Of a DNA stretch of 64,000 nucleotides, positions 1 to 64,000 are shown piece by piece (the first letter of the stretch is position 1; each line of letters begins with the position of its first letter). Below the pieces are notes generated by a model, which did not search any database, was not told the origin of the DNA, and worked only from the letters and a program-made list of their open reading frames with translations. Location: contig JAQTNF010000004.1 of NCBI GenBank assembly GCA_028713995.1, positions 17,563 through 81,562 of the forward strand, in the 5' to 3' direction. Source of the stretch: Deltaproteobacteria bacterium. Lineage in GTDB: Bacteria > Myxococcota_A > Polyangia > JAAYKL01. Both the position numbers and the translations under genes were made by a program.

Positions 1-206
1 ACAAAGATGCCGATTTCCAGCGCCTTGTGATGGATGACGTTGTAAATGAACGCTCCCACGCGCGTTCCACCGACATATCCGAGCATGCTCAGGTCAGGGG
101 TGAAGAAAAGCACGGGATACCACCACCAGGCGAAATCCAATCTCAAGAAGAGAAGGATGGTCAGGCCGAACATGAATAGCTCTTCGAGCTTCAGCCATTG
201 TTTCAT
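1..206 (-). CDS. DUF4260-family small membrane protein, truncated by window edge
   Basis: Reverse-strand translation from ATG at 206: MKQWLKLEELFMFGLTILLFLRLDFAWWWYPVLFFTPDLSMLGYVGGTRVGAFIYNVIHHKALEIGIF; typical DUF4260 pattern (FAWWW..LFF.PDLSMLGY..GTRVGAFIYN..HHKAL). Runs off the window so absent from the ORF track. Confidence 0.8.
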   Translation of the reverse strand, partial: MKQWLKLEELFMFGLTILLFLRLDFAWWWYPVLFFTPDLSMLGYVGGTRVGAFIYNVIHHKALEIGIF

Positions 207-294
207 CGCATTATTCTTTGCAATGCGGCGCGGTGGATGACGGCCGACTGAGCAATGGTAACGCCGTTGCCCGGAGGCCTCAAGGACTATCCCC

Positions 295-1308
295 TCAAAG
301 GGCCGCCACGACCTTGATGGCGAGAACGACCAGAGCGCCCAGGGCCGCGGTGATGGGGATGGTGAGGATCCAGGCCCACACGATGTCGCGCGCCAGCATC
401 CAGCGCACGGCCGAAATGCGCTTGGCCGCACCAACGCCCATGATCGCCGACGAGATGACGTGCGTGGTGCTGACCGGCGCGCCGATGGCCGACGCCGTCG
501 CGATCACCGCGGCCGCTGCGGTCTCGGCCGCGAAGCCGTTGATGGGCTGCAGCCGGATCATGTTGATGCCCATGGTCTTGATGATGCGCCATCCGCCCGC
601 GGCCGTGCCGAACGCCATGGCCGTGGCGCACAGGATCATGACCCACACCGGCACGTTGGCGCCCATGGGGAGCGTCCCGGCGCCGATGAGCGCGAACGTG
701 ATGATGCCCATGGACTTCTGCGCGTCGTTCATGCCGTGGGTGTAGGACATGAACGCGGCGGACAGGATCTGCAGCTTGGAAAACCAGCGGTTGACGAACT
801 GCGGCGTGGCCCACGAGAGCGCGAGAAAGAGCAGCTTCATGAACGCAAATCCCAGGAGCAGCCCCACCAGCGGCGAGGTGACGAGCGGGATGAGCACCTT
901 GTCCACCACCCCGTCCCACTTCACGATGCCGAGGCCGGCCGTGAACGCGATGGACGAGCCGAGCAACCCGCCGATGAGCGCGTGCGACGAGCTCGACGGG
1001 ATGCCGTGGTACCAGGTGATGAGGTTCCACGCGATGGCCGCGGCGAGCGTGGCGATCACCACGTACTGCGGCACCATCTTCGTCTCGACGAGGCCGCTCG
1101 AGATGGTCCTGGCCACGCCGTGGCTCATGAGCGCGCCCAGGAAGTTCAGAGCCGCGGCCATCATGATGGCCTGGCGCGGCGTGAGCACGCGCGTGGACAC
1201 GGACGTGGCGATGGAGTTGGCCGTGTCGTGGAACCCGTTGATGAAGTCGAAGGCCAGGGCCAGGACCACGACCGCGACGAGGATGACGAGTGTGGAAGTA
1301 TCAAGCAT
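295..1308 (-). CDS. pit: Inorganic phosphate transporter, Pit family (copy 1)
   Basis: 337 aa; FDFINGFHDTANSIATSVSTRVL and C-terminal GAPVSTTHVISSAIMGVG Pit signatures; multiple TM segments. Confidence 0.92.
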   Translation of the reverse strand: MLDTSTLVILVAVVVLALAFDFINGFHDTANSIATSVSTRVLTPRQAIMMAAALNFLGALMSHGVARTISSGLVETKMVPQYVVIATLAAAIAWNLITWYHGIPSSSSHALIGGLLGSSIAFTAGLGIVKWDGVVDKVLIPLVTSPLVGLLLGFAFMKLLFLALSWATPQFVNRWFSKLQILSAAFMSYTHGMNDAQKSMGIITFALIGAGTLPMGANVPVWVMILCATAMAFGTAAGGWRIIKTMGINMIRLQPINGFAAETAAAAVIATASAIGAPVSTTHVISSAIMGVGAAKRISAVRWMLARDIVWAWILTIPITAALGALVVLAIKVVAAL

Positions 1309-1368
1309 GCTTCACCTAGTGGAAGCTTGCGGCCGCTTTGTTAGGGAATGATGAGAGGTGCGGAAAAA

Positions 1369-2394
1369 TCAGCGCATGTGGAGCAGGACGGCGCCGGCCT
1401 TGATGGCGAGCACCGTGAGGGCGCCCAGGATCGCGGTCACGGGGATGGTGAGGATCCAGGCCCACACGATGTCGCGCGCCAGCATCCAGCGCACGGCCGA
1501 GAGCCGCTTGGACGCGCCCACGCCCATGATCGACGATGACACCACGTGCGTGGTGCTGACCGGCGCGCCGATCCACGAGGCCGTGGCGATGACCGCCGCG
1601 GCCGTGGTCTGCGCCGCGAAACCGTTGATCGGCTGCAGCTTGATCATGGAGCACCCCATGGTCTTGATGATGCGCCAGCCGCCCGCGGCCGTGCCGAAGG
1701 ACATGGCAATGGCGCACGCCAGCATGACCCACAGCGGCACGTTCGAGCCGAGCGGCAGGAGGTTCGCACCGATCAGGGCGAAGGTGATGATGCCCATGGA
1801 CTTCTGCGCGTCGTTCATGCCGTGCGAGTAGGCCATGAATGCCGCGGACACGATCTGAAGCTTGGAGAACCAGCGGTTCACGAACTGCGGGCTCGCCCAC
1901 GAGAGCGCGAGGAAGAGCAGCTTCATGAACGCGAAGCCCAGGAGGAACCCCACCACCGGCGAGGTGACGAGCGGGATGAGCACCTTGTCGACCACCCCGT
2001 CCCACTTCACGATGTCGAGGCCTGTCGAGAACGCGATGGCGGCGCCGAGCAGCCCGCCGATGAGCGCGTGCGACGAGCTCGACGGGATGCCGTGGTACCA
2101 CGTGACGAGGTTCCACGTGATGGCGGCGATCAAGGTGGCGATCACCACGTACTCGGGCACGAGCTTGGTGTGGATGAGGCCGCTCGAGATGGTCCTGGCC
2201 ACGTTGTGGCTCACGAGCGCGCCCACGAAGTTCAGCACCGCGGCCATGGCGATGGCCTGGCGCGGCGTGAGCACGCGCGTGGACACGGACGTGGCGATGG
2301 AGATGGCCGTGTCGTGGAACCCGTTGATGAAGTCGAACGCGAGGGCCAGGACCACGACCGCGCCCAGGACGACGATGGTGGAGGTGTCAAGCAT
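1369..2394 (-). CDS. pit: Inorganic phosphate transporter, Pit family (copy 2)
   Basis: 341 aa; clear paralog of 295..1308 with the same Pit signatures, but HDTAIS instead of HDTANS. Confidence 0.92.
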   Translation of the reverse strand: MLDTSTIVVLGAVVVLALAFDFINGFHDTAISIATSVSTRVLTPRQAIAMAAVLNFVGALVSHNVARTISSGLIHTKLVPEYVVIATLIAAITWNLVTWYHGIPSSSSHALIGGLLGAAIAFSTGLDIVKWDGVVDKVLIPLVTSPVVGFLLGFAFMKLLFLALSWASPQFVNRWFSKLQIVSAAFMAYSHGMNDAQKSMGIITFALIGANLLPLGSNVPLWVMLACAIAMSFGTAAGGWRIIKTMGCSMIKLQPINGFAAQTTAAAVIATASWIGAPVSTTHVVSSSIMGVGASKRLSAVRWMLARDIVWAWILTIPVTAILGALTVLAIKAGAVLLHMR

Positions 2395-3028
2395 GCTTCA
2401 CCACCACGCCGAGGATGATGTTGGCCACATGCTCGCACGCGTCGAGGGCGCTCTCGAGGTACTCGTAGACCTCCTTCCACTTCATGACCTCGAGCGGGTC
2501 CTTCTCCTGCGTGAACAGGGCGCGCACCGCCCGGCGGTACAGCCGGTCGCCCTCGTTCTCGATGCGGTTGATCTCGATCACCCTGGGCTTGAGATCCCGG
2601 CTCTTCTTGAAGTTCTTCATCTCCTTGGTCACCGCGTGCAGCTCGGCCGTGGCCGCGACCAGGAGCCGGACCAGGTCCTTGGCCTCGTCCTTGACCGAGT
2701 GCACGTCGAACATCGTGAACAGGTGCGCGGTGGACTCGACGAGGTCGGTGATGGTGTCGAGGTCCTTGGAGATGAGGAACAGATCCTCGCGGTCCATGGG
2801 CGTGATGAACGACCTGTTGAGCCGGTCCATCATGGCGTGCACGAGCTTGTCGCCCTCATGCTCCTTCACCTCGAGCGCCTTGATCTTGGCGTCCGGGTCG
2901 TCGTAGCGCAGCACGAGCTCCTGAAGGATCACCGCGGACTCACAGGCGATCTTCGAGGCCTGCTCGAACACGTCGAAGAAGGCCGTCTCCCTCTGCGTCA
3001 TGCGGAACATGAAACCGCCCTCCTCCAC
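2387..3028 (-). CDS. DUF47 family (PhoU-like) protein, putative Pit accessory protein
   Basis: 213 aa alpha-helical; MFRMTQRETAFFDVFEQASKIACESAVILQEL...EHEGDKLVHAMMDRLNRSFITPMDREDLFLISKDLD, DUF47 signature; overlaps pit start by 8 nt. Confidence 0.92.
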   Translation of the reverse strand: MEEGGFMFRMTQRETAFFDVFEQASKIACESAVILQELVLRYDDPDAKIKALEVKEHEGDKLVHAMMDRLNRSFITPMDREDLFLISKDLDTITDLVESTAHLFTMFDVHSVKDEAKDLVRLLVAATAELHAVTKEMKNFKKSRDLKPRVIEINRIENEGDRLYRRAVRALFTQEKDPLEVMKWKEVYEYLESALDACEHVANIILGVVVKHA

Positions 3029-3055
3029 CCGGTTCTCCTGGGAACAGCTTGCGGG

Positions 3056-3082
3056 GGGTTTGTTAGGAAACGGTTAGGACGC
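3056..3082 (-). promoter_or_regulatory. Candidate OmpR/PhoB-type operator (two GTTAGGA repeats, 11-bp period)
   Basis: GTTAGGA at 3062-3068 and 3073-3079 (4-nt spacer AACG) directly upstream of the DUF47-pit-pit operon. Confidence 0.45.
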
Positions 3083-3135
3083 GAAAAACAACGGCGCAGC
3101 GGGCGAGGGAGGGGGTTCGTTCGGACATGCCGACG

Positions 3136-5532
3136 TCATACGCGTTTACCCAGGATCTCGGCGATAATCCGGGCGAGCTCCGCCGGCCTGAACGGTTTCA
3201 GCACGATCCGTTCGGCGCCGAGCGCACGGGCCTCCTCGTCGGTCATCAGCTCCGAGTAGCCCGTCATCATCACGACCGGGAGATCGGGCCTCACCCGCTT
3301 GAGGCGCGTGAGCAGCTCGACCCCTCCCATCAGGGGCATGTTGACGTCCGTGAGCACGAGGTCCAGGTCGTGGGGCGCAAAGGCGACGGCTTCCTCGGCC
3401 GCCCGGCCGTCCGCTGCAGTCCGTACGGAGAAACCCATCGACTCGAAAGATGCGCGCGTGGACGCGAGGATCTCCGCCTCGTCGTCGACCAGGAGGATCC
3501 GCCCGCGAAAGGATTTCGACTCGGGAAGATCCCGCGCCGCGACCTCTTCCCTCGATGGCGGCGTGCACCGCGGCAGGTAGACGCGAACCGTCGACCCCTC
3601 ACCGACCCGGCTGTCGATCACCACCGTACCCGAGTAGCCCTGGACGATGCCGTGCACGACCGCGAGCCCCATCCCGGTCCCTTGACCCGCGGGCTTCGTC
3701 GTGAAGAACGGGTCGAAAATCCGCGCGCGGATCCGATCATCGATCCCCTCGCCCGTGTCCGCGACCGTCAGGACACAGTAAGGCCCCGCGGGCAACCCGC
3801 TGATCTGTCCACCGTCGAGATCTTCGGTTGCGAGCCCGACGTTCATCACGCCGCCGTCCCGCTGCATCGCCTGGAACGCGTTGGTGCACAGGTTGACGAC
3901 GACGCGATGGAGCTGGGTCGGGTCGACCATCAGCCAGATGTCATCGCATTCGAATTGGCGCATCACGCGGATGCTCCGCGGGAGGGTCGCCTGGATCAGC
4001 TTGATGGCTTCCTTGACGACCAGGTCCGCGCGCACGGGTTTCTTCTCGCGCGACACCTGCCGCCCGAACAGCATGATCTGCGAGACGAGCTCGCTCGCAC
4101 GGTCGATCCCGGCCATGATCTCGCCCATCTGCTTCTCGGCGTCGGAGCCGGGAGGAAGCTTCGCCGCGACGAGCTCACCGTACGTGTACATGTACGTGAG
4201 GATGTTATTGAAGTCGTGCGCGATGCCGCCGGCGAGCGTGCCGATCGCCTCCATCCGCTGGTTGTGCTGGATCGCCTCCTCGAGCTTGCGCCTCTCCTCG
4301 ACCTGCACCACGAAGCTCTCGACGAGCTCGTTCGTCTTTCGAGCCACCTCCCGGAAATCGATCGCCACCTCCTCCGGGTCGATCCGCGCTTCGAGCCGCC
4401 CGGCGAGCACCTTGTCGACGAGCGCGTTCAGCGCATTCACGACGTTGGCGACGCCGTGTCCGAGGACGACGGAGATCGCCATGGCGAGCAGGAGGAGCAT
4501 CACCAACGAGAGCGCGATGATGGCGGTGACCTTGGCGTTCAAGGCCTCGGCGATCCGGGCGTCGATTTCGGCCTCGTCGATCTCGGCGACGACCGCCCAG
4601 GTGACGCCGAAGAAGCTCACGGGCGTGAACGCGGAGAGCACCGGGATCCCCCGATAGTCCCGGATGTGCGCCGAGCTCGTCCGCCCCAAGAGCGCCGCAG
4701 CCGTTGCGTCCGTTTCGACGCCGGTCTCGCTCACGCCCCCGTGGAATGACGCGCGCACCGAGTGTCGGCGCGGATCGAGGTACGAATCGGAGCGCATCTT
4801 GAGATCCGGTCCGACGAGGTACGTTTCGCCGGTCCGGCCCATGCCCGAGCGCTCCCGCATGATGGCGTCGATCGCATCGATGGAGACCTGCACCGCAACC
4901 ACACCCCGAACGCCGCCGTCTCCTTTCACCGGCGCCGCGATGAACTGCGCGGGGATCCCGCCCGACGGCGCGTAGGGCCGTGTGTCGGAGACCGCGATCA
5001 CGCCGCCGACCGCAGCCGACCAGACGTCGCGCAACGGCGACTCGACGTCGCGGATCCGGATGCCGAAGTCGGGCTCCTTCGCCACCGTGAACAGCGTGAA
5101 GCCATCGTCCCGATCGATGAGGAAAACGTCATAATAGGCGCCCTTCCGGGCGAAGGTCTCGAAGAACGGCGCGTACCGCGCATGGAGCCCAAGGTACTCG
5201 GCCCCGGCTTCGAAACGCCCCCCGGATCGCCCGAGCAGAGGCGCCGAAGCAAATTCGTCATTCCGCGCGGCGAGCTCTTCGAAAGCTCCGAGCGCCTCGG
5301 CGGTGAACGGGTCGGCGGCGAGGATCTCGACCTGGCGTACGCGTTCGTCGAAGAAGCGCACGATTTGGCTCTTCTTGATGTCGCGCACCGACTCCAGGTG
5401 GCGGAACGCCTGATCGACGAGCTCCCGGCGCGCCGCCGAGTAGCTCAAGGTCGCGGCGAGCATCGACGGGATGAGCCCGGAGAACAGGAACGCCACGACG
5501 AGGAGGATCCGGATGGGGATGTTCTTCCTCAC
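3136..5532 (-). CDS. Hybrid sensor histidine kinase (periplasmic Cache-like sensor, HisKA, HATPase, C-terminal receiver)
   Basis: 798 aa; N-terminal TM and sensor region, AGGIAHDFNNIL H-box, DTGEGID...GMGLAVVHGIVQ ATPase boxes, ILLVDDEAEI...LVLTDVNMPLMGG receiver. Confidence 0.93.
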   Translation of the reverse strand: MRKNIPIRILLVVAFLFSGLIPSMLAATLSYSAARRELVDQAFRHLESVRDIKKSQIVRFFDERVRQVEILAADPFTAEALGAFEELAARNDEFASAPLLGRSGGRFEAGAEYLGLHARYAPFFETFARKGAYYDVFLIDRDDGFTLFTVAKEPDFGIRIRDVESPLRDVWSAAVGGVIAVSDTRPYAPSGGIPAQFIAAPVKGDGGVRGVVAVQVSIDAIDAIMRERSGMGRTGETYLVGPDLKMRSDSYLDPRRHSVRASFHGGVSETGVETDATAAALLGRTSSAHIRDYRGIPVLSAFTPVSFFGVTWAVVAEIDEAEIDARIAEALNAKVTAIIALSLVMLLLLAMAISVVLGHGVANVVNALNALVDKVLAGRLEARIDPEEVAIDFREVARKTNELVESFVVQVEERRKLEEAIQHNQRMEAIGTLAGGIAHDFNNILTYMYTYGELVAAKLPPGSDAEKQMGEIMAGIDRASELVSQIMLFGRQVSREKKPVRADLVVKEAIKLIQATLPRSIRVMRQFECDDIWLMVDPTQLHRVVVNLCTNAFQAMQRDGGVMNVGLATEDLDGGQISGLPAGPYCVLTVADTGEGIDDRIRARIFDPFFTTKPAGQGTGMGLAVVHGIVQGYSGTVVIDSRVGEGSTVRVYLPRCTPPSREEVAARDLPESKSFRGRILLVDDEAEILASTRASFESMGFSVRTAADGRAAEEAVAFAPHDLDLVLTDVNMPLMGGVELLTRLKRVRPDLPVVMMTGYSELMTDEEARALGAERIVLKPFRPAELARIIAEILGKRV

Positions 5533-5544
5533 GGCGTCTCTTTC

Positions 5545-6234
5545 CTAGGCGCTCTTGAGCTTGAACCCCACGCCTCGTACCGTGACGAGCCGCTCGCCCT
5601 CGGCCCCGAGCTTGGCTCGCAATCCATGGATCTGGAAGTCGATGCTGCGCTCGGAAATGGCGTGATCCGCGCCGTGCACGGCGTCGATGATACTGCTGCG
5701 GCTCATCGCCGTGTCGACGTTGCGGGCGAGCGCGAGCAGAATGTGGAACTCCGTGCGGGTCAGCGGGACAATCTCGCCATTGATCCGCGCCTCGAAGGAC
5801 GGGGGATCGATGGACAGAGCTCCTATCACGAGCCTTGGCTCACGCACGATGCGCCCGCTCGGCCTGCCGAGAACCAGCTTGAGCCGCGCGATGAGCACCC
5901 GTGGACGCACCGGTTTCACCACGTAGTCATCGGCAAATGATTCGAGCGCGCGGATCATGTGCTCCTCGAGGTCGCTCCCGGTGAGGACGACGATCCGGGA
6001 TCGATCCGCTTCGCGCAGATGACGCAACGCTCCCGCGACCTCGAAGCCGTCCATTCCGGGCAGCATCAGGTCGAGGAGCACGAGGTCCGGCGGGCGACGG
6101 GCCGCCACGGCAATCCCCTCCTCCCCGGTCCGCGCGCGGACGACATCGAACCCTTCGCTCTCCAGAATGAATGCCAGGCTGTTCAAGAGGTTCGGTTCGT
6201 CCTCTATCAACAGGATGGTCGGCCGTTCGCTCAT
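5545..6234 (-). CDS. OmpR/PhoB-family response regulator
   Basis: 229 aa; ILLIEDEPN...LVLLDLMLPGMDGFEV receiver and C-terminal winged helix (ERSIDFQIHGLRAKLG...TVRGVGFKL). 12 nt from the kinase, same strand. Confidence 0.95.
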   Translation of the reverse strand: MSERPTILLIEDEPNLLNSLAFILESEGFDVVRARTGEEGIAVAARRPPDLVLLDLMLPGMDGFEVAGALRHLREADRSRIVVLTGSDLEEHMIRALESFADDYVVKPVRPRVLIARLKLVLGRPSGRIVREPRLVIGALSIDPPSFEARINGEIVPLTRTEFHILLALARNVDTAMSRSSIIDAVHGADHAISERSIDFQIHGLRAKLGAEGERLVTVRGVGFKLKSA

Positions 6235-6414
6235 GGTGCCTCCCGTGGTGTTTATCTCACGAAACGCTAACGCTCGGCGAGCCGCGGGCTCATCTCTAAC
6301 AAAAAACTATCCGAACCATATCGCCGTTCAAACCACGCGCCGCGCCGGCTCGGCTATCTACGTTGGGAGGACAACGCAAGTCGTCATCGCGCTTTCGACA
6401 ATCAGGAGGAAACC

Positions 6415-7629
6415 ATGCATTTCGACACCGGGAACACGGGGTTCATGTTGCTCGCCACGAGTCTCGTCATGCTCATGACGCCGGGGCTCGCGTTCTTCTA
6501 CGGTGGTCTCGTAGGTCGGAAGAACGTGCTCGCCATCATGATGCAGAGCTTCGTTTCCATGGGGCTCACGACGGTCATCTGGTTCATCTGCGGCTACTCG
6601 ATGTGCTTCAGCGGCGACGTCGGCGGGATCATCGGCAATTTCGACATGGCTTTCCTGCGGGGCGTCGATCTCAACAGCGCCTTCGGCAAGACCTCCACCG
6701 GACCGATTCCGCTCTTCGTCTTCATCGCCTATCAGATGATGTTCGCGATCATCACACCGGCGCTCATCACCGGCGCGTTCACCAACCGCGTCCGGTTCGG
6801 CGCCTACTTCATCTTCCTCATCGCCTGGTTGATGCTCGTCTACTTCCCGCTCGTCCACATGGTGTGGGGCGGCGGCATCCTCGCGCAGTGGGGCGTCAAG
6901 GACTTCGCGGGCGGCATCGTCGTCCACGCGAGCGCGGGCATGGCTGCCCTCGCGTCGATCCTGTTCGTGGGAAAGCGCAGCGTCTCGGATCCCGGGCTGC
7001 ACAACATCCCGCTCGTGGCGCTCGGCACCGGGCTTCTGTGGTTCGGCTGGTACGGCTTCAACGCGGGCAGCGAGCTGCGCGTCGACGCGGTCACCGCCCA
7101 GGCTTTCATCAATACCGACGTGGCCGCGTCGTTCGCGGGCATCGCATGGTTGATCGTCGCGTGGACGTTGCAGAAGAAGCCGACCTTCGTCGGGCTGCTC
7201 ACCGGAGCGGTCGCCGGGCTCGCGACGATCACGCCGTGCGCGGGGTTCGTCACCGTGTCGTCCTCGGTCGTCATCGGCACCATTGCCGGCGTGCTGTGCT
7301 ACTTCGCGGTGACCTTGAAGACGCGCCTCGGCTGGGACGACGCGCTCGACGTCTGGGCGGTGCACGGCGTGGGCGGCATCACCGGCACGATCCTCCTCGG
7401 CGTGCTCGCGAGCGCGAGCGTCGGCGGCGTCGACGGACTCGCCAACGGCGGAGGACCGGAGCTCCTCATGAAACAGACCATCGCCGCGCTCGGCGTCGCG
7501 GTGTATGCCTTCGCGTTCACATGGCTCATGCTGTGGCTCATCAACAAGATCGTCCCCGTGCGGGTGACCGAGGAGCAGGAGGCGAACCTCGACAAGTCGC
7601 TCCACGGCGAGGTCGCGTACGACATGTGA
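6415..7629 (+). CDS. amt: Ammonium transporter, Amt family
   Basis: 404 aa; FMLLATSLVMLMTPGLAFFYGGLVGRKNVLAIMMQS...DFAGGIVVHASAGMAAL...AVHGVGGITGTILLGVLA. Confidence 0.96.
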   Translation: MHFDTGNTGFMLLATSLVMLMTPGLAFFYGGLVGRKNVLAIMMQSFVSMGLTTVIWFICGYSMCFSGDVGGIIGNFDMAFLRGVDLNSAFGKTSTGPIPLFVFIAYQMMFAIITPALITGAFTNRVRFGAYFIFLIAWLMLVYFPLVHMVWGGGILAQWGVKDFAGGIVVHASAGMAALASILFVGKRSVSDPGLHNIPLVALGTGLLWFGWYGFNAGSELRVDAVTAQAFINTDVAASFAGIAWLIVAWTLQKKPTFVGLLTGAVAGLATITPCAGFVTVSSSVVIGTIAGVLCYFAVTLKTRLGWDDALDVWAVHGVGGITGTILLGVLASASVGGVDGLANGGGPELLMKQTIAALGVAVYAFAFTWLMLWLINKIVPVRVTEEQEANLDKSLHGEVAYDM

Positions 7630-7643
7630 GAAGGGCGGCCGAC

Positions 7644-8468
7644 ATGAAGAAGAACGGCATCGTTGTCACGGTTCTCGCGGCCGCGCTGTTCATGGCGCGG
7701 TCGTCCCCGGCGGCGGCGGGAACCGAGCCGGAGGAGGACGACGCGATCGGCCTGAACCTGGATCTCGGCTTCGCCTCGGCGTACGTGTTCCGGGGCTACA
7801 ACGTATTCCAGGAGGACTCGCAACTCGATCAGCACATGCTGATCGCTCCTGGAATCACATGGACGATCTTCGATACCGGGCTCTCGATCGGCTACTGGGG
7901 CGCCTATCAGATCTCGGGCGAGGACATCGGCGGTCACATCCACGGGGCGCTCGGCGCGGAGCAGGATATCATCCTCGGGTACACGCTCACACTGCCCCAC
8001 GACCTGAGCCTCTCGTTCGGCCTCGTCGGCTATCTGTACCCGTGGGCCGACAAGAGCGACGTCGGCGCCAAATGTCCTGTCTTCCTCGAGCCCGGCGCGG
8101 GGCTCGCGTGGGCCGGCCCGGTCGATCTCTCGCTCAAGGTCTCCTACTTCCTCGGTCTCCAGGACGAGCCTGCGATCCGCGGGTTGAGCTACCTGTACGT
8201 CAATCCGCGCGTCGGCAAGACGTTCGCGTTCGGCGAGCGCGTGAAGCTTTCCGTGGGCGTCGGCTACGGGTTCAAGCTGTGGCAGGAGGGCAACGACGGC
8301 GCGAGCAATATCCATGACGTCGCCCTCGACGTCTCCCTTCCTATCGACATCGCCTTCGGCCTGTACGTCACCCCGAGCGTCCACACCGGGTGGACCAATC
8401 TCGTCGAGAAAGGGCTCGCGGACGAGCTGTTCGTCTACGGCGGGCTCAACGTCGGTGTGAACCTATAA
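7644..8468 (+). CDS. Predicted outer-membrane beta-barrel (porin-like) protein
   Basis: In-frame start MKKNGIVVTVLAAALFMARSSPAAAG (signal peptide); alternating beta-strand pattern LNLDLGFASAYVFRGYNVFQ... ending GGLNVGVNL. Confidence 0.75.
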   Translation: MKKNGIVVTVLAAALFMARSSPAAAGTEPEEDDAIGLNLDLGFASAYVFRGYNVFQEDSQLDQHMLIAPGITWTIFDTGLSIGYWGAYQISGEDIGGHIHGALGAEQDIILGYTLTLPHDLSLSFGLVGYLYPWADKSDVGAKCPVFLEPGAGLAWAGPVDLSLKVSYFLGLQDEPAIRGLSYLYVNPRVGKTFAFGERVKLSVGVGYGFKLWQEGNDGASNIHDVALDVSLPIDIAFGLYVTPSVHTGWTNLVEKGLADELFVYGGLNVGVNL

Positions 8469-8500
8469 GAACTCCTCGTAGGGCCCTCGTAGGGCCCTGC

Positions 8501-8530
8501 TTGACGGCGCAGGCGGCCCGTCGCTATCGT
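8501..8530 (+). promoter_or_regulatory. Candidate sigma70 promoter for lipA-lpd-lipB
   Basis: TTGACG (8501-8506), 18-nt spacer, TATCGT (8525-8530), 27 nt before lipA ATG. Confidence 0.4.
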
Positions 8531-8557
8531 GCGCGTGGCTTCAAGGAGGCTTTTGCC

Positions 8558-9427
8558 ATGGCCCGCGACGCGGCGCGAAAACCCGACTGGCTCAAGGTGC
8601 GCATCCCCGGCGGCGAGCGCTTCAAGACCGTGCGCCGGGCAATCGAAGGCCACGGGCTGCACACGGTGTGCGACGAGGCGCGCTGCCCGAACCGCGGCGA
8701 GTGCTGGGACTTGGGCACGGCCACGTTCCTCATCCTCGGCGACGTGTGCACGCGCGGCTGCGCCTTTTGCGCCGTGGCACGCGGCGACGTCGGCAACCCG
8801 CCCGATCCGGACGAGCCGGCCCGCGTGGCGCGCGCCGCGACCGAGATGGGGCTCGACTACGCGGTGGTCACGTCGGTCACGCGCGACGACCTGCCGGACG
8901 GCGGCGCCTCGCTCTTCGCGGCCACGGTGCGCGCGCTCAAGACGCTCGATCGCCCGCCGCTCGTGGAGGTGCTGGTGCCCGACTACCTGGGCGCGGATCT
9001 CGACGCGGTTTTGAGCGCGCGACCCGAGGTGCTCGCGCACAACATCGAGGTCGTGGAGCGCCTCGCGCCGGCCATGCGCCACCCGCGCTTCTCGTATGTA
9101 CGCTCGCTCGAGGCCCTCGCGCAGGCCGCGGGACGCGCGATCACCAAGTCGTCCATCCTGCTCGGGCTCGGCGAGACGTCGGGCGAGGTGGAGCGCGCCA
9201 TGGCCGACCTGCGCGACGCGGGCGTCGCGATCCTGGTGCTCGGCCAGTACCTGCGGCCCACGGCGAAGCACGCCCCGGTCGTCGAGTACGTGGACCCCGC
9301 GCGGTTCAACGAGCTGGCCGCACTCGGGACGGACATGGGCTTTTCGTTCGTGGCGGCGAGCCCGCTCGCCCGCACGTCTTACAGGGCCGCCGAGGCGTTC
9401 GTACGCCGCGCCGCAGAAGGAAGGTGA
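8558..9427 (+). CDS. lipA: Lipoyl synthase
   Basis: Start MARDAARKPDWLKVRIPGG; CDEARCPNRGEC cluster and radical-SAM CTRGCAFCAV motif; VTSVTRDDLPDGGA; ends HAPVVEYVDPARF. Confidence 0.97.
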   Translation: MARDAARKPDWLKVRIPGGERFKTVRRAIEGHGLHTVCDEARCPNRGECWDLGTATFLILGDVCTRGCAFCAVARGDVGNPPDPDEPARVARAATEMGLDYAVVTSVTRDDLPDGGASLFAATVRALKTLDRPPLVEVLVPDYLGADLDAVLSARPEVLAHNIEVVERLAPAMRHPRFSYVRSLEALAQAAGRAITKSSILLGLGETSGEVERAMADLRDAGVAILVLGQYLRPTAKHAPVVEYVDPARFNELAALGTDMGFSFVAASPLARTSYRAAEAFVRRAAEGR

Positions 9428-9432
9428 GGAGA

Positions 9433-10845
9433 ATGGAGACGAAATCCGCGGATCTGGTCATCCTGGGCGCCGGGCCCGGGGGTTACGTGGCCGCCATCCG
9501 GGGCGCGCAGCTCGGGCTCGAGACCATCGTGGTCGAGGACGGGCAGGTGGGCGGCGTGTGCCTGAACTGGGGCTGCATCCCGTCCAAGGCGCTCATCCAC
9601 GCGGCCGACACCTTGCACGTCCTGCGGGCCGACGCGGCCGAGATGGGCATCCGCGGGGTCGAGGGCGCTTCGCTCGACGCGGGCGCCATGCAGGAGTGGA
9701 AGGGAGGCATCGTCAAGAAGCTCGTCACGGGCGTGAAGACGCTGTTCAAGGGCAACGGCGTGACGCTCGTGAACGGCCGCGGCACGCTGCTCTCTTTGAC
9801 CGAGGTGGAGGTCGCGACCAAGGACGGACCGGTGCGCGTCACGGCGCGCAAAGGCGTCATCCTGGCCACGGGCGGCAGCCCCATCGACCTGCCCGCCCTG
9901 CCGCGCGACGGTGAAACGGTCATCGGCGCGAGGGAGGCCGTGTCCCTCGGCCGCATCCCGGGCCGCGTGGCGGTCATCGGCGGCGGCGTGATCGGGCTCG
10001 AGCTCGGCACGGTGCTGCGCAAGCTCGGCGCCGAGGTCACGGTCGTGGAGCTGCTCCCGACGATCCTGCCCGGCATGGATCCGGACGTGGTGTCCGCGGT
10101 GGCGCGCCGCCTGCGCCAGCTCAAGATGGAGGTGCTCACGTCGGCGCGGGCCGAGGCCGTGGAGAGGCGGGGCCAGGGCGCGGCGCTCACCGTGACGCGC
10201 GAAGGCGAAGCGCGCACGATCGAGGTGGACAAGGTGCTCGTGGCCGTGGGCATGCGGCCCGTGGCCACCGGGATCGGGCTCGAGGCGCTCGGCGTGCGCA
10301 CGGACAAACGCGGGTTCGTGGAGACCGACGAACGCTGTTGCACGAGCGTGCCGGGCGTGTACGCGGTCGGCGATCTCGCGGGCCAGCCCATGCTCGCGCA
10401 CAAGGCCTCGTTCGAGGGCGAGATCGCGGCCGAGGCGATCGCCGGGCACGGGGAACGAACTCGCAAGAAGGCCATCCCGTCCGCGGTGTTCACGGATCCC
10501 GAGGTCGGGAGCGTGGGCCTCACCGAGCCGGACGCCGTGGCCGCGGGGCACGAGGTCAAGGTGGGCAGGTTCTTCTTCGCCGCGTCGGGCAAGGCCATGG
10601 CGCTCCAGGAGACGGGCGGGCTCGCCAAGGTGGTGGCCGACGCGAGGACCGGCAGGATCCTGGGCGCGCACATCGCGGGCCCGCACGCGTCCGACCTGCT
10701 CGCCGAGGCGGCCCTGGCCGTGGAGCTGGGACTCGAGCCACGGCGCGTGGGCGAGATCGTGCACGCGCACCCCACGCTCTCCGAGGTGCTCTGCGAGGCC
10801 ATGCTCGCGGTCACCGGCGAGGCCATCCACGCGGTCCGCAAGTGA
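9433..10845 (+). CDS. lpdA: Dihydrolipoyl dehydrogenase
   Basis: VILGAGPGGYVAAIRGAQLG (FAD), GGVCLNWGCIPSKALI redox-active Cys pair, VIGGGVIGLELGTVLRKLGAEVTVVE (NAD), C-terminal HAHPTLSEVL. Confidence 0.97.
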   Translation: METKSADLVILGAGPGGYVAAIRGAQLGLETIVVEDGQVGGVCLNWGCIPSKALIHAADTLHVLRADAAEMGIRGVEGASLDAGAMQEWKGGIVKKLVTGVKTLFKGNGVTLVNGRGTLLSLTEVEVATKDGPVRVTARKGVILATGGSPIDLPALPRDGETVIGAREAVSLGRIPGRVAVIGGGVIGLELGTVLRKLGAEVTVVELLPTILPGMDPDVVSAVARRLRQLKMEVLTSARAEAVERRGQGAALTVTREGEARTIEVDKVLVAVGMRPVATGIGLEALGVRTDKRGFVETDERCCTSVPGVYAVGDLAGQPMLAHKASFEGEIAAEAIAGHGERTRKKAIPSAVFTDPEVGSVGLTEPDAVAAGHEVKVGRFFFAASGKAMALQETGGLAKVVADARTGRILGAHIAGPHASDLLAEAALAVELGLEPRRVGEIVHAHPTLSEVLCEAMLAVTGEAIHAVRK

Positions 10846-11510
10846 CGAGGCGCACGGTGAAGCTCGTGATCCTCGGAGGGCGAGCGCCTTACGAGGAAAC
10901 GCGGCGGCAACAGCTCAAGCTCGTGGAGCAACGCAAGGCAGGGGGGCCGGACACGCTCCTTCTTCTCGAGCACGAGCCGGTCATCACTCTCGGCAGGAGC
11001 GCGGACGACAGGGGCGTGCTCGCAAGCGCGCAGGAGCTTGAGCGGCTCGGCGTCCGCGTGCACCGGGTCGAGCGCGGTGGAGAAGCCACGTACCATGGCC
11101 CGGGGCAGATCGTGGGCTACCCGGTGGTGCATCTGCCGGGCCTGGGGCTCGGCGTGCGCAAGTACGTGAGCCTGCTCGAGGAGGTCATGATCCGCGTTGC
11201 GGCGCGCTACGGCGTGACCGCGTTCCGCAAGCCCAAGCTCACGGGCGCCTTCACGGCTCAAGGCAAGCTCGGCGCCATCGGCGTGCGCGTCACGCGCGGC
11301 GTCGCGTTCCACGGCTTCGCGTTCAACGTATGCCCCGATCTCTCGCACTACCGGCTCATCGTCCCGTGCGGCCTCGTCGACACGCCCGTCGCCTCGTTGG
11401 CCTCGATCCTGGGGCGAGCCCCGTCCATGGCCGAAGCGCGCGAGGCGATCGCGGATGCGTTCGTGGCTGTCTTCGACGTCGACCTCGTGGCCAGTCCACA
11501 ACGGGAGTGA
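10842..11510 (+). CDS. lipB: Lipoyl(octanoyl) transferase; alternative GTG start at 10857
   Basis: LLLLEHEPVITLGRSA, VERGGEATYHGPGQIVGYPVV, FRKPKLTGAFTAQGKLGAIGVRV, HGFAFNVCPDLSHY; overlaps lpdA stop. Confidence 0.94.
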   Translation: MTRRTVKLVILGGRAPYEETRRQQLKLVEQRKAGGPDTLLLLEHEPVITLGRSADDRGVLASAQELERLGVRVHRVERGGEATYHGPGQIVGYPVVHLPGLGLGVRKYVSLLEEVMIRVAARYGVTAFRKPKLTGAFTAQGKLGAIGVRVTRGVAFHGFAFNVCPDLSHYRLIVPCGLVDTPVASLASILGRAPSMAEAREAIADAFVAVFDVDLVASPQRE

Positions 11511-11636
11511 ATCCCGCGGCCACGATATATTGTTCCCGTCCTTGGCATAATGCGGCCGAGTGGTACGTTGATGATTATGGATGGGAGTGAATAGGGGGAC
11601 GGCCGTCGTCCGTCCAAGTCGTGACGGAGGTGCGTC

Positions 11637-12986
11637 ATGAAGCCAGTTCTAAGAACCGCGGTGCTTGTCGTCGGCGCGATCGCCGTTCTCGGGTGGTCCC
11701 CGGACGCGACGGCGCAGCTTGTCGGCAGGAGGAACGGCGGCGATCACGCGGCGCCGGTCGAGCACCGATCGCAGGGAAACCGCCTGTCGAAGGGTCGAGT
11801 CCAGCCCGCGGGCGCGCTCCGAAAGCGCAAACCCGTCGCGGCGGTGCAGCCGCCGATGGCCGTCCAGGCTCCGCAGGCGGCACAGGCTCCGCGGGCGGCA
11901 CAGGCTCCGCGGGCGGCACAGGCTCCGCGGGCGACACAGGCTCCGCAGGCGGCACGGGCGTCCATGCGCGCGCCGGCGCCCATGTCCACGCCTTCAGCGG
12001 TCACCCAGCGTCCGCCCCGGCTCGCAACGCCCGTTGCGAACCGGCCGATCGTCTCGAATCCGGGCGTCGTCCGTCCCGCCCCCAGGCCGAGCCAGGCGCT
12101 CGTGCGCCCGTCCGCCGTGACGCAGCGCGTGCAGCCGACCTTCAAGCGCGGCGGCCGCGTATTTGGCCAGCAGGTGGTCGTGCGCAACAACGAGGTCCTG
12201 GTGCGGCGCTCGTACTCACACTCGCAGCGCGCGGATCGCCACCGTGGTCACGACGGCCATGAAGGCCATCACGACGAGGACCGCTACTACCATCACGAGC
12301 ACTGGCACCACCACGACTACGACTGCTACGTGCACACCTGGGCCTACGGCCCCTGGTTCTGGCCCTTCTGGTACGCGCCTTTCCCGGCGCCCTGGCCCTA
12401 CACCTGGGTCTGGGTGGGAGCCCCCTGGTACGCGACCTGGGGCTGGTACTGGGAGCCGTACCCGGTCTACGTCGGGCCGTCCTACTGGGTCACGGACTAC
12501 GTGATGGCGCGCGAGCTGGAGGACGAGTACGCCCGGGGCTACGCGGCCGGCCAGCAGTCGGCGGGCACGCCCATCTCGCAGCCCGTGAAGGAGCAGCTGC
12601 GCACCCAGGTGGAAGCCACGGCCAAGGGGTTCGAGGCCAACGAGCCGGTCACGCTCGAGGCGGCCCTTGGCGACCCGAACCACCTCTTCGTCGTGGACAC
12701 GCCGCTGTCGGTCGCGACCGCACAGAACGCGACCTGCGCGCTTTCGGGCGGCGACATCGTCAAGCCGGCCGGTGAGAGCGACCCGGACGCGGCCGTGGCC
12801 ACGATGGTCGTTGTGACCGCGAAGCGCGAGAGCTGCGCGGCCGGCTCTCAGGTCACCCTCTCGTACACCGACCTCCAGGAGATGCTGAACACCTTCGGCG
12901 CCGCGGTCGACGACGGCATGAACGAGCTGCAAAAGCAGCACGGCGCGCCGGGCAAGGCCGCCGAGCAGGGCGAGACCGCCCAGTAG
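11637..12986 (+). CDS. Secreted hypothetical protein with QAP(R/Q)AA repeats, His-rich and Trp/Tyr-rich segments
   Basis: 449 aa; N-terminal signal-like segment, QAPRAA repeats, HHEHWHHHDYDC then WAYGPWFWPFWYAPFPAPWPYTWVWVGAPWYATWGWYWEPYP. Confidence 0.75.
   Translation: MKPVLRTAVLVVGAIAVLGWSPDATAQLVGRRNGGDHAAPVEHRSQGNRLSKGRVQPAGALRKRKPVAAVQPPMAVQAPQAAQAPRAAQAPRAAQAPRATQAPQAARASMRAPAPMSTPSAVTQRPPRLATPVANRPIVSNPGVVRPAPRPSQALVRPSAVTQRVQPTFKRGGRVFGQQVVVRNNEVLVRRSYSHSQRADRHRGHDGHEGHHDEDRYYHHEHWHHHDYDCYVHTWAYGPWFWPFWYAPFPAPWPYTWVWVGAPWYATWGWYWEPYPVYVGPSYWVTDYVMARELEDEYARGYAAGQQSAGTPISQPVKEQLRTQVEATAKGFEANEPVTLEAALGDPNHLFVVDTPLSVATAQNATCALSGGDIVKPAGESDPDAAVATMVVVTAKRESCAAGSQVTLSYTDLQEMLNTFGAAVDDGMNELQKQHGAPGKAAEQGETAQ
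11865..11954 (+). repeat. Five 18-bp in-frame tandem repeats (CAGGCTCCGC[A/G]GGCGGCA)
   Basis: Units at 11865, 11883, 11901, 11919, 11937 encode QAP(Q/R)A(A/T). Confidence 0.9.
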
Positions 12987-13023
12987 ACGGCCGGGTCGAT
13001 GTCGGTTCTGTCAATGTAGGTTC

Positions 13024-13051
13024 TTGACAGGCCGCGTCTTCCGCCTACACT
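13024..13051 (+). promoter_or_regulatory. Candidate sigma70 promoter for tRNA-Asn
   Basis: Perfect TTGACA (13024-13029), 16-nt spacer, TACACT (13046-13051), 16 nt before tRNA 5' end. Confidence 0.6.
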
Positions 13052-13067
13052 CCGGCGCTGTGCTTGT

Positions 13068-13143
13068 TCCGGTTTAGCTCAGTCGGTAGAGCAAGCGGCT
13101 GTTAACCGCTGGGTCGGGGGTTCAAGTCCCTCAACCGGAGCCA
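13068..13143 (+). tRNA. tRNA-Asn (anticodon GTT), CCA encoded
   Basis: Cloverleaf: TCCGGTT/AACCGGA acceptor, GCTCAGTCGGTAGAGC D-arm, AGCGGCTGTTAACCGCT anticodon arm, GGGGGTTCAAGTCCCTC T-arm, GCCA end. Confidence 0.97.
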
Positions 13144-13148
13144 CGCAG

Positions 13149-13176
13149 GGGGGAGCCACTAACAGGTGGCTCCCCC
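13149..13176 (+). terminator. Perfect 11-bp hairpin just after tRNA-Asn (GGGGGAGCCAC-TAACAG-GTGGCTCCCCC)
   Basis: 11-bp stem, 6-nt loop, 5 nt after tRNA CCA; no long T tract. Confidence 0.55.
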
Positions 13177-13216
13177 GCTTAACGCCGCGCAGAGCGCGCG
13201 GCTTGACGATACAAGC

Positions 13217-13247
13217 GGAAGCCCCGTCTCGGTGAGGCGGGGCTTCC
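13217..13247 (+). terminator. Second strong hairpin (GGAAGCCCCGTCTC...GAGGCGGGGCTTCC)
   Basis: About 14-bp stem including one G-U pair, followed by GTGTTTGT. Confidence 0.55.
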
Positions 13248-13486
13248 GTGTTTGTGGAGCCACGGGATCGGTGGCCGAAGCGGCTCTGTTGGTCAACGAG
13301 TCTTTCTCAGAGACGTCGGAGCCAATTCTGGTTCTTGGAGTGGAGGCTTGCCAACCCATCGAAGAATGCCACTGCCTTTGTCCGAGGGGAAACTGAACGG
13401 CGTGCTAAAATCGGTGTTGGGCCAAGGGATCGCGATCCCTCACCATGTCTGTGCGCTTGAGATTGAGTGGGCAGAAGGAAGTTCGC

Positions 13487-14926
13487 ATGGCGAAGATCAG
13501 ACATCCGAGACTGTTCTCCAAATATTTCAACATTGATCCCGCCCGTCTTGCTTCCATGGGGATCATGGATCCAGTTTTAAACGTCGATACCAAACTGTTC
13601 ATCGATCCGCTGCTGCTATCAAGGAGTAGCCACCAAGCGATTGCGACTGACGCCCCGGTTAGCTTTCGTAAATACTTTGAGAATATCATCAGACTTCTGC
13701 GATCCACCCGATGCCGTGATGATGTAGCTTGGCGCGAGGTGACTAGGCGCCTCTTGATTCGAGAGGTGAAGTGGACCTGCATCGGGTACGGCGCTTCTTC
13801 TATCCGCGGCCGGCGGTCGGCACGATCTCTCACGGATCGTCTCGTTCAGACGGCGAAGGAAATAGTGGACCTTGGTATCACGGATCCTGAACTTTTCAGT
13901 CTCCTTCCTTTGATCGAGGACGGCATCGGCCCCGATCTCATCAGTGACTTGACGACCGTGGCGATTCTCAATGATCTCGCCGCGTTTACGGCGCAGATCG
14001 CCCTGCATCTTAGTATTCCGACGCGCTCCTTTACGTTCGGTGACCACGCCTACCAGTTGCCCGTAAATCCTACCGAGCGGAAGCTTGTGCCAGTACTGCT
14101 ATTGCCGCGGGATATCCTAAGTGCCCTTCCAGTCGCATCGGACTGGAGTGAGGTAGCTGACGCCGCCGCGAAGACGAGCGAACTTCGGCGTCGCGTCAAT
14201 CGCCTGATCGGTAATATCTGGGCGGCGAAAACACGAAAAGAGAAGGCATTTCTCCGTTCGACTGTTCTTTCGAGTAGAGAGGCATTCCAGACGTTGCTCG
14301 ACACCGTGCGCCAAGCGACGACTGACCCCTACGATATTGATCGTGACACAGAGGGGCTGTTCAAGTGGCGTTCGGTCTTCCAGACTGTAGCGACCCAGTA
14401 TCCATTACCGCTCTCGTTGGCTGGTCCTCCTAGTGCCATAATCGCGAAAGCCGTAGTTGATGCCATCGTGGCCCAGTTTCAGTCGCTGGTCGAGGACAAG
14501 GGTCTGTGGAAGTTGCTTTGGAATGGCAACAAGCCCCATCGGGAGAAGGTCAGTCAGATGCTGTTTTTCGCCGTCGCAGAGTCTTACTGCCAGGCGAACA
14601 ATATTGATGTCACGCCTGAAGCCGATACCGGATCCGGTCCAGTTGATTTCAAGTTCTCGTCCGGGTACTCGGTCCGCATCCTGGTCGAGGTCAAGTTGTC
14701 AAACAACCCCAAGCTCATCCAGGGATACAAAGCACAGTTGGAGACATACAAAGCTTCCCAACGCCCTGTCCATGCGATCTACTTGGTCATCGATGTGGGG
14801 AAACTCGGTGACAAAGACCAGAAGCTTCTAGATGTGAAGAACGTCTGGAATTTCAGCTCGCCGGTTTCAGAGGTCATTTTCGTTGATGGCAATGTCAGGC
14901 TGTCCGCAAGCCAACGTAGGGCTTGA
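13487..14926 (+). CDS. Hypothetical island protein with C-terminal PD-(D/E)XK-like nuclease motif
   Basis: Start MAKIRHPRLFSKYFNIDPARLASMGI preceded by AAGGAAG RBS; C-terminal GPVDFKFSSGYSVRILVEVKLSNNPKLIQGYKAQLETY (D...EVK) resembles restriction-type nuclease core. Confidence 0.6.
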   Translation: MAKIRHPRLFSKYFNIDPARLASMGIMDPVLNVDTKLFIDPLLLSRSSHQAIATDAPVSFRKYFENIIRLLRSTRCRDDVAWREVTRRLLIREVKWTCIGYGASSIRGRRSARSLTDRLVQTAKEIVDLGITDPELFSLLPLIEDGIGPDLISDLTTVAILNDLAAFTAQIALHLSIPTRSFTFGDHAYQLPVNPTERKLVPVLLLPRDILSALPVASDWSEVADAAAKTSELRRRVNRLIGNIWAAKTRKEKAFLRSTVLSSREAFQTLLDTVRQATTDPYDIDRDTEGLFKWRSVFQTVATQYPLPLSLAGPPSAIIAKAVVDAIVAQFQSLVEDKGLWKLLWNGNKPHREKVSQMLFFAVAESYCQANNIDVTPEADTGSGPVDFKFSSGYSVRILVEVKLSNNPKLIQGYKAQLETYKASQRPVHAIYLVIDVGKLGDKDQKLLDVKNVWNFSSPVSEVIFVDGNVRLSASQRRA

Positions 14927-14988
14927 AAACAGGGAGATGACTTACTATTCCTTCAATTTGATGGAGTACAAGTAAGCGGACCGAGTCC

Positions 14989-16644
14989 TTATTCTCCAAT
15001 AATGGAAGGGATGTCTTCGAAAGGCCCAATAGGTGATTCGCCGCTGACAATCCGTGCAGCTTCGTGGTGGAGGTCGACCAACACCTCCTCACGGGCGATT
15101 CTTTCAATATCAGCAGCCTCTTTAACGGCGTCAGCCTTGTCGCCTTTGAGCCAAAGCGCGTTGACAAGCAGGAGTCGTGTCCGAACCCACTGCTCCGTTG
15201 CCCGCTCCTTTTCAAACAGCGCACAGGCGTGTTCAAGACGCGCGATTGTTCGGCCGATCTGTTGTGTACGACCAACCGCCAACTCTGGGGTCGGCGGAAC
15301 GAGTTTGTCGTTGATGAGCGTCTCCTGAATCATGCACAAGCAGAAGACGTACAACCCTTCTGCAACTAGAATGTCCACGTGTAGGCCATCTGCGATCTTC
15401 AGTGCCAGTTCGAAGTCTTTCTCCCACTGACGCATTTTCTCGACAAGGAGTACAGCACTTGCTGCCCTATCGTTCACCATCGCATCTGCAATCCCAATTT
15501 GCTCAGTCATTCGAAAGGTGACAACCTGTTCGCGGAAACTCCTGTTAATGGCATAATACCGTAATTCAAGCGCGATAAAGTCCGCCTGGATAGCCAGGAG
15601 AATCCATGTTCCACCGCGAACTTGAAGTCTTGTTGCTATCGACCGAGCGCTCTCTGCGTACCCATCTCCGCCATTCTTGACCCCATCAAGCCGAAGTCGC
15701 TCTAGTCTTGCATAGATCGCCGATACGCTGTCAGGATACTGAGTCTCGATCTGCGCGACCTCGTTTACGTATTTCTCATAGTCGAGAACGCCTAGCGACT
15801 TACTCAGCGTCGCAGACAGGAATGCATGGAGCGCTCGATCGGTGTCGTTTCTCAAGGTTGAGACTCCACTGCCCTTCAGCGCCTCGAAGGCAGTGCCCAT
15901 CTGTGACAACAGGTAAGCTGCATAAGCTTTCGCCAGGAGTAACGTTCCGTTCAACTCTTCTGGAGGAAGCTTGTTTACTAGTCGCAAGACCTCGTCGGCT
16001 TGACCATGAGCTGCAAGCCCAAGTCCGTGATCTCCAAGGTACTCCGCGATGGTTCCATGGTCTGTAAGATCCGCTTTTGACGGATCATAGGTAAATGGTC
16101 CACTCATATAGACGCCTTGCAGGCGCATCTTGAGCCGCAGATCTTTCTCGCCCAACGCCTCCTCGATCATTCGTTCATGGATCACTTGAACCGCGGCGTG
16201 ATCAAGAACGTCGTAGAAACGCACCGTGATCGAGTGCTGGGTTTGCCAAGCGGTTCCCGACTTCTCGTACTCCACCAAGACCTCCTCCGCCCATCGGTAA
16301 TAGCTTGCGCCGGTGTCCCGGGCGAAGAAAACATAAATCGAGCGCGGACTATTGAGTAGGTAATTCAGATTCTTTCGATCCACAGAGTAGCTGAACGACC
16401 CATCCATATTAGTACCCTTGGTCGATGCCTTGATCTGTGCGTGGAAACGAATATTCGTGGGAGAGGTATCGTATCCCTGATTTAGGAACTGCACCTCGAC
16501 CCAGAAATCCGTTCCATAGTCGATCTCGTCCTCGCGACGGATGACAAACAGAGGATCCTTGAAAAGCCTCCGAAAGGCCTCACGGCTCTCCGTCTCGCCC
16601 ACATGTTCGGTGGTTCGTGTCGGGAGATCGTCAAGATGTCCCAT
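14989..16644 (-). CDS. DUF4365-like protein with helical-repeat (TPR-like) C-terminal region
   Basis: Start MGHLDDLPTRTTEHVGETESREAFRRLFKDPLFVIRREDEIDYGTDFWVEVQF...FHAQIKAS, DUF4365/PD-(D/E)XK-like core; long helical tail. Confidence 0.7.
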   Translation of the reverse strand: MGHLDDLPTRTTEHVGETESREAFRRLFKDPLFVIRREDEIDYGTDFWVEVQFLNQGYDTSPTNIRFHAQIKASTKGTNMDGSFSYSVDRKNLNYLLNSPRSIYVFFARDTGASYYRWAEEVLVEYEKSGTAWQTQHSITVRFYDVLDHAAVQVIHERMIEEALGEKDLRLKMRLQGVYMSGPFTYDPSKADLTDHGTIAEYLGDHGLGLAAHGQADEVLRLVNKLPPEELNGTLLLAKAYAAYLLSQMGTAFEALKGSGVSTLRNDTDRALHAFLSATLSKSLGVLDYEKYVNEVAQIETQYPDSVSAIYARLERLRLDGVKNGGDGYAESARSIATRLQVRGGTWILLAIQADFIALELRYYAINRSFREQVVTFRMTEQIGIADAMVNDRAASAVLLVEKMRQWEKDFELALKIADGLHVDILVAEGLYVFCLCMIQETLINDKLVPPTPELAVGRTQQIGRTIARLEHACALFEKERATEQWVRTRLLLVNALWLKGDKADAVKEAADIERIAREEVLVDLHHEAARIVSGESPIGPFEDIPSIIGE

Positions 16645-16666
16645 TTCCCCTCCGTTTCTCCTTGAT

Positions 16667-18055
16667 TCACGCATTCGAGACACTGGGAATTCCCGAAGCG
16701 TATCCCCCGCTCCCACTTCGCAGACCGAGCACCCCTTCGGCGACCAATTCCTGCTCCACCCATCGTCCCGCTTCGCGGATGGCCCGTAGTAGATCAACGC
16801 CCACCTCTGCCGGCGACATAGTGACCAGCGACCGGATCTCTTCACTCTCACTTTCCGTAAGTGGTAACCCTTCATTCACAAAACGCTGAAAGATCGCGAC
16901 GTCCATCCACAACGGGTCGATGGCCAGGCCGCTTCGCCGGCGCAGGCTGCGCAGGATGAGCACGCCGAAACGATCGAGGTCTCCCCAGTGCACGATGGGC
17001 ACCGAGGGCGCCGCACTGGCCAGCAGGCCGAGCAGCCGCACGACCGCCCAGTTGGCCTGTCCCTCACTCAGGAGAACTATCTCGTCTCGACCGCTTGCGC
17101 GCAGCCACTCGATGTAGTCGTTGAATGTTGTCTCGTTCTCTATGCTGACTACCCGCTCGGCGCGCATGTCTGCGACCTGAGCGTCCCGGAGGTGAAGCAA
17201 CAGCAGTCTGCACGGCTCGCCGAGGTCATGGTGAGCAGATGGCGCATCGATCCTCCGTCCATGTTTCTGAAGGATGAAACGCCCGTAGCAAAGGACGTCG
17301 ATCGGCGTCTCGTTGCGGAACACGCCCAGGCATTCGAGTGCGAGGCGCCTGCGGTCGCCGGGTTCTCGAAGACCCTCTGCATCCACCTTCTCGACGAGGC
17401 CGGGGACATAGCGTAGCAGGGCGTCGGCGACTCGCACGTACCGCCGGTCGCCCGCTCGCAGGCCCTTCGTCGATCCCGTGGCGCGCCGTGCGAAGTTGGC
17501 GAGACGCACAGGTTGTTCGTTCTTCTCGGCCAGCTCCATGCAACGAGCCGCTACCGCCAGCTCCCGCTCAACGCGTGCGAGCCCATCGTCGCGAGCAAGA
17601 GCGAACATCTCGCCCCGGCAGCCAGCGAGCTTCTCGGCCTCGGTCATCAGGAATGCCGCCGCGGCGCCAGCGTGTTGTGCAGCCAGTTCCGACGCCCGGC
17701 TGGCAGCCTGCTCCGCGAGACTCGCGTTCTCCGCGCGCAGGTTCCTCGGCGGGCGACCCGCTGCCGCGTACAGGACCTCGGACAGCCCCGGTGATCCTTC
17801 GCTCCGCAGCCGCTCGTCGGCTCGTGCCAGATCCAGACGAACGCACATCTCTCTGTCATTCGAAGCACGCACCGCCGCCGCCGATAGTAAACGTACCGCT
17901 GCATCACGCTCCTCGCGGCTCCCGCAGCGCAGGATCATCTGCTTTGGAAGCGCGCCGCGCGAATCGCATCGGTCGAGGATCGCGGCCATGACGGTGCGAA
18001 GGGCGCCGTCGCGGGAAAGCTGGGCGCGCAGGCTCTCGACAGGTCCCTCCTTCAT
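16667..18055 (-). CDS. jetD: Wadjet JetD-like protein (Toprim/DUF2220-like)
   Basis: C-terminal VVSIENETTFNDYIEWL...IVLLSEGQANWAVVRLL...VHWGDLDRFGVLILRSLRR matches the Toprim-like region of JetD; gene order jetA-B-C-D. Confidence 0.85.
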   Translation of the reverse strand: MKEGPVESLRAQLSRDGALRTVMAAILDRCDSRGALPKQMILRCGSREERDAAVRLLSAAAVRASNDREMCVRLDLARADERLRSEGSPGLSEVLYAAAGRPPRNLRAENASLAEQAASRASELAAQHAGAAAAFLMTEAEKLAGCRGEMFALARDDGLARVERELAVAARCMELAEKNEQPVRLANFARRATGSTKGLRAGDRRYVRVADALLRYVPGLVEKVDAEGLREPGDRRRLALECLGVFRNETPIDVLCYGRFILQKHGRRIDAPSAHHDLGEPCRLLLLHLRDAQVADMRAERVVSIENETTFNDYIEWLRASGRDEIVLLSEGQANWAVVRLLGLLASAAPSVPIVHWGDLDRFGVLILRSLRRRSGLAIDPLWMDVAIFQRFVNEGLPLTESESEEIRSLVTMSPAEVGVDLLRAIREAGRWVEQELVAEGVLGLRSGSGGYASGIPSVSNA

Positions 18056-21000
18056 CTGCGCTCCTTCCCGCTCACGCTGTCGGCCTCTGGGGCTTGGGGC
18101 TTCGCTTCAAGAGTGACGTCCTTCGCGCGCGTCACCCCCAGTACAAGGTCGGCCTCGTCCGGTTCGGCCTGTCGCTCGAAGAGGCTGGCCTGCGCCGCTG
18201 GCCGCTCCCAGTGGTAGTCGCTTACGAAGATGTCCTGCTCCGCAGTCTTCTCGATGAACAGCGTGCTCGAGGCTGCGAGCGCCGGTGTCATGCCGTCGAG
18301 CTCCGGGGTCGCGACGATGAGGTTCACCCCGGCCCGGTCGGCGAACTGCATCAGGACTTCGCGGCGCCCCGCATCGATTCCGAGAAAGGCCTCGTCGAGG
18401 AGGAGAAGGCGGAGCCTGGCGTCCGTCCGGTCGTAGAGCAGGGACGCAACGGCCAGGACGAGAAGGTAGGTCGGAACCGCCTGCTCCCCCGTCGAGCCGA
18501 AACGCAATCTCTGACGCGGAAGATCCTGGGCGGTTCCGTCGACACGGCTCTGGACCTGGAGCACATACTCGAACCACCTACGGTAGTCGAGAATCTCGGG
18601 CACCTCCCCCTCGCGTGTGTGCCGCAGCTCGTCAAGCCTGGCCTGGAAGAAATCGCGTAGCTCCTCTCGGAGCGCCGGCTGAAGCACAGATTGCTCGCGC
18701 AGGAGGTCGAGCAACCTCTGGAACTCAGGTCGCTGCCGCAGAGAGAACTGGAAGCGGCTCGTCCCAAAACGCAGATCGGAGGCGAGGCGGTTGATTCCCT
18801 GGATCGTGTCTCGCAGCTCGCGCACCTGCCCCTGGAACCGGCGCACCAGCCCTGCCATCACCACCCGTTCGAGGAGATCGCGGGTCTGGTCGTCGAGCGC
18901 CGTCTGCAGTGAGCGGACCTCCGTCTCGCGCTGCTCATAGACCTCCTCGACGGGACGACTGGCTTGATCGCGGATCTCGCGGTCGACCTCGTTGACTCGA
19001 AAAGCGTACTTCTGCCAGAGGCGCTCGTTGCGGATCCCATCCGACGAATCGAGCCACTGGAACGCGCGGGCTCTCATGCGATCCGCCTCGCCGATGAGAT
19101 CCGCGACGTTCTCGGCGCGGATCTGATTGCCGCGCATGGTGCGGAAGACGTAGTCATCGAGGTCCGCGCGGTAGCGAGGCTCCACCAGAGGCAGCAGGAC
19201 GTCGCTTCTCCGCTTCGCTTCCCCGGAAGACGCCTGCAGGGCCTCGGCCGCTGCCTGCTCGTCGGAAGTCCGTTCTTCTGACGCGGTCCGGGCACGGCTC
19301 GCGTCCCCGATCGCCCTCCTTTCCTCTTTCTGGGCTCGCTCCAGTTCCGCCTCCGTTCGACCGATTCGGTTTCGCAGGTCCGAGACGCCTGCGCTCGCGA
19401 CAGCAGCCTGGATTTCTCCGAGGCGAGACTGGAGCCGGGAAAGCCTGTCGGTTGCCCGGGTGACCCGCTCGTCAGTTTCATGCTTCGCCGCCTCGCACTC
19501 CTTGGCTCGGCCGCGTGCGCGCTCCACCGCAGCTGCGGCACCGAGAAGCACACCGGCCCCGCACGCCCCCAGGAGCCCGAGCGCTTGGCGGCAGGCACTC
19601 GCGGTCGTACGCAGCGCCGACGCTTCGCCTTCCGCGCGCTTTGCGTCGGCAAGGAGCTGGTCTGCCTGGGCGCGAAGGCGGGTCTCTTCCTCGGCAGCCG
19701 CCCTGGCACGGGCCTCGGCACCGAGAAACCTGGGCGCCGCCGGCTCGACGCGCGAGTTGGCGCCATGTTCGTACATCAGCCCGTCCGCCCAGACGGCGCG
19801 CTCGGCATCTGCGCGCGACTCGCCTGCGACAAGGATGCGAACGTCCCCTGCCACGCGCTCGAGATAGGTCCTTGCGACCTGCGCGAGCGCGGAGTCCTCG
19901 GCATCGATCAGCACGCCCGGCAAAGACCCACTGACCGGACGCGCGACATCGCCGCCCGCAAACTCCGAGGGGTCGACCACCTCGACCCCGCCGGCGTGGG
20001 CGATGACGCGAGCGCGCGCCTCGGCGTGCTGTTCCGGCGGAACCACGATCGCGCCAAGAACGCGTGGTCCCACCATGCACTCAATACCGGAGCCGAGAAG
20101 CTCGGTTACTTCGCTTCCGAGCGCGAACAGCCGGTAGAGCGGAACCGCCCTGTCCGCGTGGATGGCCAGCTCGGACAGCAGCTCACCATAGTCGGGAAGA
20201 TCCGGTAGGACCTCTGCACGCCGCCGAACCTCATCGGCCTTGCTCGATGCGGCCTCAGCCTCTGCCTGCAATCGCCTCACCTCGCGCTCGGCCACCGCCG
20301 CGCGTTCCGCAGCTTGATCGCGGGCAACTCCGAATCCGCCGCGGAGGGCAGACAGAGGTTTCTCGATTTCACCACTGCTCGGCACCGCCTCGGGCTCCAG
20401 CGCGCCGATGACGTCCACAAGATGCCCAACCGCAAGCACGGTCTGTTCATCCAGGTAGTCGCGGGCGGTCTCGGAGATGACCCGAAGCGCTTCGACAGCG
20501 TCCGCCTTGTCCCTGTCCAGTCTCCCTTCCGCTTCGGAGGCGTCCTTGTACGCCCGGTCCCGCTCAGCCTCACGTGAGACAAGGTCGGTCCTGGCGCGGG
20601 CAAGCTCTGCCTTCTCTTCTGCGACGTCGCGGTGGACCTCCTCCTCCCGTGCGAGCAGTGCTGCTCCCTCGCTCGCGCGAAGCGCGCGGAGAGCTGCGTC
20701 GCATGAAGCTACGTTGTTGGCGGCCGCCTCTCTTGCCTTCTCGGCCTGCTCGGCATCTTCCCTGGCCTTCTCGGCCTTCCCGCGGACGTCCTCGTAGATT
20801 CCCGCTGCCCGCCTCCTCGCGAACTCCGCCCCGACGAACTCGTAGCGCGCGATCTTCTCAGTCTCGCGCCTTGTTTCCTGGAGCTTGTCGATCACCAGTC
20901 GCAAAACTCCGAGCTCCGCGTCGAGATCCGCCAGATCGGAGCCAATCCCCTCGATGGCTCGAAGCGCCGAGCGGACCTCCTCGAACTCCGATTCCGCGGG

Positions 21001-21675
21001 TGGCGGCAGCAACCCGACGAAGAGGTCGTCGAGGTTGCGCGCCCGAGCCACCATCTCGCGGTACGCCTTGCCCGCGGTGATCAGCTCCAGGCCACGGGCA
21101 TAGGCATCGCGATCCTTGAATAGGAGCTGAGCGAGCGCCGTGCGGTATCTGCCCTTGTCGAGCACGGCTCCGCGCCCCAGGCGCTCCTCGAGCTCCTGGC
21201 GGTCGAGCGGGCGGTGCCGGACAGCGCCCTTGCTGTCCATCTCTTCAGTGCACAGACCGACCTCCTCGATGGTCCGGCCGCGCGCGACGAATCCCCACAC
21301 ATCCGGCTGGGCATCGAGCGAGGTAACAAAGGCGCCGGCACCGAAGGTGTGGCTGGCTCCTGACCCGTCTCCGATCTCGAGGACCGCGTACATCACCGAT
21401 GGTCCTCGCTGCGCCACGTCGCGCTCGAGGTCATAGCGGAGCACGATGCTCGCGAGGTTCCGTCCCGCTTCCGTCCGCGGGCCGAAGCGCGCAGCCGCGT
21501 TGAACTCCATATCGACGCCGGCCGAAAGCGCGAAGTGCACGGCGTCGAGGACCGTGGTCTTGCCGCTCTGGTTGTCGCCGACGAGGAAGAGGTTCTTGCG
21601 AACAGGCAGCGTCTCGTCCACGAAGTTGTGGAAGTTGATAAGCCGGATGCGCTGGACGTGGAAGGGATTGTTCAC
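18052..21675 (-). CDS. jetC: Wadjet JetC-like SMC/MukB-type ATPase
   Basis: GTG start VNNPFHVQRIRLINFHNFVDETLPVRKNLFLVGDNQSGKTTVLDAVHF (Walker A), long coiled coils, C-terminal LRLLLLDEAFLGIDAGRREVL (signature and Walker B). Confidence 0.9.
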   Translation of the reverse strand: MNNPFHVQRIRLINFHNFVDETLPVRKNLFLVGDNQSGKTTVLDAVHFALSAGVDMEFNAAARFGPRTEAGRNLASIVLRYDLERDVAQRGPSVMYAVLEIGDGSGASHTFGAGAFVTSLDAQPDVWGFVARGRTIEEVGLCTEEMDSKGAVRHRPLDRQELEERLGRGAVLDKGRYRTALAQLLFKDRDAYARGLELITAGKAYREMVARARNLDDLFVGLLPPPAESEFEEVRSALRAIEGIGSDLADLDAELGVLRLVIDKLQETRRETEKIARYEFVGAEFARRRAAGIYEDVRGKAEKAREDAEQAEKAREAAANNVASCDAALRALRASEGAALLAREEEVHRDVAEEKAELARARTDLVSREAERDRAYKDASEAEGRLDRDKADAVEALRVISETARDYLDEQTVLAVGHLVDVIGALEPEAVPSSGEIEKPLSALRGGFGVARDQAAERAAVAEREVRRLQAEAEAASSKADEVRRRAEVLPDLPDYGELLSELAIHADRAVPLYRLFALGSEVTELLGSGIECMVGPRVLGAIVVPPEQHAEARARVIAHAGGVEVVDPSEFAGGDVARPVSGSLPGVLIDAEDSALAQVARTYLERVAGDVRILVAGESRADAERAVWADGLMYEHGANSRVEPAAPRFLGAEARARAAAEEETRLRAQADQLLADAKRAEGEASALRTTASACRQALGLLGACGAGVLLGAAAAVERARGRAKECEAAKHETDERVTRATDRLSRLQSRLGEIQAAVASAGVSDLRNRIGRTEAELERAQKEERRAIGDASRARTASEERTSDEQAAAEALQASSGEAKRRSDVLLPLVEPRYRADLDDYVFRTMRGNQIRAENVADLIGEADRMRARAFQWLDSSDGIRNERLWQKYAFRVNEVDREIRDQASRPVEEVYEQRETEVRSLQTALDDQTRDLLERVVMAGLVRRFQGQVRELRDTIQGINRLASDLRFGTSRFQFSLRQRPEFQRLLDLLREQSVLQPALREELRDFFQARLDELRHTREGEVPEILDYRRWFEYVLQVQSRVDGTAQDLPRQRLRFGSTGEQAVPTYLLVLAVASLLYDRTDARLRLLLLDEAFLGIDAGRREVLMQFADRAGVNLIVATPELDGMTPALAASSTLFIEKTAEQDIFVSDYHWERPAAQASLFERQAEPDEADLVLGVTRAKDVTLEAKPQAPEADSVSGKERR

Positions 21676-22430
21676 GGCTCCGTCTTCTCTCGCTCGGTTT
21701 CCGTGTCGGCATTGGCTGCGTTGATCTGAGTCTCGTCGGCGGAAGAGCTCCGATATGCCCGGAGCACGACGCTGCGAGCCGCCAGCGAAGGGTCGTAGCA
21801 GCGAATCCCTGGCAAGAACTCGTATAGCAAGTGCTCCGCCATCCCGGCAGGCAGCTCCTCTCCCGCCTCGATCTGCTTCTTGTCTAGCAGCCGCACGAAC
21901 CGATGCCGCTCGAGCTGTTCGAACAAGGGCCGGGTCGCCTCGAAGATCCGCGCCTCCGGCGGGCATCCCTCGCCGAGCTCCTCGCGGAAGCGACGAAGGG
22001 CGAAGGTCACGAAGTCCGCCAGCAGGAACCGCAGATTACGATCCTCATCAGGCGTGACCCCCTGGCGCTGCCCCTCCTCCTCGTGGAACTCGAGCAGGAG
22101 GGCGAACAGCAAGCACTCATCCCGGCGGCGCAAGTCGAAGAGCGCGCGCTGCGACGGCCGCAGGGCCTCGTTGTACTGGCGCTCTTTGAGCAGGCGCGCG
22201 CACTGCCGGTCCACGTGGAGCCGCCAGCCGAAGTAGCCCTCGAACAGCTCGCGGAAGGCGGCTTGGTTGCGGCGCAGGAAGAAGAACAGATCGGCGTCGT
22301 CTTCCCGGTAGAAGAACGTGGACTCGGTGAGGACGTTGAGCACAGCCCGGACGCGCTCTCGTCCACGCCGGTCGAGCGCCAGAGCGTGAAGCTCCGTCCC
22401 TTCCTGCTCGGCGGGTCGTTCGTCAGCCAT
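21672..22430 (-). CDS. jetB: Wadjet JetB-like protein
   Basis: Start MADERPAEQEG; FFYREDDADLFFFLRRNQAAFRELFEGYFGWRLHVDRQCARLLK, JetB/DUF2398-like; overlaps jetA and jetC by a few nt. Confidence 0.8.
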   Translation of the reverse strand: MADERPAEQEGTELHALALDRRGRERVRAVLNVLTESTFFYREDDADLFFFLRRNQAAFRELFEGYFGWRLHVDRQCARLLKERQYNEALRPSQRALFDLRRRDECLLFALLLEFHEEEGQRQGVTPDEDRNLRFLLADFVTFALRRFREELGEGCPPEARIFEATRPLFEQLERHRFVRLLDKKQIEAGEELPAGMAEHLLYEFLPGIRCYDPSLAARSVVLRAYRSSSADETQINAANADTETEREKTEP

Positions 22431-23985
22431 GGCGTGCTCCGCCTCCTGCTCGGGCGAAGAGAAGGTCCGGCGCGTCCAGGCAACCATCCGGCAAGGCGAA
22501 GCGGGCTCTGGCGGCCGGCGCCCCGTCCTTTGCGGGTCGGCTGATGCGATAGGTGAGCAGTTTCCTTGCACGTCCAGAACGAAGCTCGTGCACCTTCACC
22601 GCGTCGAGCAGCGATCTGAAGTCGCCCATCCCCTCGAAGGCGGCCTTGCCGAGAGAGGCTTGCCACCCACCCCGCAGGATCTTCTCATCCACGAATCGAC
22701 CGAGTTCGAGCAACCTGAGCCGCTCGAGCGCCCGTGACTGCACCGGAGTGCCGCGCTTGTTCGAGAGGCACTCGCCTCGATGCGCCGTCCTCCTAATCTC
22801 GTAGCGTTTGGCCGGTCGCGGGAGCGAGGAGCGCTCGTCCGGCGTCCCGCAACGACGGTCCGTGACGACGTGCGCCGATGCGAACAGACCGTTGATCCAG
22901 GCGGTGACCGCCTCCACGTCGTCGTCCCCGATACGTGCCATCTCCCGAGACCGGTCGCGCAGCGTCTCGATGCGGATGTTGCGGCTGCGCACATTCTCCA
23001 CGTGCTTGTGGACGCGCCGCACCACGTCCCTGGCCGAGCCATGCACGCGTTCGAGCAGCGACTCGAAGCGGCCACCGGGCGCGAAGAATGGGACCAGTTC
23101 GCCGACGATCTGGCGAACGTCGCGAACGGTGGAAGGGGCTCCGCCCCCGGCGACGAGCGGGTCCTCGCGCAGCCGACGTTCTACGTGGTCGTGGGAGCGA
23201 GCAAGGACGGCCGAGAGCGCCGGCCGCAGGAGCTTGCGCGCAGTCCGGTGCATCGTCCTCGCGCGCTCTGTCGCCTCTGCCACGTAGTCCTCGACGTACC
23301 GTTCCAGCCGGTCCACCACTTCGGCCAGAGTCTCCAGACGAAATGGGCTTACGGTGAAGCCCACGAGCGCCGCGTCGAACGCCGCCAGCTCGCGCGCGGC
23401 ATCGTCGACCTTCCGGTCTACCTCCAGGCACAAATAGGCGAGGCGAAGGAGGTCGTCCGCAAGTGCAGGGTCTGGAGCATCGCCTTCGCCGGTCGGCTCC
23501 TTGGCGATCTTCTGGGCGAGTCGCAACGCCTCGGCGAGCCGCTCGCCTGCATCGCGCAGCAGGTGGCGGCCTCGGTCCGAGAGCGCGGCAAGGGCGGCGC
23601 GGGAACGGCTTTCGAGGAACTCAAGGATCGCCACGGTCTCGTCGTCGAGCCGGCAGAGGAATTTCTGCAGGCTGCGGTCGGCGAGCGTCTCGATCCGGCG
23701 CGGCTCCAGGCGCCGCGGGGCCAGGTTGCCCCAGTCCTCGAGCTGCTTGACGTCGCTCCGGAACGCATCCGGAGAGTATGGGCCCGGCTCCACCGTCGGA
23801 GCTACGCCGAGAGCCTCGATCATCAGGTCGTCGTAGTAAACCTCGATATCATGTGACCGTCGGTGGCCGAGGAGGACCCACAAGATCGCCGTGTAGGCCC
23901 GGCGCCGATCCGCGGTCAGAAAGCGCAACTTGTCGATCGGGATGGCCGCGATCAGGCTGTGCAGTTCTGCGTGCGCATCATGCAT
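22423..23985 (-). CDS. jetA: Wadjet JetA-like protein
   Basis: Start MHDAHAELHSLIAAIPIDKLRFLTADRRRAYTAILWVLLG...FRSDVKQLEDWGNLAPRRLEPRRIETLADRSLQKFLCRLDDETVAILEFLE, JetA/DUF2397-like; first gene of operon. Confidence 0.8.
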   Translation of the reverse strand: MHDAHAELHSLIAAIPIDKLRFLTADRRRAYTAILWVLLGHRRSHDIEVYYDDLMIEALGVAPTVEPGPYSPDAFRSDVKQLEDWGNLAPRRLEPRRIETLADRSLQKFLCRLDDETVAILEFLESRSRAALAALSDRGRHLLRDAGERLAEALRLAQKIAKEPTGEGDAPDPALADDLLRLAYLCLEVDRKVDDAARELAAFDAALVGFTVSPFRLETLAEVVDRLERYVEDYVAEATERARTMHRTARKLLRPALSAVLARSHDHVERRLREDPLVAGGGAPSTVRDVRQIVGELVPFFAPGGRFESLLERVHGSARDVVRRVHKHVENVRSRNIRIETLRDRSREMARIGDDDVEAVTAWINGLFASAHVVTDRRCGTPDERSSLPRPAKRYEIRRTAHRGECLSNKRGTPVQSRALERLRLLELGRFVDEKILRGGWQASLGKAAFEGMGDFRSLLDAVKVHELRSGRARKLLTYRISRPAKDGAPAARARFALPDGCLDAPDLLFARAGGGARHG

Positions 23986-24109
23986 ATGGCGCCTCACCGG
24001 TAGCCACCCGTTCGTCGCGCGAAAGAACGAAGCTAGGCGTTGCTCGCCACTGTTTTTGACGGTCCATTGACAATCCAGCGACTCGTGTTCGTTCTCAGTG
24101 TAAGACCTT

Positions 24110-24135
24110 CGAGAATAAATAGAAATTCATTCTCG
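24110..24135. promoter_or_regulatory. Inverted repeat CGAGAAT-N12-ATTCTCG between two divergent defence operons
   Basis: Perfect 7-bp arms in the only AT-rich part of the jetA/SNF2-helicase intergenic region. Confidence 0.35.
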
Positions 24136-24425
24136 TCCCTCTGCCTAGCCTCCACCAAGACTGCGAATGCGCCAAGGTCTACGCCGCTAGCTCATGTGCA
24201 CCCTCCCGAAAAGGTCACCGGTCGGCTCGTAGTCAACCACTGTCTCATCACGGCGCTATCGTCATGTGGAGCCGGCCGGTTCCAGTCGCCGTATCGGGTA
24301 GTGGTTGTGCTTCCAAAGCCCGGGTCCGGCTGCTAGATTGATCGCGTCTCGATGCGGCTGACAACACACCACGTCCCCGAACCGGGGTCGCGGTGTCGGC
24401 ACTTGTGGAAAGAGGCTGAAACACC

Positions 24426-27302
24426 ATGGCCCGCTTGTCCTCACCACCCGCCTCCTCGTCCGCCGTGATCGCCCCCGGCGCCCACATCGAGTTGCGCGAC
24501 GCGGTGTGGCGGGTCGTCAGCGTCGATCAGACCTCGAGCCAGCACTCCGCGTGGCGCTGCATCGGCGTTTCCGAGATCGTCCGAGACCAGGAGGCGGTGT
24601 TCCTGGAGGAGTTCGAGCCCAAGCTCCGGGTGCTCGACCCGCGCGAAACGAGGCTCGAGCAGGACCTGTCCTCTCACCACCGCGCCGGGCTCCTCTACAT
24701 CGAGAGCCTGTTGCGCGATGTGCCGCCGCCCGACGACGGTCTGTATGTCGGCCCGCTGGCGGCGATGGACCTACTCCAGTACCAGCTCGACCCGGCGTGG
24801 CAGGCGCTGCAGCGCCCACGCCAGAGGATCCTGATCGCCGACGCGCCGGGCCTGGGCAAGACGCTCGAGACCGGGATCCTGCTTTCGGAGCTCATCCGCC
24901 GCGGGCGCGGCCGGCGCATCCTCGTCGCCACGGTTCAGTCGAACCTCACGCAGTTCCAGAAGGAGATGTGGTGCCGGTTCTCGATCCCGCTCGTGCGCCT
25001 CGATTCGGCGGGCCTGCAGCGGATACGGGCCGACCTTCCCACGCACCACAACCCGTTCCACCATTTTGACCGCGTGATCATCTCCATCGACACGCTCAAG
25101 CAGAACAACTGGTTCCGCACGCACCTTGAGCGCTCCTACTGGGACATCATCGTCGTCGACGAGGCGCATAACGTCGCCACGCGCGGCTCGAGCCAGTCGA
25201 TGCGGGCGCGTATCGCCGATCTCCTTGCCACGCGCTGCGACAGCTTGATCCTCGTCTCGGCCACGCCGCACGACGGCAAGGCGCGCAGCTTCGCGAGCCT
25301 GATGAACATGCTCGACCCCACGGCCATCGCCGACCCGGACGACTACACCAAGGAAGACATCGGCGGCCTGTACGTCCGGCGCTTCAAGGGTGACGTCGCT
25401 GAAGAGCTCGGGAAGCGCATACCGGATCGGCGCATCAACACGGCATGGGCATCGGCGTCGTTGGCCGAGGAGCGGGCGTTCGAGACGCTGGCGAGCTTGT
25501 CGTTGTCCCGTGTCGACAAGTACCACACCGGCGAGCTCCTGTTCAAAACCACCATCGAGAAGGAGCTGTTCTCCAGTCCGGCCGCGTGCCTGTCGACGAT
25601 ACGCAACCGCATCCAGCGGATTGGGAAGCGCGAGGACGCGGACGATTTCGCCCAGGACGTTAAAGCGCTCGAGGCGCTCGCCGAGTACGTCCGCGCCGTG
25701 CACGAGGACGCCGGCGCGTTCAGCAAGTACGGCAAGCTGCTCGAGCTCATCCGCCACACTTGGAAGTGGAATCCGCGCAAGGCCAAGGACGACCGGATCG
25801 TCATCTTCACCGAGCGGCTCGAGACGCTCGCTTTCCTGGAGACGCACCTCGCCCATGACCTCGGTCTGGAGGAGGGGCAGTGGCACACGCTCGACGGCAG
25901 CATGTCCGACATCGAGCAGCAGGAGGTCGTCGAGGCGTTCGGCAAGGAGAAGGACCCGATCCGGCTCCTGCTCGCCACCGACGTCGCCGCCGAGGGGCTG
26001 AATCTCCACTACCTCTGCCACCGGCTCGTCCACTTCGACGTGCCGTGGTCGCTTATGAAGTTCCAGCAGCGCAACGGCCGTATCGACCGCTACGGGCAGG
26101 AGTGCGAGCCACATATCGTCTACATGCTCACCAAGACCGACCACGCGGCGATCCGCGGCGACATGCGCATCCTGGAGCTGCTCATCGAGAAGGACACGCA
26201 GGCGAACAAGAACATCGGCGACCCGTCCGCGTTCATGAACGTGTACGACATCGACGAGGAGGAGCTGATCACCGGGCGGGCCATCGAGGCGGGCCAATCG
26301 GCCGAAAAGTTCGAGGCGGAGCTCGAGGCCCGGTTCGTCGACCCGTTCGCCGTGATGCTCGGCGAGGCCACCGTGTCGCCAAGGGGCAAGGCGCCGACCC
26401 GCACGCTCTCCTCCCTGTTCGCGTCGGACTTCGACTACCTCTCCATGGCCGCTGCGCGGTTGCGCGAGACGATCAAGCTCGAATGCGAGCTGCGCCCCAA
26501 CGAGAAGCTGGCCGAGCTGCGCATCCCCGACGACCTGCGGCGTCGCCTGCGCAAGCTGCCCGCCGAGGCATTCCCGGACGACGGGACGCTGCTCCTAACC
26601 TCGGACACGGCGCGCATGCAGCAGGCGCTCGCCGATGCCCGTCGCGAAGAGAACACTTGGCCCGTGCACCAGTTCCTGTGGCCGAACAGCCCGATCCTGC
26701 AGTGGGTGGGAGATCGAGTGCGCAGCGAGTTCGGTCGCCACGCAGCGCCAGTGCTCACCGTCAACGACGGGTTCAACCCGGGTGAGGTCGTCGTGATCGT
26801 TTCCGGGCTCCTGCCGAACCGGCGGGCGCAGCCGCTCGTCCACAACTGGTACGCGGTGCGCTTCGAGAAGAACAAGGTGAAGGAGGTGGAGCCATTCCGC
26901 TCCTTCCTGGAGAGGACCAGCTTCGGCCGGCGCGATCTGCCCAACGCCAAGAACGCCGTCGACATCGACGCGCTCACCCAGCTCCTGCCTATGGCAGTCG
27001 AGGTCGCGGGCAACAAGCTCGAGGAGGATCGGCGCGTGTTCATCGAGCGGACCGCCCCGCGCCTGCGCGAGGAAAAGACCCGGCTCGAGCGGCTGCGCGG
27101 CCGGCAGCTCGAGTTTGCCGAGCGCATCCTCGGCGAGCGGACGGACAGCCTCGCCACGCAGAAGCACGACAACAAGAAGCTGCACATCGAGAAGGTGTTC
27201 AGCGCCTACGAGCAGTGGGTGGTGGACGCAATGACCGTCGGCGCCGCACCGTTCATCCAGGTGGTCGCGGTGCTCGTCGCGCAGGACGGGGGGCGGCGAT
27301 GA
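24426..27302 (+). CDS. SNF2-family helicase, DrmD-like (DISARM class 1-like)
   Basis: 958 aa; ILIADAPGLGKTLETGILLSELIRRGR, IIVVDEAHN, LILVSATPHDGK, LLLATDVAAEGLNLHYLCHRLVHFDVPWSLMKFQQRNGRIDRYGQ. Confidence 0.85.
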   Translation: MARLSSPPASSSAVIAPGAHIELRDAVWRVVSVDQTSSQHSAWRCIGVSEIVRDQEAVFLEEFEPKLRVLDPRETRLEQDLSSHHRAGLLYIESLLRDVPPPDDGLYVGPLAAMDLLQYQLDPAWQALQRPRQRILIADAPGLGKTLETGILLSELIRRGRGRRILVATVQSNLTQFQKEMWCRFSIPLVRLDSAGLQRIRADLPTHHNPFHHFDRVIISIDTLKQNNWFRTHLERSYWDIIVVDEAHNVATRGSSQSMRARIADLLATRCDSLILVSATPHDGKARSFASLMNMLDPTAIADPDDYTKEDIGGLYVRRFKGDVAEELGKRIPDRRINTAWASASLAEERAFETLASLSLSRVDKYHTGELLFKTTIEKELFSSPAACLSTIRNRIQRIGKREDADDFAQDVKALEALAEYVRAVHEDAGAFSKYGKLLELIRHTWKWNPRKAKDDRIVIFTERLETLAFLETHLAHDLGLEEGQWHTLDGSMSDIEQQEVVEAFGKEKDPIRLLLATDVAAEGLNLHYLCHRLVHFDVPWSLMKFQQRNGRIDRYGQECEPHIVYMLTKTDHAAIRGDMRILELLIEKDTQANKNIGDPSAFMNVYDIDEEELITGRAIEAGQSAEKFEAELEARFVDPFAVMLGEATVSPRGKAPTRTLSSLFASDFDYLSMAAARLRETIKLECELRPNEKLAELRIPDDLRRRLRKLPAEAFPDDGTLLLTSDTARMQQALADARREENTWPVHQFLWPNSPILQWVGDRVRSEFGRHAAPVLTVNDGFNPGEVVVIVSGLLPNRRAQPLVHNWYAVRFEKNKVKEVEPFRSFLERTSFGRRDLPNAKNAVDIDALTQLLPMAVEVAGNKLEEDRRVFIERTAPRLREEKTRLERLRGRQLEFAERILGERTDSLATQKHDNKKLHIEKVFSAYEQWVVDAMTVGAAPFIQVVAVLVAQDGGRR

Positions 27303-30300
27303 TCGGCATCGGAAACGTCCAGGAGTTCTACACGAACCACTACCTGGCCGCGATCATCCACGGCGACATCCGTCCGGTCATCCAGAAATGGCTGGAGGCG
27401 TCCCGCGAGGGCGACGACCGCTCGCCCCATCGGCAGCTCGCCGGCATGCAGCAGCCGTTCTTTCGCTACCGGGACCGTCTGGGCCGCCTGAAGAACGCCG
27501 AGCCGCGGGTCGAGGCGCACGCGGAGATGCAGGCGCAGCTCCTCGACGCGCTTGGGTACACGGTGCGCCGGCTTCACCGACACGTGCCGTCCGGGCCGCT
27601 CCCGCTGTTCGGGGAATGGCGTCGCGGCGACGGGTCGCCTCTGCTCTGGTTGCTGCCGGTGGCGAGTGGTCACGATCAGCAGGGCGACGTCCTCGGCATG
27701 AAGCTCCTGCCCGAGCAACACGCCCTCGTGCCGGACAAGCCGCTGGACTTCGACCCGGGGAAGATCGGCGAGCGCTCCGTGGAAGAGCTCGTCACCGAGG
27801 CGTTCGGCCTGGAAGAGGCGCCGCGGTTCCTGCTCGTGCTCGGCGACACGGAGTGGGTGCTCGCCGACCGCGACAAGTGGGCCGAGCAGCGGATGCTCCG
27901 CTTCGACTGGGCAGAGATTCTGGGCCGCCGCGAGGACGAGGCCCTGCAGACCGCTGCGGCGATCCTTCACCGCGATTGTCTGGCGCCAGAGTCCGGGACC
28001 GCGCTCGTCGACACCCTGGACGACAGCTCCCACAAGCACGCCTTCGAGGTGAGCGAGGATCTCAAGTACGCCCTGCGCGAGTGCATAGAGCGCCTCGGCA
28101 ACGAGGCGATCCGCTACCGCCGCGAGGTGAGCAAGAAGAAGGTGTTCGGCGAGGAGATCAGCGGCGCGGAGCTGTCCCGGGAGTGCCTGCGGTTCATGTA
28201 CCGCATCCTCTTCTCCCTGTACGTCGAGTCGCGGCCCGAGCTCGGCTACGCGCCGACGCAGGAGGAGTCGTACCGGCTCGGGTACAGCTTCGACCGCTTG
28301 CGCGACCTCGAGACGGTCGAGCTCGAGACCCCCGAGGCGAGGAACGGCTTCTACATCCACGAGAGCTTGCAGCGGCTCTTCCAGATGATCTACGACGGCA
28401 CGTCGGTCGAGGCGCAGCACGCGCTGTTCGGCGCCGACGGCAAGGCCCGCGCCGACCTCGCCGAGGACGAGTCGCTCTCGTTGCACCACACGTTCCGGAT
28501 GGTGCCGCTCCGCGCGCACATCTTCGACCCGTCCCGGACGTTGTTCCTGAATCAGGTGCGCCTGCGAAACGAGGTGCTGCTCGAGGTCATCAAGCTGATG
28601 AGCCTCTCGCGGCCCCAGGGTACGGGCAAGTTCAAGCGACGCGGGCGCATCTCCTACGCCACGCTCGGCGTGAACCAGCTCGGCGCGGTGTACGAGGCGC
28701 TCCTCTCCTTCCGCGGGTTCTTCGCCGAGGAGACGCTGTATGAGGTGAAGTCCGCGGAACAGGAGGCGCCGAACCCGCTCGACGTCGCCTACTTCGTGCC
28801 CGAGGCGGACCTCAAGCGGTACTCCAAGGCGGAGCGCGTCTACGACGAGGAGACCCAGGATCTGAAGTCATACCCGCCCGGGACGTTCATCTACAGGCAG
28901 GCGGGCCGCGACCGCGAGAAGTCGGCGTCGTACTACACGCCCGAGGTGCTCACCCGCTGCCTCGTCAAATATGCGCTCAAGGAGCTGCTCGAGGACGAGA
29001 AGGGAAAGCTCAAGCTCAAGGCCGAGGAGATCCTGAAGCTCACCATCTGCGAGCCGGCGATGGGGAGCGCGGCGTTCTTGAACGAGGCGATCAACCAGCT
29101 CGCCGAGAAGTACCTCCAGGCGCGGCAACACGAGCTCGGTGAGCGCATCCCGCACGAGACGTACCAGGGCGAGCTGCAGCGCGTGAAGATGTACCTCGCC
29201 GACAACAACGTGTTCGGCGTGGACCTGAACCCGGTGGCGCTCGAGCTCGCCGAGGTGTCGCTGTGGCTGAACGCCATCTTCTCGGAGGAGACGCCGCAGG
29301 GGCGGCGCGTGTTCGTGCCGTGGTTCGGCGCCCAGCTCTCGTGCGGCAATAGCCTGGTCGGTGCGTGGCGCAAGGTGTTCCCGGCGGCGAGCGTGGATCC
29401 GGGCAAGAAGCGCGACAAGGCGGCGTGGCTCGACGCGGTGCCCGAGCGCGTTCCTCTGGGTCAGAAACGTGCGGCCGGGTCGGTGTACCACTTCCTCCTG
29501 CCGGACAACGGGATGGCGACGTACGGCGAGGGGTCGGAGGGCAAGCCGATCAAGGAGATGTGCGGCGACGCGCTCAAGGGGATTAAAAAATGGCGCGGCG
29601 AGGTGTGTGCGCCGCTCGATCCGGACGAGACTCAGGCGCTCTCCCGGCTCTCGGACGCGGTGGATCGCCTGTGGGGCAAGCACGCGGAGCTGCTCAAGAA
29701 GCTGCGCCTGCGCACCACCGACCCTCTCGCGGTGTACGGGTTCCATCACCCGCGCGCCGGCGAGCAGCCGACCACGACCGAGGAGAAGGACCGGATCTGG
29801 GCCAAGGAGATGGAGAGCGCCCAGGTGCGCGCCGCGAGCCCGTACCGCCGGCTCAAGCTCGCCATGGACTACTGGTGCGCGCTCTGGTTCTGGCCCATCG
29901 AGAAGGTGGGGCTCCTGCCCGAGCGCGACGAGTGGCTCGCGGACATGGCGCTCCTCCTCGATACAGACGTGCTCCCGCAGCTCGTGGGCGACCGGCAGCG
30001 GGATCTGTTCGCCCCGACCATGCCGTCGGAAGACGCGAAAAAGCTCGCCGACGAGGTCGGCATCGTCGACGTGGACAAGCTGATCGGGCGCTCGGAGCGG
30101 CTGAAGCTCGTGGACAAGCTGTCGCAGCGCTACCGGTTCCACCACTGGGAGCTCGAGTTCGCAGACATCTTCGCGGAGCGGGGAGGATTCGACCTGATCT
30201 TGGGGAATCCTCCGTGGATTCGCGTCGAGTGGAAAGAGGCGGGCGTGCTCGGCGATCACGACCCGGCGTTCGTGCTCAAGAAGCTCTCCGCGCCCGAAAC

Positions 30301-32134
30301 CGCGAAGCTACGTGCCAAGGCCATCGAGGAGCACAACATCCTCTCCGACTACCTCGCCGCGCACGAAGAGTCGTCTGGTCACCAGGCGGTGTTCACATCG
30401 AAGCAGCTCTACCCGGAGCTCGTCGGTGTGAAGGCGAACCTCTACAAGTGCTTCCTGCCGGTGGCGTGGCAGGTGGGGAAACGCGATTCGGTCGCGGGTT
30501 TCCTGCACCCGGAGGGAATCTACGATGACCCAGGCGGCGGCTCTTTGCGCCGTGTAAGCTACCCGCGTCTCAGGCGGCATTTTCAATTCTCAAACGAAAA
30601 GAAGCTGTTTCCAGTAGGAAACCGAGAACGGTTCAGTATCAACGTTTACGGCCCCAAGACCCCTATTGAATTCGACCACATCGCCAATCTGCTTCTGACC
30701 ACAACGATAGACGAATGCTATTCCCATGCCGGACAGGGTGCGGTTCCCGGGATAAAAACTGACGAAGATGACTGGGACCTTGCCGGTCATCGGGATCGAA
30801 TCATTAGCATAGGCGAGGAGCAGCTGACCCTGTTCGCTAGGCTGTTTGATGAGGAGGGCACACCCCCTGTTGAGGCCCGGTTGCCGGCCCTTCATGCGGG
30901 CCAACTCCTCGGCGCGTTGGAAGCGTTCACCGCTGCACCACAACGCCTAAGTGACGTGGAGCGTTGCTTCCCGACGTTCCATTTCAACGAAACCTACGCG
31001 CAGCACGACGGTACTATTAAGCGTGGCACACGGTTTCCGAAAAAACCCAGCGAGTGGGTTATCTCGGGGCCACATTTTTTCGTTGGTACGCCAACCTACC
31101 AAACACCCAAGCGCGTCTGTGAGACGCATCGTGCCTATGACTCACTAGACCTCGTTAGCCTGCCCGATGACTATATGCCCCGCACCAACTACGTTCCGGC
31201 GTGCACGTCAGTCGAGTATCTGAAACGCACACCTGACGTGCCTTGGTCGAAAGAAATCGGGCCCAGGAAGGTAACGGAGTATTACCGGTTAATTGCGCCA
31301 AAGATGATAGGTCCTGCCGGAGAGCGAACCCTCCAACCTGCAGTTGCACCGCGAGACGTAGCCCACATTGAGGCGGTCTATGGTTTCATTTTCTATGATC
31401 AGAAACTGATGACACAGGCTGCTGCGACTTGGATGGGAATCACGAGCGACTTCTTGATTAAAACATTGGGGATTACCAATTTTCGCCCCAATATTGCCCG
31501 CCAGCTACCCATTATCACCGACTTCGAGCAGGAGCTCCGCCTCCGCGCGTGCGTGCTCAACTGCCTGACCACGCACTACGCCGACCTCTGGTCGCTCTGC
31601 TATGACAAGTCGTGGAAGAAGGACACCTGGGCCAAAGAAAGCGACAGCCGGCTCGACCCGAAGTTCTTCGCGAAGCTCGGCCCCACGTGGAACCGCGACT
31701 CGGCGCTCCGCTACGACTACGCCCGCCGCCAAGCGCTCGTGGAGATCGACGTGCTCGTGGCGATGGGGCTCGGCATGACGCTCGAGCAGCTCCAGACGAT
31801 CTACCGGATCCAGTTCCCGGTGATGCGTGGCTACGAGAAGGACACCTGGTACGACGCGCGGGGCCGGATCGTCTTCACGAACAGTAAGGGGCTTCCCGGT
31901 GTGGGACTTCCTCGCGCCAAGGCAGCGAACCACCCGGACGGCCCGTACTGGAACGACGTGAAGGAGATGACCTCGGGCAAGGTCACGCAGGTCGTCGAGG
32001 ACGACACCTTGCCCGGCGGGCCGTACGAGAAGACCATCGAGTACGTCGCCCCGTGGACCCGCTGCGACCGCGAGCGCGACTACGAAGAGGTCTGGGCGCA
32101 CTTCGAGAAGAGGTTCGGGAGGAAGTACCTGTGA
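27299..32134 (+). CDS. Large N6-adenine DNA methyltransferase (DrmMI-like / Eco57I-like)
   Basis: 1611 aa; SAD-type motif I EPAMGSAAFLNEAINQLAEKYL and motif IV FDLILGNPPWIRVEW; ATGA overlap with the helicase. Confidence 0.88.
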   Translation: MIGIGNVQEFYTNHYLAAIIHGDIRPVIQKWLEASREGDDRSPHRQLAGMQQPFFRYRDRLGRLKNAEPRVEAHAEMQAQLLDALGYTVRRLHRHVPSGPLPLFGEWRRGDGSPLLWLLPVASGHDQQGDVLGMKLLPEQHALVPDKPLDFDPGKIGERSVEELVTEAFGLEEAPRFLLVLGDTEWVLADRDKWAEQRMLRFDWAEILGRREDEALQTAAAILHRDCLAPESGTALVDTLDDSSHKHAFEVSEDLKYALRECIERLGNEAIRYRREVSKKKVFGEEISGAELSRECLRFMYRILFSLYVESRPELGYAPTQEESYRLGYSFDRLRDLETVELETPEARNGFYIHESLQRLFQMIYDGTSVEAQHALFGADGKARADLAEDESLSLHHTFRMVPLRAHIFDPSRTLFLNQVRLRNEVLLEVIKLMSLSRPQGTGKFKRRGRISYATLGVNQLGAVYEALLSFRGFFAEETLYEVKSAEQEAPNPLDVAYFVPEADLKRYSKAERVYDEETQDLKSYPPGTFIYRQAGRDREKSASYYTPEVLTRCLVKYALKELLEDEKGKLKLKAEEILKLTICEPAMGSAAFLNEAINQLAEKYLQARQHELGERIPHETYQGELQRVKMYLADNNVFGVDLNPVALELAEVSLWLNAIFSEETPQGRRVFVPWFGAQLSCGNSLVGAWRKVFPAASVDPGKKRDKAAWLDAVPERVPLGQKRAAGSVYHFLLPDNGMATYGEGSEGKPIKEMCGDALKGIKKWRGEVCAPLDPDETQALSRLSDAVDRLWGKHAELLKKLRLRTTDPLAVYGFHHPRAGEQPTTTEEKDRIWAKEMESAQVRAASPYRRLKLAMDYWCALWFWPIEKVGLLPERDEWLADMALLLDTDVLPQLVGDRQRDLFAPTMPSEDAKKLADEVGIVDVDKLIGRSERLKLVDKLSQRYRFHHWELEFADIFAERGGFDLILGNPPWIRVEWKEAGVLGDHDPAFVLKKLSAPETAKLRAKAIEEHNILSDYLAAHEESSGHQAVFTSKQLYPELVGVKANLYKCFLPVAWQVGKRDSVAGFLHPEGIYDDPGGGSLRRVSYPRLRRHFQFSNEKKLFPVGNRERFSINVYGPKTPIEFDHIANLLLTTTIDECYSHAGQGAVPGIKTDEDDWDLAGHRDRIISIGEEQLTLFARLFDEEGTPPVEARLPALHAGQLLGALEAFTAAPQRLSDVERCFPTFHFNETYAQHDGTIKRGTRFPKKPSEWVISGPHFFVGTPTYQTPKRVCETHRAYDSLDLVSLPDDYMPRTNYVPACTSVEYLKRTPDVPWSKEIGPRKVTEYYRLIAPKMIGPAGERTLQPAVAPRDVAHIEAVYGFIFYDQKLMTQAAATWMGITSDFLIKTLGITNFRPNIARQLPIITDFEQELRLRACVLNCLTTHYADLWSLCYDKSWKKDTWAKESDSRLDPKFFAKLGPTWNRDSALRYDYARRQALVEIDVLVAMGLGMTLEQLQTIYRIQFPVMRGYEKDTWYDARGRIVFTNSKGLPGVGLPRAKAANHPDGPYWNDVKEMTSGKVTQVVEDDTLPGGPYEKTIEYVAPWTRCDRERDYEEVWAHFEKRFGRKYL

Positions 32135-32814
32135 GCAAGAAAACGAAAACCGATCTGGGCACATGCTACATGTGCGATCAAAGAGCCACGACACGCGAGC
32201 ACGTTCCGCCACAGTGTCTTTTCCCAGAGAAGAAGGACACCCCAGACGGTACTGACTATCGCATTAACCTCGTCAAAGTGCCGTCATGCGCGATCCACAA
32301 CCTCAGCAAGTCCGCGGATGACGAGTACCTAATGGCGATTCTCGTCATGCCTATTGGAAACAATGATGTCGCGGTGCTTCATGCCGGTTCGAAGGTTCTG
32401 CGAGCGTTGGTTCGAAATAACGGTGCACTTGTAAAAAAAGTACTGCACAAGATTCGGCCAGTAGAAGTTGATGGTCAACCCACACTAGCCGTGAAGATTG
32501 ACACCCCGCGAATCTACGCCGAACTGGAGAAGATCGGTCGAGCTCTCTATTTCAAACACTTCGGCAAAAAGTGGGTCGATCAAGTTTTCGTCGCCACGGC
32601 CTCCGCATTTTCCGAGGACCCGAACGTGAACAAGCTCGCACCAATGCTCAAGGAGCTTGACGCACGGTTGTTCGGTGGACTTCCACGCTATGGGGAAAAC
32701 CCGGACGTGTTTTTCTACCAGGTCACTCCGCAGGAAGCGCTGCCCCAAGCTGCAATTCGCATGGTTTTCTACGGAGGCTTCGAGGCAGTCGTCGTAAAGA
32801 AAATGGATGTATAG
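32131..32814 (+). CDS. HNH-like/zinc-finger protein embedded in operon
   Basis: GTG start overlapping the methylase stop; CYMCDQRATTREHVPPQCLFPEKKD...LVKVPSCAIHNLSKSADDEYL (CxxC...EHVPP...CxxHN) HNH-like. Confidence 0.7.
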   Translation: MSKKTKTDLGTCYMCDQRATTREHVPPQCLFPEKKDTPDGTDYRINLVKVPSCAIHNLSKSADDEYLMAILVMPIGNNDVAVLHAGSKVLRALVRNNGALVKKVLHKIRPVEVDGQPTLAVKIDTPRIYAELEKIGRALYFKHFGKKWVDQVFVATASAFSEDPNVNKLAPMLKELDARLFGGLPRYGENPDVFFYQVTPQEALPQAAIRMVFYGGFEAVVVKKMDV

Positions 32815-32855
32815 GAAATGATGTTCCGGCCGAAATGCCTTCACGAGGTGTGCTG

Positions 32856-35800
32856 ATGATCCCGTCTGCTCTTACCGCCCAGCTACAGCAGGGTCTCGCC
32901 GACTTCCTGCGTTACTCGTTCTGGTCGTCGACGCCGGGCATGGAGCACGTCATCGAGGATCTCATCGACGCACCGGGTGGCGTGACGCACGGCCCGTACC
33001 TGTCGGTGAAGCTGCCGTTCGCCAGCGGATCCAAGCGGAACTTCTTCACAGACGTGCCGCTCGGCTTCACCCCTCACGCCCACCAGGAGCGCGCGTTCGA
33101 GCGCCTTGGCGGGAAGGAGAAGCGGAGCACCCTCGTCGCCACGGGCACGGGCTCGGGCAAGACCGAGTGCTTTCTGCTCCCGATCCTCCAGCACTGCGCC
33201 GAGACCGCGAACGAGCCGGGCATCAAGGCGATCCTGATCTACCCGATGAACGCGCTCGCCACGGACCAGGCCGAGCGCATCGCGCGGCTCATCTACGACA
33301 ACCCCAAGCTGCGCGGCCGGGTCACGGCCGGGCTGTACATCGGCGAGTCCAAGGGCAAGAAGCGCACGGCGGAAGAAGGGATGGGGCCGCGCCACATCGT
33401 CACCGACCGCGACGTGATGGAGAAGAGCCCGCCGCACATCCTGCTCACCAACTACAAGATGCTCGACCTCCTGATGCTCCGGCCGTGGGTGCAGGGCATC
33501 TGGCGCCACAACCGCCGCGGCGACCTTCGCTACCTCGTGGTCGATGAGCTGCACACGTTCGACGGCGCGCAGGGCACGGACCTCGCGTGCCTGATCCGGC
33601 GGCTCAAACGCCTCCTCCAGGTGGACGACGGGTCGCTTTGCTGCGTGGGTACGAGCGCCACTTTGGGCGGTGCCGGCGCTAAGAAGCAGCTCCTCGACTA
33701 CGCCGGCCAGGTGTTCGGCGAGCCGTTCGACGACGGGGCGCTCATCGGCGAGTCGCGGCTCGACGCGCCCGGGTTCCTCGCCGGCGCCGATGCGACGTTC
33801 ACCGACGAGCCGGACCTTTCCGACCTCGATGCGCTCGCGGCCGAACGATACGACGATTCCGAAACTTGGCTGCGCGAGCAGGTGCGTCTCTGGTTCGGCG
33901 GAGTCCATGAAACCGCGGACCCGGAGAGTTGGGCGGTGGAGCTCGGCGAGCGGCTCCGGTGCCATGCGGCGTTCCGTGCGCTCCTCGGACTGCTCGACGG
34001 GCACGTCGTCGGTCTCGGCGACGCGGTGCAGTCGCTCTCCCGGGCCCGCACCTCATGGCGCCAATCGCCGCACCTCGGTCGTGCTGCGCTGCTCAGCCTG
34101 CTCGGCCTCGTCTCTGCCGCCCGTCGCCGGGTCGAGGTCTCGCCCGGCGTCTTCGAGACGACCCGCTTCCTCGACGTCCGGATCCAGCTCTGGCAGCGGG
34201 AGATGGCGCGCATGGTCGCGACCGTGACGCAGCGGCCGAGGTTGCGGTTCTCCGACGACCTCGACAAGGAGCAGAAGCGGGAGCATCTGCCGCTCGCCCA
34301 ATGTCGCGATTGCGGCGCCATGGGATGGGGCACGCGGATCGACAAGAACAAGCCGCACGTCCTGCGCTGCGAGCCGAGCGCCTTCTACTCCGCCTTCTTC
34401 CGGAACGACGACCGCGTGGTGTTCCTGTATCCGGCCGCGGCCATACCGCCGGGCGACCCGGTCTGGGAAAGCCGGAGAGTCAGAAGGGTCGATAGCAAGA
34501 ACCTGGTCATCCTGCAGGACGACGAGGAGCCCGGCGGCGAGGTCGTCGAGCTCGTCGAGGTCAAGAACGTGCGACAGACCGACTCCGGGCCAGTGTTGCA
34601 CCGAGACTGTCCGTTCTGCGACGCGCGGGAGAGCCTCGCCCTGCTCGGGTTCCGCGCCGCGACGCTTACGAGCGCGTACATCGATCAGATGTTCGCGTCA
34701 CGCTTCAACGACGAGCGGGACAAGAAGGTGCTCGCGTTCTCGGACAGCGTACAGGACGCGGCGCACCGCGCCGGCTTCTTCAGCGCACGGACGTGGCACA
34801 CGAACCTCCGTGTCGGGATCTCGCGGGTTCTGTGTGACGGCCACGACGGCGCGACCCTCGCCGAGCTCTCTGATGCATTCGTGCGGTACTGGCAGAAAAA
34901 GCTCGACCCGCAGACATGGATCGCGACGTTCCTCGCGCCCAACATGAACTGGCTCCACGACTGGGATGCCCTTCAGCGCGACGGCAAGCTCCCGGTCGGC
35001 TCGGACCTGCCAGCGCTCGTGGCGAAGCGGCTCGCGTTCGAGCTCGTCAACGAGTTCGGGCTCCAGGCGACCATCGGGCGCTCGTTGCCGCGGACAAAGG
35101 CGGCGACCGCTTACATCGACCGCGAGAAGCTCGACGAGACGTGCGCGATGCTGCTCGAACCGCTGCGAAACGAGGTGCCAGGGCTCAAGGGCGCGACCCT
35201 CGCACAGGTGAGAGCGTTCGTGCTCGGAGTCCTGCACCACCTGCGCCTGCGCGGCGGGATCCTGAGCGCCGAGATCCCGGAGGAGTACCTGAAGACGGCC
35301 GGCGACAAGACGTTCATGTTCAACATCTCGCCGCACCTGCCGTCGTTCGCGAAGACGTCGCGCATGTTCGCCTTCATCACGGATCGCCCCGGCAAGCGGC
35401 GGTTCGACTCCTGGTTCGAATCCGCGTCGAAACACTCCGGGTGGTACGAACGCTGGCTCTCCCGCTGCTTCACCCACGACGCCGCGCTCGGCGCCGACGC
35501 ACCGTCCGCGTACCCACCGGCGCTCGCGGCGCTGACCGCGAAGGGGTTGCTCGCCGAAATCGAGGCCGCCAGCAAGACCCGCGTGTGGGGTATCCCGGAA
35601 TCGGCGCTATGCGTGACCCGAGACGTCGTGACCGTGCACTGCGCGAAGTGCGATCACCGCCAGGTCGTCGCCCGGGTCGAGGCGGAGGACTGGTTGAGCG
35701 CTCCTTGCGCCACGGCCCGCTGCGACGGTCGCTACGAGGTCGAGGAGCAGACGCGCCCGGACTACTTCGGCCGGTTGTACGCGCACGGCGACCTGCAGCG

Positions 35801-38800
35801 CATCTACACCGCCGAGCACACCGGGCTCCTGACGCGCGAGGAGCGGGAGCTCGTCGAGCGCCAGTTCAAGGCGGAGACCCGCGCGACCGATGGAAATGGG
35901 GAAGAGGGCGGCGCATCGATTTCGCGGCGCCCGTGGTACCCGAACCTGCTCTCGTGCACGCCGACGCTGGAGATGGGCATCGACATCGGCGACCTGTCGT
36001 CCACGGTCCTGTGCACCGTGCCGCCGACCCAGGCGAGTTACCTGCAGCGCATCGGGCGCGCTGGCCGGCGGGAAGGCAACTCGTTCGTGCTGACCGTCGC
36101 CAACGCCCGGCCGCACGACCTCTACTTCTACGCCGCGCCCGAGGAGATGATGGAGGGGGACGTTCTGCCTCCGGGCGTGTTCCTCGACGCCTCGGCCGTG
36201 CTCGAACGCCAGCTCACCGCCTTCTGCTTCGACCGCTGGGTGGCGAGCGAGGGCGACAAGGCCGTGCTCCCGGCGCACCTCAAAGACGTGCTCTCGCGCA
36301 TCGGAGATCGCGGCGGCACCCACTTCCCGCACAACCTCCTCGCCTTCATCGAACGCGAGCAGCCGACCATCCTGCGCGAGTTCGACGAGATGTTTGCCGG
36401 CCGGATCAGCCCGACGACCCGGGCGCACCTGCGCGCCTTCCTCGTCGGCGACGAGGCGAACAAGGCCGGGCTCGGGTGGCGCCTGCTCGACACGTTCGCG
36501 CGGGAGAAGAAGCAGCTCGACAGCTTCCAGGCCAAGGCGCGGCAATTGAGCGCCGAGATCAAGAAGCTCGAAGCGAGCGAGACCAAACCCCAGGACTACG
36601 AAGATCGGCTTGGCAAGCTGGAGGACGAGAAGGAGGCGCTGCAGGGGCTCATCAACGGCATCAAGGGCAGCGGCAACAGCGCGTCCGGGCATGCGCCGGG
36701 ACGCCAGACGCTCGAGTTCCTCACGGACGAAGGCCTCCTGCCCAACTACGCCTTCCCGGAGACCGCGGTGCGGCTCCGGTCGGTGATCTGGCGGCGCAAG
36801 AAGCGCGTCAGCTCCCAGGGGAGCAAGTACGACACCTGGACCTACGAGTACGCGCGGTCGCCGAGCAGCGCCCTCTCGGAGTTTGCGCCGCACGCCGATT
36901 TCTACGCCGGCGGCCGGCACGTCAAAATTGACCAGGTCGACGTGACGATGTCCGAGATCGAGACGTGGCGGTTCTGCGCCGCGTGCAACCACGCCCAGCG
37001 CGACGACATCGGCGAGAAGTCGTTCTCGTGTCCGGCGTGCGGCAGCACGGCCTGGGCGGATGACGAGCAGAAGCTTCGCCTGCTCCCGCTGAAACAGGTG
37101 TTCGCGAGCGCGCCGGATCGTGAGAGCCGCATCCGGGATGAGCGTGACGAGCGGCAGCCACGCCACTTCCTGCGGCAAATCCTCGTCGACCACCACGATG
37201 TGGACCGGGAGGCTGCGTGGTCCCTCGACGAGCCATCGTTGCCGTTCGGATTCGAGCTCCTGCGGCGGGCCACGTTCCGAGAGCTCAACTTCGGCGTGAA
37301 CATCGACCAGGGACCGAGGACCGACATCGCCGGGAAGAATGCGGCGCGGCCGGGATTCCGAATTTGCACGCGCTGCGGCAAGGTCCAGCCCGACCACAGC
37401 CCGTCGGAGCACGCACCCGCCTGCCCGACCAAAACGCGCGGCGAGAAGGAGTCGGTCGAGCCGTGCCTCTACCTGTATCGGGAGTTCAGCTCTGAGGCGT
37501 TGCGATTCCTGCTGCCGATGGCGGATGTCGGTACTCGGCTGCAGCTGAACTCGTTCCTCGCCGCGTTACAGCTCGGGTTGCGGGAGCGCTTCGGCGGCAG
37601 CGTCGAGCACATCAAGACGACCGTGTACTCGGAGCCCGACCGGGCGAGCTCACTGCGGCGGCAGTACCTCGTCCTGTTCGACAGCGTTCCCGGCGGCACC
37701 GGCTACGTGAAGCAGCTCGTGACCCCGCCTGCCGAGGGCGGCGTGCTCCCGATCCGCGAGGTGCTCGAGCTGGCGCGCAAGCGGATTGAGAGCTGCACGT
37801 GCTGGACCGATCCCGAACGCGACGGCTGCTACCGGTGCCTGCTCGCCTATAGGAACGCCAAGGAGATGGACGACACCTCCGCCCACGAGGCGGTGCAGCT
37901 CATCGGGAAGATCCTCTCCCGGTGGGACAAGCTCAAGCCGATCCCCTCCCTGGGCGACGTCTCGGTGAGCGGCTTGATGGACAGCGTGCTCGAGGCGCGG
38001 TTCATCGAGGCGCTGAAGCAGACCTCATACGGTGGACATCCGAACCGCGTGAAGCACGCGGTGTTCCGCCAGAAGCCCTGTTACCACCTGACCGTCGGCG
38101 AGCAGGAGTGGTACGTCGAGCCGCAGTGCGACGTCGACCACGCGGACAGCTTCGGCATCGTCTATCCCGTCGATTTCGTGCTGTGGCCCGCCGGGCACGC
38201 GACAGCCGAGAAGAGAGACCCGATTGCCGTTTTCCTCGACGGTTTCGAGTTTCACAAGGGGCGCGTCGGGCTCGACATGTCGCAGCGGCAGCGGATGCTG
38301 GCGTCCGGGTCGTGGGACGTGTGGAGCCTTACCTGGTTCGACCTCGACGAGGCGCTTGGGACGCGGCGGCCGGACAACAAGCCAGTGAACCTGGTCCATG
38401 CGAACCTCCAGGAGTTGCGGGATCGATTGCAGGCGTTCGGGCTGGGCGCGTATCGCGATTGGGGCGAGCGCCCAATCTTCGACCTGTTCCTCGCGGACAT
38501 CGGCGATGTCGCTCTCGTGCCCTGGAAGCAGCTGGGCGAAGGGATGCTCGCGAGCCGGATGACGCCGGCGCAGCCCGATAGCGGAACCGTCTGGGCGGCA
38601 GCTGTGAGACAGATGGCGCCGATGCCAGTTCGACCCTTGCTCGATATCGCGACGTGCAAGTTGCAGCTCGCGGACGACGGGGCTCTCAACCCCTGGGTGT
38701 CGGTCCACGCGGTGCACGACGGCCAGAACGTGAAACTTCTCGCGCAGCTCGACGACCGTCCCGATAACCGTGAGCAACCTGGGTTCCGGGAGGCGTGGAA

Positions 38801-39215
38801 CGGATACCTGCGGCTGTTCCAGCTCCTCCGACAGGTTCCGGGCGGCTGGTTCTTCACGCGCACCGGGAACGAAGAGTTCGACAGCGTGCCGCTCATCCAG
38901 CTCCGGAGTGGTCCCGCGGAAGGTGCGCCTTGGTCGACTCTCAACGTGGGGCGTGCGTTCGTGCCCCTGTGTGAGGAGCTCCAGAGCGCGGGCGTCGACA
39001 AGCCTGAGGTCGGTTTGGACATCCCGAATGCCGGAGGTGGCGTCTGGGCCGAGGGTGAGCTCGTCTGGGAGGATCGACGCATCGCGGTGACGGACAAGGC
39101 GCGCATCGGTGATGCCGTCGGCGAAGTGGCTTTGGGGTGGAAGGTGTTCGCGGTCGAGGATCTCGCGTCCATCGACCCACTGCTCGCAGCGTTGAAAACG
39201 GAAGGAGGCGCCTGA
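32856..39215 (+). CDS. Giant DEAD/DEAH-box helicase with C-terminal DUF1998 (DrmA/DrmB-like or DruE-like)
   Basis: 2119 aa; TLVATGTGSGKTECFLLPIL, YLVVDELHTFDGAQG, CVGTSATLGG, YLQRIGRAGRREGNSFVLT; DUF1998-like LVLFDSVPGGTGYVKQL...CTCWTDPERDGCYRCLLAYRNA; several CxxC pairs. Confidence 0.9.
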   Translation: MIPSALTAQLQQGLADFLRYSFWSSTPGMEHVIEDLIDAPGGVTHGPYLSVKLPFASGSKRNFFTDVPLGFTPHAHQERAFERLGGKEKRSTLVATGTGSGKTECFLLPILQHCAETANEPGIKAILIYPMNALATDQAERIARLIYDNPKLRGRVTAGLYIGESKGKKRTAEEGMGPRHIVTDRDVMEKSPPHILLTNYKMLDLLMLRPWVQGIWRHNRRGDLRYLVVDELHTFDGAQGTDLACLIRRLKRLLQVDDGSLCCVGTSATLGGAGAKKQLLDYAGQVFGEPFDDGALIGESRLDAPGFLAGADATFTDEPDLSDLDALAAERYDDSETWLREQVRLWFGGVHETADPESWAVELGERLRCHAAFRALLGLLDGHVVGLGDAVQSLSRARTSWRQSPHLGRAALLSLLGLVSAARRRVEVSPGVFETTRFLDVRIQLWQREMARMVATVTQRPRLRFSDDLDKEQKREHLPLAQCRDCGAMGWGTRIDKNKPHVLRCEPSAFYSAFFRNDDRVVFLYPAAAIPPGDPVWESRRVRRVDSKNLVILQDDEEPGGEVVELVEVKNVRQTDSGPVLHRDCPFCDARESLALLGFRAATLTSAYIDQMFASRFNDERDKKVLAFSDSVQDAAHRAGFFSARTWHTNLRVGISRVLCDGHDGATLAELSDAFVRYWQKKLDPQTWIATFLAPNMNWLHDWDALQRDGKLPVGSDLPALVAKRLAFELVNEFGLQATIGRSLPRTKAATAYIDREKLDETCAMLLEPLRNEVPGLKGATLAQVRAFVLGVLHHLRLRGGILSAEIPEEYLKTAGDKTFMFNISPHLPSFAKTSRMFAFITDRPGKRRFDSWFESASKHSGWYERWLSRCFTHDAALGADAPSAYPPALAALTAKGLLAEIEAASKTRVWGIPESALCVTRDVVTVHCAKCDHRQVVARVEAEDWLSAPCATARCDGRYEVEEQTRPDYFGRLYAHGDLQRIYTAEHTGLLTREERELVERQFKAETRATDGNGEEGGASISRRPWYPNLLSCTPTLEMGIDIGDLSSTVLCTVPPTQASYLQRIGRAGRREGNSFVLTVANARPHDLYFYAAPEEMMEGDVLPPGVFLDASAVLERQLTAFCFDRWVASEGDKAVLPAHLKDVLSRIGDRGGTHFPHNLLAFIEREQPTILREFDEMFAGRISPTTRAHLRAFLVGDEANKAGLGWRLLDTFAREKKQLDSFQAKARQLSAEIKKLEASETKPQDYEDRLGKLEDEKEALQGLINGIKGSGNSASGHAPGRQTLEFLTDEGLLPNYAFPETAVRLRSVIWRRKKRVSSQGSKYDTWTYEYARSPSSALSEFAPHADFYAGGRHVKIDQVDVTMSEIETWRFCAACNHAQRDDIGEKSFSCPACGSTAWADDEQKLRLLPLKQVFASAPDRESRIRDERDERQPRHFLRQILVDHHDVDREAAWSLDEPSLPFGFELLRRATFRELNFGVNIDQGPRTDIAGKNAARPGFRICTRCGKVQPDHSPSEHAPACPTKTRGEKESVEPCLYLYREFSSEALRFLLPMADVGTRLQLNSFLAALQLGLRERFGGSVEHIKTTVYSEPDRASSLRRQYLVLFDSVPGGTGYVKQLVTPPAEGGVLPIREVLELARKRIESCTCWTDPERDGCYRCLLAYRNAKEMDDTSAHEAVQLIGKILSRWDKLKPIPSLGDVSVSGLMDSVLEARFIEALKQTSYGGHPNRVKHAVFRQKPCYHLTVGEQEWYVEPQCDVDHADSFGIVYPVDFVLWPAGHATAEKRDPIAVFLDGFEFHKGRVGLDMSQRQRMLASGSWDVWSLTWFDLDEALGTRRPDNKPVNLVHANLQELRDRLQAFGLGAYRDWGERPIFDLFLADIGDVALVPWKQLGEGMLASRMTPAQPDSGTVWAAAVRQMAPMPVRPLLDIATCKLQLADDGALNPWVSVHAVHDGQNVKLLAQLDDRPDNREQPGFREAWNGYLRLFQLLRQVPGGWFFTRTGNEEFDSVPLIQLRSGPAEGAPWSTLNVGRAFVPLCEELQSAGVDKPEVGLDIPNAGGGVWAEGELVWEDRRIAVTDKARIGDAVGEVALGWKVFAVEDLASIDPLLAALKTEGGA

Positions 39216-41329
39216 TGCCCCCCTTGAAAGAGGCGTTCCGGGTCGCGATCTTCGACGAGTTCCTCGACGCGTTCGCGAAGATCCCGCGGGCCCAGCAGAA
39301 GAAGGTCAACAAGTTCATCCGCATGTTCCGGGAGAACCCGACGAGCGGCGCGATCAACTATGAGGGGATCTCCTCATTCAGCGACCCGAACCTCAAGACC
39401 GTGCGCATCGACCAGGCGTACCGGGCCATCGTGCTCAAGCCGGAGACCGGCAACGTGTACGTGCTCCTGTGGGTGGACAACCACGACGCGGCGATGGCGT
39501 GGGCCAAGAACAAGCGCGTCGCCATCCACCCCGAGACCGGCTCGCTGCAGGTGCTCACTGTGCACGAAGGCGAGAGGCGACCTTCGCAGCCGCCGCCGGC
39601 CGGAACCAAGGCGTTGTTCGAGAAGATCCGAGACCGCGAGCTGCTGCGGCTCGGCGTGCCGACGGAACTCCTGCCGCAGGTACGCGAGGTTCACGATCAA
39701 GAGCAGCTCGACGGGCTGGAGTCGACCCTGCCGGCCGAGGCGTATGAAGCGCTCTTCTTCCTCGCCGAGGGCGAGCCGCTCGCGGACGTCGAGGAGGCGC
39801 TCGCCGTTGCCGACGTCACGAACGTGGACGTCAACGACTTCGACGCTGCGCTCGACCGGGACGCCTCCAAGCGCCGGTTCGTGATCGTGGACAACGACGA
39901 GCTGCTCGAGTCGATGCTCGACGCGCCGATGGAGAAGTGGCGCATCTTCTTGCACCCGAACCAGCGGCAGCTCGTCAACCGGTCGTGGCCCGGACCGGTC
40001 CGCGTTCTGGGCGGCGCCGGCACCGGCAAGACCGTGGTCGCGATGCACCGGGCCGCGTACCTCGCCGAGAAGCTGTTCACGAAGATCGAGGATCGCATCC
40101 TGTTCACGACGTACACCGTGAACCTGGCGGCGGACATCGAGGCGAACCTGCGCAAGCTCATGTCTCCTGCAGCGCTGCGCCGCATCGAGGTGGTGAACCT
40201 GGATCGGTGGGTCGCCGGGCTCCTGCGACGGAGCGGATACGAGTACAAGGTGGCCTACTGGCCGACCGACAAGGGCCTCGCCGCCGCCTGGGACAAGGCG
40301 ATGACGCTCGCGAACGAGGGCGCGTTCCCGAAGAACTTCTTCCGGGACGAGTGGGAGCTCGTCGTGCAGGCGCAGGGGTGCGCGCGCTGGGAGGACTACC
40401 AGGCGTCGTCGCGCTCGGGACGCAGCGTGCGGCTCTCGCGCAAGCAGCGCCAAGAGATCTGGCCGGTGTTCGAGGAGTACCGGAACCAGCTCGAGAAGCA
40501 GGGGTTGCGGGAGCCCGAAGATGCGATTCGGGACGCGACCGCGCTGGTCAAGAGCGGCAAGGCCCAGGTGAGCTACCGCGCCATCGTCGTCGACGAGGCA
40601 CAGGACATGAGCACCAACGCCTTCACGCTGCTCCGGCAGATCATCCCCGAGGAGCGGGCCGACGACCTTTTCATCGTCGGCGACGGGCACCAGCGGATCT
40701 ACCGCCGACAGGTCGTGCTCGGGCGCGCGGGCATCAACGTCCGCGGACGGCGCGGGCGGCGACTCCGCATCAACTACCGCACCACGGAGGAGATCCGGAG
40801 GTTCGCCGTGTCACTGCTCGAGGGCGTGCATGCCGACGACCTCGACAACGGCGAGGACACCACCAAGGGCTACAAGTCGCTGATGCACGGCGAGGCACCG
40901 CACGTCGAGAGCTTCCCGACGCTCGACGCCGAGGTCGTGGCCATCGCCAAGTGGTTGAAGACCGGAAATCTCGAGCAGACGTGCCTCGTCGCGCGCACGA
41001 ACGACTGGCGGGACAAGTACGCCGCCGCCCTCGAGAAGCGCGGCATCCCGGTATACGCGCTCAAGCGCTCCGAGGCCGAGGACACCTCCAAGCCGGGGCT
41101 GCGCGTCGCGACGATGCACCGGGTCAAGGGGCTCGAGTTCTCGCGCGTCGTCATCGCCGGCGTGAACGAGGGGCTCGTCCCGTCGAAGGACGCCATCGAG
41201 AAGTCCGCCGACGAGGCGGTTCGCTCCGAGGCCGAGGATCGCGAACGTGCGCTGCTCTACGTCTCCACGACACGGGCCAAGAAGGATGTGCTGATCACCT
41301 CGTGTGGGAAGCCAAGCAAGTGGGTGTGA
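39215..41329 (+). CDS. UvrD/SF1 helicase with N-terminal RelE/ParE-like domain
   Basis: 704 aa; N-terminal FDEFLDAFAKIPRAQQKKVNKFIRMF...LKTVRIDQAYRAIVLKPETGNVYVLLWVDNHDAAMAWA, then [65 protein letters not shown]. Confidence 0.85.
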   Translation: MPPLKEAFRVAIFDEFLDAFAKIPRAQQKKVNKFIRMFRENPTSGAINYEGISSFSDPNLKTVRIDQAYRAIVLKPETGNVYVLLWVDNHDAAMAWAKNKRVAIHPETGSLQVLTVHEGERRPSQPPPAGTKALFEKIRDRELLRLGVPTELLPQVREVHDQEQLDGLESTLPAEAYEALFFLAEGEPLADVEEALAVADVTNVDVNDFDAALDRDASKRRFVIVDNDELLESMLDAPMEKWRIFLHPNQRQLVNRSWPGPVRVLGGAGTGKTVVAMHRAAYLAEKLFTKIEDRILFTTYTVNLAADIEANLRKLMSPAALRRIEVVNLDRWVAGLLRRSGYEYKVAYWPTDKGLAAAWDKAMTLANEGAFPKNFFRDEWELVVQAQGCARWEDYQASSRSGRSVRLSRKQRQEIWPVFEEYRNQLEKQGLREPEDAIRDATALVKSGKAQVSYRAIVVDEAQDMSTNAFTLLRQIIPEERADDLFIVGDGHQRIYRRQVVLGRAGINVRGRRGRRLRINYRTTEEIRRFAVSLLEGVHADDLDNGEDTTKGYKSLMHGEAPHVESFPTLDAEVVAIAKWLKTGNLEQTCLVARTNDWRDKYAAALEKRGIPVYALKRSEAEDTSKPGLRVATMHRVKGLEFSRVVIAGVNEGLVPSKDAIEKSADEAVRSEAEDRERALLYVSTTRAKKDVLITSCGKPSKWV

Positions 41330-41339
41330 CCGCAAGGAC

Positions 41340-41885
41340 ATGGAGTTGCACATGAGAACTGCAGACCTTCTGGACATTCTCCGTGCCGAACGAGTCAAGG
41401 CAATCGCTAAAGAGCTGGGCGTGTCGACGACAAGCGCAAAGAAGAGTGATCTCGTCAAACGCATCGCTTTGTCTTTGGCGCACAGGACTAACAACCGGGG
41501 CGAGCGCCTAGGCTGGGAGAACGCCATTCCGGAACTGATCGGCGCCATGACTGGAGAAGATGTCACCGATGTCTTTCGAGGCACTGAGTGGAAAGGCGAT
41601 GACTTTACCTATGAAGCTATCGCAACAAGTATCGGCCGCGTCGGCGTGGACGAACGCAGACGACTTCTTGTGGACGTGGCGCTCGCTGAGCAAGGCATCG
41701 GTGGCAAGTCCATCGACGACATCTGTGGCGACGGCAAGTACGCCAACTGCTTCACGGTGGATGACGAGGGTGATGACGAAGAAGATTGGGAGAACGACTG
41801 TACTGAGGACGACGATGACGAAGGTCGTGACACTGTACGAGTAGAATGCCCGGAGTGCTCAGGAAGTGGCAGGGATACCGCTTAA
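41340..41885 (+). CDS. Small protein with SAP-like N-terminus, Asp/Glu-rich tail and CPECSGSG motif; alternative start 41352
   Basis: RTADLLDILRAERVKAIAKELGVSTTSAKKSDLVKRIALSL (SAP-like), DDEGDDEEDWENDCTEDDDDEG, VECPECSGSGRD. Confidence 0.6.
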   Translation: MELHMRTADLLDILRAERVKAIAKELGVSTTSAKKSDLVKRIALSLAHRTNNRGERLGWENAIPELIGAMTGEDVTDVFRGTEWKGDDFTYEAIATSIGRVGVDERRRLLVDVALAEQGIGGKSIDDICGDGKYANCFTVDDEGDDEEDWENDCTEDDDDEGRDTVRVECPECSGSGRDTA

Positions 41886-41887
41886 GA

Positions 41888-43114
41888 ATGCCAACGATTA
41901 AATGCCATCTTTGCGGTGAAGAATTCAAGGCTTCGTTCTACGATTTCTGGACCTGCGGCGCTTGTGGGTTTGATTGCGGAATTCGTCTTCATGAGCACGC
42001 GCCGGACGAGATGGGAGAATTACTGGCGTTCTTCGAGAAGATTCGGGCGACTCGTTCGTTTGGTTCCTCTGGAAGCGTTCTTGCGCTTATGAAGACCCTT
42101 GAGAAGCCTGAGGACACCAAGGCGTTCAGCTCCTGCATCGATACTTTACTTCTTTTCTTTGATTCGCTTGTTGTGCCCTCGATCACGATCGAGACGTTAG
42201 CGCGTGCTCTTGGGGACAAGAAACTCGAAGTTTATCAACAGCACGGCTTGCTGAAATGTTCAGACATTAGCTTTGTGCAAGCTCAGGTCGGCGGTGTGGA
42301 CGCTTTGGGAGGGGACAAGCAAAAAGCCTTGTTCAATCTCGATTTGATTGGCGATGCCTTGCCAGTCAACGCGGAAACCCAATACGGGCATTCGCGATAC
42401 GAACTCGCGATGTCCTTGGCGAATCTTGAGCACGTGATTCTGAATGAACTGGTCGATCTCCTTAAAGAACGCAATCTCTTCAATGCACATAGAATTGGAA
42501 ACACGGAGATTGTTCGCCTCAGAGGTCGCGATTACGTCGACCGAGAACTCGCCCATTTGATTCCGTATCGGTTCTTGAGAAGTGAAGTTTTCTGTCATTT
42601 CTTCTCGTTCTCAATGCTTTACGATCAGCACTACGGCATCGCGAATGTGTTGAAGGAAACGCGCTTCGTCCGCGGATGGGCAGAAGGTGGGTCCGAATAT
42701 TCTCTTTTTCATCAATGGTTGCGCACGACCTCGTTTACACTGAAGGTTTTGGAGCCCTTACAGGTGCTTGAATTTCGGTCAAGGCACGGATCACTTACGG
42801 GCTTGGTTTCAGCGATTCAGAAGGAGGCCATAACGCGGCGGCAGAATCTTGGAGAGAGCGACCAAGCGCAGGCTTTTGGCAGGGAAATCGAAGAACGAAT
42901 TCGTCATTTTCGGAAAGTTAAGGGCAAAGGACACGAACGAAAGGCGATTTACCTGACAGGCCTTTTAAGCACCTTAGGGTCCCTTCTGAATGGGCCGCTG
43001 GGAGCGGTGATTGGTGGGATTGGCGGCACTATCGCAGCGGACTTAGCGTTGGAGTTCGACAGAAAAACCTCAGGGCCAATCGGCTTCGTGGTAGATGAGT
43101 TCCTCGCCAGTTAG
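41888..43114 (+). CDS. Zinc-ribbon protein with C-terminal glycine-zipper-like hydrophobic segment
   Basis: MPTIKCHLCGEEFKASFYDFWTCGACGFDCG; C-terminal LLSTLGSLLNGPLGAVIGGIGGTIAADLALEF; starts 2 nt after previous stop. Confidence 0.65.
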   Translation: MPTIKCHLCGEEFKASFYDFWTCGACGFDCGIRLHEHAPDEMGELLAFFEKIRATRSFGSSGSVLALMKTLEKPEDTKAFSSCIDTLLLFFDSLVVPSITIETLARALGDKKLEVYQQHGLLKCSDISFVQAQVGGVDALGGDKQKALFNLDLIGDALPVNAETQYGHSRYELAMSLANLEHVILNELVDLLKERNLFNAHRIGNTEIVRLRGRDYVDRELAHLIPYRFLRSEVFCHFFSFSMLYDQHYGIANVLKETRFVRGWAEGGSEYSLFHQWLRTTSFTLKVLEPLQVLEFRSRHGSLTGLVSAIQKEAITRRQNLGESDQAQAFGREIEERIRHFRKVKGKGHERKAIYLTGLLSTLGSLLNGPLGAVIGGIGGTIAADLALEFDRKTSGPIGFVVDEFLAS

Positions 43115-43133
43115 AACAAGAGCGACTACGTAG

Positions 43134-43433
43134 CCTGATCTCCGGGACACGTTACACCTGCGCCTGACCGGAGAAGACGTGCAGTTCAAGGACGAAGAGT
43201 TGAAGGCGGCGATCGGGCTGTTGGCCGGTCCCGGCGTGGTGTAGGAGCTGGCGTTCGGCAGTTGGGTGCTTCTCCAGCCGGAGCGCATCAACGCCTACGC
43301 GCAAGCCGTGATCCGGACGTTGCAGGCGGACGAGCACCAGCGCGGCTGCCTGATGGTGGAGCGGGTCTTGACCCCGCAGGGTCTCGCGCACGAGCGGCGA
43401 GGTGGTTGGGGACGGGAGTACTGCTCTCCTTGA
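43134..43433 (+). pseudogene. Remnant of a STAND/COR-type signalling protein, with in-frame TAG
   Basis: PDLRDTLHLRLTGEDVQFKDEELKAAIGLLAGPGVV*ELAFGSWVLLQPERINAYAQAVIRTLQADEHQRGCLMVERVLTPQG; fits a GVVWELxFGxxVLLQPExxxxYAxAVI pattern with TGG to TAG at 43242. Confidence 0.55.
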
Positions 43434-43564
43434 ACCGGTTGCTCACCCCATAGGACAGGCCTTGTCCGGCCTTGCCCCTATACTGTCGAAGACGTCGGCA
43501 CAGTTCCCGCGAGAGCGGCAGCGTGCTACCAGTGGAGAGCATCGGCAAGAGAAAGAGGGGCATC

Positions 43565-46500
43565 ATGGCGAGCGACATCCGGACCCTGGTCGTGAGGCGC
43601 CGCAACGCGCGAATCGTCGGGCCGCGCATCGGCTACAGCATCGAGATCCCGGACATGTCGTTCCCGGAGGTGCAGCCGCCCAGGCGCACGGGCTCCCTCG
43701 AGGACGCACTCGGCTGGAAGGTGCTGCGCAAGCTTTACGGCCGCGTCGACGTGATCGAGCCGCGCGGGCTCGTGGCGCCGAGCGCATGGGAGAGGCGCTA
43801 CCTGGCCTGGCTCTCGGCCAGGCTCGAGGTGCCGCTCGCCAAGGGCTGGGAGATCGCCGAGGAGCAGCCCAAGGACAGGCCCCACGTGGCCGACGTGCTG
43901 CGGCGCATCACCGACACCGACCCGTGGAGCCCTGCCGACCGGCTGCCGAGCAGCGTGATCGTGCGCAAGTCCGAGACGCACCGGCTCGAGGCCCGGGAGG
44001 CCGCGTTCCAGATCAGACGCTGGGTGGAGGGCAACGGCGGCGTGGAAGCATGCCGCGACGTGCTGGTGCTGCTGCCGCGTGGGCGATCCTTGCGCGACCT
44101 GTGGCTCGCGGAGTTCGCGGAAGTTGGCGTGCCGGCCGTGGGAGTGCTCACGCGGCTGCTCGGCGAAACAGCCATCGGCGGGTGGGCGCTCACGCTCTCG
44201 CGGCTCGTGGGCTGGAGCGAGGAAGCTCCCCTGTCGCGCCACACGCTTCGCGAGGCGCTCGACGCGCCGTTCTGGTCGCAGAAGGCCGCAGGCCGCGACG
44301 ACCGCCCCCTCAAGCGCGACGTGCTGCGCGAGATCATCCTCGACCTCAGGCGGCCCAGGATCACGCCCTCGGACTGGATGCGGCACCTCAACGCCGCGAA
44401 GGCCGCGGCTCGCGAGGAAGACAAGGCCGAGCGCGTGGAGCAGATCGAGGACATCGAGGCGTTCAGCCGCACGCTGCTCGCCCGCGTGACTCCCGGCGGC
44501 AACCCGATCGCTCGGTTCCAGTCACTCGTCTTCGGCAACGGCGACAAGGATGGAGAGCAGGCGTTCAACGCAAGGGCCGTGGCACGGGCGTCCAAACAGG
44601 ACGAGGCCATTGACGTGGTTGAGCGCGTCCACTCCGAGCTCGAGCGGCTGATGCGGGTCGAGCAGGCCCACGACGGCGCGCACCCGGATCTCCACGGCGA
44701 GAACGTCAAGACCCTGGCCGGCCTGCTCTCCGAAACCCTGTCCGGCTCGGCCATGGTGGAGCGCAGGAGCCCAGACCCGGGCGTCGAGCTCGTGCCCTAC
44801 GACCTCTACGACGGCCGTCCGTGCCGTCATCTCATCCTGGCCGGGCTGTCCGAGAGCGGGTTCCCCAAGGCGCCGCGCCTCCTGGCCGACCACGAGGAAC
44901 GCTGGGCGCTCGCCCTGGGTCTCCTGGGCGACGAGCCCCCGCAGGAGCAGGCCGCAAGGAGCACGCGATGGGTGGAGCTGGCGGTCTCGCGGCAGATCGA
45001 CCTGGCGCGGGTCGCGGTGAGCCGCTGTCACGGGCCCCTTACGCTCTCCTATTCCACACAAGGACAACGCGACGAGGCCGTGCACCCCGGAGGCTTGCTC
45101 TCGCTGCTGGTCGGTGGGTGGACCGAGAAGGACTGGACCAGGGTCGCTACCGACCAGCCCTACGCCGGAACCACGGGCGACTTCACCGGCGTATCGGTGC
45201 TGCGCTGGGCCCACGAGGTGCCGCTGTTGGTCGCCGACGCGCGCAGCGCGCCCAAGGCCGTGCTCGCGGCCGATTCCGACCCGGCGTTGCGCGCCGAGCT
45301 CGACACCCTGGCCAGGAACGGCACGTGCCCGGCGCTCGCCGGGCTGCTCGACAGGCTCGAGGGACCGGACGCTTGCGCCGACGCCGACGCGGAGCTCGAG
45401 TCCAAGACCGCTCGGCCTGCCGGGCCTTACACGGGGAGGTTGCCGGGACACATCGTGCCGCCCGACGGCTACAGCCCCACGTCGCTCAAGAACTACGGCC
45501 AGTGTCCCCACAAGTACTTCCTCGAGAAAGTACTCGGGCTCGAGAAGCTCGAGGAATCGTCGAGCTTCCCGAACGCCATGGAGGTGGGCACCATCCTGCA
45601 CGACGCGCTCGCTGGCGCGGCGGACAAGGCCATCGCGTCCACCAGGGCCAAGTGCTGGGACCTCTCCTGGAACGGCGACGAGGAGACCATCGACGACCTG
45701 GTCGCGGCGCGCATGGCCGAGATCGAGCCCGAGATCCGCCGCGCGCTCGGCGCGTTCCACGATGCCGCGCCCACGACATCGCGCCCCTACCTGGAGGCGC
45801 TCGGCCTCAGGTGGACCACCGCGGTGCGCAACTGGCTGCGCCATCACCTCGTGCTCGGCAACTCGGCCACGGCATCCGGGATGCGCGTGGTGGCCGCGGA
45901 GCGCGCGTTCGGCAAGGGCGATGACGCGGAGTCGATCGTCATCGACGCTCAAGGCGCGAAGATCCCCTTGCGGGGGCAGATTGATCGCATCGATTTCGAC
46001 AAGAAGAGCCGCACGATCGTTCTGCGCGACTACAAGTCGGGCGGATCCACCCCGGAAAGCGCCCTGCGCAAGGGAGCCGCCGCGGGCGAGGAGCTGCAGC
46101 TTCTCCTCTACGCCCTGGCCGTCGAGGCCCTCGTCGAGGCCAAACGACTCGACATGCCGGACGGCTCGCGGGTCATGCAGGTGAGTTACGAGTACCTGGG
46201 CAGAACCAAGAGCGCGGGTCTCGACCTGTCCGAGGACGAGCCCACCGGATATCTTCTCGACGGCGAGCCTGTCTCGTGGCGCGACATCGCCCGTGCATGG
46301 ACGGCCTTCTACGCCGATGGGATCGAGAGCGGGCGCTTCGATCTCTCTCCGCGCAAGTGCCCCACCAAGGGGTTCATGGGCGGCTACTGCGATTTCACCC
46401 GCTTCTGCCCCGTGGGCCAGGGCGAGTCACCGACTCTCGAGATCGTGGCCGGTCCCGAGATCGTGCCCGAAGAGACCAAGGAGCCCCGTGAGAAGAAACC

Positions 46501-49500
46501 GCCTGTGCTGGCCGCGTCGCTGCCTCCCGAGAGCGCGGCCATAGACGAGCCGGCCGAGAAGCTGCGCCGGGCCCACGAGCAGGGCGAGAAGCTGGTCATG
46601 GATCTGGGTAGCGAGGTGTTCATCGCGGCCGGCGCTGGCACGGGCAAGACGCACAGCCTGGTCCTGCGGTATCTCAAGGCCCTGGCCGACGAGGACCGGC
46701 TACCGACCGAGATCCTGTGCGCCACGTTCAGCCGCAAGGCCGCGGCCGAGATGCGCCACCGGGTGCGCCAGGCGCTGCTGCGGCCCGCGACAGACGCCCA
46801 CCGCAAGCTCGTGGCAAAGATACGCAAGCGACCCGACCGCTTCCGCTCCATCGTTCTCGCCCTGTCGGGCGCGCCCATCGCCACGCTCGACAGCCTGGCC
46901 GCGCGCATCGTGCACGAGGGCGAGGAGCTGCTGGGCGACCTCGAGCTGTCGACCGCGGAGGGCGTGGCCGGCGAGCAAGTCGAAGGCGAGCTCGAGGCGT
47001 TCGTCTCGCGGCGCATCATGGAAGGGCTCGAGAGCCGCGACACCGACCTCCTGGCCCTGCTCGATCTCCTGAGCGTGGTCGAGCTGACCAAGCTGCTCAC
47101 CCCGCTCGTCGCGTCCGGAACAAAGCCCTGGGCCGACGCGATCGCGAAAGGCACGCTCGAGAAGAACCTGGTCGATCAGTGGCTCGAGCCGGTCCGAGCG
47201 CTCGAGGCGCGCGTGTCCGCGTTCTTCGCCGGCCTGGATTGCAAGACCCTGGAATCCGCACTCGCCGCGACCGACGCTCCCAAGACCAAGAAGCCCGACG
47301 CGGACAAGATGGAGGCCATCGGTCTGGCCGTGGAGGCGCTCAAGCGGCTGCGCGGCCGCAAGAAGCTCGTCAGCCGCGATTTCTGGAAGGACATCGACGC
47401 GGTCAAGGGCATCCCGTTCTCGGTCGCCAAGGGGCGCGCGCCGATCTTCGCGGCCATCGAGAGCGTGTTCGGTGAGAAGCATTGGTTCAAGATGCTGGTG
47501 GGTGACTCGCAGGGGCTCGACCTCGCCAATTTCATGGTCGCCGACGACTCGCCCATGGAACGCTGGGCCAAGGCCACGGGGCTCGCCATCCGCATCGGCG
47601 GCGCGTGGCACGACGAGTTCGTGGAGGAGATCTGGGCGAGCGGCCAGCCCAGGTACCAGGACGTGACTTCGCGCGCCCGGGAGCTCCTCGCGGACAAGAG
47701 CCTTCGCGACGGGCTCAAGGCGCGCCTTCCGTTCAGGCACATCCTGGTGGACGAGTCGCAGGACACGAGCGAGGAGCAGGTGGGGCTCGTGACCGCGCTC
47801 GCGGAGGTGACCGGAGGCCGTCTCTTCTGGGTGGGCGACGTGAAGCAGTCGATCTACCGCTTCCGCAATGCCGAGGTGGACGTGTTCGAGGGCCTCATCG
47901 AAAACGTCACGGACCGCAACGCAAAGCGCGGGTCCCTGCGCATCAACTACCGCAGCCGCCGCCCCCTCATCGAGGCCGTGAACGACATCTTCTCGGCTCT
48001 CCTTCCGGCGCAGCGCGACGGGGCGCCCGTGGATCGCGGCTCCGAGGTGCGCTACGAACGGCTCACCTGGCCCGAGGGCGAGGACAAGACCAAAGCCGAG
48101 CCTCTGGTCGAGATCATCGCCGCGCCAGGCGAGGGATGGCCCGTCGATGCGCCCCCAGGAGAGACCGGCTCGGTGGAAAACGCGATCGTGCGCCGCGTCG
48201 CGGCTGTCCTGGCCGGAAGCGGCGACCGCGGAGGAGCGGACGCGCGCGTCGCGGTGCTCGTCAACTCCTGGCGCAAGGCCAGGCACTATCAGCGCCTGCT
48301 GACGTCGTCCGGAGTGCAGGCCGTGGTGCAGGGCGGCGGCGGGCTGCTCTCCACGCGCGAGGCCCACGGGCTCGTATCGTGGCTCTACGCCGCAGTGGAG
48401 CGCACGGACCTGGCCTTCGCGAGCGTGCTCAAGGGGCCTGGCTTGCGCATGTCCGATGCGGGCCTCTATGCCTTGCGAGGCGGTCTCGGGATCGCGGGAC
48501 ACGATGGGCATTCGCGGTACCTGGGTAAGGCCGCGCGTTACGACTCTCTCGACCCGGATGTGGCCGTGAAGGCCTGGAAGGCGCTCGATTCGAGCCTCGA
48601 CGTCAAGAAGGTCCGCGCCCTGCTCGACAAGGATGCTCACGTGCTCGAGCGATTCCGCCGCGTGTGGGGCGCCACGTTCGAGCACGCCGGGTTCAGGCCC
48701 GCGTCGGATCTGTTCCGCGAGGTCATCGACGAGCTCGGGCTCGAGGCGTACTGGAGCCGCCGGGAAAACGGCGGGCGCCAGGCCGTGGCCAACCTGCAGT
48801 CGTTTATGGACATGGTGCGCGAGATGGAGACGTCGCAGGGGCTCACGCCGCGCGCCCTGCTCGACGGGCTGGCTTCCACCGACGACAAGGACGAGCGAGC
48901 AGCGACCGGCCTCGATGCCGGGGCGACCGCGGACGTGATCGTGACCACGTACTGGCAAGCCAAGGGCCGCGAGTGGCCGATAGTCGTCCTTCCGGACATC
49001 GAGGACGCGAAGATCGGCAGGAATGGCTCGAGCGGGCTCTCCCCGGAGCGTATCCTCGTGCCAATGGACGACGCGCCGTTCGCGCGCAAGAGGGTCGAGT
49101 GGCACATCGGCTCCGCGCAGACCACCGACGACGACCCGCTTTCCGCGGACAGGGTGAAGGCGCTCGACGGCCCGCGCGAATTCTGGCGCGAACCGGCCGA
49201 GCGCGCCGAGCTGCGACGGCTCCTGTACGTGGCCATCACTCGCGCCAAGGACAGGCTCATCCTGTCGGGGACGTTCGCTCCGCCGAGCGAGAGCAAGGCG
49301 ACGTGCGAGCTCGAGGACGGCACGCCGGCCTGCGGGATCGGATCGGCCGGATCCTGGGCCTCGATCCTGAGCGTGTGCCTGGACATGAGGTTCGACGCCT
49401 CGGGCAAGCCGTTCATGGGAGACAGCTCCCTGTGCAAGGCGAAGCAGATCCTGCTCCTCAAGCCCGCGAACGTCGACCCCGCTGCCGAGAGCAAGGCGGC

Positions 49501-50203
49501 CCCGAAACGTAGAATCACCAAGATCGATCCTGCGCTCGCCAGGCTATGGGCCCCCCTGCCCTACGCCGTACGCGAGCGCCTGAGCCCCTCGCAGGCCGAG
49601 GCGGCAGAGCACGTTCCCGAGCCCCTGGGCCCAATCACGTGGCCCAAGGCCGAGAGCGGCCGCGCGTCGGTGTTCGGCACCATGGACCGCGAGGGCTCGG
49701 CGTTCCACGAGGTGATGGAGGCCTGGGGCTATGGCGGCCCGCAGGGCATCGCGTTCACGCGCGAGCTGGCCAGGGAGGTTCTGGAAGGGCTCGAGATGGC
49801 GGACGTGCCCGGCAAGACCGTCCGCGTGGACCGCCTGATGGAGTTGCACGCCGAGTCGAGGAAGAAGCACCCCGACCTCTTCGCGCGCCTCGAGAAGGCC
49901 GCTCGCGCCGGGAACCTCTACCCCGAGCTGCCCATCAGTTACACCGACGGGCAGGGCCGCCTCGTCGAGGGCTACGTGGACCTCGCCTGGAAGGACGACG
50001 CCGGGTGGCACATCCTCGACTACAAGGCCGGATGGCAGCACCCGCACGAGGCCGACAGACTCACCCACGAGAAGCTGAGGCAGCACTATGCCCAGACGGC
50101 GATGTACGCCGAGGGTCTCAAGACCCTGCTGCCGGGTGAGACGATCGCGGACTTCGGCGTGTGGTACGTCGCGTGCGGGTTGGTGGTGAGGTGGAGAGGC
50201 TAG
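43565..50203 (+). CDS. Predicted single-chain AddB-AddA fusion (helicase-nuclease with two PD-(D/E)XK-like domains)
   Basis: 2212 aa from MASDIRTLVV. N-half: AddB-like with TSLKNYGQCPHKYFLEKVLGL, GQIDRIDFDKKSRTIVLRDYKSGG and CPTKGFMGGYCDFTRFC (Fe-S-like). C-half: VFIAAGAGTGKTHSLVLRYL, ILVDESQDTSEEQ, FWVGDVKQSIYRFRNA, YVAITRAKDRLILSG, and VEGYVDLAWKDDAGWHILDYKAGWQ nuclease. Confidence 0.85.
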   Translation: MASDIRTLVVRRRNARIVGPRIGYSIEIPDMSFPEVQPPRRTGSLEDALGWKVLRKLYGRVDVIEPRGLVAPSAWERRYLAWLSARLEVPLAKGWEIAEEQPKDRPHVADVLRRITDTDPWSPADRLPSSVIVRKSETHRLEAREAAFQIRRWVEGNGGVEACRDVLVLLPRGRSLRDLWLAEFAEVGVPAVGVLTRLLGETAIGGWALTLSRLVGWSEEAPLSRHTLREALDAPFWSQKAAGRDDRPLKRDVLREIILDLRRPRITPSDWMRHLNAAKAAAREEDKAERVEQIEDIEAFSRTLLARVTPGGNPIARFQSLVFGNGDKDGEQAFNARAVARASKQDEAIDVVERVHSELERLMRVEQAHDGAHPDLHGENVKTLAGLLSETLSGSAMVERRSPDPGVELVPYDLYDGRPCRHLILAGLSESGFPKAPRLLADHEERWALALGLLGDEPPQEQAARSTRWVELAVSRQIDLARVAVSRCHGPLTLSYSTQGQRDEAVHPGGLLSLLVGGWTEKDWTRVATDQPYAGTTGDFTGVSVLRWAHEVPLLVADARSAPKAVLAADSDPALRAELDTLARNGTCPALAGLLDRLEGPDACADADAELESKTARPAGPYTGRLPGHIVPPDGYSPTSLKNYGQCPHKYFLEKVLGLEKLEESSSFPNAMEVGTILHDALAGAADKAIASTRAKCWDLSWNGDEETIDDLVAARMAEIEPEIRRALGAFHDAAPTTSRPYLEALGLRWTTAVRNWLRHHLVLGNSATASGMRVVAAERAFGKGDDAESIVIDAQGAKIPLRGQIDRIDFDKKSRTIVLRDYKSGGSTPESALRKGAAAGEELQLLLYALAVEALVEAKRLDMPDGSRVMQVSYEYLGRTKSAGLDLSEDEPTGYLLDGEPVSWRDIARAWTAFYADGIESGRFDLSPRKCPTKGFMGGYCDFTRFCPVGQGESPTLEIVAGPEIVPEETKEPREKKPPVLAASLPPESAAIDEPAEKLRRAHEQGEKLVMDLGSEVFIAAGAGTGKTHSLVLRYLKALADEDRLPTEILCATFSRKAAAEMRHRVRQALLRPATDAHRKLVAKIRKRPDRFRSIVLALSGAPIATLDSLAARIVHEGEELLGDLELSTAEGVAGEQVEGELEAFVSRRIMEGLESRDTDLLALLDLLSVVELTKLLTPLVASGTKPWADAIAKGTLEKNLVDQWLEPVRALEARVSAFFAGLDCKTLESALAATDAPKTKKPDADKMEAIGLAVEALKRLRGRKKLVSRDFWKDIDAVKGIPFSVAKGRAPIFAAIESVFGEKHWFKMLVGDSQGLDLANFMVADDSPMERWAKATGLAIRIGGAWHDEFVEEIWASGQPRYQDVTSRARELLADKSLRDGLKARLPFRHILVDESQDTSEEQVGLVTALAEVTGGRLFWVGDVKQSIYRFRNAEVDVFEGLIENVTDRNAKRGSLRINYRSRRPLIEAVNDIFSALLPAQRDGAPVDRGSEVRYERLTWPEGEDKTKAEPLVEIIAAPGEGWPVDAPPGETGSVENAIVRRVAAVLAGSGDRGGADARVAVLVNSWRKARHYQRLLTSSGVQAVVQGGGGLLSTREAHGLVSWLYAAVERTDLAFASVLKGPGLRMSDAGLYALRGGLGIAGHDGHSRYLGKAARYDSLDPDVAVKAWKALDSSLDVKKVRALLDKDAHVLERFRRVWGATFEHAGFRPASDLFREVIDELGLEAYWSRRENGGRQAVANLQSFMDMVREMETSQGLTPRALLDGLASTDDKDERAATGLDAGATADVIVTTYWQAKGREWPIVVLPDIEDAKIGRNGSSGLSPERILVPMDDAPFARKRVEWHIGSAQTTDDDPLSADRVKALDGPREFWREPAERAELRRLLYVAITRAKDRLILSGTFAPPSESKATCELEDGTPACGIGSAGSWASILSVCLDMRFDASGKPFMGDSSLCKAKQILLLKPANVDPAAESKAAPKRRITKIDPALARLWAPLPYAVRERLSPSQAEAAEHVPEPLGPITWPKAESGRASVFGTMDREGSAFHEVMEAWGYGGPQGIAFTRELAREVLEGLEMADVPGKTVRVDRLMELHAESRKKHPDLFARLEKAARAGNLYPELPISYTDGQGRLVEGYVDLAWKDDAGWHILDYKAGWQHPHEADRLTHEKLRQHYAQTAMYAEGLKTLLPGETIADFGVWYVACGLVVRWRG

Positions 50204-50229
50204 TCAGACCGACGAGGGGAGAATCTCCG

Positions 50230-51141
50230 ATGGGGAAGGATGAAATGACGTGGTCGGTGTTCGACAGGCTGACGGAACTTGCCCGTGAAAAAGTGTGGCA
50301 CATCACTACGGAGAGAGCAGAGCTCCTCGGTCCCTGGGACGTCGCGCTGCAAGATCTCGGCGGAGACCCCTGCAGACGCGATTGGTCCAAGTTCAGACCA
50401 TTGCGGCTTTCGCGGGAGGAAGACTGGTCCGACTGGCTGGCGCACCTTCTTGAAAGCTCCGCAACGGACCGTTTCGCACGCGCTCTGTTCGGCGCGACCT
50501 TTGGAGAGCGCGAAGACCTCTCTCGCCCGGACGTCAGCCGGGAAGAGAAGACGACAGACGGCACCCGGAGAGGCGACATCGTCATCACCTGGAAGAGCGG
50601 AGCCTGCGCCCACGTCGAGGTCAAGGTCGGGGACAAGGCGTTCGCCAAGACCGGCGAGACCGGCGAGAAGCTGCGAGAGAATCACCCCACGGCCACCAGG
50701 TGGGAGAACTTCCTCCTCATCCCGGCCACGTCCCTGCGGGAATGGCTCGAGCTCGTGGCAGGCTCCGACGCGGAGAACGACGAGGATGAGGAAGCCGCTG
50801 GCGATGACCGAAACGACGACGAGGATGGCGAGAGCGAACCGCCCGAGGACATGATCGCGGACGGCCGGCGGGAGGAACCCGCGGCGAGCGATGCGCGGAT
50901 TTCGGAGGTCCTCTGGGAAAACGTCGCCGTCGCGTTGAGAAGGGCTCTTCGAGCGCCAGGAGAGGACCTCGCGTGGAGAGCCTGGGCATACACTTTTTCT
51001 GGCGCCATCGAGCAGAGAATCCTCATGCACCCGGTCCACAGGGACGACGAGATGAACAGGACGGCGCTGTTGCTGACTCGTTGTTCCGCACTGCAACGGC
51101 AGAACGACGTGCTGAGAAAGGGGCTTCACGATGCTGATTGA
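50230..51141 (+). CDS. Hypothetical PD-(D/E)XK-like nuclease-family protein
   Basis: DWSDWLAHLLESS...RRGDIVITWKSGACAHVEVKVGDKAFAKTGETGEKL (D...EVK core); acidic linker DAENDEDEEAAGDDRNDDEDGE. Confidence 0.6.
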   Translation: MGKDEMTWSVFDRLTELAREKVWHITTERAELLGPWDVALQDLGGDPCRRDWSKFRPLRLSREEDWSDWLAHLLESSATDRFARALFGATFGEREDLSRPDVSREEKTTDGTRRGDIVITWKSGACAHVEVKVGDKAFAKTGETGEKLRENHPTATRWENFLLIPATSLREWLELVAGSDAENDEDEEAAGDDRNDDEDGESEPPEDMIADGRREEPAASDARISEVLWENVAVALRRALRAPGEDLAWRAWAYTFSGAIEQRILMHPVHRDDEMNRTALLLTRCSALQRQNDVLRKGLHDAD

Positions 51142-51643
51142 AAACGATCCGTTCCTGCAGGAAGGAATCTCGCGATACGCCGATGCGAAGGCCACTCTCC
51201 GTCACTTCGAGCAGGAGATGACGGATCGGCTAATCGAAGTCATCCAGAAGAAGAACGATTGGACGACCTACCGAAAAGAGCGAGGCAAGCAGGCGGTCGT
51301 TTCTGGATCGCTTCGGAAGCGAACCGAGTCGGCAAAGCCCAGAATCACGGTGCATGTGTCGGGCCATGTGGTCGTGAACAACAAGAAAACAAAGGCGAAG
51401 ATCGTGGTCGCCCTGCAGTGGGAGCCCAATTTCGCGGACAAACCGTTCATCGTGTTCGCTAGATTCTTCAAGTGTCCCGACTATCTGCAGCGTTTCGACG
51501 CTCCTCAAGAGTCTTCTCGAGGAGTCCGCTCGTACAAGGCGAATGAGAAGAAGACTCACCTTTACGTCGTTCCCGATGAGAACATGGATCTGAGAAAGGT
51601 TGTGAACCTGCTGCTCGACGAACTCCAACTGTACGTTCAGTAG
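51131..51643 (+). CDS. Hypothetical protein coupled to upstream nuclease-like gene
   Basis: 170 aa; MLIENDPFLQEGISRYADAKATLRHFEQEM...; overlaps upstream stop by 11 nt. Confidence 0.6.
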   Translation: MLIENDPFLQEGISRYADAKATLRHFEQEMTDRLIEVIQKKNDWTTYRKERGKQAVVSGSLRKRTESAKPRITVHVSGHVVVNNKKTKAKIVVALQWEPNFADKPFIVFARFFKCPDYLQRFDAPQESSRGVRSYKANEKKTHLYVVPDENMDLRKVVNLLLDELQLYVQ

Positions 51644-51662
51644 AGTCACCAACGGGCGTATC

Positions 51663-52136
51663 ATGAGGGCAATGGACACTCGACGAGACAAAGGGTCACT
51701 CAGGCGCCCGTGGTTCCTGGTCCTTGTTGCCCTGACCGCCATCTCGACGGTCGCAATGGCCGAGGGACCGGAGTGCAACCTCTCCATTCGCGACGCGGGA
51801 GGCGCTCTCGTGGCCCGGATAGGCGCTGACGGCGAGGTACGCGACCAGGGCGGCGCGCTCATGGGGCGGGTCTCGACGAGCGGCGAGGTGCGAGACGCGG
51901 GTGGAGCCTTGAAGGGCCGGATCCAGGACGACGGCGACGTGCGGGATCGAAGCGGCGCGCTCGTCGGTCGCGTCACGTCCAATGGCGAGGTGCGCAACCG
52001 AAGCGGCGCCCTTCTCTACCGGGTCGACGATGACGGCTCGATCCGCAGGGCCACCGGGGCCCTCGACGCACGCATGCAGAGCTTCTCGCCCGCCTGCCTC
52101 CGCATGGCTGCGGCGTGGTTGTTCTTCTTCCGCTGA
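51663..52136 (+). CDS. Secreted/membrane repeat protein (beta-flower-like, 17-aa repeats)
   Basis: TM/signal WFLVLVALTAISTVAMAEG; repeats (I/V)RD.GGAL.GR(V/I)...G(E/D). Confidence 0.65.
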   Translation: MRAMDTRRDKGSLRRPWFLVLVALTAISTVAMAEGPECNLSIRDAGGALVARIGADGEVRDQGGALMGRVSTSGEVRDAGGALKGRIQDDGDVRDRSGALVGRVTSNGEVRNRSGALLYRVDDDGSIRRATGALDARMQSFSPACLRMAAAWLFFFR

Positions 52137-52140
52137 CCAG

Positions 52141-53883
52141 CTACCTGCTTCCCACCAACTCTCCCTTGCACAGCACGTAGAGCGCATGGCGGGAGCGGGA
52201 AGCGGCCACGTAGCGGGCGTTCTGGTTGGAGCGCGGATCCTCGGGCTCCAGGTCGAGCAGGATGACCACGTCGGACTCGAGCCCCTTGTACGCGCCGATG
52301 GTGGAGTGCAGCAAACAGCCGTCGCGCTCGGAGCGCACGTCCGCGAGGCGCACGCCCGCGATCTCGGTGAGCCCGTCGAGCGAGGAGTTGGGCCGCGAGT
52401 GGGGCGTGATGATGACGATCTGGTCCGGCAGGAGCCCTTCCTTGCCCACGAGTCGCGCGACCAGGCTCTCGAGGCGCTTGCGCGTGTCCGCCTTCGACCC
52501 CTGCGGCTCCACCTGCGGCTCCTCGCCCTCGGGGCAGCCCCACGCGCTCTCCATCTCGACGCGGCCGAGACGGCACACGAGATCCGAGATGCGCCGCGTG
52601 TTGCGGAAGTTCCGGGTGAGCCGGAGCATGGGCCACTCTGGCACGTACGAACCGCGGCCGAAGATGTCCTGGTCCGGGTCGTAGAACACCATGACGCGGC
52701 CCTTGTCCGGGTCGCGCAACAGCGCCTGCACCACGTCCCACCACGGCCCCGCGAAGTCCTGGCCCTCGTCCACCACCACCGCGTCGCGCCGCGCGATGTG
52801 CCCCTCGGCCACGGCCCCGAGCAGCGCGTACGGCGCCTCCTCGTTCCAGAACGCGGCCCTTTCCGGGTCCTTTGCCGGGACGTGCATCTTCTTGCCGGAC
52901 ACCTCGTAGGCCCGGGCGCAGAGCCCGTGGAACGACATGGCCTCGACCTGCCCGGGCCCCGGCTCGCGGTCGCCCACGCAGGCCACGAGGTGCTCGGCCA
53001 GCGCGCGGTTGAAGCACAGGAGCAGCGCTTCGCTCCCCTGCGCTGCCATGTGGCACGCGGCCTCCACCGCGGCGAGCGTCTTGCCCGTGCCCGCGCCGCC
53101 CTCGATCCGCAGCCGCCTGTTCTCCACCCAACCGCGCGCCGCGGCCCGCTGCTCGTCCGAGAGCCGCGCCATGGCCGTCTCGCCGGACCGAACGCGCGCG
53201 CCGATGGTCTCCACCAGCCCGAAGTTCGGCGCGATCACCTGCTTGCGAAAGCGCTTGAACGCCCTGGGGTCGAGTGGCTCCACCGCGCCGGCCTTGACCC
53301 GGCCCAGCTCGAGCGCGGCGCGCACCTTGTCGCCGACGGTCGCGAGGTCGCGCGAGTCGATGAGGATCTCGGCGCGGGCGTCGAGCGGCAGGCTCCCGGG
53401 CTTCCACTCGTGGCGCGGGAACGCCACCGCGTAGTGGAACGCGAAGGGCAACCGCTTCAGATCCGGGAACACGTCCTTGCCCCGGCCTGTGAGTTCGCGG
53501 GCGATCTCGTGGGCGTGGCGCCGCGCCTGCTCGAACGGGCTCTCCTTGAGCGGCTTGCGCGCGCCGCCCTCGACCCGCCACCAGGCGTTCGACGCGTATT
53601 CCACGCCGTGGCCCTTGCACTCGACGGCGAGCAGCCCGAGCTCGCGGTGCACGACCAGGAAGTCGGCCTCGCCATCGGCCTTGCGCCCGCCCGCGTCGTA
53701 GCCGAACCGATAGTAGACTTGGAAGTCGTCGTCGAGGCCCTGCTTGAGCGCGGCCCACAGCGCGGCCTCGGCCATGCGGCCCGGCCCGGGCTCGGGCGGG
53801 GTGTCGGGGTTCATGTGCGCCATTGGCCCATGGCAGCATCCGAGGCCGGACGTGTCAAGGAGGCGGGGGAGAATCTGCGCCAC
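52141..53883 (-). CDS. NERD-domain SF1 (UvrD-like) helicase; alternative start 53814
   Basis: [29 protein letters not shown]; helicase: [63 protein letters not shown]. Confidence 0.85.
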
Positions 53884-53898
53884 CTCTTTGTCGCCGAG

Positions 53899-56800
53899 TT
53901 ACGAACGGGATCCGAGCGCAAGCCACAGGATCGTTGGTATAATCGAGGCAGCCGCTCCCCGGCTCTCAATCCCGCCGTACCCGATCACCGCACAACTGCA
54001 GGAGCCCGAGCCATCGTCGCCTGAGCCTGCATCTTCGGCCGTGTCCGTGTCGGCATCGCCATCCGAATCGGAGTCCGTGTCGGAGTCTGTATCGCCATCG
54101 CTGTCGGCGTCACCGTCCGTATCACTGTCGGTATCCCCGTCCGTGTCACTGTCGGTATCGCCATCGGTATCACCATCGGTGTCGCTCGAACCCGTGCTTG
54201 TAACCGTGTCCGTGTCGGTGCCCGCGTCCGCGCCCGCATCCGCGCCCGCATCGAAACCCGCGTCTAGGTCCGTGTCCGAATCATTGTCGGCGTCAGCGTC
54301 GGCGTCGGTGTCGGCATCACCATCAGTGTCAGCATCCGCATCGGTGTCGCCATCCGTATCGCCATCGGTGTCGCTGTCCGCATCGGCATCCGTGTCCCCG
54401 TCCGCGTCCGAATCGCCGTCCGTGTCGGCATCCGCGTCTGCATCCGCATCTCCACCGCTGTCCGTGTCGCCGTCCGAATCCGTGTCGGAATCGGCATCCG
54501 CGTCGGCGTCAGAATCAGAGTCGCTATCGGAGTCGGCATCACCACCCGCGTCGAAGCCCGCGTCGAACGGGATGTCCGTGCCTGTGTCCCAATCCGTATC
54601 ACCTGAATCGGTATCGTTGTCCGAGTCGGCATCGCCGTCCGAATCGGCATCGTTGTCCGTGTCCGAGTCGGCGTCGGTGTCCGTGTCCGCGTCTGCGTCT
54701 GCGTCGTTATCAGTGTCGGCATCGCTGCCGGTGTCCGTGTCCGTTCCTGTTCCAGCGTCGCTTCCTGCATCGATGCCCGCATCCGCAATCGGTATGTCTA
54801 CAACATAGACTCTAATATTCGTGTCCGCGCTCATGACCCCATTGTCGGCCCGAACCGTCACATCGCACACCCCAGTAAAGTCACGCACCGGATATAGCCC
54901 CAAATACTCGCCACCAGTGATAGTCGCACCACAGGATGAGTCTGTGGTCATGGGGATGGTGTAGACCAAACTGCCATCATCGTTCTTCTCATCCGTAACG
55001 TAGTTCCAGAGATCCACCGCCCTCTCGTCGGTCTCGTTCATTCCGACAAACACATCCGGAACACCCGTCCATTCGGGCACGCTTGCATCCCCTTCTACGG
55101 TAACGGTCACCACCTGTTCATCATAGCCTCCATCACTGTCACTAAGACGGAGCATGATTTGGTCACTGCCGATGACGCCGGTTGGGACTATTTCCATGAT
55201 ATCCCCGTCGATTATTACATCGACGAGGGACAGGTCTACATCGGATACACTCCACGTCAAATCCGCCCCGAAGTCCGTTTCATCCTTCTTGTAGTAGCCT
55301 ATGTCGATGTTCTTGTTCTGATCATTTGAAAGCGCGATATCGGGCACTGTAGGGTCGATTTCGGGATTGGTGTTCGCAGCGGCGACTTCGACGCTGCTGC
55401 TGGGTACCGAACACCCGGACTGATTGCATGCCGATATCCTGTAGTAGTAGGTCAGAGTCGGAACCAATCCGCTGGTATCACTGTATTTCGTGGCATCCAT
55501 GCCGATTGTTTCAATCGCTATCCACGGATCGCTACCCAATTTGCGCTCGACGACGAAAGTAGTTTCATTGCTCGAGTTGTCGACCCATTCCAGATCGACC
55601 TTGGCATTGCTCACCGCGTTGCCCGTGAGGCCGCTCGGTGCCGCGGGAATGGTGTAGCCAGCCGTTACGAAAGAGTTGACCTCGCTGCTCGCGGTCCCCC
55701 CTCTGTTGTCCCTGACGACCACCTTCCAGTAATACATCCTGTTGTATTCTAGACTATTCACCACCTCTGCCATGGTCGAGATTCCGAACGACAATCCCGA
55801 TGGGTCTGGGGTCGTCCCCAAATACACGTCCGACACGAGCGGATCGGAATCGGGGTCCGTCGCCGCCCATGTCAGGCTTGTCCCATTCACTGGCACTTCG
55901 AGGATGCCATCCGCAGGCGACATCAGAACTGGCTTGCTAGGCGGATTGTTGTCAGGCTCAGATGGCAAGCTCTGGTCCACGACAATCGACTCGAAATTGC
56001 TCCATGTGCTGTCTCCGGCGGACGAACTCGTCGCCTTCACCCTGAAGTAGTAGGTGTCGTCCTCGAGATCTTGGACCGTATAGGTGTCTTCTGCGGTGGA
56101 GTACGTGGACCAGAGGACGCTCTGCGTATTCCTGTATACCTGTATCTCGTAGCCGTCTGCGCAGGAATCTTGGCTCCAACTTAGAACGACATAATTGTTG
56201 GAGGTCGAGGCCCCGAGATCATACAATTCAGGAGCATCCGGACCGTACTGGCAAGGATCGGCGAGTACCAAGAATGCGCCTGACACGGAATATCCCTGAT
56301 TCCCTGATGTGTCATAGGCAGTGACTTTCATCATGTCGATTGTCGGATCAGCAATCCAGATCATCGTCCTTGCATCTCCGGCAACATTCTCGTCGATGGT
56401 AGCCCATGAGCTCGTGCTTGTATCGTATCCCTCGATCTTGAAGTAAGCCAAGCCAACATTGTCATAGGCTGTCCATTGCACCGTAACGGTGTCCCCGGAA
56501 ACGATCTGCTGCCCAGCGTATGGCACGGAAAGAGAGACCACCGGAGCCTGAACGTCTTGCGCCCCATCTGGCGCTGTGACTATTACTTTGATGTATCTTC
56601 TGTCGACCTTCCCTTTCTTGTCTCCCACTTCACAGTAGATTTCGTACTCGGTAGTCTTGTCAACCGTGGGCGCGGTCCACGAGACCGTCCGGAAATCGTT
56701 GCTGCAAGACGAATACTCACCGCTCGGCACCTGCCAGTAGTATGAGAGGCTATCCCCATCGGGATCCGTTGCGGCCGCGGCTAACTGGACGACGCCGCCG

Positions 56801-59121
56801 CTCTCCACAGTGCTTGGCTGTGCTGTCGCGCTCGTGAACTTGGGAGCGCGATTGTTGGGATAGTCCACGCCAAACGATATTTCGTACCGGTAGCCCACGG
56901 TCGTGCCAGAGCATTCGTCTTCAGGTATCATCGATGCCGTCTTGAACCAGATCGGAGCCCCGTTGTCATGATATCCGGCCGAAGCATTCGTTTCTACATA
57001 CGCTTTGTAGAACGTGTCGGGATTCAGTGCGGACAGGGCATAGGACCGTGCGCCCGCTGACAACGTGACGACGGTGCTGGATCCCACATTCGAGCCATCA
57101 CAACCGGTAGACTGCACGTAGGTGAGAGTCTGTCCGGAAATCCCGACCTGGGAGGACAGCGTCCACGCGAGGTCTGCCGCCGTAGCCGTCTCCAACACCG
57201 GGCACGTGCCCGCAGCAGGCGAAGTGAACACGGGAGCGGCCACCCATGTCGCCGGAGCCGCCGTCTTGAACCACACCTGATATCCGTTCGAGATGGATCC
57301 CGGCAGCGCGTTGGTGGCGACGTGCACCTTGTAGAAGGTGTCTGCTACAAGTCCTGTCAACCCGTAGGACCGCGCGCCGGCCGGGAGCGTGACCGCCGTG
57401 CTGGAGCCCACGTTCGAGCCGTCGCAACCCGTCGATTGCACGTAGGTTAGGGCCTGATCGGCTATCCCAGTCTGTGATGCCAACGTCCATGCGATGTCGG
57501 CCGTGTCCTCCGTGGACAAGGTTGGGCATGTGTCGTTCGTTGGAGAGGTGAAGACCGGCGCGGCCACCGGCCCTGCAGCGTTGAGGGCTACGCTGAACGT
57601 GGCGAGCAACGTTCCGCCCGTCCGGTCTTTGACCAAGGTTGTCACCGTGCCTGCGGTGTTCGGCGTGCAGTTGAGCGACCGGCTGGTCGAGGAGCCGGTC
57701 GTCGTGGTCGATGAAGTGCAGTTTGGAATGAAGAGCGCGAGCGTGCTCGGCAGATTGTTTCCTGTCACCGTGAACGTTGTATTGGTGCCCACCATCGCGG
57801 TCAATGGCGACAATGAGGCTACTGCAATTAGATCCACATCGTATGTCGCTAGCAGCGTCCCACCAGGCATATCCTTGACCAATGCGGTGACCGTGCCTGC
57901 CGCAAGAGGCGTGCATGTCAAGCTGCGACTGGTAGATGTGCCCGTGGTCGCGGTGTCTACTGTACAGTTGGGGATAAAAAGAGCCAGAGTACTCGGTAGC
58001 CCTGCACCCGTCACCGTAAAGGTCGTTGCAGTACCGACTGCGGCAACCAATGGAGAGAGGCCAGATATCGTAACAGTCGTGAAGCTGAACGTCGCAGACC
58101 AGCTCCCACCTTGCCCCGTGGTGGTGTTGCCGGCCCTGACATGCCAGTAGTACGTTGTCCCTTCCGCAAGAATCCCCGCGGGTATCGCATAAGACGTCGA
58201 CGATGTCGTCGCGTTGACGAGACATGTGCCAGGACACGTGGTCGAAGCGTCGGTTGTCAGAGCCGCGCTCGAGGTCGCCAGCTGTACTCGATAGGTGTTC
58301 GCGCCGGTCACTGTGCCCCAGCTCACAGTCGGCGTGGTCGCCTGCCCAGTGGCGCCGTTGGTCGGACTCGTGAGGCTTGGCGCTGGCAGCGCGGGGTATG
58401 CGGTCGTGAAGCTGAACGTCGCAGACCAGCTCCCACCTTGCCCCGTGGTGGTGTTGCCGGCCCTGACATGCCAATAGTACGTCGTCCCTGCCGCCAGGAC
58501 TCCCGCTGATACCGTATAAGATGTGGAAGACGTCGTCGCGTTGACGAGGCATGCGCCAGGACACGTGGTCGAAGCGTCGGTTGTCAGAGCCGCGCTCGAG
58601 GTCGCCAACTGTACCCGATAGGTGTTCGCGCCGGTCACTGTGCCCCAGCTCAGAGTCGGCGTGGTCGCCTGTCCAGTGGCACCGTTGGTCGGACTTGTGA
58701 GGCTTGGTGCAGGCAGAGGGGCGTATGCGGTCGTAAAACTCCGCGTCGTTGACCAATTCCCACCCTGGGTAGCGTTCCCTGCTCTAACATGCCAATAGTA
58801 CGTCGTCCCTGCCGCCAGGACTCCGGCTGATACCGTATAAGATGTGGAAGACGTCGTCGCGTTGACGAAGCATGCGCCAGGACACGTGGTCGAAGCGTCG
58901 GTCGTCAGAGCCGCGCTCGATGTAGCCAATTGAATTCGATACGTCGTTGCTCCTGTAACCACGCTCCAACTCAGTGTTGGCGTTGTCGATTGCCCAGTGG
59001 CGCCGTTTGCTGGGCTCGTGAGGCTTGGCGCGGGCAAAGGCGCCTGCGCTCTTGCTGTACCCGCAGCAATCAAGCAACAAACCACTGCCATTATCGACAA
59101 TAGTCTTATCTTTCCCATCAC
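53899..59121 (-). CDS. Giant repetitive surface protein (FnIII/Ig-like repeats, Asp-rich stalk, Cys-containing C-terminal tail)
   Basis: 1740 aa; signal peptide [25 protein letters not shown]; repeated [33 protein letters not shown] domains; D(T/S/A)D repeats; C-term [35 protein letters not shown]. Confidence 0.85.
54028..54800 (-). repeat. Degenerate hexanucleotide repeat encoding (D-T/S/A/G/N)n
   Basis: About 255 codons of alternating Asp with T/S/A/G/N in the stalk of the surface protein. Confidence 0.9.
58080..59060 (-). repeat. Three near-identical FnIII-like modules of about 110 aa
   Basis: Protein repeat SLTSP(T/A)NGATGQ..TP..SW..VTGA.TYR(V/I)[30 protein letters not shown]; strong nucleotide identity between copies. 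Confidence 0.9.
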
Positions 59122-60947
59122 AGCCCCCCACCCATCAGTATGTATTTCGCTTCTCTTATCTTGGCATCTTCAAACGCTAAATCCACTATCTTCGCCGCCT
59201 CAGCGCGGTTCAGGCTGTTGGCAGGCCCAAAGGTCTTGTTCGGATATCCTTGAATGATTTTCTTTTTTACAAGAGTGTATACGTAGTCTGTATACCACGC
59301 ACCTTCTGGCACGTCTGGGAATGGTTCTATTGGTCTTTCGGCTATCACTGGCATATCAAAGGCATTAACGGTAATCTTGGAAGCTTCGTCGCGTTGCAGC
59401 GCATCGCCCGGCCTGAAACTGCTATTTCCTTCAATAATACCATTCTGATAAGCGAGCATGACAGGTTCATAGTACCATTCGTTCTCGGGAACATCGCTGT
59501 ACGGATTTACCAATGATTGATCTAATGTTCCTGTGAATCCCGGCAGTAGAAACGCTTGCTGTCGAGCGCGAATCACCATAGCGATAAACTCGGCTCGATT
59601 TACGTTTTGACTCCCATTGAACAACCCGCTCTCATCATCCCCCTTGATGATGTTGAGCATTTTTAGTCTATATGCGTATTGGAAGTACCAAGAATCCCAT
59701 GGTATGTCGGGGAAGTTACCTTCGGCTATCTTGGCAAAGAATATTTCGTACAACTTTGCCACGGCAACTATTGCGACAGGCAACAACGCTCTTGTCATCA
59801 ATGGGAGACGACTATTGATGTATTCGTCACGCTCATCTTGTAGACAGTCATTATAGAATATCAACGGTTCGTATGGATTGCAAACAGATTGGTAATTACC
59901 ATCGCATGATTCCAGTTCCGTCTTGTCGATTAGACCCCATCCAATTTCCTCATGCCATAGAGTATAATCAGGAGTCATTCCACCTAGAGGAAGCGCTGTT
60001 CCAGAGATGGTTTTGTAGTTGCTATTGCCATTCGCATCGTGGCTTGCAAAATACTGGGCTTTCTGTGCTGTGACCCAAAATAAATTAAAAAGAGGTTCAT
60101 AGTCTTGTGGAGGAATTGACGGAATCGGTACAGGCAATGGCATATCTTGTACCAATTGGTAAATGTCATTCACAACACGATCTTCTGCAACGTGTAGATT
60201 TCCCCCGTCTACAAACACTGACTGATAAACAGAAATATCTCTGCTATATGTCTCATAATTGTCCTTGCTCCATGAGTGGACTATGGCACCGAGTACATCA
60301 TTTAGATGAGCATCGTTATGAACATGAGCGGGAGTCGCGGCATCCGTCAGGAGATGAGCTACCCGACCAAGATTGAAATAGGCCCTGTTCTTGCGATTGG
60401 AAATGTAGTCGTCCAGAGCTTCATTAAAGAGCATTTTAGCTCTTTGATAATTGCTCCTGTAAAGCCCTAGCCCATCCCCGTATTCCCCTCCTTGAGGGTT
60501 GTCCGGATCCCAAAAATGCAAACACCATGGTTTACGTATATATTCTGACAAATCTTCGATGGGCAAACCAGTAATACCAAGCTGATCAACACAGTTATAT
60601 TGCGCGGAATTTTCCTGGTCCTCCTCGCCGGCACCGTCCAATATTCCCTCTCCGTCCTTGAAACCTTGGGTGTCCGGCTCTTCCACCTCGGGCCGATCTA
60701 TTCCCTGATAGTCCAACAATTCGGGAATATGAGGGCCCATAATATTTAATGCCTGCAGAGCCACCCAGGTATGGACCATGCCCGGCTTCTCGGAAGACAA
60801 AGCCTGTGAGGAGGAGCCTATGGTGGGCTTCTCCGCTTTCTTCTCTTGGCCCGTTTCCGAGCAGGCTGCGAAGAGGAGGAGAACAGGAAGAAGCAAGAGG
60901 GCCTTCGCGAGGAGCATGCCAATAGTACAGTCTGAAGGTTTCATCAT
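59118..60947 (-). CDS. SLH-domain lipoprotein with zinc-dependent phospholipase C-like N-terminal domain
   Basis: Lipobox LLLLPVLLLFAACSETG; MVHTWVALQAL...GRVAHLLTDAATPAHVHNDAHL...; three SLH repeats (FPDIPWDSWYFQYAYRLKML..., YSDVPENEWYYEPVMLAYQNGII, FPDVPEGAWYTDYVYTLVKKKII). 4-nt overlap with next gene. Confidence 0.85.
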   Translation of the reverse strand: MMKPSDCTIGMLLAKALLLLPVLLLFAACSETGQEKKAEKPTIGSSSQALSSEKPGMVHTWVALQALNIMGPHIPELLDYQGIDRPEVEEPDTQGFKDGEGILDGAGEEDQENSAQYNCVDQLGITGLPIEDLSEYIRKPWCLHFWDPDNPQGGEYGDGLGLYRSNYQRAKMLFNEALDDYISNRKNRAYFNLGRVAHLLTDAATPAHVHNDAHLNDVLGAIVHSWSKDNYETYSRDISVYQSVFVDGGNLHVAEDRVVNDIYQLVQDMPLPVPIPSIPPQDYEPLFNLFWVTAQKAQYFASHDANGNSNYKTISGTALPLGGMTPDYTLWHEEIGWGLIDKTELESCDGNYQSVCNPYEPLIFYNDCLQDERDEYINSRLPLMTRALLPVAIVAVAKLYEIFFAKIAEGNFPDIPWDSWYFQYAYRLKMLNIIKGDDESGLFNGSQNVNRAEFIAMVIRARQQAFLLPGFTGTLDQSLVNPYSDVPENEWYYEPVMLAYQNGIIEGNSSFRPGDALQRDEASKITVNAFDMPVIAERPIEPFPDVPEGAWYTDYVYTLVKKKIIQGYPNKTFGPANSLNRAEAAKIVDLAFEDAKIREAKYILMGGGL

Positions 60948-61266
60948 CCCCTCCACCGGCTTGGACTGTCGTAAGAACGCGGATACAGCAAGATGCAACA
61001 ATGTTGATATTAATGGAATTGGCTCATTACTGTCAATCGCTACTGTCAATCGCTTTGGCATTCCCACGGTGCGGTGCGCACGTAACGATCCACTTCCGTT
61101 CGCCCATGACGCCACCTCGGTTCGCTATTGGGTAGGACATGTTGCCACACTTAGGAGATGGCGAAAAAAGAGCGCGTGGAGTGATAAACATATAAATTGC
61201 GCATAGATGCGAGTGAAACCGGATGGACAAAACTGACCCGTGCGCCAGGGAAAGGCTCAGTATGAG

Positions 61267-62274
61267 TCAGTACTGCCCCGCCGCCTTGCGCAGCTCCGCG
61301 GCCACCATCTCCTTCAGGCTCTTGGGTCCCACGACCCTGGCGTTGGCGCCGAACGAGACCACCCAGTAGAGCGTCTCGTCGTTCACCGGCACCTTCATGG
61401 TGAGCCGCACCCGTCCGTTCTTTCGCACCTCGAGCTTCTGCGTGTGATGGTACTTGCGGTACTCCACGAACGGCCGCGTGCCGGCCGTGAACTCGATCTC
61501 CACCGGCTCGGGCTTGCCGGTCTGGATGTAAAGCGCGCTCTTCAGGAACTTCTCGGGCGTGTAGCTTTCGGGGTACTCGAACTTCTCCCCGCTCATCCAC
61601 TCCACGTCCGCCATGCGCTCGAGCGCGAAGCGGTAGATCTGCCCGCCCCACTCCTCGACCGCGGCGATGAGGTACAGCCCGCGCTTGAACGCCACGAGCG
61701 TGTACGGGTGCAGCACGAGGCTCGAGCGCGAACCGCTCGCGGCCACGTAGTCCACGCGGATCTTCTGCTCCTTCAAGAGCCCGGTCAGGCACCAGTCGAG
61801 CAGCTCGCGCTTCTTGGCTGGCAGCTTCTTGGGCCCCTCGTGCACGAGGAACAGCTTCTTGCAGAACTTCCGTGCCTGCTTCTGGTCCTCACGCCGGCTG
61901 AGCTGGCTCTCCACGCTGGAGAGCACGCGGTCGAAGCGCTCCTCGAGCGTGGTGCCCGCCAGGAAGTCGAAGAACGTGCGCCCCAGGAAGAGCGCCATCA
62001 CGTCGTGCAGGGTGTAGGTCACGCGCAGCTTCTGGCCGCGCACCGTGGCCTGCCACACCTTCTGGCCGTCGTCGCGCATCTCGGATACGAAGTCGAGCCC
62101 CATCTCCTCGAGCTCGTTGATGTAGCGGTTGGCCGTGCGCCGCGTGACGCCGTAGTCCTCGATGATGCGGCCGATGGTGAACCGTCCGCCGTCCTCGAAG
62201 CGGGCCTTCAGGTCCGTGAGCTTGCGTGCCTTGGTCCTGTCGTCCATGGGTGTCTCCTCCTTGGATGCGGCCAT
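61267..62274 (-). CDS. WYL-domain transcriptional regulator (HTH plus WYL)
   Basis: GRFTIGRIIEDYGVTRRTANRYINELEEMG (HTH), KIRVDYVAASGSRSSLVLHPYTLVAFKRGLYLIAAVEEWGG (WYL), KEMVAAELRKAAGQY. Start could be 62289, 62274 or 62247. Confidence 0.88.
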   Translation of the reverse strand: MAASKEETPMDDRTKARKLTDLKARFEDGGRFTIGRIIEDYGVTRRTANRYINELEEMGLDFVSEMRDDGQKVWQATVRGQKLRVTYTLHDVMALFLGRTFFDFLAGTTLEERFDRVLSSVESQLSRREDQKQARKFCKKLFLVHEGPKKLPAKKRELLDWCLTGLLKEQKIRVDYVAASGSRSSLVLHPYTLVAFKRGLYLIAAVEEWGGQIYRFALERMADVEWMSGEKFEYPESYTPEKFLKSALYIQTGKPEPVEIEFTAGTRPFVEYRKYHHTQKLEVRKNGRVRLTMKVPVNDETLYWVVSFGANARVVGPKSLKEMVAAELRKAAGQY

Positions 62275-62351
62275 GTTCTCACATCCCACGGCCTTGGGAC
62301 AGATGCTGTCTCACCGCTGGGTTAGGTTGGGGGTGTAGAGGAGGTGACGAG

Positions 62352-62786
62352 ATGGCGATCGACGTGATCATCACCGGTGAAGAGTGACTGAGGAAGGGCT
62401 CGAACAAGGACGTACGGACCTGCACATGGACGGCGTTCATGAACGGGAGCTGGACGCGCACGCGTCCCCTCCGTCCTGGCCGGTACAGGATCGCGACGCT
62501 CGACGGGCTCCTCGTGGGCGAGATCGTGGCCGTGAAGGACCCGGCCAACCCGAACCGCCTCGTCCTCAGCCAAGAGTGGAACGGGTGGTTCTGGTCGTTC
62601 CCCACGCCGCCGCCTCCTCAGCCCGTGCCACGTCCCGAGAACGAGGCTGTTTCGCCGCGACGGCCCATCCCGCCTCCCCATCTCCTCCCGCGACGCGTGG
62701 AGGCGGACGAGCACCCAAGGCCTTTGGAGGATGGGGACATGATCAACGTGATCCAGTTCCGGCGCACGGCAAAACGGCCCAGGTAG
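62352..62786 (+). pseudogene. Small gene interrupted by in-frame TGA (62385-62387), or start at 62439
   Basis: ATG at 62352 behind AGGAGGTGA gives MAIDVIITGEE-TGA-LRKGSNKDVRTCTWTAFMNGSWTRTRPLRPGRYRIATLDGLLVGEIVAVKDPANPNRLVLSQEWNGWFWSFP...; same frame as ORF 62439..62786. Confidence 0.45.
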
Positions 62787-62873
62787 CGTCTTTTCGCGGC
62801 GATCGGATAACACGATGAGGAGGTGAGCGATGTTCGAGGTGAAATTGACGGGCGAGGAGGCGGGAGCAAAGGC

Positions 62874-63467
62874 ATGAAACCGAAAACCGATTATACTATG
62901 GTCTGCGGAGAATACCCTCTTGATGAGGTTGTGTCGGCTCTGCAAAAAGATATCCGGCGTGGCAAAGAGAAAGAAGCGTTCTATTGGGCAAAGATTATGA
63001 TCGCGTCCGGGTATGATAACTATCTATGGAGACGGTTGATGGTGATTGCGGCTGAAGATATCGGCTTCCATGATAAAAGCGTCCTCCCTTTTGTTGTGGC
63101 TTGTTTTCAGGGGAATACTATTGCGATGGAAAAGTCAAAGGACAGCAAGACTGATTCCAACTTTATCGCCAACGCCGTCCTTGCCATGTGCAGGGCAACC
63201 AAGACAAGAGAAGCTTGTGATTTTGACAACATGGTTTCCGACATGATCGCCAAGGGAACGATGAAATTAGAAGTGCCTGAATACGCCGTTGATATGCACA
63301 CCAAACGAGGGCGGGAGCAAGGCAAGTATATTGGAGATCGTGGCGACGCGTTCTTTGAGACAGAAGGGCGCAAATTGTTTCCAGAGGCTCCTGTTGAGGG
63401 CGCATACAAAGAAGCAAGAGAGTATTGCGCCAGAATGAGCGGGATCAAACCGGATGCCCAAAGTTGA
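62874..63467 (+). CDS. Stand-alone RarA/MgsA C-terminal domain protein (no AAA+ ATPase domain)
   Basis: EVVSALQKDIRRGKEKEAFYWAKIMIASGYDNYLWRRLMVIAAEDIGF matches the RarA/MgsA C-terminal domain; no Walker motifs. Confidence 0.8.
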   Translation: MKPKTDYTMVCGEYPLDEVVSALQKDIRRGKEKEAFYWAKIMIASGYDNYLWRRLMVIAAEDIGFHDKSVLPFVVACFQGNTIAMEKSKDSKTDSNFIANAVLAMCRATKTREACDFDNMVSDMIAKGTMKLEVPEYAVDMHTKRGREQGKYIGDRGDAFFETEGRKLFPEAPVEGAYKEAREYCARMSGIKPDAQS

Positions 63468-63661
63468 TCAGGTGCAAGTAAACCCGGCTGTCACGTGGTC
63501 TCCCCCGGCCACGATGGCGCGCAGCGCCCACAGGCGCACCTGGTCGGCGCGCTCCCTGGACTCGGCCCTCTTGCCGTCCTTCTTGCTGCGCGCCTTGCTC
63601 TCCTTATTACCTGCCTCCCGCATCCCGTCCTCTTCGCGCGTCGCGCTTGCCTTCCCGCCGG

Positions 63662-63985
63662 TCATGAAAACCGACCGATTGCCCTCAACCCATCCAGGAG
63701 CTCCGACGTGTCCATGTCGTTGTCGTGCCAGTACCGCAACAGGATCGCTCGATTCAGGCCCACCCACTCGACCAGCTGGGCGAGGTGGGCCGCCGGGATC
63801 CGAGGCTTGCGCGGCTGCCACAGGACCGCTGGCTCCTCCCCGATCGCGATCACGATCTCGCGGCGCCCGCCCTTGATCCCCTCCGGGTAGGCCCAGATGC
63901 GCGGCCCGTGGCGCGCGCGCCCGCGATGGCCGATCCAGATGCCGTAGGGCAGCCCTGCCACGGGCAGCGTTAGGTTGGCCATCAT
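63662..63985 (-). CDS. Small hypothetical protein, DUF4160-like C-terminus
   Basis: 107 aa; HGPRIWAYPEG...LVEWVGLNRAILLRYWHDNDMDTSELLDGLR. Confidence 0.45.
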   Translation of the reverse strand: MMANLTLPVAGLPYGIWIGHRGRARHGPRIWAYPEGIKGGRREIVIAIGEEPAVLWQPRKPRIPAAHLAQLVEWVGLNRAILLRYWHDNDMDTSELLDGLRAIGRFS

Positions 63986-64000
63986 GAACGGATCCTGGCC

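Follow-up and report, generated by a model that had tools for sequence, protein, structure and literature searches.

The seven-gene locus at 24426-43114 of the window, i.e. the whole 64,000-nucleotide stretch of DNA that was analysed, is very probably an ARMADA type II operon carrying one additional gene in a slot between armB and armC and two unrelated genes after armD. ARMADA type II is an antiphage system of E. coli described in a preprint by Bell et al. 2025 (PMC12458937), where it is also reported from E. coli NCTC 12900; the locus of E. coli ATCC 8739 (NC_010468, 4239557-4255798) served as the reference here. In E. coli, defence requires each of the four Arm proteins with its catalytic sites, the four genes are enough, and the protection is direct and non-abortive (PMC12458937). 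By sequence comparison, the four-gene core in the window is this already known system, which the preliminary description of this DNA had considered as a possible distinct one.

The operon and its core genes

The seven ORFs form a tight cluster on the + strand, exactly as first described, and comprise the following features:

24426..27302, + strand: armA, a BrxHII/RapA-like SNF2 helicase of 958 aa with Walker A K145 and Walker B D245 (ArmA orthology)
27299..32134, + strand: armB, a PglX/YeeA-like N6-adenine methylase of 1611 aa with SAM motif G589 and NPPW N970 (ArmB orthology, Eco57I Pfam match)
30224..31498, + strand: low-GC3 block inside armB, codons ~976-1400, a probable swapped target-recognition domain (GC3, hypervariability)
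32131..32814, + strand: HNH-like cargo gene in the armB-armC slot, 227 aa, with C12xxC15, EH24VPPK, C53xxH56N57 and D64E65 (conserved motifs)
32856..39215, + strand: armC, a YprA-like DEAD/DEAH helicase with DUF1998/MZB, 2119 aa (ArmC orthology)
37983..38345, + strand: putative Vsr-type PD-(D/E)XK motif at the ArmC C-terminus, with E1713, D1773, D1795, H1800, D1807 and R1811 (alignment)
39215..41329, + strand: armD, a RelE-like N-terminal domain joined to a UvrD/GajB-like helicase, 704 aa, with K272 and D460 (ArmD orthology, UvrD Pfam match)
41340..41885, + strand: trailing orphan of 181 aa with a SAP/Rho_N-like N-terminus and an acidic C-terminus with CPEC
41888..43114, + strand: trailing orphan of 408 aa with an N-terminal CxxC/CxxC zinc ribbon and a C-terminal glycine-rich stretch

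Overlaps of 4 nt join armA to armB (27299-27302) and armB to the HNH-like gene (32131-32134), a 41-nt gap separates the latter from armC, armC and armD overlap by 1 nt (39215), and gaps of 10 nt and 2 nt precede the SAP-like and zinc-ribbon genes, respectively. From the operon end (43114), 358 nt that include a decayed gene fragment lead to the next large gene. A simple promoter and terminator scan was uninformative, with 0 promoters (2.0 expected) and 9 terminators (12.5 expected), and no attachment repeat of tRNA-Asn was found within the window. Given the tight spacing, the three extra genes may cooperate with the core.

The window armA, armB, armC and armD genes encode full-length orthologues of the E. 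coli ARMADA II proteins in the same gene order. ArmA shares 45% identity with that of ATCC 8739 over 954 aa, ArmB 47% with its E. coli counterpart over 1681 columns, ArmC 36% over 2172 columns and ArmD 48% over 699 aa, the N-terminus included. All eight residues mutated in the E. coli study (PMC12458937) are kept in the alignments: ArmA K145/D245 align with E. coli K136/D236, ArmB G589/N970 with G605/N971, ArmC K102/D230 with K110/D234, and ArmD K272/D460 with K266/D454. Pfam and HMM matches agree with the SNF2, adenine methylase, DUF1998 helicase and UvrD families originally assigned, namely SNF2 and Helicase_C in ArmA, Eco57I/N6 methylase in ArmB and UvrD in ArmD; in ArmC, DEAD, Helicase_C and MZB (DUF1998; residues 1569-1662) lie in one chain of 2119 aa, which bears out the proposal that DrmA and DrmB functions are combined in a single protein.

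The C-terminus of ArmC ends in a predicted Vsr-type nuclease motif, the residues of which are invariant across 34 aligned ARMADA II ArmC C-termini; a PDB profile search with this region was empty. For the RelE-like region of ArmD, only a sub-threshold ParE-like match was obtained, and PDB profile searches with the N-terminus gave nothing meaningful. The RelE-UvrD fusion had been listed among the additions outside the canonical set of genes; it is ArmD, a signature component of ARMADA. In an ArmC tree built without ARMADA I rows and with a long-branch DruE outgroup, the window groups with ARMADA II loci and away from that outgroup, its neighbours being loci of the same family and class. The window shares with ARMADA type II the core order, full-length homology, the Vsr-type ArmC end and the RelE-like/UvrD ArmD; it differs from the E. 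coli loci in its three extra genes, including the HNH-like gene between armB and armC, in belonging to a high-GC assembly and in having its closest ArmC relatives in Myxococcota.

Comparison with DISARM, Druantia and type IIG enzymes

The locus was first described as a possible DISARM relative or a distinct helicase-methylase defence system; it is indeed a helicase-methylase defence operon with a relationship to DISARM, though not itself DISARM. Class 1 DISARM follows a common logic of SNF2 helicase, N6-methylase and DUF1998 helicase, its shared ancestry with ARMADA is stated in PMC12458937, and in the PADLOC comparison the best model for ArmA is DrmD (332 bits) while ArmB matches DrmMI. Nevertheless, it is very improbable that the locus is a class 1 DISARM with fused DrmA and DrmB, since the giant helicase scores 316 bits with DruE against 64 bits with DrmA, the NCBIfam DrmD score of ArmA (345 bits) falls under the cut-off of 610, and with the same library the genuine class 1 DISARM of a related genome reached 1029, 1237 and 853 bits for DrmD, DrmMI and DrmA. 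The window differs from class 1 DISARM in its unsplit YprA helicase and its RelE-UvrD fourth component. A separate DrmA helicase and DrmB protein were sought and a single 2119-aa chain was found in their place; similarly, no PLD match occurs among the ten proteins encoded between armA and position 51643, in agreement with the reported lack of the DrmC nuclease.

A giant YprA-like helicase is also common to Druantia, and the top PADLOC match of ArmC is DruE1 (316 bits). However, a Druantia system is extremely improbable: the neighbouring genes have no match to DruH or to a DruA-D/F/G/M partner, and ArmC aligns with the real DruE of ATCC 8739 over just 214 aa (33% identity), whereas its alignment with the E. 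coli ArmC extends over 2172 columns at 36%. The window contains a methylase and an SNF2 helicase, and its giant helicase bears a Vsr motif at the C-terminus and not a PLD motif. Druantia was rejected on the lack of type-specific partners and the weak, local DruE similarity.

The top PADLOC model for ArmB is REase_MTase_IIG (852 bits), as would be expected of a stand-alone type IIG restriction enzyme with the other genes as chance neighbours. We give this reading very little probability, as dozens of loci from many phyla have an ArmB-type methylase in a fixed position between ArmA and ArmC, and the PADLOC models presumably predate the naming of ARMADA; the type IIG label was rejected.

On the ARMADA type II reading, a mechanism can be proposed in which the swappable C-terminal target-recognition segment of ArmB would determine the motif at which the enzyme methylates adenines, and this methylation would mark self DNA. 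ArmA and ArmC, helped by ArmD, would load on unmarked incoming DNA, then translocate and degrade it, with the Vsr-type C-terminus of ArmC as the candidate nuclease. The ARMADA paper (PMC12458937) nowhere uses the word 'methylation'.

A variable ArmB segment and the armB-armC junction

Within armB, GC3 falls to 59-63% at the core of the low-GC3 block, compared with 87-97% before and 92% after it, and the block coincides with a segment that is hypervariable between otherwise near-identical ARMADA pairs. In two E. coli alleles, those of ATCC 8739 and of plasmid pQnrS1_005237, ArmA, ArmC and ArmD are 99% identical and this ArmB segment drops to 28-56%; the ATCC 8739 version of the segment was found in 7 of ~520 ARMADA-bearing E. 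coli genomes. The hypervariable segment is probably the target-recognition segment.

The adjoining junction was surveyed by comparing ~100 relatives. Among the best 80 of 555 ArmC relatives, after dereplication, the armB-armC junction is longer than 500 nt in 25 of 50 loci, compared with 0 of 32 armA-armB and 1 of 70 armC-armD junctions, and in paired comparisons armB-armC was the long junction by 24:0. The relatives carry GmrSD, AbiEii/AbiEi, PIN, AAA_21, Schlafen, NERD and similar defence genes at this position. The armB-armC junction is a fixed cargo slot for interchangeable extra genes, and in the window, the HNH-like gene occupies it at a point where armB and armC normally touch. Neither the slot nor the hypervariable ArmB segment was found in the ARMADA paper (PMC12458937).

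Comparable arrangements are known from other systems. Hma (Payne et al. 2024, as cited in PMC11411939 and PMC12988326) has embedded defence candidates like the ARMADA cargo, GmrSD and HEC-type cargo being common to both, and TgvAB lies inside a V. cholerae type I R-M operon (PMC11411939) as a nested independent defence, as in the ARMADA slot. Nesting of defence genes in methylase/helicase operons is thus on record for both Hma and type I R-M; no mention of ARMADA was found in this connection.

Three additional genes

The preliminary description had proposed a seven-gene operon and named missing co-conservation of the last genes as its refutation, and this outcome is observed: the HNH-like, SAP-like and zinc-ribbon genes are absent from all other ARMADA loci examined, including those with cores of 61-74% identity. 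Searches of 237 genomes from the phylum and of the retrieved ARMADA loci gave no homologue of the SAP-like gene, and none of the zinc-ribbon gene was found in 193 related genomes, plasmids or ARMADA loci. GC3 is 60% in the HNH-like, 61% in the SAP-like and 56.5% in the zinc-ribbon gene (56-61% overall), compared with 86-93% in the core. This strong deficit is a property of the window locus and not of the slot, because the deficit of slot cargo is generally slight (mean -3.9 points in 29 loci).

The three genes could alternatively belong to one integrated machine, a seven-component ARMADA variant that needs the extra proteins. The 4-nt overlaps and the gaps of at most 41 nt imply co-transcription and perhaps translational coupling, and the HNH-like gene stands where armB and armC normally meet. 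We consider this unlikely, given the absence of the extra genes from other ARMADA loci, their GC3 of 25-35 points under the core, the HNH-like homologues being mostly found away from ARMADA, and the sufficiency of four genes in E. coli (PMC12458937). Judged on composition and distribution, the extra genes are foreign, lineage-specific cargo and not parts of a seven-gene system. A seven-gene operon read from one genome may thus be a known core with passengers.

The names first given to the small proteins stand only in part. HNH-like rests on conserved motifs, which are kept in 12 homologues; the family had no Pfam, NCBIfam or PDB match in profile searches, and its predicted model (strands 21-25 and 48-52, helix 62-72) gave nothing in Foldseek with E below 0.001. 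SAP-like reflects a sub-threshold Rho_N/SAP match, much as RelE-like reflects a sub-threshold one in ArmD, and the single-sequence AlphaFold model of the zinc-ribbon protein (pLDDT 37) has an uninformative fold. HNH-like homologues lie inside a class 1 DISARM operon and beside Gabija; no homologues were found in phages. A DNA-targeting defence, independent or complementary, is probably encoded by the HNH-like gene, which rides in the operon, and the SAP-like and zinc-ribbon genes are recent foreign additions, most likely defence cargo as well.

On balance, we favour a view of ARMADA II as a modular platform, in which a swappable armB 3' cassette adjoins a docking site at the armB-armC junction; defence genes would be gained and lost there, perhaps via the same recombination anchored at the armB 3' end, and HNH-like riders would move between ARMADA, DISARM and Gabija loci. 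The variation of the ArmB segment offers a way into the discrimination of self and non-self by ARMADA II. The fixed armB-armC slot provides a systematic place to seek new defence genes, and the HNH-like family is one such new defence candidate.

Core genes and their surroundings

The seven same-strand ORFs that the preliminary description had read as a DISARM-like operon exist as claimed, all on the + strand, with junctions that overlap by 4, 4 and 1 nt and remaining gaps of no more than 41 nt. A Wadjet type II-like set lies upstream in divergent orientation (16667-23997, - strand).

Genes of the operon and of the upstream set (in brackets, conserved residues that were mutated in PMC12458937)
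24426-27302, +, gene 1, armA (K145, D245)
27299-32134, +, gene 2, armB (G589, N970)
32131-32814, +, gene 3, HNH-like
32856-39215, +, gene 4, armC (K102, D230)
39215-41329, +, gene 5, armD (K272, D460)
41340-41885, +, gene 6, SAP-like
41888-43114, +, gene 7, zinc-ribbon
22423-23997, -, JetA (DUF2397)
~21675-22571, -, JetB, weak match
18052-21966, -, JetC
16667-18055, -, JetD

Bell et al. 2025 (PMC12458937) tested ARMADA type II in E. coli and describe a strict order of ArmA (BrxHII-like), ArmB (PglX-like), ArmC (YprA/DUF1998 with a C-terminal Vsr nuclease) and ArmD (RelE-UvrD). Genes 1, 2, 4 and 5 are assigned to this system by sequence because their products match those of E. coli ATCC 8739 at full length (ArmA, 45% identity over 954 alignment columns; ArmB, 47% over 1681; ArmC, 36% over 2172; ArmD, 48% over 699), all eight mutated residues are kept and the Vsr-type residues at the C-terminal end of ArmC do not vary among 34 aligned loci. 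The best matching piece between this ArmC and the Druantia III helicase of ATCC 8739, in contrast, is only 214 aa. No ARMADA model was among the PADLOC or NCBIfam matches for the operon, and the labels given to the core genes are misleading: DrmD (332/345 bits in PADLOC/NCBIfam, with an NCBIfam cut-off of 610), type IIG REase-MTase (852 bits), DruE (316 bits) and GajB. Lujinxingia vulgaris (locus L051) departs from the strict order: there, armA-armB and armC-armD are divergent, on opposite strands. In locus L090 the ArmC homology spans 8.3 kb vs 6.4 kb, which suggests an insertion within armC.

The source assembly consists of 218 contigs, and the nearest rows in the ArmC tree are Myxococcota. 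The Wadjet genes adjoin a 628-aa DUF4365 protein (14989-16875, -). A 358-nt gap 3' of gene 7 holds a fragment with an in-frame stop (43150-43430, +; AIGLLAGPGVV*ELAFGSWVLLQPERINAYAQAVIRTL), probably a decayed gene, which may resemble a STAND/COR-type NTPase in its C-terminal portion. It is followed by a 2214-aa PD-(D/E)XK and UvrD fusion, AddB-AddA-like in a single chain (43472-51643, +) and found in only one other of 193 related genomes, and by genes of 304 and 170 aa. By eye, a very large protein (53899-61115, -) combines fibronectin-like repeats with a long Asp-rich tail of repeats; an S-layer-homology-like protein precedes it.

A variable segment in ArmB

Right after the NPPW motif, GC3 of this operon's armB falls to 59-63% (codons ~976-1400) from 87-97% elsewhere, and in 45 of 46 loci GC3 is lower over the last 40% of armB than over the first 60%. 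Near-identical pairs were compared in separate clades (E. coli, Pseudomonas, Paracandidimonas/Xanthomonas, Chromobacterium/Vogesella and Nostocales); ArmB identity drops to 28-53% around residues 1126-1200 and/or 1351-1450, and to 41-59% across 976-1425 in the Nostocales pair, with ArmA, ArmC and ArmD at 88-99% overall. Conserved armB or armC probes place ARMADA II in 520-523 of 5,426 E. coli genomes; at megablast sensitivity, the ATCC 8739 version of the segment occurs in only seven of these 5,426 and that of plasmid pQnrS1_005237 in six. By comparison with type I, IIG and PglX methylases, where the segment sits and how it varies mark it as a putative target-recognition domain.

E. coli ARMADA II requires all four proteins and their active sites, and its defence is direct and non-abortive (PMC12458937). 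Self DNA would be marked by allele-specific adenine methylation, and unmarked DNA would be recognised and degraded in a helicase-driven manner, with cutting perhaps by the Vsr-type domain of ArmC.

The armB-armC junction as a cargo slot

Scanning 85,462 species genomes with an ArmC alignment yielded 555 relatives. The survey covers the best 80 and other fetched loci; these 80 are the top scorers among the 555 and thus a non-random sample. Homology and ORF ends set the gene borders, and a simple codon-usage caller supplied the cargo genes; the slot was scored only where armB was found within 10 kb, and loci were dereplicated at 80% ArmC identity. Among the dereplicated loci of this set (best 80 of 555 and other fetched), gaps exceeding 500 nt occur between armB and armC in 25 of 50, between armA and armB in 0 of 32 and between armC and armD in 1 of 70 (paired comparison 24 to 0, p = 1e-7). 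The armB-armC junction is a cargo slot.

Slot genes in the surveyed loci form 57 families, with 70 genes on the + and six on the - strand relative to the operon. Recognisable ones include GmrSD, AbiEii/AbiEi, PIN, AAA_21/AAA_15, Schlafen AlbA_2 and NERD, and PADLOC labels are AbiL, HEC-01, HEC-06 and SspE-like. Occupancy changed at least 18 times on the ArmC tree, 15 of these forced by well-supported branches, and clustered no more than with shuffled labels. Traces of turnover remain in two loci. In L042 (genome G069), the armB 3' end recurs inside the cargo (313 nt, 92% identical), and the cargo forms two blocks in series; in Pseudomonas, GmrSD cargo present in L080 is lost from L076, where its last codons remain. 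The L042 order is RecQ-like and DprA-like genes, the second armB tail, AAA, a further gene and DUF262 genes.

A 493-aa protein just after tRNA-Asn (13445-14926, +) is homologous (E = 2e-51) to Firmicutes ARMADA slot cargo (L064:8576-9961), is present on plasmids and shows weak similarity to the C-terminal end of EruA, an antiphage protein; it is a candidate defence gene. Nested defence genes are known in type I R-M and Hma operons (PMC11411939; PMC12988326); the text of PMC12458937 does not mention them for ARMADA.

The three additional genes

Genes 3, 6 and 7 are recent foreign additions, with GC3 of 60%, 61% and 56.5% and core genes at 86-93%. No homologue was found in any fetched ARMADA locus, some sister contigs being too short for every junction, nor even in the sister loci L031/L044 (ArmC 61%, ArmD 74% identical). 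Gene 6 had none among 237 related genomes, and gene 7 none among 193 or in plasmids. A tight same-strand gene follows armD in only 12 of 71 loci, so genes 6 and 7 are in a position used less often.

Gene 3 is a member of a small, phylum-spanning family with an HNH-type signature (CxxC, EHVPPK, CxxHN, DDE); plasmid copies mostly stand alone and one adjoins DUF262 genes. Two homologues lie in relatives of this genome, one directly 5' of gajA-gajB (L143) and one inside a complete class 1 DISARM operon, in the drmD-drmMI interval (L149; DrmD 1029, DrmMI 1237, DrmA 853, DrmB 243 and DrmC 174 bits). The latter operon (genome G134) holds three extra genes: the HNH-like gene shares the drmD-drmMI interval with one of 520 aa, and another, of 300 aa, precedes drmA. 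Gene 3 is among the occupants of the armB-armC slot and would be a mobile defence-associated nuclease, and the most likely role of the three additional genes is to provide further, independent protection.

Follow-up and report, generated by a model that had tools for sequence, protein, structure and literature searches.

The ARMADA defence systems were first described in 2025. Type II, which consists of ArmA-ArmB-ArmC-ArmD, was shown in a preprint of that year to protect E. coli (PMC12458937); residue N971 of the NPPW motif of ArmB was mutated in that study (N971A), and the motif is needed for defence (PMC12458937). The main text of the preprint contains no description of exchange of the ArmB recognition region or of its alleles (PMC12458937). 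ArmB resembles the BREX methylases PglX/BrxX in combining an adenine methylase, a target-recognition domain (TRD) and a conserved C-terminal domain (PMC11842806, PMC11341690), and the structural TRD of PglX (residues 651-837) is the most variable part of that protein (PMC11842806). Type IIG/IIL enzymes, e.g. MmeI, likewise carry the methylase and a C-terminal recognition domain in one chain. In HsdS, the separate specificity subunit of type I restriction systems, two recognition modules are inherited separately and are accompanied by conserved connectors, and recombination changes the specificity; in ArmB, by contrast, both modules lie within the methylase chain.

The window (the whole 64,000-nucleotide stretch of DNA that was analysed) contains a methylase gene that its sequence and neighbours identify as armB; the defence operon to which it belongs is ARMADA Type II-like (Table 1). 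The gene order, ArmA-ArmB-[extra gene]-ArmC-ArmD, is that of ARMADA Type II with one gene added between armB and armC, unlike the ARMADA of E. coli NCTC 12900/ATCC 8739, which has the same operon order without it (PMC12458937). The window ArmB is ~47% identical to Escherichia ArmB over the full length. It carries a SAM motif (CEPAMGSAAF) near residue 584 and the NPPW motif at residue 970 (nt 30206; N970 here, N971 in the E. coli protein, PMC12458937). The latter is present without exception in 49 ArmB homologues. The assignment of armC is based on profile matches to DruE/YprA-like families. Our Pfam scan reported neither the RelE-like N-terminus of ArmD nor the Vsr-type C-terminus of ArmC, both of which the preprint had obtained from structure prediction.

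Table 1. Features of the ARMADA-like operon and of its armB gene (window coordinates).
Feature	Position	Strand	Description
armA	24426..27302	+	BrxHII/DrmD-like SNF2 helicase, 958 aa
armB	27299..32134	+	PglX-like adenine methylase, 1611 aa; ARMADA Type II-like operon
Low-GC patch of armB	30479..31513	+	codons 1061-1405; best two-breakpoint GC3 model
TRD1 module	30551..31123	+	codons ~1085-1275; exchanged between close homologues; placed by alignment to Escherichia alleles
Conserved connector	31139..31258	+	codons ~1281-1320; LPDDYMPRTNYVPAC
TRD2 module	31271..31633	+	codons ~1325-1445; many close homologues unalignable here
Extra gene	32131..32814	+	227 aa, GC3 0.58; starts with GTG, which overlaps the stop codon of armB; cargo of the armB-armC junction
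armC	32835..39215	+	YprA/DruE-like helicase with MZB (DUF1998-type) domain, 2126 aa; profile matches
armD	39137..41329	+	GajB-like UvrD helicase, 730 aa

The relationship of ArmB to the known enzymes was examined at the level of profiles. An hhalign comparison of ArmB with PglX was significant only at the SAM motif, the C-terminal half reaching a probability of 2%, so the homology of the ArmB TRD is deduced from its position and behaviour. A low-confidence alignment sets the ArmB motif ARQLPI opposite VRKFPVI of PglX (~836), where the PglX TRD ends. Searches with the profile and with the single sequence revealed no PDB relative (the sole match, to MYB at E 0.25, was a chance one). We rejected the identification of the window protein as a BREX PglX: it scored 26 and 20 bits with the NCBIfam PglX models, against cut-offs of 900 and 500, and no BREX partner genes were found among the operon proteins scanned. 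The best PADLOC match of the whole protein was to IIG models, only in the sense of the best whole-length match; no nuclease domain was found in the chain by Pfam, and a Type IIG restriction enzyme was therefore rejected as well. No Pfam family, the MmeI TRD included, matched the patch.

The initial annotation had noted a low-GC patch at 30540-31510, and this patch is real. The sliding GC content of the window is 0.61-0.71 up to ~30.45 kb, 0.51-0.57 at 30.45-31.65 kb and at least 0.65 thereafter, and analysis by codon position revealed that the drop falls almost wholly at third positions. In the best two-breakpoint model, whose borders differ from the original ones by no more than ~60 bp, GC3 is 0.59 inside the patch and 0.93 outside it. 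The log-likelihood ratio, taken from the coarser scan that served for the permutation test, was 100.9, whereas 300 random codon orders never exceeded 10.9. Both edges are sharp (nt 30461-30524 and 31495-31531, within 3 lnL), and the right one falls within the ARQLPI motif (residues 1400-1405). Hand counts made at the outset had correctly indicated a drop but overstated it, giving 45-50% GC in 60-nt lines, since the average of the patch is ~55%. A second patch, similar in composition (GC3 0.58) and absent from the initial finding, covers the extra gene that follows armB. When 400 kb of this genome were scanned for comparison, GC3 dips of up to 0.43 appeared in several stop-to-stop frames that had not been curated, versus 0.34 over 345 codons in armB; the larger dips probably reflect spurious frames, and we used them as evidence neither way.

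A locus scan yielded 80 related loci, from which 71 near-full-length ArmB homologues were aligned. The patch region is nearly gap-free and of nearly constant length across the family. For these mostly distant relatives, the mean identity to the window protein was 0.48 in the patch, 0.48 in the N-terminal part and 0.55 in the C-terminal part; the patch is thus no more divergent than the N-terminal part, a result that by itself seemed to argue against domain swapping. Alignment of close homologues gave a clearly non-uniform picture, with the divergence confined to the region: identity was 86-97% before it, 48-63% inside and 83-87% after it. The respective values were 0.97/0.59/0.83 for Serratia versus Yersinia, 0.94/0.56/0.87 for two Methylococcales-type copies, 0.91/0.49/0.85 for two Nostoc copies, 0.86/0.48/0.84 for two other cyanobacterial copies and 0.92/0.63/0.83 for a further pair. 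In such pairs the flanks are of recent common origin, yet the identity inside is down near the family floor.

The structure of the variable region was resolved using Escherichia alleles. A match to armB was found in 518 genomes of an E. coli collection; 12 alleles were taken and compared with that of Escherichia sp. L038 (13 alleles in all). DNA identity in the flanks is mostly 94-100%, and the region between them is composed of two modules, TRD1 and TRD2, separated by a conserved connector. DNA identity between types is 0.5-0.75 in TRD1 and 0.37-0.5 in the core of TRD2, which is effectively unalignable, while the connector remains ~0.95 identical between most alleles though both modules have been exchanged. 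At the protein level, the mean identities of the 13 alleles were 0.98 (N-terminal part), 0.65 (TRD1), 0.89 (connector), 0.40 (TRD2) and 0.98 (C-terminal part). In the window copy, only the first part of TRD2, up to 31513, has low GC3.

Six TRD1 types and nine TRD2 types were distinguished among the 13 alleles. Allele L125 has exactly the TRD2 of L038 with a different TRD1, and L126 has the TRD1 of L038 with a different TRD2. The TRD1/TRD2 types 0/0 (L038), 0/4 (L129), 1/0 (L125) and 1/4 (L130) represent all four possible combinations, a four-gamete condition that requires recombination or recurrent exchange. Thus, TRD1 and TRD2 reassort independently of each other and of the flanks in the Escherichia alleles. 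One exception is L135, in which the exchanged block begins earlier (~codon 980) and includes the connector. TRD modules are also shared across lineages: between one E. coli allele and that of Halomonas maura, identity is 77% in TRD2 and 50% in the N-terminal part.

Nine E. coli BREX pglX alleles (L161, L187-L194) served as a positive control. Their codons ~521-960 span the structural TRD and show identities of 0.3-0.6 (higher at the methylase end) with a GC3 of mostly 0.23-0.35, versus distal flanks that are mostly 0.9-1.0 identical, with a GC3 of mostly 0.5-0.8. In enzymes of this kind, therefore, a proven recognition domain presents as an AT-shifted mosaic. The variable part of PglX forms one continuous block in the alleles compared, in contrast to the two blocks and conserved connector of ArmB. 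We also observed that the same pglX alleles are only ~0.7-0.8 identical in DNA at codons 321-520, i.e. in the methylase core before the TRD; exchange tracts may thus be longer in PglX than in ArmB.

Of the 72 ArmB genes, 71 showed a GC3 deficit in the region, and AT-rich flanks made no exception. After correction for amino acid composition, 70 of the 71 homologues had low GC3 over the patch (-0.16 on average; window copy -0.34). GC3 recovers in the connector in most homologues, but not in the window copy, whose connector is also low. Across the 72 genes the GC3 of the modules follows that of the flanks (slope 0.90, r 0.88), with a mean deficit of 0.11 even where flank GC3 is <0.5; the drop of the window copy ranks sixth of 72 and lies 1.3 SD below the family line. 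No comparable internal dip was detected in ArmA, ArmC or ArmD, whose lowest 50-codon bins reach -0.06 to -0.105, versus ~-0.25 in 25-codon bins of TRD2. Since the drop is a standing feature of the family, low GC alone does not show recent foreign import, and since it follows host composition, a single foreign pool whose composition is fixed cannot be its source. Third positions of recognition modules were seen to be AT-shifted in ArmB genes with AT-rich or GC-rich flanks, and also in E. coli PglX.

As regards the origin of the patch in the window copy, the flank tree placed this copy with L029 and L004 (SH-aLRT 99), L032 being next, and the patch tree placed it with L029, L032 and L004 (93); no incongruence between patch and flanks was found for it. 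Among 377 genomes of the phylum, no relative more than 59% identical to the window ArmB was detected, and the search of viral contigs and plasmids for a donor-like match to the patch gave nothing closer than 54%. The initial annotation had read the patch as a target-recognition domain swapped by recombination under phage pressure. For the ArmB family, the sequence comparisons (the mosaic in close relatives and the reassortment of modules) give good support to an exchangeable recognition domain, in the form of two modules with a connector and not of a single block. The evidence does not extend to the window copy: the step from composition to foreign import is weak there, because the drop is family-wide, no close relative is available and the two trees agree. 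That this copy was itself swapped, and from which source, would be argued from its composition and by analogy with the family.

We consider it very probable (about 0.86) that the patch corresponds to the target-recognition region of ArmB and that this works as an exchangeable cassette region; ArmB is the methylase of this ARMADA Type II-like anti-phage operon and probably its specificity subunit as well. Through homologous recombination, for which the conserved flanks and connector would provide the sites, TRD1, TRD2 or both would be replaced while the methylase core and the C-terminal domain stayed unchanged, and a single step would give the cell a new motif for methylation and self-recognition. 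Each module would read part of the target, and phages would select for the exchange. The composition argument of the initial annotation, taken literally, describes something else, namely that one AT-rich donor passed the segment to the window copy in a single event and that the low GC is this donor's fingerprint. The sharp patch edges, a drop at the strong end of the family range and a connector that is low in GC3, unlike that of most homologues, are in keeping with such an event, but it seems unlikely given that nearly all homologues share the drop, that TRD GC3 tracks the flanks even when these are AT-rich, and that viral contigs and plasmids provided no donor-like match.

Divergence in place, by point mutation under positive selection and with low GC3 as the product of AT-biased mutation, would need no cassettes at all, and both the nearly constant length of the domain and the lack of tree incongruence in the window copy taken alone would fit it. 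It is nevertheless highly improbable: alleles with 94-99% identical flanks have modules that are either identical or unalignable, in four combinations, and in some pairs a module is better conserved than the flanks, which point mutation does not give. For the Escherichia alleles specifically, independent reassortment of the modules refutes this explanation; it may still apply to the window copy. Low GC3 could also be maintained for translation pausing or for reasons of mRNA, unrelated to exchange; the dip does occupy the same place in different phyla and does scale with the composition of the flanks. Such codon-level selection leaves the mosaic unexplained, and the recovery of GC3 in the connector, the dip that E. 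coli PglX shows across the region it exchanges and the lack of a comparable dip in the other three operon proteins speak against it, so that we regard it as improbable. Two sharp composition edges within one gene might point to an assembly chimera or a misread frame, but the armB frame continues through both edges as a single open frame of 1611 aa with no stop, and the patch is ~39-54% identical to every homologue, in register and nearly gap-free, which makes an artefact of this kind a negligible option.

More tentatively, and with a chance somewhat short of even, the specificity of ArmB may be combinatorial, i.e. two half-cassettes, inherited separately and each reading part of the target, would be shuffled in the manner of HsdS within a single-chain methylase and would retain a lasting AT-shift in most or all lineages. 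Two candidate causes of the AT-shift may be considered: the flanks undergo homologous exchange, with GC-biased gene conversion, from which non-homologous, non-pairing alleles may be excluded, or the modules may circulate on AT-richer mobile elements that form a reservoir in each lineage.

The armB-armC junction (32131-32834 in the window) is a general cargo (insertion) slot of the ARMADA operon. Both genes could be located in 57 loci, the gaps being approximate because tblastn was used to place them; they adjoin in 15 of these, and in the other 42 they are separated by 0.7-9.5 kb with additional ORFs. The cargo genes are mostly co-directional (the loci include L020, L021, L023, L029, L043, L047 and L052), and of ten cargo ORFs that were tested, nine gave matches to PADLOC defence models, the stronger ones being to ZorA, PifA, TmtA, LeoB, HEC-01A, PDC-S68 and MkoA, and those to pAgo and GajB partial or weak. 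The protein encoded by the extra gene of the window has an HNH-like zinc motif (CxxC..EHVPP..C..HN) and no Pfam or NCBIfam match. Its relatives occur on 11 plasmids (annotated, where at all, only as hypothetical proteins) and three times in genomes of the phylum, with none in the ArmB loci. One relative (L159) was seen by eye to lie directly beside a RapA/DrmD-like helicase gene. On the minus strand of the window, positions 22423-23997 encode a DUF2397 protein with a weak match to JetA (Wadjet-type), adjoining long minus-strand ORFs (14989-22571); together these are possibly a second defence system beside ARMADA.

The exchange of recognition domains is a mechanism of an already known kind; its presence in ArmB, with two independently inherited modules and an AT-shift that tracks the host, appears to be undescribed. 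The Escherichia alleles with near-identical flanks are a ready set for mapping module to motif. The family-wide AT-shift is a warning that patches of this sort should not be taken for recent imports from a foreign source, and its constancy in recognition cassettes, whatever the widely differing GC content of the hosts, poses an evolutionary puzzle that can be tested.

What the first reader, a model, noticed from the sequence alone, without database searches (positions are those of the whole stretch)
43565..50203. Natural AddB-AddA fusion: one polypeptide with helicase-dead and helicase halves and two nuclease domains
A single uninterrupted 2212-aa ORF contains an AddB-like half (two-part PD-(D/E)XK nuclease with four-Cys Fe-S-like pattern) followed by a complete AddA-like half (Walker A/B, SF1 motifs, C-terminal nuclease). 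AddA and AddB are normally separate subunits, so fusion fixes stoichiometry. Location inside a defence island suggests either the host recombination machine or a repurposed defence nuclease.
Basis: partly seen in the sequence, partly recalled or inferred. Interest (0 to 1): 0.75.

Follow-up and report, generated by a model that had tools for sequence, protein, structure and literature searches.

The report
Fused AddB-AddA DNA-end nuclease, Chi-scanner lost
A bacterium carries, besides its ordinary two-part DNA-break repair enzyme, a second version in which both parts are one giant protein, apparently stripped of the part that tells the enzyme to stop cutting, and sitting among anti-virus genes, so it is probably a DNA shredder used against invaders.

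Summary
Window 43565-50203 (+) is one open frame of 2212 aa: an AddB-like half (Fe-S-type four-Cys PD-(D/E)XK nuclease) followed by a complete AddA-like half (SF1 motor plus second nuclease). It is not an assembly artefact. The same continuous frame (2269-2413 aa, 30-40% identity for those aligned) occurs in four other genomes of the phylum, with both sets of nuclease residues kept. Trees of both halves put the fusions in one 100%-supported clade, apart from all separate AddA/AddB/RecB sampled. It is an accessory gene: this genome also has ordinary separate AddA and AddB, and three other carriers have RecB and RecC. New here: (1) the AddB half aligns to AddB only from about residue 308, so the 1A/1B part, which holds Chi-contact and latch residues in B. 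subtilis AddB, appears to be missing; (2) two carriers have a PDDEXK_4 nuclease directly 3' of the fusion on the same strand, and the window has a two-gene pair there whose first gene shows a PD-(D/E)XK-like motif. Best explanation: a single-chain, Chi-blind, DNA-end-dependent helicase/dual nuclease that degrades foreign DNA. Defence function is inferred, not shown. Novelty: new variant of a known kind.

The parts
43565..50203 (+). AddB-AddA fusion gene, 2212 aa
   Evidence: translation, Pfam, four further continuous homologues
43565..43933 (+). N-terminal ~123 aa in place of AddB domains 1A/1B; no Walker A seen
   Evidence: profile-profile alignment starts at residue ~124 = AddB profile column 348; weak hmmsearch stretch places it at B. 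subtilis AddB residue 308; low model confidence
43934..45124 (+). AddB helicase-like remainder (2A/2B-like), residues ~124-520
   Evidence: hhalign 98.4% prob, E 6e-15, with the nuclease part cut off; Foldseek top hit 3u44_B
45473..46411 (+). AddB-type PD-(D/E)XK nuclease with four-Cys (Fe-S-type) pattern: H679, E779, D807, D822-Y-K824, Q845; C647, C932, C942, C948
   Evidence: Pfam PDDEXK_1; residues kept in relatives and most of them shared with ordinary AddB
46412..46579 (+). poorly conserved inter-half linker, residues ~950-1005
   Evidence: alignment A1
46586..49267 (+). AddA-type SF1A helicase motor; Walker A GAGTGKT 46628-46651, DExx box VDESQDT 47747-47767
   Evidence: Pfam UvrD-helicase/UvrD_C; hhalign to AddA 100%, E 4e-111; motifs
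49700..50110 (+). AddA/RecB-type second nuclease: H2048, D2139, D2152-Y-K2154, Q2177
   Evidence: PDDEXK_1 match; residues kept in all five complete fusions
50230..51141 (+). Directly downstream 303-aa protein with a PD-(D/E)XK-like motif (D-[IL]-VITW-x-SGA-xx-H-[VI]-EVK); paralogue on contig C32
   Evidence: sequence; paralogue 39-49% identical; no Pfam match, single-sequence model uninformative, so the nuclease assignment is by motif only
51131..51643 (+). 170-aa protein whose start overlaps the previous gene; the C32 paralogue of the 303-aa gene is followed by a 24%-identical copy

Best explanation
The gene encodes a single-chain AddBA: one SF1A motor (AddA half) and two PD-(D/E)XK nucleases, one per strand, joined by a linker. 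It loads on free double-stranded DNA ends, unwinds and cuts both strands. Because the AddB 1A/1B part appears to be missing, it should not recognise Chi and so should not switch from destroying to resecting. It is an accessory enzyme beside the cell's own AddAB or RecBC, and most likely degrades invading linear DNA (phage, or fragments left by restriction and other defence systems), possibly with the nuclease-like protein encoded directly downstream. Shown: fusion, its conservation, coexistence with an ordinary enzyme, intact motifs, one clade for each half. Well supported but remote: absence of 1A/1B. Inferred: Chi-blindness, DNA degradation, defence, joint action with the downstream genes.
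For: Continuous frame in five genomes; catalytic residues of both nucleases and the motor kept, except a diverged motif IV in G112 and G090. N-half matches AddB (hhalign 100%, E 7e-42) only from profile column 348 of 1135; hmmsearch against the PDB finds 3u44_B as the only significant chain and aligns fusion position 124 to AddB residue 308 (that stretch itself is weak); Foldseek top five are the AddB chains. In B. subtilis AddB the Chi-binding mutants are F68A and F210A, and the latch partner E129 is in domain 1B, all before residue 308 (PMC4824097). Coexists with AddAB (G000) or RecB plus RecC (G008, G101, G112). One clade per half, 100* SH-aLRT, with matching inner branching. Scattered: 7 of 284 genomes by the N-half search. 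Defence-type neighbours in the window, G090 and G307. PDDEXK_4 is in 3 of 24 genomes searched, once each, and in two of these directly 3' of the fusion.
Against: G101 sits between metal-ATPase and housekeeping-type genes and has no nuclease gene 3' of it; G008's upstream neighbours look ordinary too. The neighbouring DrmD/DruE-type genes are not conserved beside the other fusions. The downstream pair also exists alone on contig C32. Absence of 1A/1B rests on remote alignments; the first ~140 residues are modelled with low confidence and Foldseek TM-scores are low (0.38). No activity data.
Confidence: 0.55

Rival explanations
1. A spare enzyme against phage anti-nuclease proteins: it does the destructive work of AddAB/RecBCD when a phage inhibitor (Gam-like) disables the ordinary enzyme, being different enough to escape it.
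For: Coexistence with the ordinary enzyme and deep divergence (stem ~1 change per site). Precedent: Gabija, also a UvrD-helicase/nuclease system, is proposed to act on phages that antagonise host RecBCD (PMC12407980, abstract).
Against: No inhibitor was tested; it predicts nothing about the lost 1A/1B part or the downstream nuclease gene. Overlaps with the best explanation.
Confidence: 0.2
2. An accessory repair or recombination enzyme with a housekeeping role, for example for replication-fork or plasmid ends, not defence.
For: All catalytic parts intact; G101 and G008 lie partly among ordinary genes.
Against: Rare, scattered presence (7 of 284); ordinary AddAB/RecBC present in all four carriers tested; at least three loci have defence-type neighbours.
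Confidence: 0.15
3. It is a subunit of the multi-gene DrmD/DrmMI/DruE/UvrD-like cluster just upstream (24426-41329).
For: Same strand, only gene P0007 and a 450-bp gap between them.
Against: None of the other fusion loci carries homologues of these genes beside it, beyond generic helicase or methylase matches.
Confidence: 0.08

Closest known systems
AddAB (B. subtilis type; PDB 3u44/4cej)
   Same: Same catalytic parts in the operon order addB-addA: Fe-S-type AddB nuclease, SF1A AddA motor, AddA nuclease; closest solved folds.
   Different: One polypeptide; the AddB 1A/1B part (Chi contacts, latch partner) appears absent; coexists with an ordinary AddAB/RecBC; separate clade for both halves.
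RecBCD
   Same: RecB- and RecC-like halves, destruction/resection chemistry expected.
   Different: No RecD; the RecC-like half keeps a four-Cys nuclease, unlike RecC; not Chi-equipped as far as seen.
AdnAB (mycobacterial)
   Same: Two helicase-nuclease-derived modules; structural hits.
   Different: AdnAB is two subunits with whole helicase folds; here one chain and one reduced fold.
Gabija (GajA/GajB)
   Same: UvrD-type helicase plus nuclease in defence; best PADLOC match of the motor.
   Different: GajB matches only the generic UvrD core; no GajA (TOPRIM) partner; AddAB architecture instead.

Membership tests
AddAB helicase-nuclease | AddA: SF1 motifs plus C-terminal PD-(D/E)XK nuclease | tested here: met
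AddAB helicase-nuclease | AddB nuclease with four cysteines (one N-terminal, three C-terminal) | tested here: met
   C647, C932, C942, C948 invariant; Fe-S binding itself not testable
AddAB helicase-nuclease | AddB helicase-like module with domains 1A/1B carrying the Chi contacts | tested here: not met
   alignment begins at AddB ~308 / column 348; remote alignment, so strong but not final
AddAB helicase-nuclease | Two separate subunits | tested here: not met
   single frame
AddAB helicase-nuclease | NCBIfam AddA/AddB equivalog cut-offs | tested here: not met
   TIGR02784 160 of 860.75 bits; TIGR02773 41.7 of 903.7
AddAB helicase-nuclease | Chi-regulated end resection | not testable with these tools
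   needs biochemistry
RecBCD | RecC family domain and RecD partner | tested here: not met
   the RecC family PF04257 does not hit the fusion in any carrier; no RecD match above cut-off; RecD genes were not searched for in the genomes
Gabija | GajA OLD-type partner beside a GajB helicase | tested here: not met
   no such neighbour among the genes scanned; GajB matches cover only the UvrD core

The most novel reading that the evidence does not exclude
A hitherto undescribed anti-invader system: a single-chain AddAB that has discarded its Chi scanner to become an unswitchable double-strand DNA shredder, working with a small PD-(D/E)XK protein encoded directly downstream, in cells that keep an ordinary enzyme for repair.
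Probability: 0.35. Interest if true: 0.8.

Novelty: new variant of a known kind. Interest (0 to 1): 0.66.

Why it matters
AddAB/RecBCD serve both repair and destruction of foreign DNA, and Chi is what separates the two. A natural enzyme with both nucleases and the motor but apparently no Chi scanner, kept beside an ordinary enzyme, would show the two roles split by evolution. It is also a single-chain AddAB, useful for structure and single-molecule work. How a cell survives a Chi-blind enzyme becomes a testable question.

Tried and rejected
Assembly artefact or chance frame: rejected (conserved continuous frames). Host's only recombination enzyme: rejected for this genome. Member of the upstream DrmD/DruE cluster: disfavoured. 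Phage or plasmid gene: only short UvrD-core matches in plasmids and phages, none over the whole protein, no viral contig. First genome-contig scan found nothing; the second saturated on generic AddA motifs and returned ordinary AddA loci, used as references; among ORFs of 300+ aa at those loci none was fused; two apparent fusions, L080 and L083, were cross-matches between nuclease domains. Homology of the window's downstream pair to PDDEXK_4: hhalign not significant, so only the motif and position are claimed. Single-sequence model of the 303-aa protein was uninformative. Larger genome-search runs failed twice. Paper searches found no report of a natural AddB-AddA fusion; the library is partial.

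Full report
Observation. Window 43565-50203 (+) is one uninterrupted 2212-aa frame with an ATG behind a clear Shine-Dalgarno. Pfam finds PDDEXK_1 at 637-949, UvrD_N and UvrD_C from 1008 to 1901, and a second, weaker PDDEXK stretch near the C-terminus. NCBIfam AddA and AddB models match their halves far below their cut-offs, so this is a divergent relative and not a standard AddA or AddB.

Not an artefact. Searches of the same phylum found the same continuous frame in G008, G101, G112 and G090, and contig-end fragments in G278, G247 and G307. G278's fragment, though cut, also runs across the AddB-AddA junction. The four first-aligned sequences share 30-40% identity with the window protein. Both nuclease sites, the four cysteines and the helicase motifs are kept in the five complete ones, except that motif IV has diverged in G112 and G090. 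The linker between the halves is poorly conserved.

What the halves are. The C-half aligns with ordinary AddA over its whole length (hhalign 100%, E 4e-111). The N-half aligns with ordinary AddB (100%, E 7e-42), but only from AddB profile column 348 of 1135; with the nuclease cut away the match still holds (98.4%, E 6e-15). Against the PDB, the N-half profile's only significant hit is B. subtilis AddB, 3u44_B, and a weak stretch of that hit puts fusion position 124 at AddB residue 308. A model built with 49 ordinary AddBs (mean pLDDT 67.5, first ~140 residues poor) has the five AddB chains as its top Foldseek hits, then AdnA and RecC, with low TM-scores of about 0.38. In B. subtilis AddB, Chi-binding mutants are F68A and F210A, and the latch salt bridge uses E129 of domain 1B (PMC4824097). 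These positions all lie before residue 308. The fusion has only ~123 residues there. The inference is that domains 1A/1B, and with them the Chi scanner, are gone. This is well supported but rests on remote alignment.

An accessory enzyme. The window's genome has ordinary, adjacent addA and addB on contig C78. G008, G101 and G112 each have a RecB match and a RecC match. So in all four carriers examined the fusion is an extra. Trees of each half put the fusions in one 100%-supported clade on a long stem, away from own AddA/AddB, RecB and every reference, with matching inner branching (G112+G090 against the rest) in both halves. This fits one old fusion event followed by joint descent. By the N-half search 7 of 284 genomes of the phylum carry it; G008 was not in that sample.

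Surroundings. In the window the fusion follows a cluster of DrmD-like, DrmMI/type IIG-like, DruE-like and UvrD genes, and a JetC (Wadjet-type) homologue lies upstream. G090 has a PLD-SNF2 helicase, an Eco57I-type methylase and a NERD-UvrD gene nearby, and G307 has type III Mod- and Res-like genes. G101 and G008 have mostly ordinary neighbours. The upstream DrmD/DruE cluster is not conserved with the fusion.

A downstream partner. In G008 and G090 the next gene 3' on the same strand is a PDDEXK_4 protein. PDDEXK_4 occurs in 3 of 24 genomes searched, once each, and two of those three places are directly behind the fusion. I did not compute a probability, but with thousands of genes per genome this is unlikely to be chance. 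In the window the same position holds a 303-aa gene with a PD-(D/E)XK-like motif, overlapping a 170-aa gene. The pair has a paralogous copy on contig C32 without a fusion found beside it. Its kinship to PDDEXK_4 could not be shown, and its single-sequence model is uninformative. G101 has no such gene, and G112's neighbour is unassigned.

How it probably works. Established knowledge of AddAB: one SF1A motor, two nucleases each cutting one strand, and Chi binding that attenuates cutting of the 3' strand (PMC4824097). A single chain with the motor and both nucleases but no Chi scanner should remain destructive. Beside an ordinary enzyme and often among defence-type genes, degradation of invading linear DNA is the likeliest use, at about 0.55. 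A spare enzyme against phage inhibitors (0.2) and a repair role (0.15) remain open.

Novelty. Works like AddAB; not a member in the strict sense, since two defining features (two subunits, AddB 1A/1B) were tested and not met. No report of a natural AddB-AddA fusion was found in the held papers, which are incomplete. New variant of a known kind.

Noticed in passing
window 24426-41329 (+): Cluster of DrmD-like SNF2 helicase, DrmMI/type IIG-like methylase, a 253-aa protein with a cysteine/histidine-rich start, a 2126-aa DruE-like helicase with MrfA Zn domain, and a UvrD helicase: looks like a hybrid of DISARM and Druantia parts.
   Followed up: partly
window 16667-23997 (-): JetC homologue at 18052-21966 with neighbours of a size that fits a Wadjet operon; the neighbours were not assigned.
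   Followed up: partly
L153:10382-11654 (contig C32): Paralogous copy of the 303-aa/170-aa gene pair without a fusion, downstream of a 622-aa gene; the pair may be a module of its own.
   Followed up: partly
window 41846-43114 (+): 422-aa protein of no known family (weak DUF456 match) just upstream of the fusion; no homologue at the other fusion loci.
   Followed up: partly
L021:3027-4037: Just upstream of the G112 fusion, and overlapping its open frame, lies a frame with a partial UvrD stretch, possibly a remnant of another helicase.
   Followed up: no
window 39137-41329: The UvrD gene of the cluster has ~270 residues before its helicase domain with no Pfam assignment.
   Followed up: no
L001/L155 (contig C103) and L006/L009 (contig C45): Further stand-alone PDDEXK_1 genes (273-aa and 237-aa frames) in the same genome.
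   Followed up: no
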